From positions 1 to 64,000 of the forward strand of contig JAYKKR010000028.1 in assembly GCA_036971615.1 (NCBI GenBank): DNA of 64,000 bases. The letters are read 5' to 3'. The DNA comes from Amyloporia xantha. Lineage: Eukaryota > Basidiomycota > Agaricomycetes > Polyporales > Adustoporiaceae. The notes under the pieces were generated by a model, which did no database searches, had not been told where the DNA came from, and saw only the letters and a list, made by a program, of their open reading frames with translations. Positions 1-64,000 of this stretch are shown here, piece by piece. Both the position numbers and the translations under genes were made by a program. The first letter of the stretch is position 1; the number at the start of each line of letters is the position of its first letter.

Positions 1-2960
1 CGTCCGCTGATGGCGCTGATATTGAAAGTCGACAACGACCAGTTTTTGCGTTGCGTTGAGCGAACAAGTCCTTGCTGATATCACTGTGTATTCAAATGTA
101 TGTGTACTTTACATACCGAGTTTACCGTAGCTGAACTGTTTTTCACATTTCATCCAACAAACCCAACAACCGAATGTTGTACCTCTTGCGCTCCCGGAAA
201 TTCTCCTGCTTGCAACGGATCCGAATCCAGAAGCACCTTCCAACCTTGCGAAGAGCTTGTGGTATAAGTATATGTCCGCACATGACTGGGCATGGAAAGT
301 CTGGGATGCTTCATTGCCAGCCTGCGTCAAATACCTGTCATGATTCCGGATACGGACGGTTCGCAGGAATTGTGCATTGTTGCGCTACGCTCATTTTTTG
401 TGGCATGTTGGTAACATCTTCCCCGCGGATTTCGACAGAACCACGTGCTCGAATGGTTCCTTGGTTCAGGGAAGAATGAGGTGGCTGCTCACTGGGTCTC
501 GAAAATCTGGGATGTCGTAACCCACAGTGGTCCTACTTCATCTCTGTGTGTGTGGTGCTCTCAACACGACGACGATCTTACAAGGCCTGATCTACCCCGT
601 ATGGCAACTAGGAGCAACCTGCTCATCTTGCGCGAACAGGCTCAAAGTCTAGAGGTCTTGTTGGCTGCAGTCCAGCACGCGGCAACCGGACAATCTACTC
701 CTCAGGGATGAATGTGGCAGCGGCGACATGCCTCCAATGGATATCTTCGGGAACCATGCGATCCTGCAGACACGACGTCGAGATGTCTTCCGAGAGCCTC
801 ACTTCTCTCTCTCTGCTTGTGGACAGTTTACCATCGCTCGTTCTAGTCGAGCGCGGCATTCTTATCACCCAAGCTCTACGACAAGGCTCCACAACCACTG
901 CGACCAGTCATTATGTAGATTTAACATATTCCGCCAGGGTGTCTATCGTGATCTGGACGCTGTCCACTAACCGCTGAGGAACTGCTCGAGTATGGAGGCA
1001 ATCCCGCTGAGACCATGTAAGAACCTCTGGTGCAGGCTCTGCGACTGATGCTTCCGTGATCCCGGTCAAGGGTGAGCTATATCCGAAGGTATATATCGTT
1101 CCGGCTGCTGATGTTTTCCTCCAGGCGTCACGGCCGACGAGACAGGTTTTTGTAGCAGTGTCCTGTTTATTGACCCCGTGGAAATTGGTAGCTACATCCA
1201 TCGAAATACGGTTGACTCTAAAACAGTTGGGAGAAGGGCTTTCCCGAGATAATACGCGAAACTCTGCGAACACATCATTGGACAGAATGGCCAGTTTTGT
1301 ATTTCAACAGTGCCAGATTCCAGAGGAAACGGATTTTGTCGCAGAAATGATGACGGAAGTGAGCAGGAACGTGGCAGGCAAGGTATGAACTAGACTTCTG
1401 AAAACATTTACATGTCTTCTCAAAATCTTCAGTTCATCGCGCCGGCCTTCAGACGTATTATTGTCGAGTTGCTCCGCGCACCCTACGGCGCATCGAACAC
1501 TCGGTGATACAGCCGAATTTGTCACCGAACGCTGGGGAAGTTCACTACGTCTTGTCTCGAAGATCGTTGAGCGTTTCCGCGAAGACGGACCTCTGCCCTG
1601 AGCTCATACCAGCTGTCCAAGACCGGTTCGTTATCGCATTCACTCAAGATTGACTCCAAGTCAAGGAAGCTGTCATGGAGGATAGACCAGATGCATTTGC
1701 CGAGGATCGGGCCACCTCATGCATCCCACTGCACCATCTTCGTGTCTCGGCTCGCTACAGTTCGACCTCGGTTTTCCGGGAGCGTGGACCGCACAAGCAA
1801 GGAATATCTTGTGAGAGCCTGTGTCATATTCCTCGTCGATCTCGTTCTAGTACGTATGTTTGCGTCTGTCACGTTTGTACCTAAAATCATCGTCGATACA
1901 GCTGCATGGAAACGGATCTGAAATGGAGCGTGGATAGATGGTGCAACTTCTGTGGCACTCTATACTATCTCTTAGATGGTAGGTACACGCCTAAGTATAA
2001 CCTCTCGAGGCGCTCAATCTTTCTCCAGAGATACCCGCTGATCCCAAAGCAACCATCTTCGACCCATTTCGGAACTATCCCGACCTTGAGCTTTCCCAGC
2101 ACCTCCGATATACCGTCAGATTATCGGGCGCGTCTACCCGGACCTCTTCTGCTTCTTATGTATCCTTGAACTTATCGCCGTTGCCGATCTTCTCGCCTAT
2201 GCCTCTCGCGACGCCTCAGGGTCGATGACATTGATCCAGCCTGGTACAGAACAGACCATGGGAATGGACGGAACACCTCGGCGATGTCCCTCCTGGCGAT
2301 GCCAACGCGAAGGGCGACGAAAGAGCCCGAGGAGCGACATGCTGTGCGGAACTCGACGTCGCTAGCGCTGGAGCTCTTCGGCGCACGCATGACCGGCGAC
2401 GCGATCATCCATGCAGGGAGGCGGACCCATTGATCGACGCAACGGTGCGGACGTTTCAGGACGGCCTGGCGAGCGAAAGCGTGTTTATGCGCAGAGATTG
2501 GCGCGAGACACGGATCGTGCTGGATGACGAGACGGTGAGCAGGGGAACGGACAGGAGGACGAGGCCGGGATGAGCACTGCATACGCCAACCAGGGCCAGG
2601 GGCAGGCGTCCTCGCGCAAAGCCTCGCCCGCGCCTTCCGCGCGGTCAACTCGTGACTTCTGCTGCAGGGGTCCGGACCCAGCTCCCGTGTCGTCCCTCCG
2701 CCAGAGCCCCGCGCAGCAGCACCCACTGAGCCGGCTTTTCCCGTGTCGACATCGACGACGGCGCCTGAAGTGATCGACGTGGACAGTTTTTGATGCTGAA
2801 CAGTCTGGGGAGTGCGAGCGGGAAGCGGAAGGCGACGTCGAGCAGTTGGAAATAACGATGTGGAGGTCGATGGAGGGTCCCTCAAGGGCGGCGAAGAAGC
2901 CACGCGCGAAGGTAGGCGCGAAAAGCAGAACTCGGAAACGATGAGGGTCCTGGACGAGGG
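1..2960 (+). pseudogene. Med12/Srb8-like gene relic, C-terminal part
   Basis: Translating all three plus frames gives an ordered series of blocks that look like one protein interrupted by frame changes. Blocks at about 440-640 (GKNEVAAHW, LIYPVWQLG), 740-960 (LQTRRRDVFREPHFS, GVYRDLDAVH) and 1175-1385 (LTLKQLGEGLSRDNTR, ETDFVAEM, NVAGK, then a GT donor) are followed by 2035-2130 (IFDPFRNYPDLEL, DIPSDYRARL) and a low-complexity basic tail to about 2940. From memory of the family this order resembles the C-terminal half of fungal Mediator subunit 12, part of the CDK8 kinase module that regulates RNA polymerase II. The gene enters from the left edge of the window. In-frame stops and frame switches occur in nearly every block, more than introns explain, so I call it a relic. 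It converges on the broken carbamoyl-phosphate synthase gene. The family assignment is a recollection; a generic conserved fungal protein is the alternative. Confidence 0.5.
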
Positions 2961-3409
2961 TTGAGGTCAGAATGCACAAAGTTCACCTAACGTTTATTTG
3001 CATTGTATTCCCCACATTGTATATACCACTTCAGTGTACAGGATTTCCGTCCTTTTTTGAGTGTTCAATATGTTTGATATGTACTCATGTATGATTCCGG
3101 CACATAGATCATCGTGAAAATCTCATTCCGTAGACAGCCTGACCTATGATACATTTTGGTGAAACTAAAACAAGAGAACCAAAACCACACAACCACTCGC
3201 AATGATGCCACAACGATGCCAACGAAGTCACTCCACGACCCATGATTATGCAGCAACCGCTACTCGTGGAGGCTCATCGCGGGCCAAGGAAGGCACTTCC
3301 TGCTTTGCACCCCATGACATCGTCAGTTCGCAGACCGAGCTCAAGCACATGAGCACGACACTCCGCAAGAAGTCTAGTGAACATCTACAAATATGAACGC
3401 ATGCATCAA
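2961..3409. other. intergenic, no gene seen
   Basis: This AT-richer stretch lies between the converging ends of the Med12-like relic and the carbamoyl-phosphate synthase relic. I see short open frames only, with no recognisable product, and nothing repeat-like. It probably holds the two 3' ends. Confidence 0.5.
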
Positions 3410-4741
3410 GAAACAGTTATCACCAAGTCACATAGGAGCAAAGACACACCTCGATCGTGTCCAATGGCCCGCCCGCACTCTCCGGGTGGAATTGTACACC
3501 CACACACCTTCTGTGCCACGACTCGGGGAGTCAGCTCTTGATCCCTTCCACGCATCGAATCATTGCAGTTGATGAAGAACGGCTCCCATCCCTTCGAGGA
3601 ACGGGTCCTGCAACTGCAACGCATACTTGAGTATTGGTTCTGACTCGTGACATACACGCGCCCTGCCTTGATCGAGCCCGACGACGCTCAGGGCAGGAGC
3701 ACAGGCTGAAAGTTGTGCCCACGGTTCCCGAACGTCATTGCGGTACGCGATCGAGTCCCGCCGCCATCCCGATGACTTGGTGCCCCATGCAAATGCCGAA
3801 GACCGGCTTGTTCCACTCGGCGAGTGTGCGTCGGAGGTTGAGCGCGGCGGAGCATGCAGTGGTTCGGATCACCCGGTCCATTTAGAGAGGAAAGGGCTGC
3901 AGTCCCGTCGAAACCGGTCGCGAATCGTGTTGAAGTCGAAGTCCCAGGGCAAGACCGTCACCGCGGCACCGCGGCGGACTAGCGAGCGCAAGATGTTTTG
4001 CCTAGCCGCCCCAAAAGTCAAGGACAGCAATCTTCACGTCGCCAGTAGGGGTTAAGCATCCATATGGTGCGCGGGCGGAGACTTGAGCGACGAGGTTCTC
4101 CGTCGTGGGGTCCCAATACTCTTCGGACTTGGGTGGGGAGAGCGACGCGTCCTGGCCGACAGCGAGTCGGCCAAGCGTCGTGCCCTGATCACGCAGGAGA
4201 CGGGTGATCGCACGAGTATCGACGCCCGGCGTGATGCCTGGAACCCCACTGCGAGCACACCACGATGCAAGACTTTCGACGGCGGAGTGGATGTGAAGGA
4301 ATGCGTTCTCAGCTACGTCAGCAACCACGACGAGCAGCACACTGGATGGCGTCGGACTCCAGAGCTTACCACGCCAACATTTTGCGAGATCGACCTGGTG
4401 CAGTGTTGCGTGGAACACCGTAGTTGCCGATCAGCGGCGTGGTGAAGACGAGGATCTGCCCACGATATGACGGATCCGTCATCGACTCCGTGTCTACAAA
4501 GCGTGTCAGATGGTACTGAAAAGTAAGAAAAACATTGTACACTACACTCACAGGAAGTAATTGACGTGGAGAACACGGTCTCCCCGTAGACACTGCGAGG
4601 AGCACCAAACGACTTGCCAGCAAATGACTGGCCTGTCTTGAGATGGAGAGCAGCAGGTAGCAGGGGATTGGGTATATGGCTAGCATGTGTTGCCAAACCC
4701 TGATAGAAACGAGGAGCACGGACGAGTTGGCGAGCAAACAT
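3410..4741 (-). pseudogene. CPA1: carbamoyl-phosphate synthase small subunit (arginine-specific), frameshifted
   Basis: The glutaminase subunit of arginine-specific carbamoyl-phosphate synthase releases ammonia from glutamine for the first step of arginine synthesis, in mitochondria in many fungi. The minus-strand start at 4741 gives a mitochondrial-leader-like N-terminus, then [18 protein letters not shown], an intron, [19 protein letters not shown], and GVDTRAITRLLRDQGTTLG. After a frame change come KIAVLDF, the class I amidotransferase nucleophile motif FGICMGHQV (about 3770-3800, Cys present), WEPFFINCNDS and the His-Glu motif GVQFHPESAGGP (about 3465-3500). Motif order and spacing fit a full-length family member. 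The frame breaks at least four times; breaks near 4010 and 3915 sit in T runs, where one extra base relative to the expected frame is seen. Catalytic residues survive, so this is either a young pseudogene or a real gene with assembly indels. Family call is firm; functional status is not. Confidence 0.85.
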
Positions 4742-6217
4742 GACGGAGGATGTTTTAATGGCTGAGGAGAGAGAATACGAGATCGCTGAGGTAGCTAGAA
4801 GTGCGAAAAATAAGCTAAAAATCCAGCCATCTGAACAAAGTATAGTACTTACTCGTCGCGAGTGTTTTGTGTGAAAATCATGTACGAGCGAGGTCGCTCA
4901 AAGAAACAGGTTGTGGTCACCGAGTGAGTTATGAACACTCTTGAGGTCGTGACTCAAATTTTTTCATGGGTGGCGGTCTATTAGGTCATCAAATGTCACG
5001 TGCCACGCGTTGTATTCAATTGAGAATATGGTTATTCCAGGGGAGCTGCTCGCCGCAGGCTGCGCTTTATGCCTGGGGAGGTTTCACCCGCGTCTCAGAT
5101 TGCTGCCCAGGGTTTTCCGGGGCCTAGCAGAGAGTTTGATGCGCTCTGGCTTCGCGGCGTCTCATCGCTTAAGCATACCGTACCCATGGTTCGCCGATTC
5201 GTCAGATTCAGTGTTCTGACATTACCAACCCTCTGGTTGAACAATACATCGAGGGCGGCCGTTCATTATTCTCTCGCTGTCCTATCATTACCTGGTATAG
5301 GAACTAGGTGAGTTCAATCTGCGGTGTCTTCTTTCTCCGGTGTGATGCAGATTCAACAGATGCATTGATGACTATCATTATTACTTCTTCCAGAACTTCC
5401 CCGAGCGTGCTTGTTGTGCCGACACTCGATTCCTGTTGATGATAATAGATGCTTTTATTCTAATTGTGTCTGACACCAACACCTCCCTCTCCCTGTGATC
5501 CTCAAGCCGTCGGCGGAGCATGGTAAGCTGCACATCGTCGGTGTGCCTGCAGGGATACTAATATGCGCATTCTGCTCGGACATGTGTGCGGCATTAGTCT
5601 GTGATAGAAGAGTTAGTTAATGTATGGCCGTTGGATGGGCACATCAGAGGATTCTTGTCGACGCAGCCCGCTGCTGCTTTGACTCCCGCTGTCCTGGCGA
5701 ATCATGTCTTCTCAGCAAAAATGTGAGTGGACTTGTGTCTAATGACGGGAGGTTAGTAGTGGACAGTATGTAATTTATTTGCGCAGGATAATAGGCGTGG
5801 TATGTAAGTGTTTTGTGAAGGTCGCATGATGTAGATGTCCCAATGCCGGAGTTAGTAATGAAGATGTTTCAAGCATCATTTTTGTGAAAAATGACCTCCT
5901 ATTCACAACACCGGCTCGCACGATCCCCTGCACTATTCACTTGAGCGGTTGCCAGGAAGCCTGAGCTTCAAGTTGCCGGATTGCCTGCACCACTCTTGTC
6001 GTGTTGTTCTGGCGCCATGAAGAGACAGTAGCAGACTTAGGAGATGATACCCGCCCATGTCAGTACTCAAAGAATGTATATAATTGCAATATGTTTTCGC
6101 ATTCGTACAAGCTATACAACTGCTGCTGAACCAGATATATGGTAATTTGATTTAAGATACTCTGTGGGACAAAAGTTCCTATCGACATCGTTTAGACGTT
6201 AACCGTTGTGACCGTAC
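4742..6217. other. no gene recognised
   Basis: Apart from the presumptive promoter of the carbamoyl-phosphate synthase gene just beyond 4741, I see only short open frames with no family resemblance, no tandem repeats and no terminal inverted repeats. The short frames at 5010-5311 lack any motif. Confidence 0.5.
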
Positions 6218-9200
6218 GTGAAGGAAACTCTAGGCGTCATGAAAATGCGTCAAGCTGCCAGTGGTCAGTGTTTCAAGGGTAGCGAGCTTACTACAGGAAG
6301 CCGCTTTGCTTCCGCACCGAATATAGGTATGATCGCCGTGGCGGCTGGCGCAGGCTCACTCACTGCTTTCTTATCCTCTTGTTGCTACGGTTGTGCACCT
6401 CGAAAACATAAGGCTGACTGCTATGTCTGCCTTTGAGCCTGCAGTGATCCGATCAATTATAAAAAATAGCCTACCTCCTGTCGAACGTTCCAGCTTCGAT
6501 GAGAAATGGCAAAACAATGTGAGTCAAATACCACACTTTGTGCTAGTCAAACAAAAAAGGGCTCACCTGAGGATAGGTCAACAGTCGCATTTTGAACTGG
6601 GAAAAGTATCGACAGACCCAGTCCCGCTCACAGCCTCAGCTCGAGTGGGAAGCACATGTCGTCGAATATGTCAATTGGAGTTTACGACAAGACAGAAAGT
6701 GCACGGTAATGCGAGGAAGGATACTGTCCCACCGGCTCTGAAGATCCAGGTTCCCATCTACGGGCCTCGTTTTCTGCCGCCAACATATTTTAATATTCAG
6801 AAACGGAATACGACACCTACTATAGAGCCAATAACGACATACCTCAAGCCCCTGAATGTCATACATCCATTCTTCTACGACAACCTGCGACGATGCCCCC
6901 AGTGCAATACAACAGACAGCAATGATGTTCGCTGGGACAGCTGGACGACGACTGGACATGTCGCGAGCTGCACGGGATTCAGTACGAGGAATGCGCCCTA
7001 GGTTATCCCAACTTCGCTGTCGCCAATGTCAGGCCCAAGCTGGAAAAGACGGCCAGTACTGTTTTGCAACGACAACACCTGTATTCTGGCAGAAATGGGA
7101 GCATTGGCAGATTCCGAGTGAGTCGCTGCTCGATTCCCATTATAGACAACAATGATGCGAACCTTATTCTGCAGATGGTATCCCCGTCTTCTTTCAGCGC
7201 TGCGGGGTGACGCGACCTGTTCAACCTTGTTGTTGAGCTTCGTCCAAACGATGACCTCCGGAGGACTATCCGAACACATAAAACGTGAGTATTTTCCTCC
7301 CAGAGATCATTATTCTTCTCACCCTTCACCATTCATCAGAACTTCATATTCTTGAGTACCACAAGCGTCGACTAGAGTATCTGCAAAGATTTCATGAACG
7401 CCGGCCTTGCCCATTCAAGCCGAACAGGCTCTCGCCATTCGCCGATCCACGCACTGCAGACTATGACGATAAGCCGATTACGGACGACCTAATCACCGAT
7501 ATATATCTTGATTTTATCAAGAAAACCCGGCAAAGAGGAATCAATGGAATACGTGAAAACCCTGTCAGGTCAGACATAGTCTCACGCACATGGTAACCAT
7601 TGCTAACTGACCTACAATCTCTAGGTGTCTGCTTATCTCTCGATGCTACCTTCAAATCCGCCGGCAAGGCTACAATCGCGGAGCGTGCTCAGCCCGTACA
7701 AAGGTAATCAAAGGAGGAATTATCAGTGTCATAAGCGAGAACAATGAAATTATAGGCTGGGTACTTACTTGAATAGCTAAAAGTACGTTGCTTGTCCTCA
7801 CATGATTTGCTACAGCGTCTTTGTCAGACCCAGGCAAACGCAGAGATTGAAGAACTGTTGGAAGGAATACAGCGGCGCTACTGATGAGCTTGGTGCCGAA
7901 CAGCCAGAGATAGTTGTTGCAGACAACTGCTGTCACGTTCGTGCGTCCATCAAAAAGTCGATGCCGACGGCTAGCGTTGTTCTTGATGTATATCATCTCT
8001 TGATGCGGTGAGCATGAACTCTCAAAACATCTTAATCAAACAGATACTTACGGATTGATCCAAGTTATCTGGCAGCTATCCTCAATGGCACCAGAATCCA
8101 TATCGCTCAGCCGTGGCTAAAGATGTTGTCGATTCCCGATTCTGAAGACGCGCGCAAGCAAGGGGTTACCGCAGAGTACTGGAGTCGGGACGAACAAGAG
8201 AATAGGCTGCAGAGTATGTTTGAGAAGTGGGCGCGTAAAGGAGACGTTTGGTCTGCAGCCGCAACGGGTGAGCGCGCTTCGCCGTTCATCGTCAAGAAAA
8301 TCACTTACTTTTGGTGATGAGGTACATGCCCGATCAACTCACGCATGTCAAGAAAGGCTGCCTAGAACGGCTACGAGACGATATTGCTGCTGACGGTAGT
8401 CGTATAGAGGGCTCACACAAGGGATGGAACTCAATCATGCGTTCCTTTGCGAGTGGCTTAGAGGTCTTCACAGCTCTTGGACATGACTTCGTGCTTCGAC
8501 GAAATGTCCGAATCGGCTCTGCGCGCGCTGAGGCAGCGTCTCAGGGAAGCCCAATACTTTCATTAGATCGACTCACGCATCACACCACACACGACTCGTC
8601 AATTACACCAACACCTTCTGGAATTCTCTCACCTCTAAGGAGATGAATCTGCCTTCATCCCCGAATCTTGACTTGCTGCCGATTCTTCCAGTCATTGCAA
8701 GTGCCAAAACCTTTGGCCTTGTTATTTCCGAATATGCTGCAACATTTGGTGGCCTTATAGTGATGAAGGGCGAATCAGAATTAGAAGATACGGACCTACT
8801 CAAATCTGCAATTGAGATCAACCCAGAAGATGAGTTGGGATTTGATCCCGCTGCCGTGATGTGCGACCTCAACATCGACCCAGCGCTCCTCTCAATCCCC
8901 GCTGCACGGCCACACTCACAGGCTACCATCGGTGTCTCCAAGCCGCAGACTGCATCCAATGCAGCAGAGTCGCAACTTGTCGATACACCGCTCCAGTTTG
9001 CTCAAACGCGCAGATCGCGAAGTGGCAACAGACCGCAGAGCTACCATGACAATTGTAAGCATTTTGGCATTTTGTCTTACTCTACATTGACTTACTGAAT
9101 GCCATACACTTGCGTAGGATTTAACGGCTGACACAGAGTTGCGGCGGGACACAGCTCAGTGTACGGATTCTCCGCTCAGCTCTGGAAATCCCAGCGCAAG

Positions 9201-10084
9201 GCAATGACATCAGGAAAACAACCCGATGAGGAGGAAGAGCAAACACGAAAGAAAGCTCGGAAGTCAGAATGCTCGGTATGTGCCGTGAATCGGATAGCAT
9301 AGCTCATTCTCCACAAGGCTGATGGATTCGACTTACAGTCTCATAGCACTTTACCTGCTAGCGACGCTCCACATGTTGTTACTTCTCGATCTATCACATC
9401 CAGCCACTGGCAGCAGAATGGACGGTAGTACGGCCAGCTCGCTCCATGCGTTTTCAAAGCTGGACGCCGAATATCCCAGTCACAGTGCCAGTAGGATCAT
9501 CTGAGGAGACTCCGAAAGACTCACGCGCAGCAGCATTCATAACTCATGCGATAGTGGCGGATTCGCAGGCGGCTTCTCTGCATCTTGCTGCCCTCTCTAC
9601 TCCGCTACCTCCTCCTCCGATTACAGAGCAGAAAAGTGCACTATCGGGCTTGTCGCGTTACGCAACGCGTCTTCCACATCTTCACTGGCATCGACACACG
9701 TGCTCTTGAGATCAAGACCGACGAGGAATTCTTCCTCTTTATGGACATGCTTGGCTCGAGGGCCAATGGACGTCGTTTTCCATGACATCGCGGAAATGGG
9801 TCGCCGCAACCGCAGTGTACAACCAACGCCTTGAGAAGCTGAATAATTCCAAAAAGATATCTACTATAGCGAAGAATCCTCGGGCACTGATGGAGAAGCT
9901 TGGCGAAGTCGAGGCCATAATAATCAAGAAGATTAGTACTAATGACTATACATGTACGTCTTTTGCGCCGCGGCTGTTTATCTCGCCATCCGAAATGGTC
10001 TAGTACTTACCTGTCAATGTGGCACAGCCCAAAAAGGAACTGACACGTTCTGGCGAAAGCACTGTTCCCACACCATACAGTCAC
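6218..10084 (+). pseudogene. DDE-type transposase-like gene, broken and cut by the KDZ element
   Basis: Collinear plus-strand blocks form one large protein of a type seen in Agaricomycetes. An N-terminal zinc-ribbon-like part has CPQC near 6895 and CRQCQ near 7020, with FWQKWEHWQIP near 7090. Next come a block at 7340-7560, then SLDATFKSAGKAT (about 7640, first candidate Asp), EIVVADNCCHVR (about 7905-7945, second Asp), VVLDVYHLLMR (about 7977-8008), and DGSRIEGSHKGWNSIMR (about 8393-8443, candidate Glu). This layout suits an RNase-H-fold DDE nuclease. A further block runs from NTFWNSL (about 8608) through 9050, and more lies at 9580-9960. The last exon, GTDTFWRKHCSHTIQS, runs straight into the terminal inverted repeat at 10078. 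Frames change between blocks more often than plausible introns explain (for example near 8600), so it is a relic. I cannot name the exact superfamily (MULE-like or other), and I did not find its continuation after 29637. Confidence 0.5.
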
Positions 10085-10260
10085 TATAGCCTACTCTATA
10101 GGGAGAGATATGGGTGAAATTTTATTACTTAGTAAGGAGAGCGGACGTCGGCCGACGCCATCGCTATAGCCTGCAGTGCAGGGTCGGCCGAGAAAGGGTA
10201 TAATATAGCCTGTAGATACGGCGCGGCCGAGTGCGCCATATTTCCCTGAGTATATTCTCG
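10078..10260 (+). repeat. left terminal inverted repeat
   Basis: This matches the reverse complement of about 29460-29637 almost base for base. It includes TATAGCCTACTCTATAGGG, the stretch TTACTTAGTAAGGAGAGCGG and the GCCGAC-rich inner part. Visible differences are CAGTCAC versus CAGTCAT at the tip, a T4 versus T5 run near 10119, and GAGAAAGGG versus GAGAGGG near 10193. The tip carries the same TATAGCC heptamer that bounds the palindrome in each satellite unit. Confidence 0.9.
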
Positions 10261-10803
10261 CCTTCAAGTAGCGTCGGCCGAGAGGGTATAATATAGCCTT
10301 TAGATACGGCGCGGCCGAGTGCGCCATATTTCCGTAGTATATTCTCGCCTTCAAGTAGCGTCGGCCGAGAGGGTATAATATAGCCTGTAGACACGGCGCG
10401 GCCGAGTGCGCCATATTTCTGTGGTATATTCTCGCCTGCAAGTAGTGTCGGCCGAGAGGGTATAATATAGCCTTTAGACACGGCGCGGCCGAGTGCGCCA
10501 TATTTCCGTGGTATATTATCGCCTTCAAGTAGTGTCGGCCGAGAGGGTATAATATAGCCTGTAGACATGGCGCGGCCGAGTGCGCCATATTTCCGTGGTA
10601 TATTATCGCCTTCAAGTAGTGTCGGCCGAGAGGGTATAATATAGCCTGTAGACATGGCGCGGCCGAGTGCGCCATATTTCCGTGGTATATTATCGCCTTC
10701 CAGTAGCGTCGGCCGAGGGCTATAATATAGCCTTTAGACACGGCGCGGCCGAGTGCGCCATATTTCCGTGGTATATTATCGCCTTCAAGTAGCGTCGGCC
10801 GAT
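10174..10803 (+). repeat. left subterminal satellite array, 87-bp unit, about 7 copies
   Basis: The unit boundary CCTTCAAG/CCTGCAAG recurs at 10261, 10348 and 10435, giving a period of 87 bp. Each unit contains GTCGGCCGAGAGGG, TATAATATAGCC, GGCGCGGCCGAGTGCGCC and a GTATATTNTCGCC tail. Units differ by a few substitutions. The array is the reverse complement of the right-hand array. The open frame that runs through it is a by-product of the period (87 = 29 x 3) and not a gene. Confidence 0.95.
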
Positions 10804-11005
10804 GGTGGATGCAGTGGTATTCATATCGCGCATCATGGCGCGCCGCGCTTATGGGCCTGGTATGCCCACTGGGATGGTATTTTCATGGCGCGGTATCGGC
10901 GCCGCCAGGTCATGTGTTCGCGTATATTGGTAAAGCAACTCAATATTCTGTGACTACATTTTGTCCTTGATGCCAACGACATCGGAGTATATACTGTATA
11001 ACGAA

Positions 11006-12545
11006 TTATATCTCGCCATTCCACATCATGGCTTCAACCCCAGTGGTCCCGTCCTGCGGTGGCTTGGCTGTGAGCAAGGATTTGATGGGCTGGTGCAGCT
11101 TCAAGATTGCGTTGGCGGCGTCGATGTCCTCTTCTATACGTCGTAACCTCTCGCTCAGGGATTGCGCTTGAAGGAACATCAAGTTTTCTTCGCTTCCTTG
11201 AGAAAACCTTCTATTGTTTTCTTTAGCGAATGGCAAATTGCGAGCGCAGTGTCATACCGAATTTAATCTCGATGGCGTTCATGGCGCTATTGGGGGAGTG
11301 GCCTCTGCCATCATCAAAGTATGGATTCTCCAATTCTTTGCATATTTAAGTATGGTGAAAGGGTGAATTTCGCTGTACTTACTTGAGTCAATGATGTCCT
11401 CGTCGTGATCCAGAATGGGAGCGAGGGCGAAGGTACGAGGAGATCCTGGCCACGGTCTCTGAGCCGCTGACGGTGTGCCTCCAAGTCCTGGAGTGGTATC
11501 AGCATGACGATGAAGGCGATGGAGGGCTTTCACTTACCAGAGGACCGCGGGGTATGTTGTGCTCGTCCAACACCTCATTTATAATGTCAAGGTACTGTCT
11601 ATGAGTATTCAAACACAAAGGCAAGAGAAAGCGAGGCAAAATACCTGGCGATTGAGTTGGATGAGGCGCTCATCCGCCATGTCAACATCGCCATCTTGGC
11701 TATGCGCAAGGTCGTGATCAAGTGCGCCGTCCATCCCGCCGTCCACGCCGCCGTCACGCCGCCATCCACGACGCCATCCATAGGCGCGCCTCTATCTTCA
11801 ATAGTAGAGGAATGGAGTGTCAGTAGGAAATAGGTTTAAAAACATGAGTGTGGACATACCTGGGGATGGAGTGGCCGGGAGATCCAGCTGATCGCGGAGC
11901 TGGAGGACTGGAGACAGCGATGGCGACAAGTCGAGAGTGTGCACGATGAGGGACAGGCGACTCGAAGGTAGGCTGGGCGCTGTGCACTCGCTCTGGAGAT
12001 GCCTCCAGGTCAAGCTGTGGACGGTGCAACGGGGTGTTTACCTGCGATGGCGAAAGGTCCAGGGCGGATCTAAAGGTGAGGTCTGCATTCGCGATTGCGA
12101 GGTGAAATCCAACGGTTGTCTTGATAGCGAGGTATTCGGCGGTGAGGGCGAAATGTTGAGCGATGGACGGAAGAGATCTATATCTTGGGAAGATGCTGAC
12201 TGCATTGTGGGCCTACGTAGTTGAGGGGACGTTAATTGGGGAAGACGAGGTCCACACGTCTTTTTGAAGTAGGCGCGGACGGCGGTGGCGGCATATCGAG
12301 AGGAGTGCTACGTTGTGCAGATCCCCCTGAACGTTGGCAAGGTCAGGCGTTGGCGACATAGCAAAGCGAAAGTTGAGCGGCGGCGGGGATGGCGATGGCG
12401 ATGCGGACAAATCGCCAAGCGTACGCGCTGGTGGCAGAGTGCGTGAAGGCGAAGGCGAGGCGAAGACACCACATCCAGAATTGGGCGAGAAACATCCCCT
12501 CTGATGGGCGAGGAGTCGAAGTCCAGAGTTGGGCGAGGACATCCC
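11006..12545 (-). CDS. uncharacterised element-borne gene, coiled-coil C-terminus
   Basis: I do not recognise this protein. Minus-strand exons with plausible introns can be seen. A Pro/Ser-rich N-terminal part (12545-12213) and a 12029-11820 segment precede a Gly/Asp-rich exon ending DERLIQLNRQ (donor near 11645). The next exon is YLDIINEVLDEHNIPRGPL (about 11596-11540), joined through a roughly 50-bp intron to DLEAHRQRLRDRGQDL (about 11490-11440). The last exon ends near 11006 and encodes a predicted coiled coil (LQAQSLSERLRRIEEDIDAANA). Exon boundaries in the first half are uncertain, and the frame may be broken. Composition and the frequent TGGCG words match the neighbouring element genes, so I infer it belongs to the transposon. 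Confidence 0.4.
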
Positions 12546-12880
12546 CTCTGATGGGCGAGGACTCGAAGTCCAGGGTAGGGCGAGGGCATCACCTCTGATG
12601 GGCGAGGAGTCGAAGTCTAGTATTTGGCGGGCTGAGGGGAGTGGCGCAGGTTGGCGTGAGGATATCTACATGATGTGCTCACCTAGCTCGTCTGCGTGTT
12701 CCGACATGGTTGAAAGCAAGGCGGAAGGAATGCGGAAACGTGCCAAGTTCGTCTAGAGGCATCTAATATACCCATGAGCGCAACACGTGCGGTGCCGATC
12801 GAACGGGCGCGGATCTTTCCGCCAGGCGCCCGCCATCAACCAACGCGATGCACCGCGTGGGTCTGACCGTCTCTTCTTCT

Positions 12881-12912
12881 ACCACCACCACCACCACCAC
12901 CACCGCCATCAC
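12881..12912 (+). repeat. (CAC)n microsatellite
   Basis: About nine CAC/ACC triplets with an interrupting CGC lie 40-70 bp upstream of the ATG of the Zn2Cys6-like gene. They fall in its probable 5' untranslated region. Read in one frame they make a poly-His open frame, which I do not take as coding. Confidence 0.85.
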
Positions 12913-12951
12913 CACAGCTGTCAAATCCCATCTCGCTTTGCTTCTACCACC

Positions 12952-15722
12952 ATGTCCGCCTCCAGCATCAACAGCGACATCATCATCGCCGCAGTGCGCC
13001 TGGAAGAGGCGCTGAAGTTTCTGCCCGGGAAGCGCGGCGCGAAGTACAAGGTGTTTGAGAGCAACTTCTGGGAGGAAGTGGTAAGTGATTGTAACACAAT
13101 CAGGGTGAGCACTGTGGCGCTGAGTCTGTATAATGGCGCCTCTAGCAATCGATCTTCGCGAAGATCAAGGCGCTGGGAAAACACCGCGAGGGATTACAAG
13201 TGCCGCCGCTGTTGGTCAGCGCCATGGCGCAATACACGGTGGCGTCGCACAAGAAGCGCGGAGTGGACTTGACTGCCATCAAGGTTGACGACCCCGCCAT
13301 TCAAAGCCATGGCCTCTCCAAATACGTGTGGCATGGCGATTACATTGCCGAAGACCTCGGGGGCAACCTTTGGTGGAAAGGTGAGTGCACTGCGAAACCA
13401 TACGCCACGTCATCACTAACGGCTCAGCAGCGCTGTTGCGCAAGCGTACGAGCGAGGTTGCGCTGGGTGGGGATGGAGTTGCGGGGCCAAGTGGGGTGAC
13501 GGAGGAGGCAGAGGCAGGCGGGAGTCGAGGAAAGTGGCGAAGAAGGGGGCGGATGACGACGCAGGGCGGCCTCTAGAAGGTCAAAGGGAACGACGCCAGC
13601 GACGGACGGCGATGAGGGTGTCGTCATCGCTGCACCAGTAACGAAGAAGCCACGGCGCGGAGGGGCTGCAACGACGAAGCCGGGAACTAAGGCGGCATCC
13701 AAGGGCGGAGTCAAGACCACCACTGCGAAAGCGGCAGGAGAGGAAACGACGGCCGGCAAGTCTGAGCCGCGGATGAAGACGAAGGCGGGGCCATCGACGT
13801 CGAAGACGAATGAGAAGGCTTCATCGCGCAAGTCTCCTGCGGGAAAGGATGATGACGCCAGGCAGGAGACGCGGTCGAAGGCGAAGGCGGGATCGTCGAC
13901 GGGGAAGGGAAAGGGAAAGGCGAAGGCGTCGCCGGCGCCCGAAGATGACGACATGGACGAGGATGCTCAAGGCGAGAGTGAGGAGATGGAGGAGACGGAG
14001 ACATTTGTCTCGGTGAGTACGTTTACCAGATGCGCGGCAAGCGATGCTGACTGACATGCCTTCAGGCGATGCCTTGCGGAAATTGCGCCAAGGCCAAAGC
14101 TGAATGCAGGCTTGCTGTCGTGGACGGTCGGCGTTGCATGCGCTGCCTGAAGCGCAAGATAGGCTGCTCGATCGTGCCACACAACCTGAGCGGCAATCCG
14201 ATCAGGGGCCCCTACGGTGCAGTCCTGGCAAGCAAGTATCAGGACGTCATCAAGAACAGCCTCGCCGATGGCATCAAGCCTCCTCCACCGCTGGGATGAG
14301 GAGAGGAAGGAGTTTGTGGAGGATAGAGGCAAGCGGGGCAAAGGCGGCGAAGGGTTCGGAATCGAAGGCGAGCGATGAGATGGATGTGGATGAAGAAGAA
14401 GGGGAAAAGGACGATGGCAAGGCGGGTAGCGCGGATGTCGATGCGAAGGACGACGCGGAGGTGGACAGCCAGCTGCGGGTGGCGTCAGCGACTAGCGATG
14501 CCGCTGCGTCCCGCCCAATAGCGCCGCTCCCGAAGACATCGCTCAGCTCGATGAAGGCGTGGGTTGGGAAGCCACCTCCAGCGGTGGCTAAAGGGAAGGG
14601 CAAGGAGCGCGCGGACCGTCCTCTCCCAGAGGCAGAGGCCAGCAGCTCGAGCGATCGCTCGGCGCGGCTTGGGCTCAGGCCTGGCGAGGTAAAATGTAAG
14701 TCGGCTTCACTCTTTCTGGACGGCACGATCAACTGACCAAGTCAATGTGTGGCTGCCAGACCACCATGGCGAGTACCACCACTACGTAGGATTCTCCAAG
14801 GACCCCACCGCCATGGATGAAGGGCGCTATGCGCAGGACCAGGAGCTGTCTCATTTCCAGCCATTTACGGCGTACCTCACTGAGCAAGGCCACCAACTCG
14901 AGAAGAACATCAACATAATGACCGCGTGGCAAGACCGCTTCGGTAGCATGGTGCGACAACTTCCAGCAGTCACTGCTCGCCATCAACAGGCAGCAGGTCA
15001 ACATGACCGAGCGCATTGATAACGCCGAGGGCAGATTGGCGGCCTACTGGCAAGAGTGGAAGGCGCGGAGCAGACTCTGCAAGATGTGCGCTCTGAGGAC
15101 TCCGTCGCTCGCATCGCTGCGCTCGAGGAGATGGTCACGGTTCTGCAGGACGATCTGCGCGCAGCCAAGGAGAACATGGCGATGGATCGCCTTGGTGCCC
15201 AAGTCGCGAACATGGAGGTGCGCGTGGACACCTTGATGGACAACGTGCGCGATGAGAGCGAGAGGACGCGGCAGGCGATGGCGGGCATTGAGGCAGGTGA
15301 GGCGAGATTACAGGGGCTCATCGCGCAGTTTGAGTCAGTGCGCCGTGGCGTCGCTCGCCACAACGACGCGGAGGCCGAGACGCTATTGGACAAGGCGCAT
15401 CTGTCGGTGGAGCTCGTGCAGAAGGCGGAACAGGACGCGCAACGACGAGCGCAAGGCGAGGGCGATCATGGACAGCGCTCACGAGGGAGCCACTCCCATT
15501 TCGTGGTCTACCTCAGAGCGTGGCTCTGTAGGAGATCAATCGGACTTCACGAATGAAGCTCTGTCGACGCCCGCCGGTGGCTCCACACCTTCAATCAGGC
15601 GTTTCTCCTTGGAGATCGACGACGACGAGATGGCGAGCGTGGCCGCGGAGGAGCGAGAGCCTGATGCCGCAACATCACCCGTCACTGTCGACGACGCCGA
15701 GATGCCTCCCCCTTCGCCTTAG
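12952..15722 (+). CDS. Zn2Cys6-like coiled-coil protein, frameshifted in places
   Basis: The ATG at 12952 opens a clean exon (to 13080), a GT-AG intron, and exon 2 (13146-13381) ending DYIAEDLGGNLWWK, then a third exon. A long Lys/Ala/Ser-rich, DNA-binding-like linker follows (about 13600-14010). After an intron a six-cysteine cluster appears near 14069-14170: C-x2-C-x6-C-x9-C-x2-C-x6-C, the spacing of fungal Zn2Cys6 DNA-binding domains. Then come an acidic linker, a block at 14733-15000, a predicted long coiled coil (about 15090-15450), and an acidic C-terminus ending at 15722. Zn2Cys6 domains usually sit near the N-terminus; here the cluster is central. The frame changes near 13600, 14297, 15000 and 15450, so the copy is either damaged or carries sequencing indels. 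Role is unknown; binding to element DNA is an inference. Confidence 0.55.
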
Positions 15723-16156
15723 ATAATTCTTTTTGTAACTTTGCTGTACTTTCAAACGAATGCATTGTGTACACTCTCCAGCGACCAGTAAGATTGAGAC
15801 TGCAATGACGGCAACACCCTCGGCATCACAGTGCGCCACGGGGGCTTGCACAGGGAGCGGCACGCCATCGCCATCCTTCGCAGCGCTGAGTTCAATCATC
15901 GCCATTGAATTTAAATGCGAGGTAGTGTACATGAGAAATAGTATTCTAACGGCGACCATGCGCTTTAGTGGGTCGGGGCTGAGCTCCCCTACCTGTCTTG
16001 CGCAATGACCTACGAATGGCGGGGGCAGGCTCGCCCTGCTCTTCCTCGCCATCGCTATAAGTCTCTGCCAGAGCCCGCTTTGAGCGACCCGCCTTTTTCG
16101 CTTTTCACGAGGTTGGGGTGGTTTCTCTGCTTCCTCCTCCTCTTCCTCCTCTTCGC

Positions 16157-19100
16157 TCACGCGGTGACTTCGCTTTTCAACTTTTCCTCCTTAGCTTTTG
16201 TCTTCTGACGAGTGTGGGTGGCGACCTTCATGTCGTTGAGAGCACCCGTGATCGAGGACCCGCCTGCCGTTGGCAGTGCCTGAATATTGATCTCCTTTGC
16301 CTGCCGAGCTGTTTGGCGTGTCTTGCGCTTTGGCACAGGAAGTGAGGGAGAAGGACCACGATTGGCCTCGCCGTCGCTCTCGTCTTCACTGTCATGATTT
16401 TCACGGTCGGAGAAATGAACCTGTAGGCCCCTCATATCTCGAACGGGTGAGAGCTGATTCATCGCAATAGGTGGAGAGGAGGAGAAATCCATACTCCCGC
16501 GGCGGACAGTTGCGTCATTGAGCGCGATGGGGGAGGATGGCGGTGCACGCCCTGGCGCCATTGGCGAGGAAGGCGGTGCGCCGTCAATTGATGGCGGTCT
16601 CTCTTCTAGTTGTGGACGCGGTCTCATACCCAAGGCGCGCTTAGGTATGGATGGAAAGACCGATCTTCCCGTGGTCATTAGCGGCCTTGCTGGAGGCGGT
16701 TTTCCTGTGACTGGAAACGGAAGCGAATGTTTTTGCGTGCCTCGCAGAGGTTCCGGCAACGGCGAGCTGGATTGCTGAGCTACTTGGCCATTATGCGCGT
16801 CTCGCGATCGCCTTATCTTAGGGGATGTGAGGATTGGCGCGGCTTCCCTCGCCAATGCCGCTGGCGGAGTCCGGCGTACGACGCTCCTGTTCCGCCCGCA
16901 GGGTTTGCAAATGGCGAGGCTTGGGCGGAGTGGGGGAGGTGGACCCTTGTTGAGATTCCCAGTGGGCATCATGGGAGGGCGAGGTGATGGCTTCCCCTGT
17001 CTGGGAACGTGGGGCGGTGGTGGACCATATTTCAACGCCGGTGGTGGGGCCTCCAAAGGTGTTGGCTGCGCCGCGGCCGCAGTGCTACTGCGGGTGACAG
17101 AGCTACCTTCCATGGATGGCGCGTCGCCTTGCACAGATTGTGCCTGCTTCACCAGCGCGCACAACGATGATACATGCGGGTCGAGCCTCTGGGCAATCAC
17201 GGCGAAGGGTATGGCGCTCTCGCTGACATGGCGTGGAATGTCCGAAGGCGGGCGTCGGGATCCTGGAAGGCGAACTGTGCCGCCGTCAGATCGCGGCTTA
17301 TCATGGCGATCACGAGGAGCACTTGTTCAATCATGCCGACGTCCCCTGTCAGCCTGCCGGACTTGTTCAAATAAGGCTTCGAGTCGAGCCACTTCAGCAC
17401 TGGATCGAGCCCATGGGCGTGGCGATGAACCATATAGGACAAGTGTCGATGCGGGTTGTGCCAGGTCGCCCAGTCGGCGCCTTCCGGTGCCCGCTTTGTC
17501 GTCTTCAGCCCACTCTATCACTCGCAAGGTAAGCCTTAGTTTACGGAGAAAAATGAAGTTACTACCATCATGCGAGGCAGCGCGTCCACGATCACGCGAA
17601 ATTCTGGCGATGGCGATGCCGCCTCCAGCCATTGCTGACGCCGTCTACGTGAAAGCAGCGCCCAATTGGGCGGCGCCTTTTGCATCTTCGCTGTCATCAT
17701 CTTCGTCGGAAGTTGACCCGACGTCGATGTCCAGATTGAAAGTCTCGTGCTCGGTGTCGTCGTCCACGGCGCTATCGTCATCGGTGCTGAGACGTTGCAC
17801 GCCTTTGCCCTTGCCGCTTTTCACCGCCTTCTTTTTCTTCTTTTTGGGGCCCGCCTTGCCTTTAGCGCCTTTGGGTGCTCTCGCCGCCTCATACACAGCA
17901 GGGATTAGCTCCGAATCCTCGTCCCCCCTGCTCTTCAGGTATGCCTTGAAGCGGAACGCGCACTGCCCCTTGTTTGCCTCTTGCGCCGCTCTCCAATGAT
18001 GCAGGACCGCGATGATGTCCTTCCTGACCATATGCGACGGATCGTCGGGTGGAAGCCGTCTGGCACCATTCCTGCTTCTATAAATTCAGCCCCACGCACT
18101 TTGAGCGCGCGCCAAGGGCACTTCTCTTTGGCGCTTCCTGCAGCCCGTTCTATGGCGCCATCAGCGTCTTTGTGAGCGCCGTGTGGATCAAGACTTACGG
18201 TAGTGAGTAGACAGAAAGTCTCTGATCATGGATTTCATCACAGGCAGGGATGGCGCATCCTCGCCATCCATTGGCGGTATCAACGGGAGACCGCCATCGT
18301 CGACCAGCAGCTCTCGCCGTGTGCCGCGAGACGTTCCCTCTCCGTTGTCAACGCTCGCCTCGCGATTGCTATCAAATGCCTCTGTGCTGTACTTGGCCCA
18401 TTTGACCATCGTATCTGCGTGCCAATCGTCCACCTTGGAAAAGGCTTTTCCATTCTCCATCTCATCGTTGAAGTCGTGTCTGTGAAAAGCGGTCAGAGCG
18501 GTGAGAGGCGATACAAATTGCCTGCTCACTCCTGAATGACGACTCTCCCATCAGGAGATTTGTAGCTACTCAACGTAAAGATCCTGACACCATGGCGTCG
18601 GTATGCCTCTCGAGCGTATTTCCTCAGAAACGGAATGAGCTCCTTGTCCGCTTTCCTGCGTCGCCATCAGCTGCCGTTAACTTAGCACAAAGGTCGCGCT
18701 CCCACTCACGCCGAAGATCCAGCCTTGACCTCTTTGGCGTCATTGTTGAACGCATCCGCCTTCATCTGGTAGTCCGCCTTTGCGTCCTCATCCAGTTTGC
18801 CCCAATACTCGCTCACTACCTTGGTGTATGCGCCTATCTCCTGGTGGAGCCAGACCTCGTCCTCCCGTCCTTTCGTTGGCCACCCTTAGCAGCTCTGTTT
18901 TGTGCTCCTCTTGATACATATCCCTTGCTGACCGTTTTTCGTTCCAGGGATGGGCACCTGGGGTTCTACGATTCGGTAGTGGTTGCTGAAATAGGTCCCC
19001 AGGGACTATAGAAATGTGTGAATGACGAAGATGACAATGCCATGAACTGTTGGTTTGACCTTTTTCAGGCCATTTTTATCTGTCAGCTCTGCGAATTGTT

Positions 19101-19221
19101 CCATGAGGATATTGACAGCCTCATCGACAATGGGTGCCCTCGCAGTGCCTTTGGTGTTGCGCCATCGCTCTATTTGCTCTGGGATCTTGTCTAGATATGC
19201 CTGCAGGATAGCTATTCCCAT
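16157..19221 (-). CDS. uncharacterised element-borne nuclear-type protein, weak HMG-like part
   Basis: Minus-strand exons run from an ATG at 19221 (MGIAILQAYLDKIPEQ) to a stop at 16157. A block near 18860-18720 (YWGKLDEDAKADYQMKADAF) faintly recalls the last helices of an HMG box. It is followed, after an intron, by DKELIPFLRKYAREAYRRHGV. Then come an acidic segment (18530-18190), a Lys-rich stretch that could be a nuclear signal (KKKKKKAVKSGKGK, near 17850), a strongly acidic stretch, and a Pro-rich 347-residue segment (17200-16157) with basic tail. I recognise no catalytic domain. Some joins need frame changes I could not resolve by splicing, so part may be decayed. It is convergent with the Zn2Cys6-like gene and divergent from the dioxygenase gene 450 bp away. 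Confidence 0.45.
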
Positions 19222-19668
19222 GGCGAGGACAACAAGCAGACCGAGATGCTCTCAGGATGACAGACACTTGGGCACTCCCAACTGAACATTTGCCCAGACG
19301 TGTCTGACCTCCGGTGATACTTTCGTCCTGTTCTAACCCCGCTGATCTCTCTTACACTGCAAGCGTCCATGTCGGGGCAGACCCGACCGGCATCCCTCCG
19401 GCGGAGCGCGGCATCTCCCAGGCCGAGGCCCCGGCGTAATGGCGCCGTGGTCGAGAATCGCGGTCCACATGCCAATGACGCGCCTCGATCACCGGATCAC
19501 GCCTTGCCGATCGGCTGGGCCTGATCTTGCCGGCGCTTGCTCAACGATGTGATCGACCAAACAAGTGTGCAAAGCTAATGGACATGCTGTTGCAGCATGG
19601 TCAGTAGATGGCAGATTGAGCAATAATGCGAGATGGGCGTGTATCTCCATCCATCTCGTCTGTAAGCC

Positions 19669-20929
19669 ATGATAGCGGGCAGCGGCTTGGAGCTCAGCGA
19701 CACATTGGCAGCTTGCATGCGCGATATGTTTCAGTTTTGGCTACACAAGCTTCGGAATGCAGCCGGACAACCGAGAAACCCACAGCCTCCCACACATATC
19801 CGCGCCGATATCGTCGTCGAATGCAGCCAGATCGCGCACCAGCTCGCAAAGGCATATATCAAACCTGGTGTGTACTCTTGGATGCTGTGGGCATCTACTC
19901 ATTCTGCGCTGACCGGAAAGTAGTGCGCTTATCCTGGGACATTGACCGGTATTCTGATGCTATAGGCGTGGGCAACACCGGACAGAACGTGAATCTGGAG
20001 GCGCAGCTCAAGACTAAATGGCCGCCTCTCCTCCCAGACACCACCGTGGTTCTAGATGAACCCTGCGTGCTCCTCGACCAGCACTCGCGCATCCTAGCAT
20101 GGGTGCTTCCGGGCGTCCTTCATGTGAATCGCCAGGTGGGCTCATTCATCTTCCGCCATGCACCGTGCTCACTACGCTGTGTCGGCAGAGGGAGATACAA
20201 TTGGCGACGGCCCACCTATCAACACAACTGATGCGTAAAGCCCCGGGGGTCAGTTGGCGAAACCATGAAGCATATTTCCGCGATCGATCAACCTGCACCA
20301 CACCTCCGGGGACTGTCAATCTGTCTCCAGGATGGCACGCGCTGGGTCACACGGTACGCTGACGATCCGTTAACTCTGATGACTGGCGAATGACGGGCGC
20401 ATACATCCAGGGCCCATTGGACCCAATGCTGCCTTCGGCGAGCTTACGCGATAAAGATGGCCAGAGTGGATGGCGATGGTTGACCGCCATCCGTGAATCA
20501 GCCGCCATCCTATCCGGCATGATGTCCATCATGCATCCCGACCTGTATGCTGCGGGACATACATGCATGGAGTCGCTTCTTGGCGAAGTGGAGTATCCCG
20601 CAATAGTAAGCGCTTGGTCTTCGATCTTCAATGGCGTTCAGGTCATCAGCAATCGCGAGACGCCGCTACACCGCGATAAAAACTCGCGCAAGCAGTGGTT
20701 CGACCTTCTCACCACGGTAGGGAGCTACGGCGCATTGGAAATGCAGCTGGATGGTCCAAATATCGCTATAGACTACAAGGCGGGTAGCGTAGTTGCGCTT
20801 TGCGGAAAGCTTCTGCGCCATGGCGTTCAGAGATGCGATGGAGAGCGCATATGCTACGCTTATTTTATGAGGGACTCAGTGCATGCCGCGATGAATGTCA
20901 AGGCACCGCACTGGATGGAGTGGACTTAA
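19669..20929 (+). CDS. TET/JBP-type 2-oxoglutarate/Fe(II) DNA dioxygenase
   Basis: Four exons splice in frame: 19669-19867, 19924-20135, 20189-20353 and 20411-20929, with introns of 56, 53 and 57 bp, all GT-AG. The product is 364 aa. The catalytic fold is in the last exon. An HxD iron motif lies in ETPLHRDKNSRKQWFDLL (His 279, Asp 281), a distal iron ligand in LLRHGV (His 329), and a likely 2-oxoglutarate-binding Arg in GERICYAYFMR (Arg 338). Upstream, VLLDQHSRILAWVLPGVL (about residues 112-129) is a segment typical of fungal TET/JBP proteins encoded near KDZ transposons. Such enzymes oxidise 5-methylcytosine in DNA stepwise; that activity here is inferred. All metal ligands are present and no lesion is seen, unlike the neighbouring transposase. 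An in-frame stop just before 19669 fixes this start unless an upstream exon exists. It is convergent with the KDZ transposase, 74 bp apart. Confidence 0.9.
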
Positions 20930-21002
20930 GGTTGCATACACAGATCTGTATTTGTGTCAAGTCTATGTTTGTGTATCTAGTAGGGTCGTGAATGGCGAAC
21001 CA

Positions 21003-24000
21003 TCACACACATGTATTAAAGCGAGAAGCGGCATGCTCCGCCATGCGCGTCCACAGCGAGACCTGACGGCGCGCATAGCATACATGACCTGGAGGCCCAT
21101 AGAGGCGGGAGCGCCATAGGTTCGCCTTGTTATGGAAGCTCGCCTGCGTCCACGCCATCTCTGCCGTGACCATGACAAACTCCTCCGCCCACCTATCCTT
21201 ACGTGATTTTGCACGGAACCAGTTGACGCGATGCACTGCCGCGCTGCAGTCAGCATTGCGGGCATTGGACGGACCACAAGCGCACTCACACTCCGTCAAC
21301 CAGTTGGACTGCGTTGAATCGCCCTCGATGTCTACGGTCCATATCCAGGACAACTTGTCCTGCCGTGTTCCTCGGATGGAGTTGTCCAGCAGCGCGGTGA
21401 TCGCCTTGAGGTCATCATGTTGAATGGCACGGAAGCGCGCTTTGATGGCGTCAGTCGGATTCAGAGCGAGGATGGCGTGGCGGCTTTGACTGTAAATGCG
21501 CACGTTCTCTAGCACCGCCCTCTGCGTGGAGATGACCTCGTCCCAGGACCGGAGCTTTTGGCGCTGGCTCTTTGCATGACGAACCGCCGTACGAAACAGC
21601 ACTGACTTGTAACCAATGGCGAGCGAATCTGATGAAGGGCGTCATTGGCCTGCCCAATGCGCAAACTCAACTCCTCCGAAGCGATGTCCTCTAAACCGCT
21701 GGCCACGACAACATCGTAGCCAAGCTGCGATGGAAGCGAAATGATGGCGCTCTCAGGCTGGATTCCAGAATCGATCTCACCGGTGTAAATCTCATCAAGA
21801 GGATTGACATCTTCCTCCAGTGCATCCCATTCAGACCCGTCATAAGCCTCTGAGGCGCCATCCCCATCGGGCTCGGCCACAAGTGGAATGTACGAAGCGG
21901 CTTTGGACTCGAATGTCACTATACGCTTCTGAAGGCGCTGACGGCGCTCCTCCAGCGCAAGGCGGTCCGCCACCAGCGGATGCCGGCCCATCTTCCGTTT
22001 CAGTTGGCTAATGACCAACCTAAGACCTGTTGTGAGCTTGGCACCCGATGTTCAATGACGCTACCTACTGCAATTCCTGAATCTTCATGCCCGTGGCTAT
22101 CCATGCAGCTACGCCCTGATGGCGATGTTGCGATGTTTCCGTTTGCGTTAGTTGAAGTTGGATCTGCATCCGGGTGGGTGCTGCGCCACATCATTAATCA
22201 TGGCCGTACCCTCTAGTGTGCACTCTCACCCTTTCTCATCTGCACGTCAAAGACATCCATCGCGCTGATTTTAGCGTCACGCATGGCGAGCGCCTCGCCC
22301 TCAGCGGCTCGCCACTCTCCTAGCTGCTCCTCCGTGCTCGATCTCTCAATGAACTCCAACACATCCCCGCTCTCCGTGGCGCCGGCTTTGGCCTTTCGCC
22401 ATTTCCTAACAAGGGTGTTCGCTGTTGAAGCCACAGTCAATCAACCTCTCCACCAATGTCAAGGTTGGCCCACCCATCCCGGTCAACTTCTTCCAATTGG
22501 AATCATTCATGTGATCGTCAATGACTTCCTTTCTATGTGCTGTGGTCATGCCGCGTGTGCTACCCGAAATGAGATTCAACGGCGCCCAAAGGGTTTCAAT
22601 CACTTCGCCATCAATCTGACCAGCACCGGGAATGAAGTTGGGTGAGTAGCGAGGAAAGCATGTGTCTTGATGGCCGTGGACATGAAACAGGCCTATTCCG
22701 CGCCGTATCTCCACGTTCGGCGGCATGTGCAAATACTCACTCTCCCCAAACCGCTTCATGAGATTGATGCCGTATTGACACATGATGTCGTACATCACCA
22801 GCAGCACCTGGATACCCGCCATGGTGGCGAGGACCTCGCTCAGCGCGTAATCCATGTTCATCTGTCTGATGGCGGGTGTAAGTGAACAAAGGAAATAGCA
22901 AACCACTTACCTCTCGCCTTTCTGGAAATCAACCACCGCATGCGGCATGAAAAACCCATGGCGCGCACAGGCCGCGGCGCCAATCCCCGTGGCTTCAAGG
23001 TTATGGCGATCTGCATTCGCCTGGTTGACGGCGCGATGATCGTGACAGAAGGATTTCTACATAGGCTATGAGCGTCCAACGGTTCATCCACTAGGAGTCG
23101 ATCACGGACCTCTTTATGCTCGATGGCGACAGCGAGATGCTTCTTGTAGGTGTCGTCGCCCACCATGAAAGCGTCGCCATCGCTGAGAATTACGTCGTCC
23201 TCTGGGCGACGCATCTTGAATGCTCCGCGCTAAAGTTGCCGTCCATTACGATGCTCCTCATGTACTTCCATCTGCTATCGCGTTACACATGCCGCCCAAA
23301 ACGTCTTACATGGCTCACTGTACGGGGTCATCACGCCATCCGGAAGCGAGATTCACGCCAGGCTTGGGACATGCCGGGCACCCCAAAGCGAGGCCACCAG
23401 CTGGTATCGCGTTGGAGGCGCCATGACCATATCCATGCCATTTGCGGTATTTGAGGTTTCGCCATTGGCGGGACACCCGCAGAAGCTCTCTGTAACGATT
23501 CTAGCCCCTTCTCAACGGCGGAAACAGCTTCATATGCACATAGCGGCTTACCTGCACTGAATGCGGGAACGCGGAGTTTGTGACACGTCGAAGCTTGCTG
23601 TAGTAATTCATCCCCGAGGTTTTGCACTCCTTGTTGGTAAGCAAAAAATCATCCAACACCCGAAATGTGAACGCAGTGCGTGGCCGCTTGGTGCTCCCAG
23701 GATAGAGGCCCATGTCCAATAGTTGCAGGTCTCGAGTGAGCCTGTTATCGCACCGACACCACACAACGTCCAGGCTATGCATCCCCGTAACATCTACAAT
23801 GGTCAAAGTGTCAAATGCGTAGTGACTTCGCGGCGCCGTCGAGTCCGCTTTGATTGGCTCTTCATCCTCTTCATTGTCCCCGGCGTCACTCACGTCGTCG
23901 TCTTCGCCATCGCTATCAGCATCCCCATCCAGCGGCGTGATCGGGGACTCCGCATCCACACATGGTTCGCCATCATGCCCGAGATGCATCCGCACCCCAA

Positions 24001-24563
24001 CCTCCCGAAGCCACGCCGGTTCGAAGAACCCATCCGCCCACTTCTCCACCCGATGCAGCGGCATGCGGCGATGCGTCAACTGCAGGCAGTCCTCGCAATA
24101 CACGGGGCGCCCAAAGCATTCCAAGCAGCGCCAATCGCCATGCGCATCAGCGCATTTGCTGCATCGTCTCTCACCTGGTGGAGCTTCTAGCTCGATGATG
24201 TGGCTTAGATACACATCGCGAAGTGGAAGCCATTCGCGCATAAAGTCGTTCTGCGACTGCCCCGCCTTCGGCGTTGACATTGAGCGACCCAAATAAGGCG
24301 ACGGTACTCACCTTGTGCAGACTCTTCATCGGCATCACATCGTCAAACACCACATGCTCCTGCACGGGTTCGGAATATGCGTCATGAGACGCGGCTTTAG
24401 AGGGGATTTCGACGGCGATCTTGATGCGCTTGTCGGCACATGCGCACGCGGTAGCGGTGCTTCCTTGGGAACGTATGTGACGGCGCCTCTTGCAGTTCGC
24501 CGTTCTTCGCGGCCTTACGAACACCGCATCGCCACTGACATGTTGCTTCTTCGTGCGGGCCAT
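21003..24563 (-). CDS. KDZ transposase with CxC2-type cysteine cluster
   Basis: The ATG at 24563 opens a basic N-terminus, then an intron and SQNDFMREWLPLRDVYL. A cysteine cluster follows (C-x2-C, then LECFGRPVYCEDC, then H/H) as in the CxC2 clusters attached to KDZ transposases. Later exons give RYRELLRVSRQWRNLKY, VMDGNF (first Asp, about 23240), YDIMCQ (second Asp, about 22788), HVHGHQDTCF, and DGEVIETLWAPLN (Glu, about 22600). STRGMT and NDSNWKK complete the RNase-H-fold core. A coiled C-terminal half ends at 21003. Several 40-55-bp introns are evident. Two single-base lesions break the frame, near 23218 (just after the first Asp motif) and near 21624; each looks like one T lost from a T run. 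Catalytic residues are intact. It is either recently inactivated or mis-sequenced. Confidence 0.9.
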
Positions 24564-24838
24564 GGCCGTATCACTGCGGACAGATGACAATTGGCTTATT
24601 GTGATCCATGACAGCTTCCTTTTCATACTGAATGGCGATCTCTCACGCCCCTGCCTCCTGATCCCTTATCAACAACGGATCATATCCACGCGATCACCTT
24701 CAGATACTTGGCCGATGCTTATCTCCGACGGATCTTCGCCATGACCTTCCCTCGAGGCGATCACCCGATCCACCATCGACTCCTCAAATTCGCCTTGCAT
24801 TTCGCCTTGGCCTACCAACCCATTCACCCCACGGCGCA

Positions 24839-25593
24839 ATGGCTCTCGCCTTGAAGAATCGCGAACAGTCCCTCTCCAGCCTCATCGCTATCAACCGCCG
24901 ACTGATCTCATACTATGCCTGGCGCTGCGAGCAGGCGCTAGCGACCATCATGTCTGTCGCCGCCGGTAGAGACAAGGTGGCTGGCTTCGACATCACCTTG
25001 GCGCGGTGGGAGATTGGCCTCCGCATGGAAATGGTAAGCTTCGCCTTCCCCAACGTGTCTGCTCTGACGCTCAGCAGGAAGCCCTTCGCGACTGCCTTGG
25101 CCGCCTCGCCCTCGTCGGCGTCACCGACGTCGAGCTCCCCGACGTCGTCCGCAAGATCAGCGACGCCACCGTCTTTGGGGCCGTCCCACGGATCCACGTC
25201 CTCGAGATACAGCCGTTCACGCCGCTCGCCTCGCCGCCATCCTTGCAGCTACAGAAGCTGCACACAGAAACCGAGCCCGCGTGGTGGACTTGGCCAGACG
25301 ACCCTCCCAGTCACCTTCCAGCATGGTGGAAGTATCCACTGCATGACAGAGTAAGTCGCCACCCCGCTCCCACCTTTTCAACACATTCATTCACATAAAT
25401 TGCATCGATTGCCGCATAGCGTCGCGGAGACACCTATCAAGTCAACTACCGCGATATGAGAGCGGTCAGCCATCGATTGGATGACGTCGAACGCCTGGTC
25501 ACCCGCTTCGCCGAGAGCCGCCATCGCGATGCCGGCGACCTCACAAGGATGTTGGACGCCTTCAAAGAGGTGCTGTTGCCAGATGAGGAGTGA
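24839..25593 (+). CDS. uncharacterised 214-aa element-borne protein
   Basis: Three exons (24839-25033, 25075-25350, 25420-25593) join in frame to 214 residues. The first intron is only 41 bp. The protein starts MALALKNREQSLSSLIAI, has a Trp/Pro-rich middle (AWWTWPDDPPSHLPAWW), and ends in a probable helix with heptad-like hydrophobics (VSHRLDDVERLVTRFAE). I recognise no domain, signal peptide or membrane segment. It is divergent from the KDZ transposase, with 275 bp between their starts, so the two could share a promoter. It is undamaged while the transposase carries two lesions. Belonging to the element rests on position and on shared TGGCG-rich composition. Confidence 0.6.
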
Positions 25594-25739
25594 GACCGGG
25601 TCTCTGCGCGCCATGTCGTAGGTGGATCTCGCCGTCGTCTGTATGTATTTCTTGTCGCTGCCTTTATGAGCACGAGTGCATGACGTCCCCAGCGTCTCCC
25701 ATTTGTTCAATGGACCTTGTATTTAAGCGGCTGAATCAC

Positions 25740-26060
25740 ATTACCATCCAATCATGTGGATGGCGATGCGATTCAGGCGCTTAACTTCGAGGTAGCATTG
25801 ACGAATGGCCGAGCTCGAGGACGCCAGCAAATCATGCTCTTTGGACATCGCGCCATGTCAAAGGTGGGTGTTTTCAGGTGGCGTATGTATCCGTTTCGTC
25901 TGCGCGGTGAGTGCATAAATGCATGACGTCCTTCTGCGCCAGCCAATTCTTCAATGGCCTTGGTATTCAAGCAGCTGAATCGGATGGCCATCCAACAATG
26001 GTTGGATGGCGATTCGATTCAGATGCTTTGATCCAGGGTAGCATTGAAGAATCATGCAGG
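25740..26060 (+). repeat. diverged direct repeats inside the element
   Basis: A segment carrying GGATGGCGAT.CGATTC and then GGTAGCATTGA.GAAT.. and CGCCAGCA.ATCA occurs near 25760-25835 and again near 26003-26075, about 245 bp apart. Related copies recur near 26855 and 27190 with CGATTCCTCTGG and CAGC(A)AGGATGAA. Four diverged copies therefore lie between the last gene and the right array. Confidence 0.7.
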
Positions 26061-26164
26061 TCGAGAACGCCAGCACATCACGCCGGCTGCGCACCATGTG
26101 CCTCGCCTGCGCGCGCCATGCACGAGCGCCATCGGATGGCGCATATTGCCGCTGAACGAGGCGG

Positions 26165-26376
26165 CTTCATCTATGACCTTCGGAGCCACAGGTATGCGGC
26201 TCTGAAGAGCATAGATGAAGGCGCCCTGTCTGGCGAGCCATAGCGCCATCTCCCAACAGTGAGCATGAGCGCGCCATGCACGGCGCCATCGGATGGCGCA
26301 TATAGCCGCTGAACGAGGCCCCTTCTTCTATGACCTTCGGAGCCACAGGTAGCGGCTCTGAAGAGCATAGATGAAG
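26165..26376 (+). repeat. two long hairpins (26165-26220, 26322-26376)
   Basis: Each is an inverted repeat with arms of about 23 nt, beginning CTTCATCTATG (CTTCTTCTATG in the second) and ending CATAGATGAAG, with inner GGAGCC/GGCTCT and a loop of 8-10 nt (ACAGGTATGC in the first). Arms differ at only a few positions. A related, less perfect hairpin lies at about 26482-26540. Each sits in a roughly 150-bp direct repeat flanked by GGCGCCATCGGATGGCGC, itself nearly palindromic. Confidence 0.85.
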
Positions 26377-26607
26377 GCGCCCTGTCTGGCGAGCCATAGC
26401 GCCATCTCCCAACAGTGAGCATAAAGCGCGCCATGCACGGCGCCATCAGATGGCGCCCGTCGCCGCCGGACAGCGCAACTTCAGTCTGTGGCCCTCAGAG
26501 CCACAGGTATGCGGCTCTGAAGACCATAGATGAAGGCGCCCTGTCAGGCGAGCCATAGCGCCATCTCCCAACAGCGAGCATGAGCGCGCATGCACTTCGC
26601 CATCAGA

Positions 26608-27275
26608 TGGCGCCCGTCGCCGCCGGACAAGGCCCATTTGACTTATGTCCTTCTGAGCCACAGGTATGCGGCTCGGAGGAACATAAGTCAAGTCTTCCTG
26701 TCTGGAGTCTGACTCATTCATGCAAGGCGCTGTTGGATTAACCCATTAACTCCTTGCTCTCTACGTTCACCAGTGGAATCGAGTTGCCCTCAGCGCCATG
26801 AGTACTCCGGATGCAGCTGATTTGTCCATCAGCATCAGGGGTACTCTCAAAACGTGGACGGCGATTCGATTCCTCTGGCTGACCCAGGGCAGCAAGGATG
26901 AAATGGCCCAGTCCAACAGCGCCAGCACATCATAACACCTGCTGGCGCCCGTCGCCGCCGGACAAGGCCCATTTGACTTATGTCCTTCTGAGCCACAGGT
27001 ATGCGGCTCGGAGGAACATAAGTCAAGTCTTCCTGTCTGGAGTCTGACTCATTCATGCAAGGCGCTGTTGGATAAACCCATTAACTCCTTGCTCTCTACG
27101 TTCACCAGTGGAATCGAGTTGCCTTCCGCGCCATGAGTACTCCGGATGCAGCTGATTTGTCCATCAGCATCAGGGTACTCTCAAAACGTGGACGGTGATT
27201 CGATTCCTCTGGGTGACCCAGGGTAGCAAGGATGAAATGGCCCCGTCCAACAGCGCCAGCACATCATAACACCTG
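26608..27275 (+). repeat. 335-bp tandem duplication, each copy with a hairpin
   Basis: The block starting GGCGCCCGTCGCCGCCGGAC is repeated directly with an offset of 335 bp and few differences. Each copy contains a hairpin (26638-26691 and 26973-27026) with arms TTGACTTATGTCC..GAGCC and GGCTCGGAGGAACATAAGTCAA and the same ACAGGTATGC loop as the hairpins at 26.2 kb. Loop conservation with changed arms is notable. Confidence 0.9.
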
Positions 27276-27384
27276 CGTGCCATACGCCTCACAATGTGGC
27301 AGGCAAGGTACGTGGCGCATGGTTGCATAGCGCGTCTGGACATGGTGGCGCCATGATTCCATAGCGCATGCTGCCGCTGGAGAT

Positions 27385-27660
27385 GGCCATTGGATCTGTG
27401 TCCCGCAGAGGGTCCAGACAGCTGGATCCTTTGAAGGACACATATCAGATGGCCCAGTCTCTGCGCGTGTCTTGGGTTGGGCGAGAATATGTATTAGATG
27501 CTGGTAGGTGGGTAGATCCAGTTCAAATGACCTTAGCGTACATGAAATATGTATAGCGGTAGAATATAGCGCGATGCTGCCGCTTGAGATGGCCATTGGA
27601 TCTGTGTCCCACAAAGGGTCCACACAGCTGGATCCTTTGAAGGACACATGTAAGATGGCC
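27385..27660 (+). repeat. two further hairpins in a 206-bp direct repeat
   Basis: The hairpins at 27385-27454 and 27591-27660 have outer arms GGCCATTGGATCTGTGTCC and GGACACAT.T.AGATGGCC and inner arms GGTCCA/TGGATCC around a short loop. The two copies are direct repeats 206 bp apart. Arm sequence is unrelated to the 26.2-kb hairpins, so this is a second family. Confidence 0.85.
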
Positions 27661-27906
27661 CTGTCTCTGCGCGTGTCTTGGGTGGGGTGTATGGAGCCGT
27701 CGGAAATGGCCAATCAGTCCTTGCGCTTTGAATTGTAGTCACACCACTGACCTGACCACACACGAAACGTCGTGATGAATGACAGATTGCAAAGCCTAAT
27801 GGATGGCGAGGCATTATTATTATTATACATACAGCATGAGATTTATTGAAATGCATATAATTAAAGCGTAGAAAAGGAAACAATAGGGCGGAATATACTA
27901 CTTCAA

Positions 27907-29530
27907 GGCGAGAATATACCACGATAATATGGCGCAGTCGGCCGCGCCGTGTCTACAGGCTATATTATAGCCCTCGGCCGACACTACTTGCAGGCGAGAA
28001 TATACCACGATAATATGGCGCAGTCGGCCGCGCCGTGTCTACAGGCTATATTATAGCCCTCGGCCGACACTACTTGCAGGCGAGAATATACCACGATAAT
28101 ATGGCGCAGTCGGCCGCGCCGTGTCTACAGGCTATATTATAGCCCTCGGCCGACACTACTTGCAGGCGAGAATATACCACGATAATATGGCGCAGTCGGC
28201 CGCGCCGTGTCTACAGGCTATATTATAGCCCTCGGCCGACACTACTTCAAGGCGAGAATATACCACGATAATATGGCGCAGTCGGCCGCGCCGTGTCTAC
28301 AGGCTATATTATAGCCCTCGGACGACACTACTTGCAGGCGAGAATATACCACAGAAATATGGCGCAGTCGGCCGCGCCGTATCTAAAGGCTATATTATAG
28401 CCCTCGGCCGACACTACTTCAAGGCGAGAATATACCACGATAATATGGCGCAGTCGGCCGCGCCGTGTCTACAGGCTATATTATAGCCCTCGGCCGACAC
28501 TACTTCAAGGCGAGAATATACCACGATAATATGGCGCAGTCGGCCGCGCCGTGTCTACAGGCTATATTATAGCCCTCGGCCGACACTACTTGCAGGCGAG
28601 AATATACCACAGAAATATGGCGCAGTCGGCCGCGCCGTGTCTACAGGCTATATTATAGCCCTCGGCCGACACTACTTCAAGGCGAGAATATACCACAGAA
28701 ATATGGCGCAGTCGGCCGCGCCGTGTCTACAGGCTATATTATAGCCCTCGGCCGACACTACTTCCAGGCGAGAATATACCACGATAATATGGCGCAGTCG
28801 GCCGCGCCGTGTCTACAGGCTATATTATAGCCCTCGGCCGACACTACTTGCAGGCGAGAATATACCACAGAAATATGGCGCAGTCGGCCGCGCCGTATCT
28901 AAAGGCTATATTATAGCCCTCGGCCGACACTACTTCAAGGCGAGAATATACCACGATAATATGGCGCAGTCGGCCGCGCCGTGTCTACAGGCTATATTAT
29001 AGCCCTCGGCCGACACTACTTGCAGGCGAGAATATACCACAGAAATATGGCGCAGTCGGCCGCGCCGTATCTAAAGGCTATATTATAGCCCTCGGCCGAC
29101 ACTACTTCAAGGCGAGAATATACCACGATAATATGGCGCAGTCGGTCGCGCCGTGTCTACAGGCTATATTATAGCCCTCGGCCGACACTACTTGCAGGCG
29201 AGAATATACCACAGAAATATGGCGCAGTCGGCCGCGCCGTGTCTACAGGCTATATTATAGCCCTCGGCCGACACTACTTGAAGGCGAGAATATACCGCAG
29301 AAATATGGCGCCCTCGGCCGCGCCGTATCTAAAGGCTATATTATAGCCCTCGGCCGACACTACTTCAAGGCGAGAATAGACCACGATAATATGGCGCACT
29401 CGGCCGCGCCGTATCTAAAGGCTATATTATAGCCCTGGGCCGACACTACTTGAAGGCGAGAATATACTACGGAAATATGGCGCACTCGGCCGCGCCGTAT
29501 CTACAGGCTATATTATACCCTCTCGGCCGA
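27907..29530 (-). repeat. right subterminal satellite array, 86-bp unit, about 19 copies
   Basis: The unit starts GGCGAGAATATACCAC at 27907 and again at 27993, giving a period of 86 bp. About 19 units reach the right terminal repeat. Each unit holds ATGGCGCAGTCGGCCGCGCC, the perfect palindrome GGCTATATTATAGCC, and CTCGGCCGAC. Variants alternate (GATAATATGG versus AGAAATATGG, GTGTCTACAG versus GTATCTAAAG), which suggests unequal exchange. The array is the inverted counterpart of the shorter left array. Confidence 0.95.
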
Positions 29531-29637
29531 CCCTGCACTGCAGGCTATAGCGATGGCGTCGGCCGACGTCCGCTCTCCTTACTAAGTAATAAAAATTTCA
29601 CCCATATCTCTCCCTATAGAGTAGGCTATAATGACTG
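29460..29637 (-). repeat. right terminal inverted repeat
   Basis: Reverse complement of the left terminal repeat, ending TATAGAGTAGGCTATAATGACTG at 29615-29637 (only the last part is given here as the tip). A short second match to the inner repeat, GCTCTCCTTAC, lies just outside at 29643, so the true end may be more complex. Confidence 0.85.
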
Positions 29638-29712
29638 AATGGGCTCTCCTTACGAGGATGAACACTTAAATTAACGATAAATGTTCCTCTTGCTTTTCGG
29701 TTTCCCTACGAG

Positions 29713-30832
29713 ATGTTCTCCCTCCTTGGCTCCATTGCTGTCGATACACTGAAAGAAGTGTGGCTCACTTTGTGTGCCCCGTACCACGTGGCCCAATCAG
29801 CATTTTCTGTGCTTCGCTGCTTCTTCGCATACATCGCGCAACACAAATCCCTCACTATTTGCCTGTCAATTGTTTGTTGCCTGTGGGCGGGCCCGCTGCT
29901 CCTGTTTGATAATATTGCAAGTTATATTCACTCTCGTATATCATCTTTGCTCTTAACAATCTTATCGACACAGCCACCCGACTGGTCACCCGTCTCAAAT
30001 GCGCTACAATATCATATAGACACGTTCATGGACAGAGCTCTTGAGAGAGTGGTCCAGCTACAAGGTAGGTCTGCCTTTTGAACATTACGAAGAAGATAGT
30101 AATGTTTTAGTTGAGGAAAAGTTCATAGAGCTGCAAGAAAAGACGGCCGTTCTTCTCTATTATGACACAGTCGGCTTACCGGATTATGCATTGTGGAGCG
30201 CAGGTGCTCGCATCATAAGGCCGTTGACATCAGCAACTTACGGATCGGTCTCTGTGACCCCGTGGTGGCCTTGGAGAACGGCGACTTCGTACGACCTCCG
30301 AATGCCGCTTAAATCCCCAGAGCAAACATTGTCCAGTTTGATGCAATTAGGGGACTGCTGGCCTTTGCTCGGGGATCGGGGAAGCCTAGGTGTAGAGCTG
30401 GCACATAAAATCCGGCGGCTATCCGTCACTATTCAGCACGTTCCGAGAAATATCTTATATGACTGCGGCAGTGCTCCCCACGAAGGGGAGCTGTGGGGTT
30501 TACTGGAAGGTGACTATGTTGCTGTGTGTTGTACAGATAATACAATGCCTCATGATGGCTCGTGCTTACCTGGCGAGTCATTAATGCTATCGGCAAATCC
30601 GGCGTATAAGAGATCGGCGTATGACTCTCGGATATTTGTCCAGCTTTTGAATTTCACTTACGATGTAACTGCTCCTCATCACATCCAGACATTCCCGTTA
30701 CCAGTAGAGTCACATTGTGCAGACGTACCATTTTCAACAGTGGCCTTTGTTTTCCGTAGCAATTGGGGGAATCTGGACTTTACTTGCATATACCGAGTTC
30801 GTGTACACGGCGACCAGTCCGTAAATAAATAG
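29713..30832 (+). CDS. SUN-domain protein (Sad1/UNC-84 family)
   Basis: Two exons (29713-30064 and 30111-30832, intron 46 bp) join in frame to 357 aa. One membrane segment lies at about residues 46-66 (LTICLSIVCCLWAGPLLLF). The C-terminal domain has the SUN hallmarks: PDYALWSAGARII, GDCWPLLGDRGSLGVEL, VTIQHVPRNI, SAPHEGELWGL, FTYDVTAPHHIQTFPLP and, near the end, NWGNLDFTCIYRVRVHG. SUN proteins sit in the inner nuclear membrane and bind KASH partners in the perinuclear space, linking nucleus and cytoskeleton. The usual coiled coil between membrane segment and SUN domain is short here, as in many small fungal SUN paralogues. No lesions. The start is only 75 bp from the right end of the KDZ element, so its native promoter has been replaced or displaced. 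Confidence 0.88.
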
Positions 30833-32994
30833 CTGCATTGTAGCCTTTTATTCCTCCATAAGAGTGTATGATAGGCAAAAAAGGAGAGAATAAGTTGTAC
30901 TGTCGACACTACTCCTGGAGCGAGTAAACACCCCGCCAATCCTTGGGGGCGGCATGCTGGTTGCTCGGGGAGGAGAGGGAACTGAAGTCTCAGAGATGAA
31001 TAGAGGAGCAGATAGTGCAGCGTATACATGTGTTATCAAGTGGCGCCGCTCAAGTCTAGGAGCGAACAAATGTGAACAAATATTGACAGTACAGGAGAAA
31101 ACGCCGCACCTCTGAATGTGGTCATCTTACTTTCGCTGTTGACTTCCTGCTGCTCTTTCATAACAGTACTCAAGCTCATCCCTCCATTGTTGTAATGCCA
31201 GAGTCATTTCGAAAAAAGGACCGTTTGTTAGCAGGGAGCATTGAGAACAGGTAGAAAAATCAAGCCGGCCGAGATGAAAACTGTGCTTGCGACTAAGAAT
31301 TGCAGCGTGTTGTGGTGCCGAGGCAGAGGCCTAAAATGGGTTTTTGCACAAAGTGTTGGAGAACAAGAATTGCAAGGCGCGTACAGTGGGCGGGTAGACA
31401 GAGAGACAGAGTGCTGGCACTCTCGCCCCATTGTGACATTGATGTGAAAGGTCCCTGCATTCTGGCAACCCGTAGCGCCGGGTTTCTACATAAATTTGGC
31501 TAGATTCTATGATTCGCCTTGCTCCTATATTTGAACGAGGATAGATCTTCGCCGTCCACTAGACGTTGCCTGGCGCTCTTGTGACATTGTGCGAGCGAGC
31601 GGCCCTGAGTTACGCCACCAATAGAAGCGAGGAGCATGTGCCGGAAACAGTCTTGAAACAAATTGTGTTGCGGCATTCTGGGGTACTAATGTTGTGGTTT
31701 ACTGAGTCGCATCAGACCTGTATCCCAGATCGTTTCCACGTTGCCCTGCCGGTACAAATTCTGTCTATTGGCAAACGCCTGGACAGAGGACGTGAAGCCA
31801 CGTCCCAGAAGAACTACGCTCTGCTCTCGGAGCGATTGTCAAGCTGGCGTATCCTGAGGATGCTGATCTGGCGAGAAACCAGCACGCGGCCTTGTTTCCA
31901 TCGCCTGCGCAAGGCCAAGCTTATCGTGCCGTCTGGATTTATATTAAACTGAACGGCATACGCGCTGTGTGGTTCGAGGAACCAGGGGACCAATGATGTA
32001 CTTTTCCAAGCTTCGGCCAGTCCGGTAGTTTCATAAGTGTGTGACTATCTGGCGTTCCCCGTGAGATCAAAGCGGAAACGAAGATCACTAATTGGTCACC
32101 CTACCATTCCATGATTCTTGGAAGAAACAGATCTAGACCCGGTACCATTTGGCCGAAACGCTTAGGTTTGTGCTTCATTCGTGTAGACGGCTTGAACCTG
32201 AACGGCCAAAGTTGTGTTCACCACTTGAAGAGTTCGGTGCTTCCCCAGAGGGCAGCAGAAGAGTCCTGTAAGCAGTCGTACTGTCAAGACCAGGGCTTGA
32301 GCTGGTCTCCGTGTCTCATCCTCCATCTTTCCAAGCCCGCCACTGGAAAGTAAAACTAAATCGGCATCTCGGGGTCTCCAACCGGGGTCGATCTCTCTGT
32401 GCTTAAAGCAAGCAGAAATCGCAATTATAACGCGGCTGGTAAGGATAGGGAAACGGGTTTCGTCAGGCGTGTCACACGGGAAACGAGGCTTCCCTGGTCG
32501 CTGCACGGAACCGTTCTATTCCTACCATGAGATCTCGAACAATGTGATAGCCATTAGACATTGATGTGGGATTGCACCTAAGGGATTTCCCGGAAGCCAG
32601 ATGATCCAAGCCAGAGTTTTTCAGCGCTTCTTGTCTTACCGGAGAGATATAGAACCTTTGTACGACGGGGATCCTGAATTGATGCCCCTGCAATCAGCTA
32701 GGACGAAGCCTCACCATCTCCAGCACCTTCCAGAGGGCGTAGCTCATTGCCTGCATTCATCTGCGCATCGACGTTGTCTCTAGCCATAGCGGTGAGTGAT
32801 GGATAGTTGCTTCGTGTTACCCCAGCTGGGTTCGGTCATGCATGCCTGACATTGCCTGTAGAGCTTGAGATTTCTGCCTACCACCTCCTTTCAGCGATCG
32901 CACGGAAATTTTCTTCAGAAATATTAGTGAGTTATAAGCCACTGCTTTGTCTTACCACTAATTGGGTCTGGTCGTGTACGGTCGTAGAGCTACC
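30833..32994. other. intergenic with decayed coding fragments
   Basis: No intact gene seen. A plus-strand stretch at about 31823-31975 reads as a protein-like block (SALGAIVKLAYPEDADLA, then YRAVWIYIKLNGIRAVWF), and another lies near 32135-32275. Both are short and bounded by stops, so they look like remnants of a gene I do not recognise. The rest has no recognisable content. Confidence 0.4.
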
Positions 32995-33678
32995 ATGAAC
33001 GACTCGGAAGAGCAGACGGAACAGACAAAGATGGACACGTTGCTGCAGGTTGCCACGGACTGTGCCGTGCACTTGGACGCTCTCAAGCATACTCTGCTTG
33101 CTTTATCGAACGTGGACGAGCCAACCAACGTGGAGAAATTTCTGCAAGATGCCACACGCTGCGTGGCGTGCATAGACGCCCTCAAGGGGACGGTAGATGT
33201 TTTAGCGCGCGATGTCCAGGCCACGGCGCCAGACACACCTCATCCGCCGCTACCGGAAGCAGACAATGTCGAGGATATATCACTCACCACCCTAACAATC
33301 CGCATACGAAGTGTCCTCCGGCGCAACCCAAGGCGCATTTCATTCTTCGGGCAAGCCAGAGATCGTCCTCGCCCCTTCTTCGCGAGACATCTGGACAGTG
33401 CTGCTCTTCCCTTTAAACCTGGCAGCTCTTCACTTGACCCAGATTCCTCTCCTCGCCGCTTTGTTGAAAGAAAGCTGGACAAGTTAAATTCCTCCAGGTA
33501 TTCCTCTGAGCAACGCCGTACCTTCCATGCTCTGTCCTCTTCTGCCGAAACAACAGCGGACAGCTCTCGTTCTTTCGAGCCGGTGGTCGACCGCCCGCAG
33601 TCCGCTTCAAGTTCAGCTCATCGAGATCACTTGCGCCCCATACACCAGAAACGTAACAAGAGATTCTCAATTTCGTAG
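32995..33678 (+). CDS. hypothetical 227-aa protein with internal repeat
   Basis: A single open frame from ATG 32995 (an earlier in-frame ATG at 32962 is possible) encodes MNDSEEQTEQTKMDTLL and onward. Two similar segments occur in tandem: LLQVATDCAVHLDALKHTLL (residues about 16-35) and FLQDATRCVACIDALKGTVD (about 49-68), suggesting an internal duplication of a helical unit. The second half is Arg/Ser-rich and low in complexity. I recognise no domain. The Ty3 element is inserted 232 bp after its stop, probably in the 3' region. Confidence 0.5.
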   Translation: MNDSEEQTEQTKMDTLLQVATDCAVHLDALKHTLLALSNVDEPTNVEKFLQDATRCVACIDALKGTVDVLARDVQATAPDTPHPPLPEADNVEDISLTTLTIRIRSVLRRNPRRISFFGQARDRPRPFFARHLDSAALPFKPGSSSLDPDSSPRRFVERKLDKLNSSRYSSEQRRTFHALSSSAETTADSSRSFEPVVDRPQSASSSAHRDHLRPIHQKRNKRFSIS

Positions 33679-33905
33679 GAAACGTACAAGTGTGTATCCA
33701 TAGTCGTATTCTCGCGCTGTATGTAGCTTTTCTAATTTGCAGTTGAGTCCAAGTCTAGGCCATAGCTGTGTTAGGATCAGCAACAGCCTGAGGAGGCGCC
33801 TACTTCGAATGATCTGGGATAAGAAGTTGAGTTTGATTGCGTCGATCGCGCTTTATTCTATTCTATGCTTTCTAGAATCTGTCTGGAAAGTCTTGCTTTT
33901 GCTGT

Positions 33906-33910
33906 CTATC
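33906..33910 (+). repeat. target-site duplication of the Ty3 element (left copy)
   Basis: CTATC directly precedes the left LTR and directly follows the right LTR (40773-40777). A 5-bp duplication is the usual product of Ty3/gypsy integration, and it fixes the ends of the element. Confidence 0.97.
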
Positions 33911-34479
33911 TGTCACGAGTTGACATCGAGCGTTTCTTCCTTTCTATATACGGACGATTTTCTCCTTTTACTCATCGTTATTTTCCCCTCTTATTCGAAC
34001 GGCCATTCTACTGTACACATCGCAAGCTCCTTGTTCATGGACTTAGACGCGTCGACCATTACAGGTCACATGTTCCCTTCCCACGGACTCCGTCCCGCCT
34101 TCCCTTTACGGACGTTTACTTAAGCACGGTGCCGGCCGACCTCGGGCCCCACCGGGCTCCGCTCACGACATCACTTATGACTCATAGCCTGCTTACTCCG
34201 GCTGCGCACAGACCACCTGCGCACGGACCATGTAGATAGCCTGCCCTGAACTCTTGTAGTATATAAGTAGTACGCCTCTGCCTGGGGACTTCAGTTTCGA
34301 CCTCTTGTCCCTAGGTAAGCCAAGTTTGCCTGTACCTACTTACCTTTACTTACGTTTATTTATCTTGTCCCTAGCCTTAGACTCGAGCATAGCTCGTCAT
34401 CGCTTCGGTAAGACTAAGTCGAACGCCCTCGGCCTTTTAGGTTTGTTCTTCCCCTGTCGCTTGACTCTAAGTCGCGACA
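33911..34479 (+). repeat. 5' LTR
   Basis: 569 bp, bounded by TGTC and GACA, and apparently identical to 40204-40772. It contains a TATA box and predicted start site. The open frames inside are identical in both LTRs and have no coding character. Confidence 0.97.
34260..34303 (+). promoter_or_regulatory. LTR core promoter and predicted transcript start
   Basis: TATATAAG at 34260-34267 is followed 33 nt later by AGTTTCGACCT (34293-34303). That distance is normal from TATA box to start site. The 11-mer is the exact complement of the primer-binding site, which independently marks it as the RNA 5' end. Confidence 0.75.
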
Positions 34480-34481
34480 TT

Positions 34482-34492
34482 AGGTCGAAACT
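34482..34492 (+). other. self-primer binding site
   Basis: AGGTCGAAACT begins 2 nt after the 5' LTR. It is the perfect reverse complement of 34293-34303, where transcription is predicted to begin; pairing stops exactly at 11 nt on both sides. It does not start with TGG as tRNA-primed sites do. This is the arrangement of Tf1/sushi elements, in which the cleaved 5' end of the RNA primes reverse transcription. Confidence 0.8.
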
Positions 34493-34853
34493 CCCCATCG
34501 CCGCCGGCGTTCACATTTTCCATAATCCCTTTCCATAGGTTGGGTGGTGCGCACCCTTACTATACTTCGATTACCGTTACGATACAAAGTCGGGAACTCG
34601 GTGCTCGTGACGCCATCCCCCGCACGTAGACACATCGCCACCTCGTAGTGGAACGAGCTTTCAGAGACTGCACTTCAGTGGGCGTCTCTTGTTGGGTTGA
34701 CCAACGCGTGGTCTAGATTCCTGCAGCGAAATAATCAAAGGCTGTACTGGGTCCCACGTGAATTGCGAACCACTCGGGGTTCTCTCGGGCGCCGTAGCTA
34801 CGTAGTCAAACGGTCTTCTTTACGTACGCGCACCTCCCCTTCCTCCATCCATC

Positions 34854-36350
34854 GTGGCAGAAGAACTCCACTGTCACGGACTCGTTCACGCCTTCGACAC
34901 CCAGGATCAAACCGACTGCTACTTCGAGGAAAACAACTGGTTCGATTGCCCTCGACAACCGTGTCCCAATCGAACCCCGCGCTCCATCACCGAGCCTTCC
35001 CCGAACAATCGATTTGTTCCTATCCGGCGCGTCCAACATCCCGCAGGACCAAGGAGCGAGCACGCTTCACTCTCACGTCACACCACCCCCGTTCCCTCTC
35101 GACCTGCCACCCCTGGCTCATCTATTCCTCGACCTGGCGGCAGCGTTAGCCGCAGCCAAAGTCAAGAAGGAGGAGTCTCCCATCTCCCTACTCCCCCTGT
35201 CTCGCGAGCGAATCCACCTGCGGGAACCCAAAGAGGAGTCGCGCAGTCCGAGTCTACGCAGCCGACAGTCCCTGTCGTATCTCAGCCCGTCACCTCTGCC
35301 TCGTCGTCGGCGCCGCGTGGCCGTCAGACCACCCGTCCTACCCCGCGTCACACGACCGCTTCACAGCAACAACCACCGCCTCCGCCCTCGCAGCAAACTA
35401 CGACCTCCCCCGAGACGATAATGGCTGTAGACAAAGGCATTGCGAAGCTTCTCCTTCCCCAACGCTACGATGGCGAGAGCGTTGTGGAATGTAAACGGTA
35501 CCTCGCCCAACTCTCGGAGTATCTCGACTACAATACGGATCTAGCTTCCGTCAAGCTACAGGTCCAGGTCGCGATCAGTCTTCTTGACGGAAAAGCCCGC
35601 GAATGGGGCACTCCTTTCCTGGCGGACTACGTCGCTGGCCGCACCCCTTTCGCCACACGTAAGGCCTTCACCGATGCCTTCACTGCCCGCTTCGGACATA
35701 TCGACGACGCGGCCGCCGCACAAGTCGAGCTCACCAAAATCTGCGCTCGTAACTTGCGCGACTCGAGAACTGCCGCACAGTTCTCCGCTCAATTCAAGGG
35801 TCCGGCGGACCGTTCTGGCTACGGAAAGCTAGAACTCCGTGACAAGTACCTTAGCGGTATCCCCTCGCGCATCTACCGCAAAATCGAGCTTGAGCCCTTC
35901 GACGACTGGGTCAGTGCCGAGAAGCGAGTCCTCGCCGTCGAGCAGATCCTGGACATAAGCCGCGCGCGCCGTCCGGATCTCAATATGTTCGCTCGTGGTG
36001 GGGCTCGCACGTCACAGGGTCGCCAACAAGCCGCCGCGTCTTCTTCTATTGCGGCTGTTGGTGATGGAAAGTTCAACGGCTCCTGTTACGGTTGTGGGAA
36101 GCCGGGGTACCGTCGGAAGGACTGTCCGTCCTGCAAGGACAAACCTTACACTCCGCGCCAGGGTGTGCGAGCTACGGTTGCTGCAAGCGCAGCAATGCCA
36201 AGCGCTCAGCCCGAACAGGCACAAGTTGTGCAGCAGACACCGGGAGATCTCTCGGCTATGTTAGCGTCTGTGTCTGCGTTGGCCAATGAGGTGAAGTCCA
36301 TGCGGGAGGAACTGGGGCAGTATCGCGCGATGAAAGAGGAGCGTTTTTAA
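34854..36350 (+). CDS. gag: gag polyprotein of the Ty3 element
   Basis: 498 aa from ATG 34854. A Ser/Pro/Thr-rich N-terminal region of about 190 residues precedes the capsid-like domain (about residues 200-380, with YLAQLSEYLDY, AREWGTPFLADYV and FTARFGHIDD). A single zinc knuckle follows near 36085-36126. The knuckle reads CYGCGKPGYRRKDC: the position that is His in the canonical C-x2-C-x4-H-x4-C motif is Tyr, a one-base change. The C-terminus is a predicted coiled coil, and TAA at 36348 ends the frame. Gag packages the element RNA into virus-like particles. The Tyr substitution may weaken RNA binding. Confidence 0.95.
   Translation: MAEELHCHGLVHAFDTQDQTDCYFEENNWFDCPRQPCPNRTPRSITEPSPNNRFVPIRRVQHPAGPRSEHASLSRHTTPVPSRPATPGSSIPRPGGSVSRSQSQEGGVSHLPTPPVSRANPPAGTQRGVAQSESTQPTVPVVSQPVTSASSSAPRGRQTTRPTPRHTTASQQQPPPPPSQQTTTSPETIMAVDKGIAKLLLPQRYDGESVVECKRYLAQLSEYLDYNTDLASVKLQVQVAISLLDGKAREWGTPFLADYVAGRTPFATRKAFTDAFTARFGHIDDAAAAQVELTKICARNLRDSRTAAQFSAQFKGPADRSGYGKLELRDKYLSGIPSRIYRKIELEPFDDWVSAEKRVLAVEQILDISRARRPDLNMFARGGARTSQGRQQAAASSSIAAVGDGKFNGSCYGCGKPGYRRKDCPSCKDKPYTPRQGVRATVAASAAMPSAQPEQAQVVQQTPGDLSAMLASVSALANEVKSMREELGQYRAMKEERF
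36344..36350 (+). promoter_or_regulatory. candidate -1 frameshift site at the gag stop
   Basis: A run of five T residues (36344-36348) overlaps the gag stop codon TAA. The pol frame is -1 to gag and has a stop at 36287-36289, so any shift must happen between 36290 and 36350. The P-site TTT can re-pair as TTT after a -1 slip. No classical X XXY YYZ heptamer is seen in that interval. Confidence 0.5.
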
Positions 36351-39300
36351 TTCGGTCCACGCTTGCTGCCGCGCGCGCTGGACCTGTTACGAATCGATTT
36401 TCTGTACTACAAGCAGCGAATGTTTATGAAATAGATCACGGTTCTCAACATTTCCACATTCCGATACAGTTAATTGGCGAAAGACGGCAGAAAGAAGTAG
36501 TGGCCATGGTGGACAGCGGTGCCACCACGAAGTTTATCCATAAGCGATTCATCCAAGAAAACAACGTACGAACACGGAAGTTGGGGCGCCCCATTCCGCT
36601 ATATAACATCGATGGATCGCTCAACAAGAACGGAAGCATCACGGACGTAGCCGTGCTACAGATGCAGATAGGAGACCATATTGAGAAAATGGTATTTACG
36701 GTAACAGACATCGGGCCTGAAGACGTTATAATCGGGCTCGATTGGCTTCGCGAGCATAACCCTGATATTAATTGGGAGAGTGGCTCGTTCAAACTAGATA
36801 GGTGCCCTGAGGCGTGTCAAGCCCGAAAGGTTGGCCAAACGGAACAAGCAGCGTCTACGCGTGATACGGGGGACAGGCCCACGGCGCAGAAACGTTTGCG
36901 GAAGACCAAATGGTCAACCAAGGGCAAGGTACGTAGTAAGGTATCACCTGAGGAGGAACCCGAGTTGGATCCAACGGTCGAATGGGACGAAGACGACCTT
37001 CTTGAAGCCTGGGAGCGTGGTGTCAACCTCCCTGGTGCTCCCCAACTGTATGTTGCAGCAGGACATACTTACTCACAAGTCCTTGCTGAAGAGGAGTACA
37101 AGAAGCGAGAAGTCAAAAGCGTCGAGGAAATGGTGCCAGAAAAGTTTCACGAGTTCTTGAAGGTCTTCTCCAAAGAAGCCTCGGAACGACTTCCGGAACA
37201 TAAACCTTATGATCATGCTATAGAGCTGATTCCTGACGCAAAAACGTTCCATTCAAGGGTATACCCACTGTCGCACAACGAACAAGGCGAGTTAGACAAG
37301 TTCCTCAAGGAGCAGTTAGCCAAAGGTTATATACGGGAATCGAAGTCGCCTATATCCTCTCCCTTCTTCTTCATCAAAAAGAAGGATGGATCACTTCGAC
37401 CCGTACAGGACTACCGACGGCTTAACGAGATCACGATCAAAAATCGCTACCCGCTGCCATTGATCTCTGAACTCGTCGATAAACTCAAAGGCGCCTCGAT
37501 CTTTACAAAGTTCGACATCCGATGGGGGTATAATAACGTACGGATCAAACTCGGAGACGAATGGAAGGCTGCGTTTGTAACTAATCGAGGGTTGTACGAA
37601 CCATCGGTTATGTTCTTCGGTCTCACCAATTCTCCGGCGACCTTCCAAGCAATGATGAACGACATCTTCGGAGATCTCATTGCAGAAGGAAAACTTACGG
37701 TCTATCTCGACGACATTCTCATCTTTTCTACAGACAAGCTGGAGCATGAGAAAGTCACCCGTGAGGTATTACGTCGCCTTCAGGAAAACGATCTCTTCCT
37801 GAAACCGGAGAAGTGCGAATGGGATGTTCCTAAAACAGACTATTTAGGCATGATCGTAGGGAATGGTGAAGTGGCGATGGATCCTGCCAAGATCCGCGGA
37901 GTCATGGAGTGGCCCACCCCTCGGAATGTTAAAGACATCCAGAAGTTCCGAGGGTTTGCCAACTTCTATCGTCGCTTCATCAAGGATTTTGCAAAGATCA
38001 CGCAACCCCTTGATCGTCTAACTGGGAACGTACCCTGGCAGTGGGGTGAGGAAGAGCAGTCTGCGTTCGAGGAGCTGAAACGCTGCTTTAGCACCACACC
38101 TGTCTTAGCACTGTATGACCAAGACCGGGAAACGCGGCTAGAGGTGGATGCCTCTGGGTACGCAACCGGTGGCGTACTTTCGCAAAAGCAGGAGGATGGC
38201 AAGTGGCATCCGGTGGCTTACCGATCTCGGGGTATGGATTCTGCCCAGCGCAATTACGAGATCTACGACAAGGAGATGTTAGCGATAATCGAAGCATTGG
38301 AGGACTGGCGTCACTACCTCGAGGGTTGTCCTAACACGTTCGAGATCCTTTCGGATCATAAGAACCTCGAGTATTGGCGCACAGCTCAGCATCTCACGCG
38401 ACGACAAGCGAGATGGGCTCTGTATCTATCTCGCTTCGATTTCACTATCACTCACAAGTCGGGCAAGTCGAATGGAAAGGCTGACGCCTTGTCTCGTCGC
38501 CCGGACCTCCAGGTGGGAGATGACGATGACAACGTGGATCAGATTGTCCTGAAGCCGGAACAGTTCCGCATTTCCTCCACGCAGCGTGGGCATGCAGCAG
38601 TTGTGGCAGATCGATCGCTGCTAAAGCGTATTCGAGAATGTTCGGACAAGGACCGGGAGGTGGCGGACGCCCTGGAAAAGATTCAGAATCTAGGCCCACC
38701 CCGGCTGCAACGCGACTTCACCGAGTGGAATGCCGAGCAAGGGCTTCTGCTGTTTCGAGGGTGCGTTTACGTCCCAAAGAACGCAGAGCTTCGGCGGGAT
38801 ATTGTCAAAATCCACCACGATGCACCTGCAGCCGGTCACCCGGGGCGAGCCAAGACCCTCGAGTTAGTATCGCGAAACTATTGGTGGCCGGGAATGTCCA
38901 AGTTTGTCAATGAGTACGTAAGCACCTGCGACACGTGCAACCGTACCAAGACATTCCCCGCTAAACCACAAGGGCCGCTCAAACCGAATGAGATTCCAGA
39001 GCGCCCTTGGCAGGTTATTACCACCGATATGATCGTGGGTCTCCCCAAGTCCGATGGGTTCGATTCAATCCTGGTCACGGCAGATCGCTTCACCAAAATG
39101 GTACACTTCTCGGCATGTCATGAAACTCTGACCGCCGAAGGTGCCGCGGAACTTTATATACGCGACGTCTTTTCACATCATGGGGCCCCGGCCAAGGTCA
39201 TATCAGACCGAGGTCCCCAATTCGCGTCAAAGTATCTACATGCGATCTACAAAGGGATGAATATCGAACCAGCCATGTCGACTGCCTTTCACCCGCAGAC

Positions 39301-40192
39301 AGACGGGCAGACAGAGCGGTGGAATCAGGAGATCGAGCAGTATCTTAGGGCTTATGTCAGCCACAGACAGGACGATTGGGCGAAACAGTTGCCTTTTGCG
39401 GAGTTTGCACTGAACAATCGAGTTCACTCTGCAACTGGTTATTCCCCTTTCTTCTTGAACCAGGCGTACAACCCCGATCTCCAAATCCGCTTGAACCCCA
39501 TGTCGAAGGTGCCCGCTGCGGAAGATAGGTTGAAGTTGTTGCAGGAAGTACGGGATGACACGCGCGCTGCGCTTGAGCTGTCTGCTGAGCGTATGAAAAC
39601 GTATTACGATAGGCATGTGCAGGAGGCACCGGTGTTCAAACCTGGTGACAAGGTGTGGCTGGATGCTCGTAATCTGAAGCTGAAACAGCCGAGCAAGAAG
39701 CTCAGTCCCAAACGCCTTGGTCCATTCCCTGTCACACGGAAGATCGGTGACTTAGACTATGAACTGAAGTTGCCCAAGTCGGTGCCAGTTCATCCGGTCT
39801 TCCACGTCTCCTTGCTCAGCAAGCATACGCGTAGTGAAATCTCGGGTCGAGAACCGGACGAACCGCCACCTATTGAGGTCGAAGGCGACGACGAGTACGA
39901 AGTGGAGCGAATCAAGGATTCACGTATATTCCGCCGCCAGCTTCAGTACCTTGTCAAATGGAAAGGATACGATGAGTCCCATACGTCTTGGGAACCAGCG
40001 CGTAACGTAGCAAACGCAAAGGAACTCATCGAGATCTTCCATCGTAGACACCCTAGTGCACCTCGTCGACTCAATGCCGCAGTCTTCGCTGGCTTGCAGT
40101 TCCGCCCACTTCCTGAAGCAATGACCGAAGCACGTTGCCGTTCTGGTTGGGAGATGGGGAAAGGAAGCGCGCATGAGGTCATGCGGCGTTAG
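36347..40192 (+). CDS. pol: pol polyprotein: PR-RT-RH-INT-chromodomain
   Basis: The frame is open from 36290 and the first internal ATG is at 36500; entry by frameshift near 36347 is likelier, because protease-flanking sequence precedes that ATG. Domains in order: protease VAMVDSGATTKFI (about 36500); reverse transcriptase with FIKKKDGSLRPVQDYRRLNE, FFGLTNSPATFQ and the catalytic TVYLDDILIFS (about 37700); RNase H with LEVDASGYATGGVLSQ and SDHKNLEYW; integrase with an HHCC zinc region (HHDAPAAGHPGR, then CDTCNRTK), D-D-E residues in ITTDMIVGLP, VISDRGPQF and AFHPQTDGQTERWNQEIEQY; and a C-terminal chromodomain (VERIKDSRI, LQYLVKWKGYDESHTSWEP, about 39900-40040). Chromodomains steer integration toward particular histone marks. 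The frame is uninterrupted to TAG at 40190-40192. Confidence 0.97.
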   Translation, partial: LIRSTLAAARAGPVTNRFSVLQAANVYEIDHGSQHFHIPIQLIGERRQKEVVAMVDSGATTKFIHKRFIQENNVRTRKLGRPIPLYNIDGSLNKNGSITDVAVLQMQIGDHIEKMVFTVTDIGPEDVIIGLDWLREHNPDINWESGSFKLDRCPEACQARKVGQTEQAASTRDTGDRPTAQKRLRKTKWSTKGKVRSKVSPEEEPELDPTVEWDEDDLLEAWERGVNLPGAPQLYVAAGHTYSQVLAEEEYKKREVKSVEEMVPEKFHEFLKVFSKEASERLPEHKPYDHAIELIPDAKTFHSRVYPLSHNEQGELDKFLKEQLAKGYIRESKSPISSPFFFIKKKDGSLRPVQDYRRLNEITIKNRYPLPLISELVDKLKGASIFTKFDIRWGYNNVRIKLGDEWKAAFVTNRGLYEPSVMFFGLTNSPATFQAMMNDIFGDLIAEGKLTVYLDDILIFSTDKLEHEKVTREVLRRLQENDLFLKPEKCEWDVPKTDYLGMIVGNGEVAMDPAKIRGVMEWPTPRNVKDIQKFRGFANFYRRFIKDFAKITQPLDRLTGNVPWQWGEEEQSAFEELKRCFSTTPVLALYDQDRETRLEVDASGYATGGVLSQKQEDGKWHPVAYRSRGMDSAQRNYEIYDKEMLAIIEALEDWRHYLEGCPNTFEILSDHKNLEYWRTAQHLTRRQARWALYLSRFDFTITHKSGKSNGKADALSRRPDLQVGDDDDNVDQIVLKPEQFRISSTQRGHAAVVADRSLLKRIRECSDKDREVADALEKIQNLGPPRLQRDFTEWNAEQGLLLFRGCVYVPKNAELRRDIVKIHHDAPAAGHPGRAKTLELVSRNYWWPGMSKFVNEYVSTCDTCNRTKTFPAKPQGPLKPNEIPERPWQVITTDMIVGLPKSDGFDSILVTADRFTKMVHFSACHETLTAEGAAELYIRDVFSHHGAPAKVISDRGPQFASKYLHAIYKGMNIEPAMSTAFHPQTDGQTERWNQEIEQYLRAYVSHRQDDWAKQLPFAEFALNNRVHSATGYSPFFLNQAYNPDLQIRLNPMSKVPAAEDRLKLLQEVRDDTRAALELSAERMKTYYDRHVQEAPVFKPGDKVWLDARNLKLKQPSKKLSPKRLGPFPVTRKIGDLDYELKLPKSVPVHPVFHVSLLSKHTRSEISGREPDEPPPIEVEGDDEYEVERIKDSRIFRRQLQYLVKWKGYDESHTSWEPARNVANAKELIEIFHRRHPSAPRRLNAAVFAGLQFRPLPEAMTEARCRSGWEMGKGSAHEVMRR

Positions 40193-40200
40193 GAGGGGGG
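40191..40200 (+). other. polypurine tract
   Basis: AGGAGGGGGG lies directly after the pol stop and 3 nt before the right LTR. This is the expected primer for plus-strand DNA synthesis. Confidence 0.9.
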
Positions 40201-40203
40201 TAC

Positions 40204-40772
40204 TGTCACGAGTTGACATCGAGCGTTTCTTCCTTTCTATATACGGACGATTTTCTCCTTTTACTCATCGTTATTTTCCCCTCTTATTCGAACGGCCATT
40301 CTACTGTACACATCGCAAGCTCCTTGTTCATGGACTTAGACGCGTCGACCATTACAGGTCACATGTTCCCTTCCCACGGACTCCGTCCCGCCTTCCCTTT
40401 ACGGACGTTTACTTAAGCACGGTGCCGGCCGACCTCGGGCCCCACCGGGCTCCGCTCACGACATCACTTATGACTCATAGCCTGCTTACTCCGGCTGCGC
40501 ACAGACCACCTGCGCACGGACCATGTAGATAGCCTGCCCTGAACTCTTGTAGTATATAAGTAGTACGCCTCTGCCTGGGGACTTCAGTTTCGACCTCTTG
40601 TCCCTAGGTAAGCCAAGTTTGCCTGTACCTACTTACCTTTACTTACGTTTATTTATCTTGTCCCTAGCCTTAGACTCGAGCATAGCTCGTCATCGCTTCG
40701 GTAAGACTAAGTCGAACGCCCTCGGCCTTTTAGGTTTGTTCTTCCCCTGTCGCTTGACTCTAAGTCGCGACA
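40204..40772 (+). repeat. 3' LTR
   Basis: 569 bp, matching the left LTR with no difference visible to me, followed by the second CTATC at 40773-40777. Confidence 0.97.
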
Positions 40773-41325
40773 CTATCTTATTTTCATATTAATTTGATTA
40801 CTCCCTCTTTCTCCCGTATCGTAGCGTTGACGTTTCGTATTATGACGTGCTGTTGAAAACTCCACACGCATGCTTTCATTTGCTTCCATCTGCTTTCTCT
40901 GCATTTACTTTCGTGTACTAGATCACATCCGCGATACATGTCTAGATGAATTCATACAAACTCCAAAAAATTGGAATACTGGTGGCAAATGTATGTGACC
41001 GTTGTTGTGAATATCGTGTTCTTCCTGTATTATGTTTGTCCATCTGTACGCCAGCTTGGCACTTACCATGGCTCGAAGTGCGGCATCCCTTTTATGTCAG
41101 CAAGTCGCGATATGCATTAAGCAGATCATGGCTTGAAATACGCGATAACAGGTGTGTTTGATTCCACGTATATGTCATACTTATACAAAAGGTCATGTCT
41201 AGAGGTAGTTGAAGCTGTAGCGTCTGGGGAGCCTGGATTTGTGGACATGTGAAGGCTGCCGTGCCGAGGCTATGACCGATGATGAGATTAGGGCACTCTG
41301 GAGGCCAAATACGCACTTACTGCTG

Positions 41326-42049
41326 TTACTTGTAAGCGAGGAAATAAGCAGAAATTGCTGCCAAGTCATTCACACTGGCATTGGAATAGCTTATTCTCCG
41401 AGATCCACTGAATTTGAGCACAGTCACGAGACCACACCAGTGTTTCGCTGCCGCACCGGATGTGATGTGGTCAATGGCCCTGTTGATTGGGCAGCCTTTT
41501 TGCATAGCCTGGGAAGAGTACCAAATGTGCAACGGGAACCGCAAAGGCTCGCCATTCAGACCCAGGGTCAAAATGATAGTGGCCGGAGCGTCTTTCGTAG
41601 TGAAGAAAGCTTCAAGGAGTGGTAAAGGACATAGCCCTTGAGCATCGGCACCCTGTAACCGGCATTGCACAGTAATCAACCGGGGACGATCTGAGAAGTT
41701 ACAGTCTGAACAGGTAATCGAAGACCCAGCATGAAATGCGTACCTTCTTCGGGTGCTAACAGGATGGCGTCCACGGTGATAAATTTCTGTGGTGGCTGAG
41801 GAGGTATACTGATTGTGCCATGCTGGTGAGCATTGACTGAGATGCATTCCTTCCGGTGGCGGGCCCAGTCCTATAAAGCCAAAATGGTTTGATGGTATGT
41901 CCGTGGTGAAACTGAGATACACGGGCAATACTTACAATCCGAAGGTGCTCGTGCGTGCAGTACCACTTGTTCTCACACCTACTACAGAACATGGTAGTTG
42001 GTTGGGAACAAACCGCGCATGGGCGCTGAACCAGGTGCTCCGAGGACAT
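41326..42049 (-). CDS. MYND zinc-finger protein
   Basis: Three exons on the minus strand (42049-41936, 41870-41744, 41705-41326; introns 65 and 38 bp) join in frame to 206 aa. The N-terminus is a complete MYND finger: C11-x2-C14, C22-x2-C25, C31, H35 and, after the first intron, H43-x3-C47 (DWARHRKEC). MYND fingers bind Pro-rich peptides. The remaining 150 residues (LITVQCRLQGADAQGL, LHIWYSSQAMQKGCPINRA and onward) belong to a family common in Agaricomycetes; I know no function for it. The protein ends AYFLAYK. The ATG used places the finger at residue 11; an upstream in-frame extension would add a hydrophobic stretch I consider untranslated. No lesions. Confidence 0.85.
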
Positions 42050-43560
42050 GATTATTAGGTGCCAGTGGAGGAGCGTCCCAGCGATAATAGCGTGAAATGG
42101 ATATTGAGCTCGGTGCTGGGAAACAGCAACCAGCTGATCTTTATATACCGAAGAATAGAACAGCTCACATGCCAAGGCAAGTGTGGCAAAGGCAATGACT
42201 CGCAGGGGGATATCAGAAGCCATATGGAAAACAATAACACGTAATCACATAGCCATCAGTCCAAGCATTACTTCGGAGTTCTCTGTATCATAACCTAATC
42301 ACGGAAATGCGTGGTATTATGACACACAATTTAAGTATGAAATAGACATAATGTCTACTCAAAGGCGAAACAATTAGCTGTGATCCAGTTAATGTTAGAG
42401 ATTGGCATACTCACGCGGGCGGGTTGCAACACGTATCGTTCATTGTTTTCGGCATGCGAGTCCCATTCTGCAAGCCCAATCATCCTTCAGCCATTCAGTC
42501 ATCCCAGGACTTCGGCAGAACCAAGTGAACTCGGGAGGAAACATAGAAAATCTTTGAAAGCAGCGTCAAGCATCATTGAAGTTGCAATCAAGGGAGCGGA
42601 GACTGCACAGTGGACGGTTTCAGCATGTTTTCACAGTAGTACGGCATCATTGAATAAAATTTGCTCGAGACGGTTAGTCGGCATCGGTCGACAATAAAGA
42701 TAGTGTTCGGTGCTGGCAGTAAGAATTTATCCCTGTTCGTCCGTGCACTGGTCTAGAGCATGGCATCTAGCATCTAGTTCTTGTTGACAAATAAATCGCA
42801 GAGCTGCGAGAGGTCAGACATAGGAGAAATCGAATTCTGCATGCTTCCATACACCTAAGAGGGCAACCCGTCCAACCTGGGCACCTAGAACGCGCAAAGG
42901 TCCGGATGATGCGCACCTGCCCATTTTGGTAGTGACCGATATGCGAATTCTGAGACTACGACTACGGTCCATAGAGTTGTTGTGACATCAAATAGTAACT
43001 CACGCTGCTATGTCACATTCATTATTCCACCCTCCTGCTCAAAGCTTTTTTGGCTAATGCTGACAGATTTACTGTTACCTTTTTCATGTAGACCAGCGGG
43101 CAGTCACATTCAGAATTAGACCACTAAACTTGGATAATAATAATCTTTAGGTGCGGATCCAGCGGGCGGAGATATTACAGAGAGCTGTCGAAGGAGGGTC
43201 AATCTAATCGTAGTAACTAACATATTACTTCCAGCCAATAGGTATGGTACTCTACCGTAAGATATCTCGGGTGGCAATGGCCGGACCGCCAGAATGGAAT
43301 GGGTTAGGAATACTAGCCGCATTCTGAGAGCGATTGAATCCGCGACACGCGCCGCTCCATGCCTCATACTGTCATCCAGAGCGAGGCATTTCATCCTCCC
43401 CTTCTCCTAACTCTGCCTTGCCTGCTAGCTTACCTGTAGGCACGTCAATACCTCGCAGTCTAGCTGCTGTTTTTATCATCTTATAAGCTCATGTGCACAA
43501 ACTCCCAACCTTTATAACTTCGAGCACCTTCAAGCCCTGCACCCCCAGACACGCGTCCAC
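42050..43560. other. intergenic, nothing recognised
   Basis: Lies between the divergent starts of the MYND and bZIP-like genes, so it should hold both promoters. No repeat, RNA gene or protein-like block stands out. The last 60 bp before 43561 are C/T-rich, typical of fungal 5' untranslated regions. Confidence 0.5.
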
Positions 43561-45106
43561 ATGGCGCCTTTACTCGCCCTCACTTCTACATTGCACCAAG
43601 ACTCCCTCCTCTCACATGCTGATCGACCCGAGCGGTCTAGGAACGCAAAAGGTACGCCCAACACAATGACTAAATTGCAAGTGGATCTGACCATTTTCTA
43701 TCTGAATGCTGGAGAAGCTCAAGCACGCCATAGAGCAAAGCGTAAGGCGTACATAGAACAGGTAATCTCAATTCTCGTAGAGCACAGGCAACCCTATTTA
43801 ATACTTACTGTATCACCCTAGTTGGAACAGACTGTGGAGAAATTGCAGATAATGCTGCCCCGCTGGCCTGAGCAGTTTGTAAAACTGTCCGGCCCTCTGG
43901 CTAAGCTTCGTGAGCTAGAGGAAGAGAATCAAAGTTTGCACCATCAAATCGAGGATTTACGCCGGCAGCTACACCCCAAGAACGAGTATCTGCGTCCTAA
44001 CCCTCGTGCAGATGGGCTTCCGGCGATTGATGAGAACGAAGCGCGGTTCAAAAGGAGTCCTAGTCCAGGCATAGATTTGGTGCGTACTGTCGTGGACGTG
44101 TTCGTTATTCTATGTTAGCTCATCTAGGATTTATGCTGGCAGCTACACCCCAAGAACGAGTATCTGCGTTCCAACCCTCGTGCAGATGGGCTTCCGGCGG
44201 TTGATGAGAACGAAGCGTGGTATAAAAGGAGTCCTAGTCCAGGCATAGATTTGGTGCGTACTATTGTGGACGTGTTCGTCATTCTATGATAGCTCATTCA
44301 ACTGTTGCATGCTCACTCGCTGTCCATCAATTGAAGTCCCAGCCTATGCCGAACTATCAGAACGTCACCCCACGGCGGTACGCTTCCTCTTCCTATGCGT
44401 TGAGAACATACCCACCGAGAGCGTCGAGCTTCTCCTTCTCGACAAGTGTATACTCTGCGTCTGTTAGTCTTGCTCCTTCGCCCAACTGTGGGCACATAGA
44501 ACTCTCGATTTTAGTAACATTTAATTTTTACTTGCAGCCTTCTTCATCCTCTGGTCATAAATCAGAGCCCGGGTATATGCCGCACAATCCAACGACCAGC
44601 TCACAGCCTGTCTATGCTTCCGGTCCCTCAGGAGCCCACTCGCTGTTACAGTCGACCCCTTCCCTGGTAAGGGTCTACTTTACGTTCACCGTTCCATAAA
44701 CATGCACACTTGTAACCTAAGATCCTTCTAATATCTTTTATGACAGGCGTCCGACCGTGTGGAGTTGTATGCACCATACCCGCCCCCTTTGCACGTTCCT
44801 ACACCCAGTTACGCAATCCCTCCTTCAGTATATGGCACGACGGAGCAGTATGGCTCTGCCATGTATGATAAAGTAAGCTGCACCTTCGATTGAATGCATG
44901 TCATTGTCGCCTCTAAGAGAACGTACATTTTTCAGCACTATGTTACTAGCTACACCAGTTACGGTACGGCGAGTGGCAACGCCAACCATTCGACAACCTC
45001 AAATTCACATAGCACAGGATATGGAATTGCCCACAACTACTGCGACTACTCGAGAACACCTTCACCTTCCAGTGAGACTCGAGCTGCCTGGTGCCATGAT
45101 AACTAG
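43561..45106 (+). CDS. bZIP-like transcription factor with duplicated exon
   Basis: Eight exons join in frame to 352 aa: 43561-43651, 43715-43761, 43822-44079, 44143-44253, 44337-44462, 44538-44666, 44747-44872, 44936-45106. Exons 1 and 2 together encode the basic region RSRNAKEAQARHRAKRKAYIEQ (residues about 25-46; two parts shown joined by the first intron). It continues into LEQTVEKLQ and, further on, LRELEEENQSLHHQIEDL, a coiled coil. The spacing of the basic region departs slightly from the textbook N-x7-R pattern, hence bZIP-like. The zipper is interrupted by a Pro/Trp segment. The C-terminal two thirds is Ser/Pro/Tyr-rich, as in activation domains. Exon 4 is a copy of the 3' part of exon 3. 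Expected role is nuclear DNA binding as a dimer; targets unknown. Confidence 0.8.
43952..44299 (+). repeat. 174-bp tandem duplication covering exon end and intron
   Basis: The sequence from GATTTACGCCGGCAG to the AGCTCAT after the intron is repeated with an offset of exactly 174 bp (CTACACCCC at 43969 and 44143). The copies differ at about a dozen positions. The second copy keeps an open frame, a CAG acceptor and the GTGCGTAC donor, so it forms a 111-nt in-frame extra exon. Confidence 0.9.
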
Positions 45107-46400
45107 TCTCTCTCAGGCTGGGACCTCCCGACTTGTTGTCTTGCTTTCATTTTTGCTGTACTATTTTGCACTGTGGACGCGGGCAATGTCCTAATATCTC
45201 GTCTTGCTTTGCTTTCATTCAGCTTCAAGTTGCCATATTTCTTTGTGCTCCGAGCGCAGACTCTAATCTCACCTCGACTTGTTTCGCTGTTTGAAACGAG
45301 AGCCCCGCAAGGACAAGCCATACCTGTGTAGGATTCAGGATGGTAATTTCAATACCGTCCAGTATCGGATAGGTGAACGTCATGCATACGCCCCTGGTAG
45401 CATACCGTGCGTTTGTCTAATGGAGTCTATTCGCACACTTTTCAGCCTAACTTACTGTAGTTCAGACGCCGTCCGAATGCTAATCGTTAGTCTCGTCTCC
45501 CCGCCAACCAGCCCACCTAAGAGTAGCGTCTCCGGGTATTGGTAAGCGCATCATGTGTCGGAGCCGTCACTTGGCCGTCAAACTTCCCTCCTCACCCCAC
45601 GGCAGTCAGGAGTTTGAGTGACTAGCTTCGAATCTGCCTCATGTCTTGCGATACAGCCGTGTGCGCAATCAATCGAGATTGTGATACATCAATATGTCAA
45701 ATCTGACGCCGCTGAATTACTAGTAAACGACGCCCGCAAATTTCAGTTCGGCGGAAATACTAGTGCCTGCCATATTCTGCATTAGGAGACCATGTTCCAG
45801 TTTGCAATGGTGAAGCCAGCTGGGGTCGGCCTCTTGACGGTTCCTATCGCATTACGATAAGCAGGTTCCAGCAACTCGGTACCACGCTGCGCCTAGGATC
45901 CGACTCCTGTCCATGAGGATCAATCTAGGGGAAAAACCATCCCTCATTGCTTGTCAGAGCCAACCGGTGGGGTGTACTACATGCGTAGGGTCTGATAATC
46001 AAGGTGGCGGCCGCCGAAGTGATATCAGATCTGTGCGAGAAACCATTCTTAGTGCCATCTTCAATGCCTGAGCTCGTCTCGCCCGCTGTCGATCGATCAG
46101 ACTTGTGGACGCCTTGCGGCGCATGTTCGCACAAGCGACCTTACCGAAGATGCTGCTGCATAGGTGCATAAAGTATGTGCTTGGAGCAAAGCGACCCATT
46201 CTAAGATGTACGGATCATGTACTGCATAATGTCCACAGGATAGGCGTTCATTGCAATTTATGCTATTCATTTTATGACGGAGTATAATCAAAATATGCAC
46301 ACTCGTCTACCTTCTCGAGATGTCTCCGCCTCTGTATCACCTCTGCATGTAAATCGTCTTTACAATCACGCCACATAATGCCTTAAGCACGATTCGACTA
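45107..46400. other. no gene recognised
   Basis: Follows the bZIP-like gene and precedes the 3' end of the Tnp2-like gene. Only short frames without motifs. I looked for a CACTA-type terminus here and did not find one I could defend. Confidence 0.45.
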
Positions 46401-49400
46401 CTACCCCTGTATTAACTCTGAGGGAAGCGTAGACTGGAACTGATAGCCAATACTTACCTGGTCAAGAGTGATTGCCACTATGCACGGAATCCTGATGCGG
46501 ACATCACGAAAGGGGCACGTCGCCACATGAGAAACGACGTCCTTGAGTGGAATGACTGTGATCTGCGACGCCGGTTTGGCATAAACCAACATCGCCCCTA
46601 AGCCTTGAAACCTTATGTACGGATCGAATTGCTTGTCCTGAGTCGAAAGTGGGGAGTAAGGAAGAATTACGGCGAAAGTTTGTTCCTTCCAATTGCCACC
46701 AGCTATTGTACGTCGGTGGACGAATATTTCCTGAACCTGAGCTATAATAAGCATCTCCTGTCCATCGCGTCGAGTCCTGCAAACCACGTTGCTGTCACCA
46801 GCAGAGTATTTTGCCCCGCATATTCTGCGCCCTCGATGCTTGACCGTATGGATCACCTGGGCGTTAGGATTGAGTAGTGCCCCGCCAAGTGCGCATGTTT
46901 GATCAGCGTAATAAGACATGTACGAACGATCGGCTGCTAAACAATCGAGTAATGCCCCGTAGACGGCCTGCGAGAGTGTTGTGACCTTCGCCTCATCTAC
47001 GATTAACTGCGGCTCGCTGTTTTGACCGTAAGTCAACAGGTGTTCGAGTGTCGCATCTCTCGGATCGCCTACGAACGCACCATCTATCATGGCGGAGAAT
47101 TCCTGAAGGGCCTCAGGAAGGACGCCGTCACAAAGCATCGCTTTGAGATTATTCGCCATGCAAAAGGTCCGGAGAAAAGTCGTTTCCATCTCACCTGATC
47201 AAGCTTCAGGACAGTCACCAACTGGAAAGGGTAGATAATCACTGACCGTTGCGCTGACTTGTATTAGCGTTTCGTACCAGGTGGATGTAGCGCTCGAACG
47301 GGAATGCCCAATATCCCTGAGGAGGCCCAAAGCGACGAAGCACTTCTCCCAAATGGAGAGAGTAATGGTTGTTCGGGAAAAGGTCCATTTCTTGGAAAAG
47401 GATTTGGAGGCCTCGAACGTATCGGAATATATGATGTTCGTAGATCGCAATACTATCTGGTGATGTCATTCGCCTTGTCCCGTATTTTACCGCAATTACC
47501 ATGTCGATGTAGTTTTCCAACATCTCTGTTTTGCGTTCGGAGACACTGGGCTGGCTCCACAACCTAACCAGAGTAACGGGCAAGTGAACCAAACACAGAG
47601 ACCGCCACTGGTCAGCACTGAGTGTCCCGGCTCTGGCACTCCCTACTTCGGCGGGTGCGCGCCCCATCCAACTCGGCAATGACGTCTTTGTCATGTCCAG
47701 CTGAACTTCTTGGAGCACATCTTTCCCTAGAACAGTGCGCTTGACAAAGGTAGTTGTGGTAGTAGAGAGCTCGTATCCTCCTTCGGCGCTGGCCCAGAGA
47801 TCCATAGCTTCACCGGAAGCGTCGCGCTATTTGAATCGTACATCCTCAACACAATTCGAAGTATAGGCAGCAATGTCACATACCCATGTCAACAAAGCTC
47901 GCGTGAGGTCTATCTTCTTCATCTTGGCAGGGGAGCCGAGTTGCGTGCACTCGTACAGAGCCTGCAGGACAGGTAACTTGAGCTTGTTCTTCAAATGTGA
48001 CGCGTCCGTACCCGCTCTCAGGCTCTCTACACCTTTGGCGAAGTCTACCTCGCTGACAAATACAGGCTCCTGCTCCTCACCGTCTTCAGCATCCTTCGAA
48101 AAGGCCATGATGTTCATGCCGAAAACCCGTCGACAGTGCCGCTGCATGATCCCGAGAAACAGGTTGTGCATGGTTTCAAGGACGACGTATCGAGATGGCT
48201 TCCAATAGGGCAAACGCAGGAGTTCCGAATATCGTACGCCATGTTTCTTGAAAATTGCGACCCGTTTCTTTTCTGTAGATGCGTCTCTCCACTCTTGGGC
48301 ATAGCGACGAAAGTCTTCGCATTTCCATCGATCCCACGTCGTCGGATCCACATTATTGACGTCTTTCTTCTTAAGTCGGCAGAATGAACAAAACCAGGTC
48401 GCACTATGTGAGGCCTGACCTGCAGTTTTCTTCACGGCTCCCAGATCGCATATCAATGGTATCACAGCGCACCTAGTGAGTCGTCCATTCTCAAAACGAG
48501 CGGTTCGCGACATATAGACTCCTTCGTTCCAAAAGTCGAGTAGCTGCGTCCACGAGGGGTCGCAAGAAGTGGTTGATCTGCTGAAGGGATGGAGATTTTG
48601 GACCCGGCATGACACCAGCAAGGTAAACATTCTCGCGTTTGTATCGAATGTTCAGCGGGAGGTTGAGACAGACCATGAAGATGATTCCAGACGACTTTGA
48701 TTTCCCAGCGGTTCGATTACCGTGCGGGTTGAACCAGTCGACAAACAGGCCAAACAGATAGCGTCCCTCGGTTCCCACAGCGCACAGGAATGGGTGACCA
48801 TCCTGCCACATGAACTCTCGGATCTCGGGGAGTCTAGGATATCTTCCATATAGGGACTCGGCTGATGACTCCAAAAGTCATGGCTGGGTCGATCCATTGC
48901 CGTCTCAATTTCCAACCGTAGAAGAGTCCGCGCTAACCAAGACTTGAAGGTCTGATATGTGTAAGATTTGATAGGACGAAATTCGCGCACTCGCGCGAGC
49001 GCGTATCGAGCTCCTCGTGTGAGTTTACATCGTCCTCCGTAACCGCAGTCCGACTACGAAGTAGCTTTGCACCACACGTAGGACTGCCGCTCGTTTCGCG
49101 AAAAGTGCAGTAAAGAGGGAATAAGGACTGCGCCTCCCTTGTGCACCGCCGAGGAGGATCATAGGAGGAAGCTCCCTCAATAGGTTCAGCGTCAAAGTGT
49201 CATTGATTTCCGTAGAACTGTCATGCCGTAGAAAATCTGGATGTTCCCGGCCGCTATCCGAATTGCCCAAAGCTGACTCAGCATAGAGTGCGAAGCACTC
49301 CGGGCAGCAAGCATAGTTCCGAACTCCAGGATCCAGGTTGAATCGCTTACGAGCGGTAGTTAAATCTGCCGGAATCGTAGCTATAATGTCCTCTGCGCGA

Positions 49401-50391
49401 GGAGTAAGGGGCATGCCAGTGGCCTGGCGGAACGCCAGCCTCACGACGACTTTGAGGACCGTGAGAGTGATCCTACATGCTGAATGGTTCGCCTGATACA
49501 GCAGATTGAGCATGACGACAAGGAACAGGCAAGTCGCGACGACGGGCTTATAGCCTGCGAGGTCATGAAAATAAAAATCTGATAGTGCGAAGCGTCAACA
49601 TCACTCAGATTGATGAAGCCGGAATGACTGACTGGAGTTATAAAATGAGCCACCACCGCTGAAAGGCCGTAATCCACCGGGATCCGGGGTCATATTCTGT
49701 TGATCTCGCCACTGCACGGCTCGGTAGCGCTCTAATCTCCGGAGCTCCCGTTGAATCAAATCACGAAACTTTTCCGACACTCCAGACGGCAGATTTACCG
49801 TGTCACGGAGCCGTGTATGATTTGTTGCAAGAAGAAATTTTACGTGAATGAGAATGGATGCGTTCCCCTTTGCTTCCGGCACAAGAGCAGCAGCACCTTC
49901 ATCCCATGGAGTGCCAGTTGATCCTGGGTACATGCAAGTCGGCGTGCGAGGCGGAAAACGGAACGATAGCTTTGTAGGGACGGAGAATGAGGTAATGCGA
50001 GATCGCATTTCCAAGTACATGTCCTGCAATTCGGAATGTGGGAAATGTGATATGTCCAAGAAATCCATCCATCCACGCCGCTCTCGGTGATCACTGGTAA
50101 ACTCGGGGTATTGAGGTGACGCAATATTAGAGCCACGCCACAGCACATTGTCTTCTATATCGTCTTCTATTGAATCCAGAGTGCCTAATAATGTCGCTCG
50201 TTCGAGAGATGTTATCAGCGGAGAACTGTCATCATCAGCGGGATGATTAGAAACGGACCGCCTATCTCGAGCTTTTGTGCCTGCAAATGACGGTTATAAG
50301 TCGATCGAGCCTGAACTGTACCCTCTGGGTGAGATCCACGTCTTGTACAGTCGTCGCATAGACAAATTTTCGAAACAGGAGGGCGGGACAT
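46401..50391 (-). CDS. Tnp2-like CACTA (EnSpm) transposase
   Basis: Minus-strand exons from ATG 50391 (MSRPPVSKICLCDDC, a short zinc-finger-like start) to about 46401. Recognisable Tnp2-type blocks in order: PTDDE-free N-terminal region (50148-49600); the central block at 48630-47827 with CAVIPLICDLGAVKKTAG, SHSATWFCSFC and RYVVLETMHNLFLGIM; LSADQWRSLCLVHLPVTLVRLW and LHLGEVLRRFGPPQGYWAFPFERY (47640-47290); and a C-terminal part with METTFLRTFC and RIRIPCIVAITLDQ. This is the usual order for basidiomycete CACTA transposases. The frame is broken at least at about 50272, where this copy has T4 and the right-arm copy T5. Other frame changes are covered by plausible introns. The first 1.3 kb lies inside the left arm of the giant inverted repeat. 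Confidence 0.8.
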
Positions 50392-51168
50392 AAGATGAAC
50401 AGCAGAATAAAGGCTATCCTACATAAACGCGAGAGACGGTGCGAAGAAAACCAAATGATATAGACCACCCTCCTGCAAATTTCTTTTACTGCTGAGCTTA
50501 GCATGTACGTCCTCCTACCCAATTTGCTTGCATTCGCCCGCATTTTCTGCTATGACTATGCAATGTGCAATATTGCCACTCTGGGATCTATGGCTAGACC
50601 ACCCCTTCCATCCCTCTTTCCCCGAATGGGTAAGAAGCCAGAGCTCCGGTTGAGCCTTCAAGATCACAACGCTTGCCCGATTAGAATCAATCGCATGCAA
50701 TTGCGCAGTTGTGACGTACGTTCCTAATCCGCATCACATGGTCATGTACTACCAGGGAGGAAACGATAAAGTCAGAGGAGTGCTCAGATTGGAAACCTGC
50801 TTTCCGCAGATTTGCTCGCACGACCTGGCACGGCGTCAACACGTTTTGCGAAGACATTATAATATAATTTCACCTGAAGCTTCGTGATCAGTTGCTGATG
50901 GCGAACTGAGCATGCGTATGCAAGCTTAAGAGTGCCAGCCCTGATTTGGCATTTCCGAATGACCCGTCATACGGTCATTTGGCTAAGAGTGAACGGTTCA
51001 ACGCCACATTGTTGAAGCCTAAACAATCATCCTGCCTGAGAATATCACGTGATGTTGCTCGCTCCGTCCTTCGCCTCAAGCCCTGAGGCCTGAGGCCTTG
51101 TCGTCTTCAGTCTCTTGGTAATTAATCCTTGCCATCCACTGTCTCCTACCGTAACCCACAAGGGTGAC

Positions 51169-51534
51169 ATGGAGCATGCGGGCGAGGATACACATATGCA
51201 GGACTCGAGCTCACGAGTCTTCTGACACCATTCTCACCAGCCAAAAATCGCCAAACCCGCCAAACCTCGACAACTCTTCCACTCTCACGCCTCCTCCTCC
51301 TACTCTCTTCCGTCCCGCCCCCGCTCCTTACTCGACCGTCTCACCCCTTACTGTTCTCGGTATGCCGGTACTTGGCGCGCTCTCGGGATTTGGCGCCATC
51401 GAATCTCCTATACAGAGCAAATTCATCTAGAGAGGATATTTGTGCGGTGGAGGACGGCCTGAACAGTGTGCGGGACGAAATGGCACGACGCCAGACGGAG
51501 GTACGGACACTGGAGGCGGCACAGGTACGGAACA
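51169..51534 (+). pseudogene. coiled-coil hypothetical ORF, frameshifted (left copy)
   Basis: Starts MEHAGEDTHMQDSSSRVF and continues in another frame as ILTSQKSPNPPNLDNSS, then in a third as NSSREDICAVEDGLNSVRDE...RTLEAAQ before a GT at 51526. Frames change without obvious introns. Divergent from the transposase gene. I do not recognise it. The mirror copy lies at 61570-61936. Confidence 0.35.
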
Positions 51535-52069
51535 CCCCGCCCTGCTTCCTGCATGCAGCTTACTCTCGTCTCTCATAGCCAGAGCATTCCCCCAGCTGGT
51601 TCTCTCGCAAAACTCCCAGCTTCCGCAGTGAGACCTGTCAATCGCGCCCTCTGCAACACGACTTTGGCCGCGAACTAGCCCTCTCCGTGCTCGGGTCGAA
51701 TATGTCGCAACCCGTTGTCTGCTCAGGCCCATCCACTCTCGTCGCCAAATTGTTGAAGCCTCCCACTTCCAAAGATCTGCCACCGAACGCAGGCTACCAT
51801 ACTCTTTGAACGGTCGGCATTCGAATGTACCTAAATCACTATGGTGATTGTAGTCAAGACTCGATCCTTCTCGGCGTGCCTTTTGCAGATTAGCGCGTTT
51901 GCCGTGTGTTCACTTCATCCTTCGCGGAGTGCTGCATACTTACGCCACCGAACAGTTGCGACCTTCACCTCGCGCGCCTCTGTCAGAGATACGAGGCCCC
52001 CTTCGTCAGCGCATCATCGCACATGACCTAAGCGACCATCGGAAATGACAAGTGAATCATACAGGGCTT

Positions 52070-52383
52070 CTAGCGCGCGGAGGGCAAGGCAAATGTCTGC
52101 TCAGGGGCAGCCTCTGGTGGAATATCGCATGTCTGCATGTTATGAAACTCCCTCTGCAGTGGTTTGAGTTTGCTGAAGAATTTGTAGTTTCCAGAGAGGA
52201 CGAGGTCCCCAAGTAATGCCTCGTCGCTTGTGATCGAGTATTGCATGCGGCAATAGCGCCGCAATACTCGCCTCTATCTGGACAGACTACCGAACTTTCG
52301 CATATCATTGAGAGTTAACCCCTCCTCTTTGGATTCACAGATCCGTCTAGCTTGAGTGGCGGCGTCTCCGGATTCTCGGCCAT
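52070..52383 (-). pseudogene. short conserved-looking ORF relic (left copy)
   Basis: Reads MAENPETPPLKLDGSVNPKRRG, then after a one-base frame change LTLNDMRKFGSLSR, and then RRYCRMQYSITSDEALLGDL to FALPSAR. The blocks have the character of a real protein but are split by stops. Family unknown. Its mirror copy at 60717-61030 shows the same breaks, so the damage predates the duplication. Confidence 0.4.
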
Positions 52384-52562
52384 TCCAGGTCTATGAAATC
52401 CCTCTACCCCTCCCACGCACAAGCTAGACTACCCTGTACCATGGCCGTAAGGGTCATCGCCTTGCAGTTCAGTTTCCCTATCATCACCCGTACGACATGA
52501 AATCACCGTCTGTTCCCGCGTCCCGCTCAATTCATTTCGGAAAGACGCCCTTGCACTCAACA

Positions 52563-52928
52563 AATGTCGCATCGACGCAATATGCTCAATGAACAGGCAA
52601 CCCTCTTGATATCAACACAGGACGAATGGGCCAGGTACAACCCAAACCCATCAACCAGTCATTTCCGCCAGGGTCGTGCCGCAATTACCCTCTGATCGAC
52701 AAGCTAGAGGCGGCAGCGCGCCACCGCCCGAGCGGCGTGACGAGCTACACGCCGGCGCGCTTCCCGACACGCAGCATCGCGAGCCCGATCGTCCTCCTAT
52801 ACGGGGACTCGTACTCGCTCATCGACATCGACGTGATGCTGCGTGAGCTCCCGCGGCACACACAGGCGCGGAGGGCCGGAGATGACTGGCGCTGGAGTAT
52901 ACAATCAGACAGCGTGGACGGCCGGTAG
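52563..52928 (+). pseudogene. GC-rich ORF spanning the inverted-repeat boundary
   Basis: MSHRRNMLNEQATLLI continues to GRAAITL. After a one-base frame change it continues as LIDKLEAAARHRPSGVTSYT to GDDWRWS. The arm boundary at 52707 falls inside KLEAA, and coding-like sequence runs straight across it. Product unknown. Confidence 0.4.
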
Positions 52929-55900
52929 CAGGACCCCATGTCCGCCCAGTCAGGATGCTTCGCGTCTTCGCTGGAGTTGGTAAACGGACGCCAGTATTTT
53001 CGCATCCGATCGTCCACTGTTCGACGCAGACTTTGTGCAATCTACACTGTCCGGCCCCATACGAAGGTTATCAAAATATATCTGTTTTCATGTCACTGCC
53101 AGTGTCTACCATAAGCGGGGACATCTTTACACTTGATTTACTGCATGTCGGGCGGAGGCTTTCTCAGTCCGTAGTGAACACTGCAGAGAGCTGGCCGGGT
53201 GTTAGTCTAAGATGGTTACTATGAAGCGAGTACTAGGTCTTATCCAAGCTGTTATGCATGTCGCGAAGAACAATGTTTCAGCGGCACTGAGAGGTGCCGT
53301 TCAATAGACTGGACGTTAGCGAGCGTTTCTGCTACATGGCTATTGAATGTCTGTAGATACAAGGTATATCACCGGCGTTGTAGGTACGGAAGGGGGCAAC
53401 TGCGCCGAAATGATGCCGCACTTGCCGAAAGCATAAACCGAGATGGAAATGCTATTACTGTCTACATATTCAGTATCGGAATCGCCAGGGCAAAGACGTT
53501 CGCGGAGCGAAGAGAAATTCGGACGGATGACTGTATGGATGTACCCAAAAGCGGCGCGTCAAAAGCGGGCGCGCAGCGATACGCCAAATGGCTTTTGTCC
53601 GGCGGGGCGCGTGCAACGGAACTCCTCATCCAGAACTCTCCTTGTGCTGCACGCAATCTGGCTTCCTCGCATTGCAAACCGTCCAATTGTTGCACCTATA
53701 CCAGTAGGAACAGGACGAAACGTTAGTTCTGTTTTGTGTTACACAGAGCTCTGTTCATCTTCGGTCAAGTCCATGTCCTGTCGCGCGCTTCAACAAGGCA
53801 CAATTAACGGAGAATGATACAAGTGGGGAGCCAGACTCATTTAATGAGCTGTTGTGTGACCTGATGAATCTGAACAACAGGAGCCGCTTCGTGACCTCTC
53901 TCGATGCGGACGTGACTGACAGAAGCCGTTGACCGTCGAGACAAAATGATATGTTCATGAGGAGCTAGATGCTAGCGTACACAAATTGCTGAGAAGTCCC
54001 TGGGAAGACAACTCATAATGCTAGATCCGACCGCGCCGCCGAGAATTGGACACGGACATAGGTTTGACACAGCCATTTGCGCGCGTTTTTGATATTCTGC
54101 TGGTTGAATTAGGAAGCATCCACCAGCTCAATCCAGATATAACCGAGGAGAGCGCGACAAGACCATATATCCATGGATGTCATCGGCCAAAGTTATTGCT
54201 GACTGGCGTGCGAATGGAGTACATTAACGAATCAGCACAGCAAGCCTGAGAATTCGAAGGCTCCAAAATGTGAATCCGTTGGCAGCGGTGGCAGCGGTGG
54301 CAGCGGAGGCTATCGGAGGAGGCTATCGGAGATCGTCCGTCCTATGGTGCGAGCATCCTGTGCAGTGATCAGCAATGGTGCAAGCACATCTGCATTGAAT
54401 GCGCTCCTGGAAATCACACTCGGAAAGGGCTTTGAATAGAAGTAAAGCGCGTCAGCCGAGAGTGTGTTAGCAGACTCTGCCAAGCCCTGCCGGTCGACTT
54501 TGCGAGTAGCCAAGGGGTAGTAGCCAGCCCTTCCCACCGGCAGGGTCCTGGTGAGTAAAAATAGTACCCGCGCGCGAAGACAAGGGATTACGAGTGGATA
54601 CTGGAGAAGAACGTGTGCAAGAATTAGGAGCTATGAGTCTTGGCACGGAACTGGGAGGATTGGGTTCATGGAGTTGGTCTTCTTCATCTCTTTATCGTTC
54701 CTTCCGTCCTGTCTCAACTTGAACGCGGGGCGGTTTCGGATCGAGTATGGACATGTTGAGACGAGGCCTCAAAGGATCCTCGCCAGAGGTGCTCGCTGCT
54801 GTTTCGGAGGCAGTATTGAACTGAAAAATAGATGGATGTCACGTCATCATTGCTGTGCGCCGGGTACGATGTTGCGCCAGCTTTGCCTATAGGAAAGAGA
54901 GGGTAGCCTGATAGAACATGAGATTTGCATGGATGGAAGAGCATATCCTCTTACCGCTCTTGATGCCATCTGTTAGCGCGGGGACTTCAGTTCAATTAGG
55001 CGAGTTCCTCATGGTGACGGACTGGCGTCGCCGTACGTCCTTTTTGACCGTCACTACCTTGTGTTGTTTCGGAATACCGACAGGATAAGGTATCTCTCGG
55101 GAGTGCCATCAAGCAATACTGTACTCCGATGGTGCGTGAACAATACCAGCGGCGTTGATTGCGACGTAGTTATAGATAAGCGCCTTCGTCGGCCGCGCTC
55201 ACCTCTCCTGCAGCTGCCTGGCCAGTCCTGCCGATGGCGAGTCCCGCGTTCCCGATATGTAACAAGATATGCTCCTTGATTGTGCCGACGTACCTGCGCG
55301 TGTCTACTGCGTGTAGATCAATCTCCTCCAAAATGTCCCCTCGTAACACGTTTTGTGATAGGTATACCTGCAATCCTCGCATAGCTAGGAAATGGCTTTC
55401 AGCCACTTCCACCGCAAACCAAGCGTCAATACTCTCCGGTTGCATGGAACGTACAGATGACGGGGCCTGGAAACCCTATTTGCCATCAAAACCGATTGGT
55501 GCATTGAGATCACCCGCACTTTCTGGCGGTCCATGACCGTTTATCGCTGCACCGCCGCCATAGCGCCAGCCGTGAACCAATCACCTTGGCCACTCTCCGT
55601 CAAGGCCTCCTGCTTCCTCTGCGCATCAGTCAAATCGGAGAGTCTGATCCAGAATAAGCCGGTCGGGACACTGTGCAACTCGCCGATTTCTTTGCCATGT
55701 AACAGTAATCTCCAATTCTTCCATTCAGCGACCAGTCCTTGACGGATGCGAACGTGCCCTTTCTGTGCCTTCTACTTTGGAGTCTGGAGGAGACATAAGT
55801 TTCAACTAACTTTGATGCAGCGCCATATCGCAAATAACAGGTGGGTGTTTAAGCTCCCGAGCACCTTCACAGTCACCGGTAGCTTGCCTGATAGATTCCA

Positions 55901-58900
55901 GAGCGCAGATTCTTGCGTTCGCCCTCTACGCCAGGCCCAACGCTAATGAGAAGGACGGCATTTTTGCACAGATATATATTGCATACCTGCATCTTTGTGC
56001 TCCACAGCGTCATCCAGAATGTGTGGAAATATTGATGACACTCTGCACGAGCTGTATCTTCCTCTCGGTCTTTATCTTCTTGCTATCTTCTTGCCCTCGG
56101 AGATCGCGAGCTCAGGGTGCCCTGTCCTGGATCATTTAGCTGTGGTGGGCAATCGTTAGCGGGAGAACAGGCAAGCTGCTAGTCATTCGACCCGCCCACC
56201 TGACCAGAGCTGGGGCGGTCTGAGCTCGCTAAGGCGGCATGGACCCGCAAGAACAGCACCAGTTTGCACCGATGTGGTAAGTAGTACAAGACGGTGGGAG
56301 CGATGATTGATTCTCTCTATATCGTCGTTTTGAAGCAACATTAGTTCAGAATGTAGAGGTATACACGAGAGAACAGGCCGCATCCTTGCCTCACCTTAAG
56401 TGGCAGGCGCGTCTCTCGCCGTGGCGGGGCACGATGTCCATAAGCCAAACTCCATTTCAGCTGTAAGTTGTTCACTGAAATGTTCGCACCGCACTTGCCT
56501 CTGCGACAATTAGTGGTCCAAAGCTAATTAAGTAAATTGTTAGTTATAACATACTTAAGGTTCTACAGTTATATTTCACCTCTGCACTAGTCGCACTCCA
56601 AGAAAGTGCGCTTGTGTGGTGTCAATTTACACAGTCAGCTCAATAGAGATCATGAGTACGATACTTTCCATACAAGTGACGGAGGAAACGCACGTTTGCG
56701 TGCCACAGGGCAAACACAGAGTACAATGCCGAACGGCTGCGCGGAGGACCAAACATCGGCACCGAGGTGCGTCACAGGTTGCCGGTAAACACCCGTGACC
56801 TTCCCTTCCGAGTGTTCCCACGTCATTGTAGAGTGCGACCTCTGTGGGTTCAAACACAATCTTGAGAAACGTCTATTAATTGAATTGTCCGATTTACTCG
56901 CTGAACGAAATATAATCTGATCTGGCAGATGCTTGTAGCATGAACGAGCACTCGAATTTGGCAGTACCGCCCGGGTTCTGCATCCACCCAAAGACGAGTT
57001 CGTTTTCTGGTATACAGGTCTGGCTCTGATACCATCGGTATGAGTATAGTGGTCTCGTCAATTACCTCTGTATCTGCTGTTGCACCTCCATTTTATCTTG
57101 AAGCTCGGCTGTGGCATGATATAGTCTTGCGGTGACATGCCCGATTCCACTAAGGTGAGTATACCTTTATCTCTCGTTCAACAAGCGACTGTCGTCCGAG
57201 ACGCATACACACGTACAGACAATTTTCTGCAACAGTGGCAGTCGAGAGGCCCGTCTGTGGTTCTGGGCAAATTCGTTGAGATATGCACACGTCCAGGCCT
57301 ACATCCAGACCTACCTATATCCCTCTAACTGACGAAGAATATCTGGGACCTTATTGCTATTTCCTTGCACAGCGACTGCGACCCTACTCCAGGCAGACTG
57401 TTGCTAGATGCAGCCACTAAACTGCATCGCTTCGGTCCACGAATTCTTATAATTGCGAGTAATCTTCAGTGTTATCTCTGGCGACCCCCGAGGTCAATCC
57501 TACCGGAGTTGGGACCGGATTCACTGCGTTTTGGGTGGACCCTATCCTGGACATTGCTCAGTGCGCACCTCTTCGAACTCTTTACTACGGCATTATACCG
57601 TATAAGCCGTAGTTATTGGTTATTGCGCCGTAAGCTCTCTAAACCATATGCCATGCGTTTTCTGGTATTTAATAATCCCCTGCTTGTGATCGGATCTCTT
57701 CGTAGTGAGATTGAGAATCCCATCCTCTGCCCTATATCCTTCTGGTCCCTATTTGCGGAAGTTGAATGCAGAGGCAAGACACCGCGTACAATCACACTGC
57801 CTGAACCATATAGACCGGAGATAAGTCGGCGGAGATGTGTGTGAGAGGTAATTTGTATTGATTTTTTCTCGCGTTACTCGTCGTTAACAGTGAGATTACA
57901 TTTTATGCAGCACACGAAGACATGAACATCTATATTTATCCTGGCTGTGCGTGTGGTTAGTTGGAAAAACCATCCGTGTATTTGGCGTTGCTTCCTTCAA
58001 ATTTGCCATCTAGGCTTCTAGCGACGCTGTTGCCCGTCTGTGTCCAATTGATAGTCATGGGGCCCTCTTTTTGCACAGCGCACCCGGAACCCCCTGCTTC
58101 TGCACGTTGGACATGATCATCACAGAATCCTAAGGTGTGCCGCTCTCAGGACCTTCCACCTTGTACAGCTGCTCATATTGTCCACGCGGCGGCGGCATAA
58201 TGATTTGTTTGCCATTGTACCTTCAATAATGCGCTGGTCTGCATACTTGCCCTGCACATGACTCTGATATCTACCTCCTCGACTGTACATTCACCTTCCC
58301 TGCGTCGTGCTTTTGCTTAGGGCCACTTCGGCATTGGTTCTCGTTACTTGCGACAGGTTGCCGCGGTCACGACCTACCGCATATTATTACCTACGCATTT
58401 ACCAGTCGGAGGAGCTATCTCCACCTCGAAATCTGAGCCAATTACCATGCCTTAATCCGCCCGTTAGCGTTACAACTGATCGCAACTTGAAATCTCGAAC
58501 GCTACATACTCTGACAGTAGGGCAAGAGTACGGTAACAAAACAGGAGGTGTTTCTTCGAGAAACTTTACATCAAGATGCTGGTCCCTGAGCACAAAATTG
58601 CGCAGGATTTGCTCCGCAGATATGCGGCTTCATAGATGCATGACACACCTTTCACAAAACAAAACACCGGATGGACATTTGATATGAAAGCTGGGAAACT
58701 TCTCCCTAATAGAGTCAATAATAAATTATTCCCAATCGGAAAGGAGCTGTACATGTGAGTATAAATAGACTCTGTTCCCCGTTAAGGAGTCTTCTATCTC
58801 ATCAAGAAGGCAGATCCCCCCTTGAACATACAACTGCCTGCGTACTGATCTCGAGACTCCGGTGCGATCCGCCTCTGGCTTCCGAGAACCGCAATCTGTC

Positions 58901-59004
58901 CCGTTCTGTCGCATAGCCGCTTCCACATTTCATGGTGAGTATAATTATGGCCTCCCCGAACCTTCGCTCACCGTGCCCTCCGAGGACAAAGACGTGAATC
59001 AAGG
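52929..59004. other. spacer of the inverted repeat; hypothetical fragments only
   Basis: I recognise no gene here. Minus-strand blocks at about 55740-55540 (AEWKNWRLLLHGKEIGELHS, LFWIRLSDLTDAQRKQEAL) and 55445-55170 (AWFAVEVAESHFLAMRGLQV) look like pieces of one broken gene, with a TAG between them. Plus-strand frames at 57137-57328 and 57365-57844 (LLLDAATKLHRFGPRILIIA) may be exons of another unknown gene. A small GGCAGC-type microsatellite lies at 54283-54312. The remainder has no visible structure. Confidence 0.4.
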
Positions 59005-59896
59005 ATGGAAGAAGACATGAATCAACTGCTGCCAGGCGCATTTCCTCCTGATACATTGTCTGGACAACGCCATCCAGATTTTTATTTCTTTGACGGTGAC
59101 ATTGTATTGTCCGTGAGTTCGGATTGACTTGTGATTCATGGAACGAATTCTAGATTTCATGATCTATCCCAGGTCGAGGAGAGCCTCTTCCGACTTCATC
59201 GGTCGATCTTGGCAGGTCGCTCTCCGGTCTTGCGGGATATTTTGGAGGAATTCGAACCTGGCCTGGTGGCACGGACTACCAAGTGCTATCCTGGTGCAAG
59301 TGATAGTCAACCTCTCTGTCTCAATGGTGTCAAGGCCTCCGCTTTTGCAGCATTCTTATCGAGGTTATATCCGCGGTATGTGCAATTTCGATCATATCAC
59401 TATTTACATGTGATGAGCATTTTAAAGAGTCCAGGAGATCAATCGATCATGGTCCGCGGAGGAATGGATCTCCCTGTTAGCTCAGGGTCGTCAGTGGGGT
59501 TGCAGCGACGTCATCACTATCGCTGCGAGTCAGTTACACCAACTGCCACTTGACCCCATCGTCAAAATTGGCATTTGGAAGGAATATGGCCTCGACCATG
59601 AGCGACTAATGCCATCGTTCCACGCTTTATGTTTGAGGCCACAATCTCTATCGGCTGCAGAAGCACAGGTCATTGGATTGGAGGCATCAGTTCAGCTAAT
59701 GACAGTGCGGGAGCAAGTGCAGACTGCCATCTTAGGCCATGTGAAGCGAACTGTAGTCAGTCGTAGCTCTTTGGCCGAGATCTTGGCAGGAGAGAAGCAG
59801 TTACGGGAGTCAATGACCAGGCTGCTTGTCGAGAAGAGTGGCATGCATGAGTGGTATAAGAACGGACATTGTTGTAACACTGCCTTATCCGCATGA
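59005..59896 (+). CDS. BTB/POZ-domain protein
   Basis: Three exons (59005-59112, 59173-59375, 59428-59896; introns 60 and 52 bp) join in frame to 259 aa. The BTB/POZ fold is at residues about 20-115: HPDFYFFDGDIVLS, then VEESLFRLHRSILAGRSPVLRD across the first intron, and LNGVKASAFAAFLSRLYPR. A conserved helical C-terminal half follows: WSAEEWISLLAQGRQWGCSD, LPLDPIVKIGIWKEYGLDHE and MPSFHALCLRPQSLSAAEAQ. This is the common Agaricomycete BTB type with no kelch or MATH partner domain. BTB domains mediate dimerisation and often Cul3 adaptor roles; neither is shown here. No lesions. It lies in the spacer, 496 bp from the right arm. Confidence 0.9.
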
Positions 59897-60392
59897 TTCT
59901 CGGCCAGAATAAATGCCTCGCATTCGACAAGTGTTTGGCAAATTTGACGATTCGACTTGGAAGACTTGCAATGAGAGACTGACTTATGCAACGTGCTACT
60001 CAATGAAAGACGGTCATCATTTCTGCTCGACATATCAATTCTGCGTCAAAGCTATTTCTCTACCGTAAGCGACTTGTTGGTGATCAATGCATTCGGACTC
60101 ATGGGTTCGAGGCAAGACCGTTCTTACTGGCGTAAAATATTGAGAACCGCAAAGATGTTGCTGATGCACTTAACCCGTTATTTGTATAGTCTTACATATA
60201 GGTCACCCATACTATACGGAAACATATTTAACACTCATTCAACAAAGGACCGCCTGGAGGTACACTCGGGAACACCTATGTGACAACAATATATACAACG
60301 ATTCGGATCTAGTTTGTATGAGTTACTGTCCGCAGACTTAGATAATCAGTCCCGAAAACGCTCAAGGTAGAAACACGAAATGTACGTTGCAG
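59897..60392. other. no gene seen
   Basis: AT-rich stretch between the BTB stop and the right arm of the inverted repeat. Short frames only. Confidence 0.5.
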
Positions 60393-60716
60393 CTAGCTTG
60401 TCGATCAGAGGGTAATTGCGGCACGACCCTGGCGGAAATGACTGGTTGATGGGTTTGGGTTGTACCTGGCCCATTCGTCCTGTGTTGATATCAAGAGGGT
60501 TGCCTGTTCATTGAGCATATTGCGTCGATGCGACATTTGTTGAGTGCAAGGGCGTCTTTCCGAAATGAATTGAGCGGGACGCGGGAACAGACGGTGATTT
60601 CATGTCGTACGGGTGATGATAGGGAAACTGAACTGCAAGGCGATGACCCTTACGGCCATGGTACAGGGTAGTCTAGCTTGTGCGTGGGAGGGGTAGAGGG
60701 ATTTCATAGACCTGGA

Positions 60717-61030
60717 ATGGCCGAGAATCCGGAGACGCCGCCACTCAAGCTAGACGGATCTGTGAATCCAAAGAGGAGGGGTTAACTCTCAATGATATGC
60801 GAAAGTTCGGTAGTCTGTCCAGATAGAGGCGAGTATTGCGGCGCTATTGCCGCATGCAATACTCGATCACAAGCGACGAGGCATTACTTGGGGACCTCGT
60901 CCTCTCTGGAAACTACAAATTCTTCAGCAAACTCAAACCACTGCAGAGGGAGTTTCATAACATGCAGACATGCGATATTCCACCAGAGGCTGCCCCTGAG
61001 CAGACATTTGCCTTGCCCTCCGCGCGCTAG
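60717..61030 (+). pseudogene. short conserved-looking ORF relic (right copy)
   Basis: Mirror of 52070-52383 with the same frame break after KRRG. Product unknown. Confidence 0.4.
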
Positions 61031-61569
61031 AAGCCCTGTATGATTCACTTGTCATTTCCGATGGTCGCTTAGGTCATGTGCGATGATGCGCTGACGAAGG
61101 GGGCCTCGTATCTCTGACAGAGGCGCGCGAGGTGAAGGTCGCAACTGTTCGGTGGCGTAAGTATGCAGCACTCCGCGAAGGATGAAGTGAACACACGGCA
61201 AACGCGCTAATCTGCAAAAGGCACGCCGAGAAGGATCGAGTCTTGACTACAATCACCATAGTGATTTAGGTACATTCGAATGCCGACCGTTCAAAGAGTA
61301 TGGTAGCCTGCGTTCGGTGGCAGATCTTTGGAAGTGGGAGGCTTCAACAATTTGGCGACGAGAGTGGATGGGCCTGAGCAGACAACGGGTTGCGACATAT
61401 TCGACCCGAGCACGGAGAGGGCTAGTTCGCGGCCAAAGTCGTGTTGCAGAGGGCGCGATTGACAGGTCTCACTGCGGAAGCTGGGAGTTTTGCGAGAGAA
61501 CCAGCTGGGGGAATGCTCTGGCTATGAGAGACGAGAGTAAGCTGCATGCAGGAAGCAGGGCGGGGGTGT

Positions 61570-61936
61570 TCCGTACCTGTGCCGCCTCCAGTGTCCGTAC
61601 CTCCGTCTGGCGTCGTGCCATTTCGTCCCGCACACTGTTCAGGCCGTCCTCCACCGCACAAATATCCTCTCTAGATGAATTTGCTCTGTATAGGAGATTC
61701 GATGGCGCCAAATCCCGAGAGCGCGCCAAGTACCGGCATACCGAGAACAGTAAGGGGTGAGACGGTCGAGTAAGGAGCGGGGGCGGGACGGAAGAGAGTA
61801 GGAGGAGGAGGCGTAGAGTGGAAGAGTTGTCGAGGTTTGGCGGGTTTGGCGATTTTTGGCTGGTGAGAATGGTGTCAGAAGACTCGTGAGCTCGAGTCCT
61901 GCATATGTGTATCCCCGCCCGCATGCTCCATGTCAC
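61570..61936 (-). pseudogene. coiled-coil hypothetical ORF (right copy)
   Basis: Mirror of 51169-51534. A one-base difference in the CTCTACGCC segment opens a longer single frame in this copy (through LARSRDLAPSNLLYRANSSR) than in the left copy, so one of the two is closer to the true sequence. Confidence 0.35.
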
Positions 61937-62709
61937 CCTTGTGGGTTACGGTAGGAGACAGTGGATGGCAAGGATTAATTACCAAGAGACTGAAGACGAC
62001 AAGGCCTCAGGCCTCAGGGCTTGAGGCGAAGGACGGAGCGAGCAACATCACGTGATATTCTCAGGCAGGATGATTGTTTAGGCTTCAACAATGTGGCGTT
62101 GAACCGTTCACTCTTAGCCAAATGACCGTATGACGGGTCATTCGGAAATGCCAAATCAGGGCTGGCACTCTTAAGCTTGCATACGCATGCTCAGTTCGCC
62201 ATCAGCAACTGATCACGAAGCTTCAGGTGAAATTATATTATAATGTCTTCGCAAAACGTGTTGACGCCGTGCCAGGTCGTGCGAGCAAATCTGCGGAAAG
62301 CAGGTTTCCAATCTGAGCACTCCTCTGACTTTATCGTTTCCTCCCTGGTAGTACATGACCATGTGATGCGGATTAGGAACGTACGTCACAACTGCGCAAT
62401 TGCATGCGATTGATTCTAATCGGGCAAGCGTTGTGATCTTGAAGGCTCAACCGGAGCTCTGGCTTCTTACCCATTCGGGGAAAGAGGGATGGAAGGGGGT
62501 GGTCTAGCCATAGATCCCAGAGTGGCAATATTGCACATTGCATAGTCATAGCAGAAAATGCGGGCGAATGCAAGCAAATTGGGTAGGAGGACGTACATGC
62601 TAAGCTCAGCAGTAAAAGAAATTTGCAGGAGGGTGGTCTATATCATTTGGTTTTCTTCGCACCGTCTCTCGCGTTTATGTAGGATAGCCTTTATTCTGCT
62701 GTTCATCTT

Positions 62710-64000
62710 ATGTCCCGCCCTCCTGTTTCGAAAATTTGTCTATGCGACGACTGTACAAGACGTGGATCTCACCCAGAGGGTACAGTTCAGGCTCGATCGA
62801 CTTATAACCGTCATTTGCAGGCACAAAAAGCTCGAGATAGGCGGTCCGTTTCTAATCATCCCGCTGATGATGACAGTTCTCCGCTGATAACATCTCTCGA
62901 ACGAGCGACATTATTAGGCACTCTGGATTCAATAGAAGACGATATAGAAGACAATGTGCTGTGGCGTGGCTCTAATATTGCGTCACCTCAATACCCCGAG
63001 TTTACCAGTGATCACCGAGAGCGGCGTGGATGGATGGATTTCTTGGACATATCACATTTCCCACATTCCGAATTGCAGGACATGTACTTGGAAATGCGAT
63101 CTCGCATTACCTCATTCTCCGTCCCTACAAAGCTATCGTTCCGTTTTCCGCCTCGCACGCCGACTTGCATGTACCCAGGATCAACTGGCACTCCATGGGA
63201 TGAAGGTGCTGCTGCTCTTGTGCCGGAAGCAAGGGAACGCATCCATTCTCATTCACGTAAAATTTCTTCTTGCAACAAATCATACACGGCTCCGTGACAC
63301 GGTAAATCTGCCGTCTGGAGTGTCGGAAAAGTTTCGTGATTTGATTCAACGGGAGCTCCGGAGATTAGAGCGCTACCGAGCCGTGCAGTGGCGAGATCAA
63401 CAGAATATGACCCCGGATCCCGGTGGATTACGGCCTTTCAGCGGTGGTGGCTCATTTTATAACTCCAGTCAGTCATTCCGGCTTCATCAATCTGAGTGAT
63501 GTTGACGCTTCGCACTATCAGATTTTTATTTTCATGACCTCGCAGGCTATAAGCCCGTCGTCGCGACTTGCCTGTTCCTTGTCGTCATGCTCAATCTGCT
63601 GTATCAGGCGAACCATTCAGCATGTAGGATCACTCTCACGGTCCTCAAAGTCGTCGTGAGGCTGGCGTTCCGCCAGGCCACTGGCATGCCCCTTACTCCT
63701 CGCGCAGAGGACATTATAGCTACGATTCCGGCAGATTTAACTACCGCTCGTAAGCGATTCAACCTGGATCCTGGAGTTCGGAACTATGCTTGCTGCCCGG
63801 AGTGCTTCGCACTCTATGCTGAGTCAGCTTTGGGCAATTCGGATAGCGGCCGGGAACATCCAGATTTTCTACGGCATGACAGTTCTACGGAAATCAATGA
63901 CACTTTGACGCTGAACCTATTGAGGGAGCTTCCCTCCTATGATCCTCCTCGGCGGTGCACAAGGGAGGCGCAGTCCTTATTCCCTCTTTACTGCACTTTT
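62710..64000 (+). CDS. Tnp2-like transposase, second copy, N-terminal part
   Basis: The mirror image of 50391-49102, truncated by the window edge. Here the reading frame is open through LQAQKARDRRSVSNHPADDD (broken in the left copy). It is then broken near 63232, where two bases are missing relative to the left copy. Each copy is therefore intact where the other is damaged, so neither need be non-functional if the lesions are sequencing errors. Confidence 0.75.

Follow-up and report, generated by a model that had tools for sequence, protein, structure and literature searches.

Fungal genomes that carry dozens of TET genes have posed a puzzle. A linkage between KDZ transposases and TET genes was reportedly described by Iyer et al. 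in 2014; the same work reportedly recorded further genes, in which a divergent HMG domain was noted. In maize, the Spm element encodes a DNA-binding protein, TnpA, which acts at repeated subterminal sites and relieves silencing; to our knowledge, both this system and the VANDAL system of plants use proteins unrelated to those described below and carry no methylcytosine oxidase. The VANDAL elements encode sequence-specific anti-silencing proteins (cited in PMC12730594). The closest described systems are the complete TET-carrying Kyakuja elements of Agaricomycetes (Kojima 2025, PMC12730594), which combine a KDZ-type transposase with a TET/JBP gene of the CcTET (AG) type and are flanked by 7-bp target-site duplications, whereas Zisupton and the described Dileera family produce 8-bp duplications. 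A more distant parallel is KDZ1 of Cryptococcus neoformans, which shares the KDZ domain, a CxC-type cysteine cluster and terminal inverted repeats with the element reported here but is only ~11 kb long, with 241-bp repeats and 8-bp duplications; the accessible text of its description contains no mention of a TET gene (PMC12810828).

The 64,000-nucleotide stretch of DNA analysed here (the window) contains a 19,578-bp DNA transposon of the KDZ superfamily, which is multi-copy in the 46.8-Mb genome and encloses six genes in the order B, A (Zn2Cys6-like), C (HMG-like), TET, KDZ and F (Table 1). It is a TET-carrying, Kyakuja-like element and thus of an already known type. An earlier note on this DNA had regarded one bounded unit with this much cargo as new; the novelty is smaller than that, since complete TET-carrying Kyakuja elements with 7-bp duplications had already been published and further genes with an HMG domain had reportedly been described. 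The L. bicolor families of Kyakuja have 5'-CA..TG-3' termini and lack terminal inverted repeats (PMC12730594); in contrast, the termini here are CACACC...GGGCTC, with long inverted repeats that include 86-bp arrays. The accessible text of that paper was not seen to describe a Zn2Cys6, HMG or F-like gene for Kyakuja, and neither the six-gene unit nor arrays with TCGGCC were seen described in the accessible parts of the literature searched. We assign a probability of about 0.7 to the reading that this is a recently amplified Kyakuja-like KDZ element that moves as one six-gene unit, the mechanism included.

Table 1. Features of the element and its flanks (positions in the window)
Feature	Position	Strand	Remarks
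Whole element	10069..29646	.	ends set from duplications of other copies; collinear with two copies
Left flanking 7-mer CTGTTCC	10062..10068	+	differs from right 7-mer; flank common to the C14 filled site
Left terminal repeat ("A end")	10069..10805	+	with tandem array 10183-10802
Motif GGACGTCGGCCGACG	10143..10157	+	palindromic core; 74 bp from left end; position shared by all three families
Gene B	11006..11734	-	partial model; 5' part uncertain, may extend to ~12.7 kb; family-2 homologue (tblastn)
Gene A	12952..15722	+	718-aa model; matched across the genome and in both other families
C-x2-C-x6-C-x9-C-x2-C-x6-C cluster in gene A	14075..14167	+	pattern search
Gene C	16157..19221	-	824-aa model; divergent HMG-like stretch ~18710-19005
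TET/JBP dioxygenase (gene D)	19717..20929	+	predicted; 348-aa model, N terminus uncertain; PF12851
KDZ transposase (gene E)	21003..24563	-	1004-aa model, CxC2 cluster; frame disturbed by one-base indels
Gene F	24839..25593	+	213-aa model, without known family
Noncoding tandem repeats, 157 bp and ~335 bp	26111..27690	.	between gene F and right array; family 2 has them in near-identical form
Right terminal repeat ("B end")	27811..29646	-	with tandem array 27897-29531
Motif GGACGTCGGCCGACG	29557..29571	-	75 bp from right end
Right flanking 7-mer TCCTTAC	29647..29653	+	pairs with A end of copy C21:124.4k

The terminal repeats that the earlier note saw around the element are real, and its limits, set from the target-site duplications of other copies, lie 9 bp further out on each side than had been proposed. 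The element begins with CACACCATACAGTC and finishes with ...GACTGAATGGGCTC. A 34-nt pattern of the outer end, allowing up to 3 mismatches, has 179 matches in the genome (95+84), whereas the reversed pattern used as a control has none (0+0), which excludes chance as an explanation of the terminal repeats. Ends at this spacing recur in 16 other units of 17.7–20.2 kb, each with exact 7-bp target-site duplications, and strongly support the proposed single bounded, mobile multi-gene unit. Exact 7-bp duplications were found in 14 of 19 end pairs and not found in the other five; among 30 ends, 11 exact pairs and one near-exact pair were matched by their duplications. They are also present in family 2 and at both other full copies (C21:213.9k and C34:1545k), with which the window copy is collinear at ~99% identity. 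A filled site at C14:657.57-676.53k has uninterrupted empty counterparts at C14:651556 and C14:628159 in the same genome. Single-copy cargo loci lacking the terminal repeats were looked for in this genome and not found; genes A, C and F are multi-copy.

Among the three copies compared over 15.6 kb, private substitutions number 30, 24 and 52, and private indels, at 36, 16 and 25, are about as frequent, which indicates assembly error, so that intactness was not judged copy by copy. Strong RIP-like hypermutation is ruled out by the small number of private substitutions, in which C>T plus G>A changes account for 16/30, 10/24 and 17/52. The transposase frame of the window copy contains five one-base insertions that are absent from both other copies and look like assembly errors.

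The window copy itself has no target-site duplication (CTGTTCC on the left, TCCTTAC on the right), unlike most other copies examined. Very probably it arose when two copies exchanged sequence, or else it is a chimera formed at a repeat during assembly: its left flank is that of the filled C14 site, its right 7-mer pairs with that of the C21:124.4k copy, and two adjacent inverted copies on C34 have swapped their flanking 7-mers in precisely the pattern expected from an inversion between the two. The one-base indels likewise point to uncorrected assembly errors in repeats. A simple inversion with the copy at C21:95.8-124.4k, however, predicts GGAACAG at the left end of the latter, where GTATCCT is observed, and an exchange with that copy was therefore not a simple two-copy event. 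Either origin of the window copy leaves the existence of the element family untouched.

The presence of a KDZ transposase gene was confirmed by its transposase domain (PF18758, E 8.2e-48, positions 19-217 of 217) and by the KDZ-associated cysteine cluster CxC2 (PF18803, E 7.7e-26). A search for the KDZ core in viral contigs gave four pattern matches, with no relative among them. The TET/JBP gene matches PF12851 (E 1.4e-15) and the CcTet structures 7vpn/8jkk (E 3e-31), and the alignment to 8jkk matches the HxD motif, the distal H and, nine positions further along, the R. The position of CcTET Asp337 is occupied by Asp and that of Gly331 by Ser; Gly or Ser is reported at the latter position in PMC12730594, where residue roles are described. 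The gene is that of a CcTET-like, AG-type dioxygenase with predicted metal and 2-oxoglutarate residues, and its product is a predicted enzyme of the same family as CcTET of Coprinopsis cinerea (PDB 7vpn, 7w5p, 8jkk). The TET/JBP gene had been called intact, which is true of the window, where the frame is open and identical to copy C34 at 349/349 positions, stop included, but not of copy C21b, where one base has been gained and two have been lost within the gene, disturbing the frame. A protein search with TET returned 24 proteins, the named sources being Wolfiporia, Scleroderma, Suillus, Coniophora and Sparassis.

The four further genes postulated earlier correspond to A, B, C and F. Protein A, proposed to be a Zn2Cys6-like protein with a coiled coil, has a conserved N-terminal region followed by a basic/acidic linker, the expected six-cysteine cluster and a stretch that reads as a coiled coil. 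The spacing C-x2-C-x6-C-x5-16-C-x2-C-x5-9-C is present in A of families 1 and 2, whereas in family 3 the six-cysteine cluster is seen, by eye, only across two frames. The Pfam Zn_clus model stays below its cut-off on A (11 bits vs 21, E 0.5), and A is accordingly termed Zn2Cys6-like by cysteine spacing. The remaining three genes, previously regarded as unknown, are all present, but C has a divergent HMG-like stretch at sub-threshold similarity: the family-2 C exon matches PF09011 with E 0.0034 and 18.5 bits (cut-off 22.4), and a profile search of PDB ranks histone H2B (E 1.5e-4) over the HMG protein Nhp6A (E 0.06). In the window, the frame of this stretch is upset by a single extra base at 18848 that is private to this copy. 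Structure predictions for the family-2 C exon (pLDDT 59) and the F exon (pLDDT 44) were of insufficient quality for a fold search, and a Pfam search with F gave no match. No homologues of A and C were found among the ~8000 candidates listed per protein-database search, and the conservation of both is read inside this genome.

The inverted repeats of the element comprise 188 nt at 91% identity plus longer arrays that are complementary at ~90%: the left array counts 7.1 units of 87 bp, the right array 19 units of 86 bp. Subterminal repeats of ~86 bp are present in all three families, and TCGGCC occurs in every whole unit (26/26, 14/14 and, in the family-3 array, observed on one side only and with three whole units, 3/3). 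The full palindrome CGGCCG is mostly gone from the family-2 arrays (1.0-1.4/kb vs 20-22 in the window), and the hexamer could be inherited together with the arrays. The motif GGACGTCGGCCGACG lies 74-75 bp inside all five ends examined from the three families and has 177 exact places in the genome compared with one for the control. These ~86-bp repeats with TCGGCC and the end motif at a fixed distance, shared across three families, are new.

We infer an anti-silencing role of the element, made more plausible by the predicted catalytic residues of TET and by the TCGGCC arrays beside a gene for a Zn2Cys6-like protein. The transposase would act on the element ends, and TET would oxidise 5-methylcytosine laid down by the host on the element, keeping its genes and ends accessible. 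Protein A, perhaps together with C, may bind two kinds of site, TCGGCC within the subterminal arrays and the motif close to each end, and so either assemble the ends for transposition or bring TET there; the arrays would then be a binding platform such as that of maize Spm TnpA or the plant VANDAL anti-silencing proteins, the proposed likeness being a DNA-binding protein, repeated subterminal sites and relief of silencing. The full version of this scheme, in which A (with C) reads the arrays and end motif and recruits the element's own TET to erase silencing marks at ends and promoters, is put forward tentatively, as a possible but rather doubtful one. If true, it would amount to a natural sequence-guided TET (methylcytosine oxidase) preserved as a module while at least three families diverged. 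A bounded unit with conserved partners and cis sites leads to a concrete prediction of the DNA-binding partner, its site and the place of oxidation, and turns "TET linked to transposons" into a question of binding and methylation.

It is quite possible, at somewhat below even odds, that A and C are instead transposition accessories, serving synapsis or end recognition of a 19-kb element, and that TET acts diffusely on the genome rather than being directed to the element. The subterminal arrays could also be used by a transposase complex, and linkage is the sole tie of TET to A or C here. In addition, retrotransposons too carry oxidised methylcytosine in C. cinerea and L. bicolor, and Kojima speculates on non-target-specific oxidation (PMC12730594). 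Against diffuse action, TET has long been maintained in one unit with A and C, which is more readily understood if the enzyme is of use to the copy that encodes it, although this is not decisive.

The genes besides KDZ and TET could also be passengers without a role for the element, since F and B have no known function and, of the six genes, A changes fastest in terms of pN between families 1 and 2 (pN/pS 0.37/0.625). This is unlikely, as pooled amino-acid change is lower than silent change in all six genes: 0.138/0.673 for TET, 0.112/0.542 for KDZ, 0.29/0.706 for C, 0.196/0.514 for F and 0.34/0.677 for the last exon of B (58 codons). Gene order and orientation are also kept. By tblastn, family 2 has all six genes in the same order, and family 3 has five, with A, C and F weakly conserved; gene B was not found there by this search. 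Among the matches listed for gene A, 73 of 93 have C and/or TET nearby and seven lack C, TET and F alike, and among the 53 listed family-1 matches the commonest class (37) has C, TET and F all present.

Accretion, by which unrelated elements or genes would have inserted into a KDZ-TET element at this locus, is highly improbable: duplication-matched pairs spanning 21.8-76 kb make nested insertions probable in this genome, but two further copies are collinear with this one over their whole length and gene order is conserved in related families, family 2 keeping the layout at ~50-75% nucleotide identity over most of its length, so that this origin is rejected for the gene set. A cluster of host genes with chance repeats is ruled out by the 179 end matches and by the duplications that flank most copies examined.

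The KDZ-superfamily transposon proposed in the earlier note is real, and its exact ends were set from target-site duplications at other copies. Behind the left terminal repeat (A end) lies a tandem array of 7.1 units of 87 bp and behind the right terminal repeat (B end) one of 19 units of 86 bp, the two arrays being ~90% complementary.

Terminal repeats of the element in the window
Feature	Window position	Strand	Sequence
A end (left)	starts at 10069	+	CACACCATACAGTCACTATAGCC
B end (right)	29646, read on the other strand	-	GAGCCCATTCAGTCATTATAGCC

The window makes up the opening 64 kb of contig C21 in a genome of 46.8 Mb and 60 contigs. This genome was searched with 34 nt of the outer end, allowing up to 3 mismatches. 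The terminal repeat does recur, at 95 forward and 84 reverse places, versus 0 places for the reversed sequence used as a control. Two full copies, C21:213.9-232.7k and C34:1545.2-1563.5k, are ~99% identical to the window element and collinear with it, the larger length differences among the three sitting in the arrays, and both copies fetched are flanked by exact 7-bp duplications (AAAGCAT and CCACTCT, respectively). A set of 30 further ends yielded 11 pairs on the same contig that agree in 7/7 positions of the flanking 7-mer and one pair that agrees in 6/7; every matched pair combines one A end with one B end, and the 6 leftover ends have no partner inside that set. Of 19 further end pairs, 14 have an exact duplication and 5 do not. 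In total, 16 units of 17.7-20.2 kb have exact 7-bp duplications: 5 from the set of 30 ends, 9 from the 19 pairs and the two full copies. Matched ends that lie farther apart probably enclose insertions or nested elements. Four shorter units (4.5-6.1 kb), likewise bounded by exact duplications, resemble non-autonomous relatives, judged by size, ends and duplications. A 3.35-kb unit at C1:3938228-3941582 bears two A-type ends, and the flanking sequence on one side is, along the stretch seen, an inverted copy of that on the other.

Filled and empty sites of the element coexist in one genome. The 5 kb to the left of the window element recurs on contig C14, where CTGTTCC continues unbroken into GTCGTCTC at C14:651556 and C14:628159, whereas at C14:657.57-676.53k an element copy stands between two CTGTTCC, with outer sequence as at the empty sites. 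These ends, duplications and genes belong to a mobile unit. Window 5014-10068, which has further copies on C14 at ~99%, is a recent segmental duplication, some copies of which carry KDZ insertions. A second, different insertion at C14:630583-647970 contains a KDZ match at C14:642507, is bounded by other ends and a 7-bp AGCATCG duplication, and has its uninterrupted site at window 7641-7647.

The window copy itself is flanked by unlike 7-mers, CTGTTCC on the left and TCCTTAC on the right. On the left it shares the flank of the filled C14 site (98.9% over 2 kb, including 0.1 kb of the element itself), and the 7-mer on its right forms a pair with that at the A end of a copy at C21:124.4k; the window copy therefore seems to combine halves of two insertions, through either exchange between copies or a wrong assembly join. 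A simple inversion between the window copy and the one at C21:124.4k does not account for the left 7-mer of the latter, GTATCCT. Adjacent inverted copies at C34:2221-2255k and C34:2266-2284k have flanking 7-mers GGCGGAC/GTAATGA and GTCCGCC/TCATTAC, the exact swap that inverting the 11 kb between them, or a wrong assembly join, would give. Across 15.6 kb compared, the window copy and two others have 30, 24 and 52 private substitutions and 36, 16 and 25 private indels. Small indels in such excess point to assembly error, and the reading frames of single copies are therefore no guide to intactness. The TET gene is identical in the window and C34 copies and has a disturbed frame in C21:213.9-232.7k; in each of A, B, C, E (KDZ) and F, the window copy departs from one or more of the other copies by differences that alter the frame.

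Six genes were modelled in the order B(-), A(+), C(-), TET(+), KDZ(-) and F(+). The KDZ protein matched PF18758 and CxC2. The TET protein matched CcTet structures (E 3e-31) with HxD, distal H and R aligned and, by published numbering, carries Asp where Asp337 is expected and Ser in place of Gly331, the same states as those reported for Kyakuja in Kojima 2025 (PMC12730594). The named relatives of this protein come from mushroom-forming fungi. Protein A has the cysteine spacing C-x2-C-x6-C-x9-C-x2-C-x6-C, followed by a candidate coiled coil recognized by eye. Protein C is labelled HMG-like because of a sub-cut-off match of its family-2 stretch to PF09011 HMG_box_2 (E 0.0034) and of what the Iyer et al. 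2014 abstract reportedly states. A PDB profile search with C placed histone H2B at the top (E 1.5e-4) and Nhp6A at E 0.06, and its fold prediction was of poor quality. No match to F was found among Pfam families, and an ORF in the possible 5' region of B had no Pfam match.

Two related families were compared with that of the window copy (family 1). Family 2, at C1:1236.8-1254.7k, has similar ends and a CTGGCCG duplication; each of the six genes has a homologue there, with order and orientation unchanged. Family 3 (C25) possesses A, C, TET, KDZ and, weakly, F; B was looked for there and not found. Nei-Gojobori non-synonymous and synonymous proportions between families 1 and 2, in aligned exons only, were 0.138 and 0.673 for TET, 0.112 and 0.542 for KDZ, 0.29 and 0.706 for C, 0.196 and 0.514 for F, 0.37 and 0.625 for A, and 0.34 and 0.677 for B (last exon), their ratios being only rough because silent sites are near saturation. 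TET and KDZ are the best-aligning genes against family 3. Among the gene-A matches listed, C, TET and F are nearby in the expected direction in 37/53 for family 1; for family 2, all three accompany 7/27 and F alone, 1.2-1.7 kb off, 11/27; for family 3, TET is nearby in 13/13. The family-2 loci with only A and F look like internal-deletion copies. Such loci occur at C39:90141-137192, C16:356244-508348 and C24:355589-386746, with no C or TET among the matches listed between; the four on C39 are ~15.6 kb apart, like a tandem duplication.

Identity between families 1 and 2 is ~50-75% along most of their length, 91-99% in the transposase core (window ~22.6-23.4 kb) and 88-100% in window 25.6-27.5 kb. 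The synonymous proportion is 0-0.13 in the three core KDZ exons versus 0.38-0.81 in the others. These near-identical patches, together with the low synonymous proportion, indicate recent exchange between the families, the transposase core included.

Subterminal arrays with a period of 86-87 bp are present in family 1 and on the left side of family 3, and the family-2 array has the same spacing by eye; the portion of family 3 retrieved on its right side, a stretch without a recognized right end, showed none. TCGGCC or its complement occurs in all whole array units (26/26, 14/14 and 3/3 in families 1, 2 and 3) and no other hexamer is shared by every unit of the three families, the chance expectation being 0.004 under an independence that shared descent violates. 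CTACAG likewise occurs in half or more of each family's units. The density of TCGGCC is 18-37 per kb in the arrays, as any repeated hexamer would give, and 0.3-0.5 per kb inside the elements (5-8 seen versus 11-14 expected from dinucleotides). The window arrays are rich in the full palindrome CGGCCG, which family 2 has mostly lost. A further motif, GGACGTCGGCCGACG, lies 74-75 bp inward of all five ends inspected (two each from families 1 and 2, and a single family-3 end that was positioned by its resemblance to the B end), and keeps its position in family 3, where the outer part of the end is widely different by eye. Exact matches to this motif number 177 across the genome versus 1 for the control, and 8/9 places listed on contig C1 are at ends already known.

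In the proposed working of the element, the KDZ protein would move it and TET would remove or change methylcytosine on it. Protein A, whose assigned class reads CGG triplets, may bind the TCGGCC arrays and might act in transposition, in recruiting TET or in both. Kyakuja elements that carry TET and have 7-bp duplications are already published (PMC12730594). The L. bicolor Kyakuja described there have CA..TG termini without inverted repeats, unlike this element on both points, and we therefore describe it as a Kyakuja-like member of KDZ without assigning it to Kyakuja.

Beyond the element, an open frame matching a SUN domain (Sad1/UNC) lies in window 29647-30832 and starts ~0.4 kb from the element's right end. 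A chromodomain-bearing Ty3/Gypsy-type retrotransposon occupies window 33910-40192, and its first 2.1 kb has 38 further long matches, whole or partial, at 89-98%.
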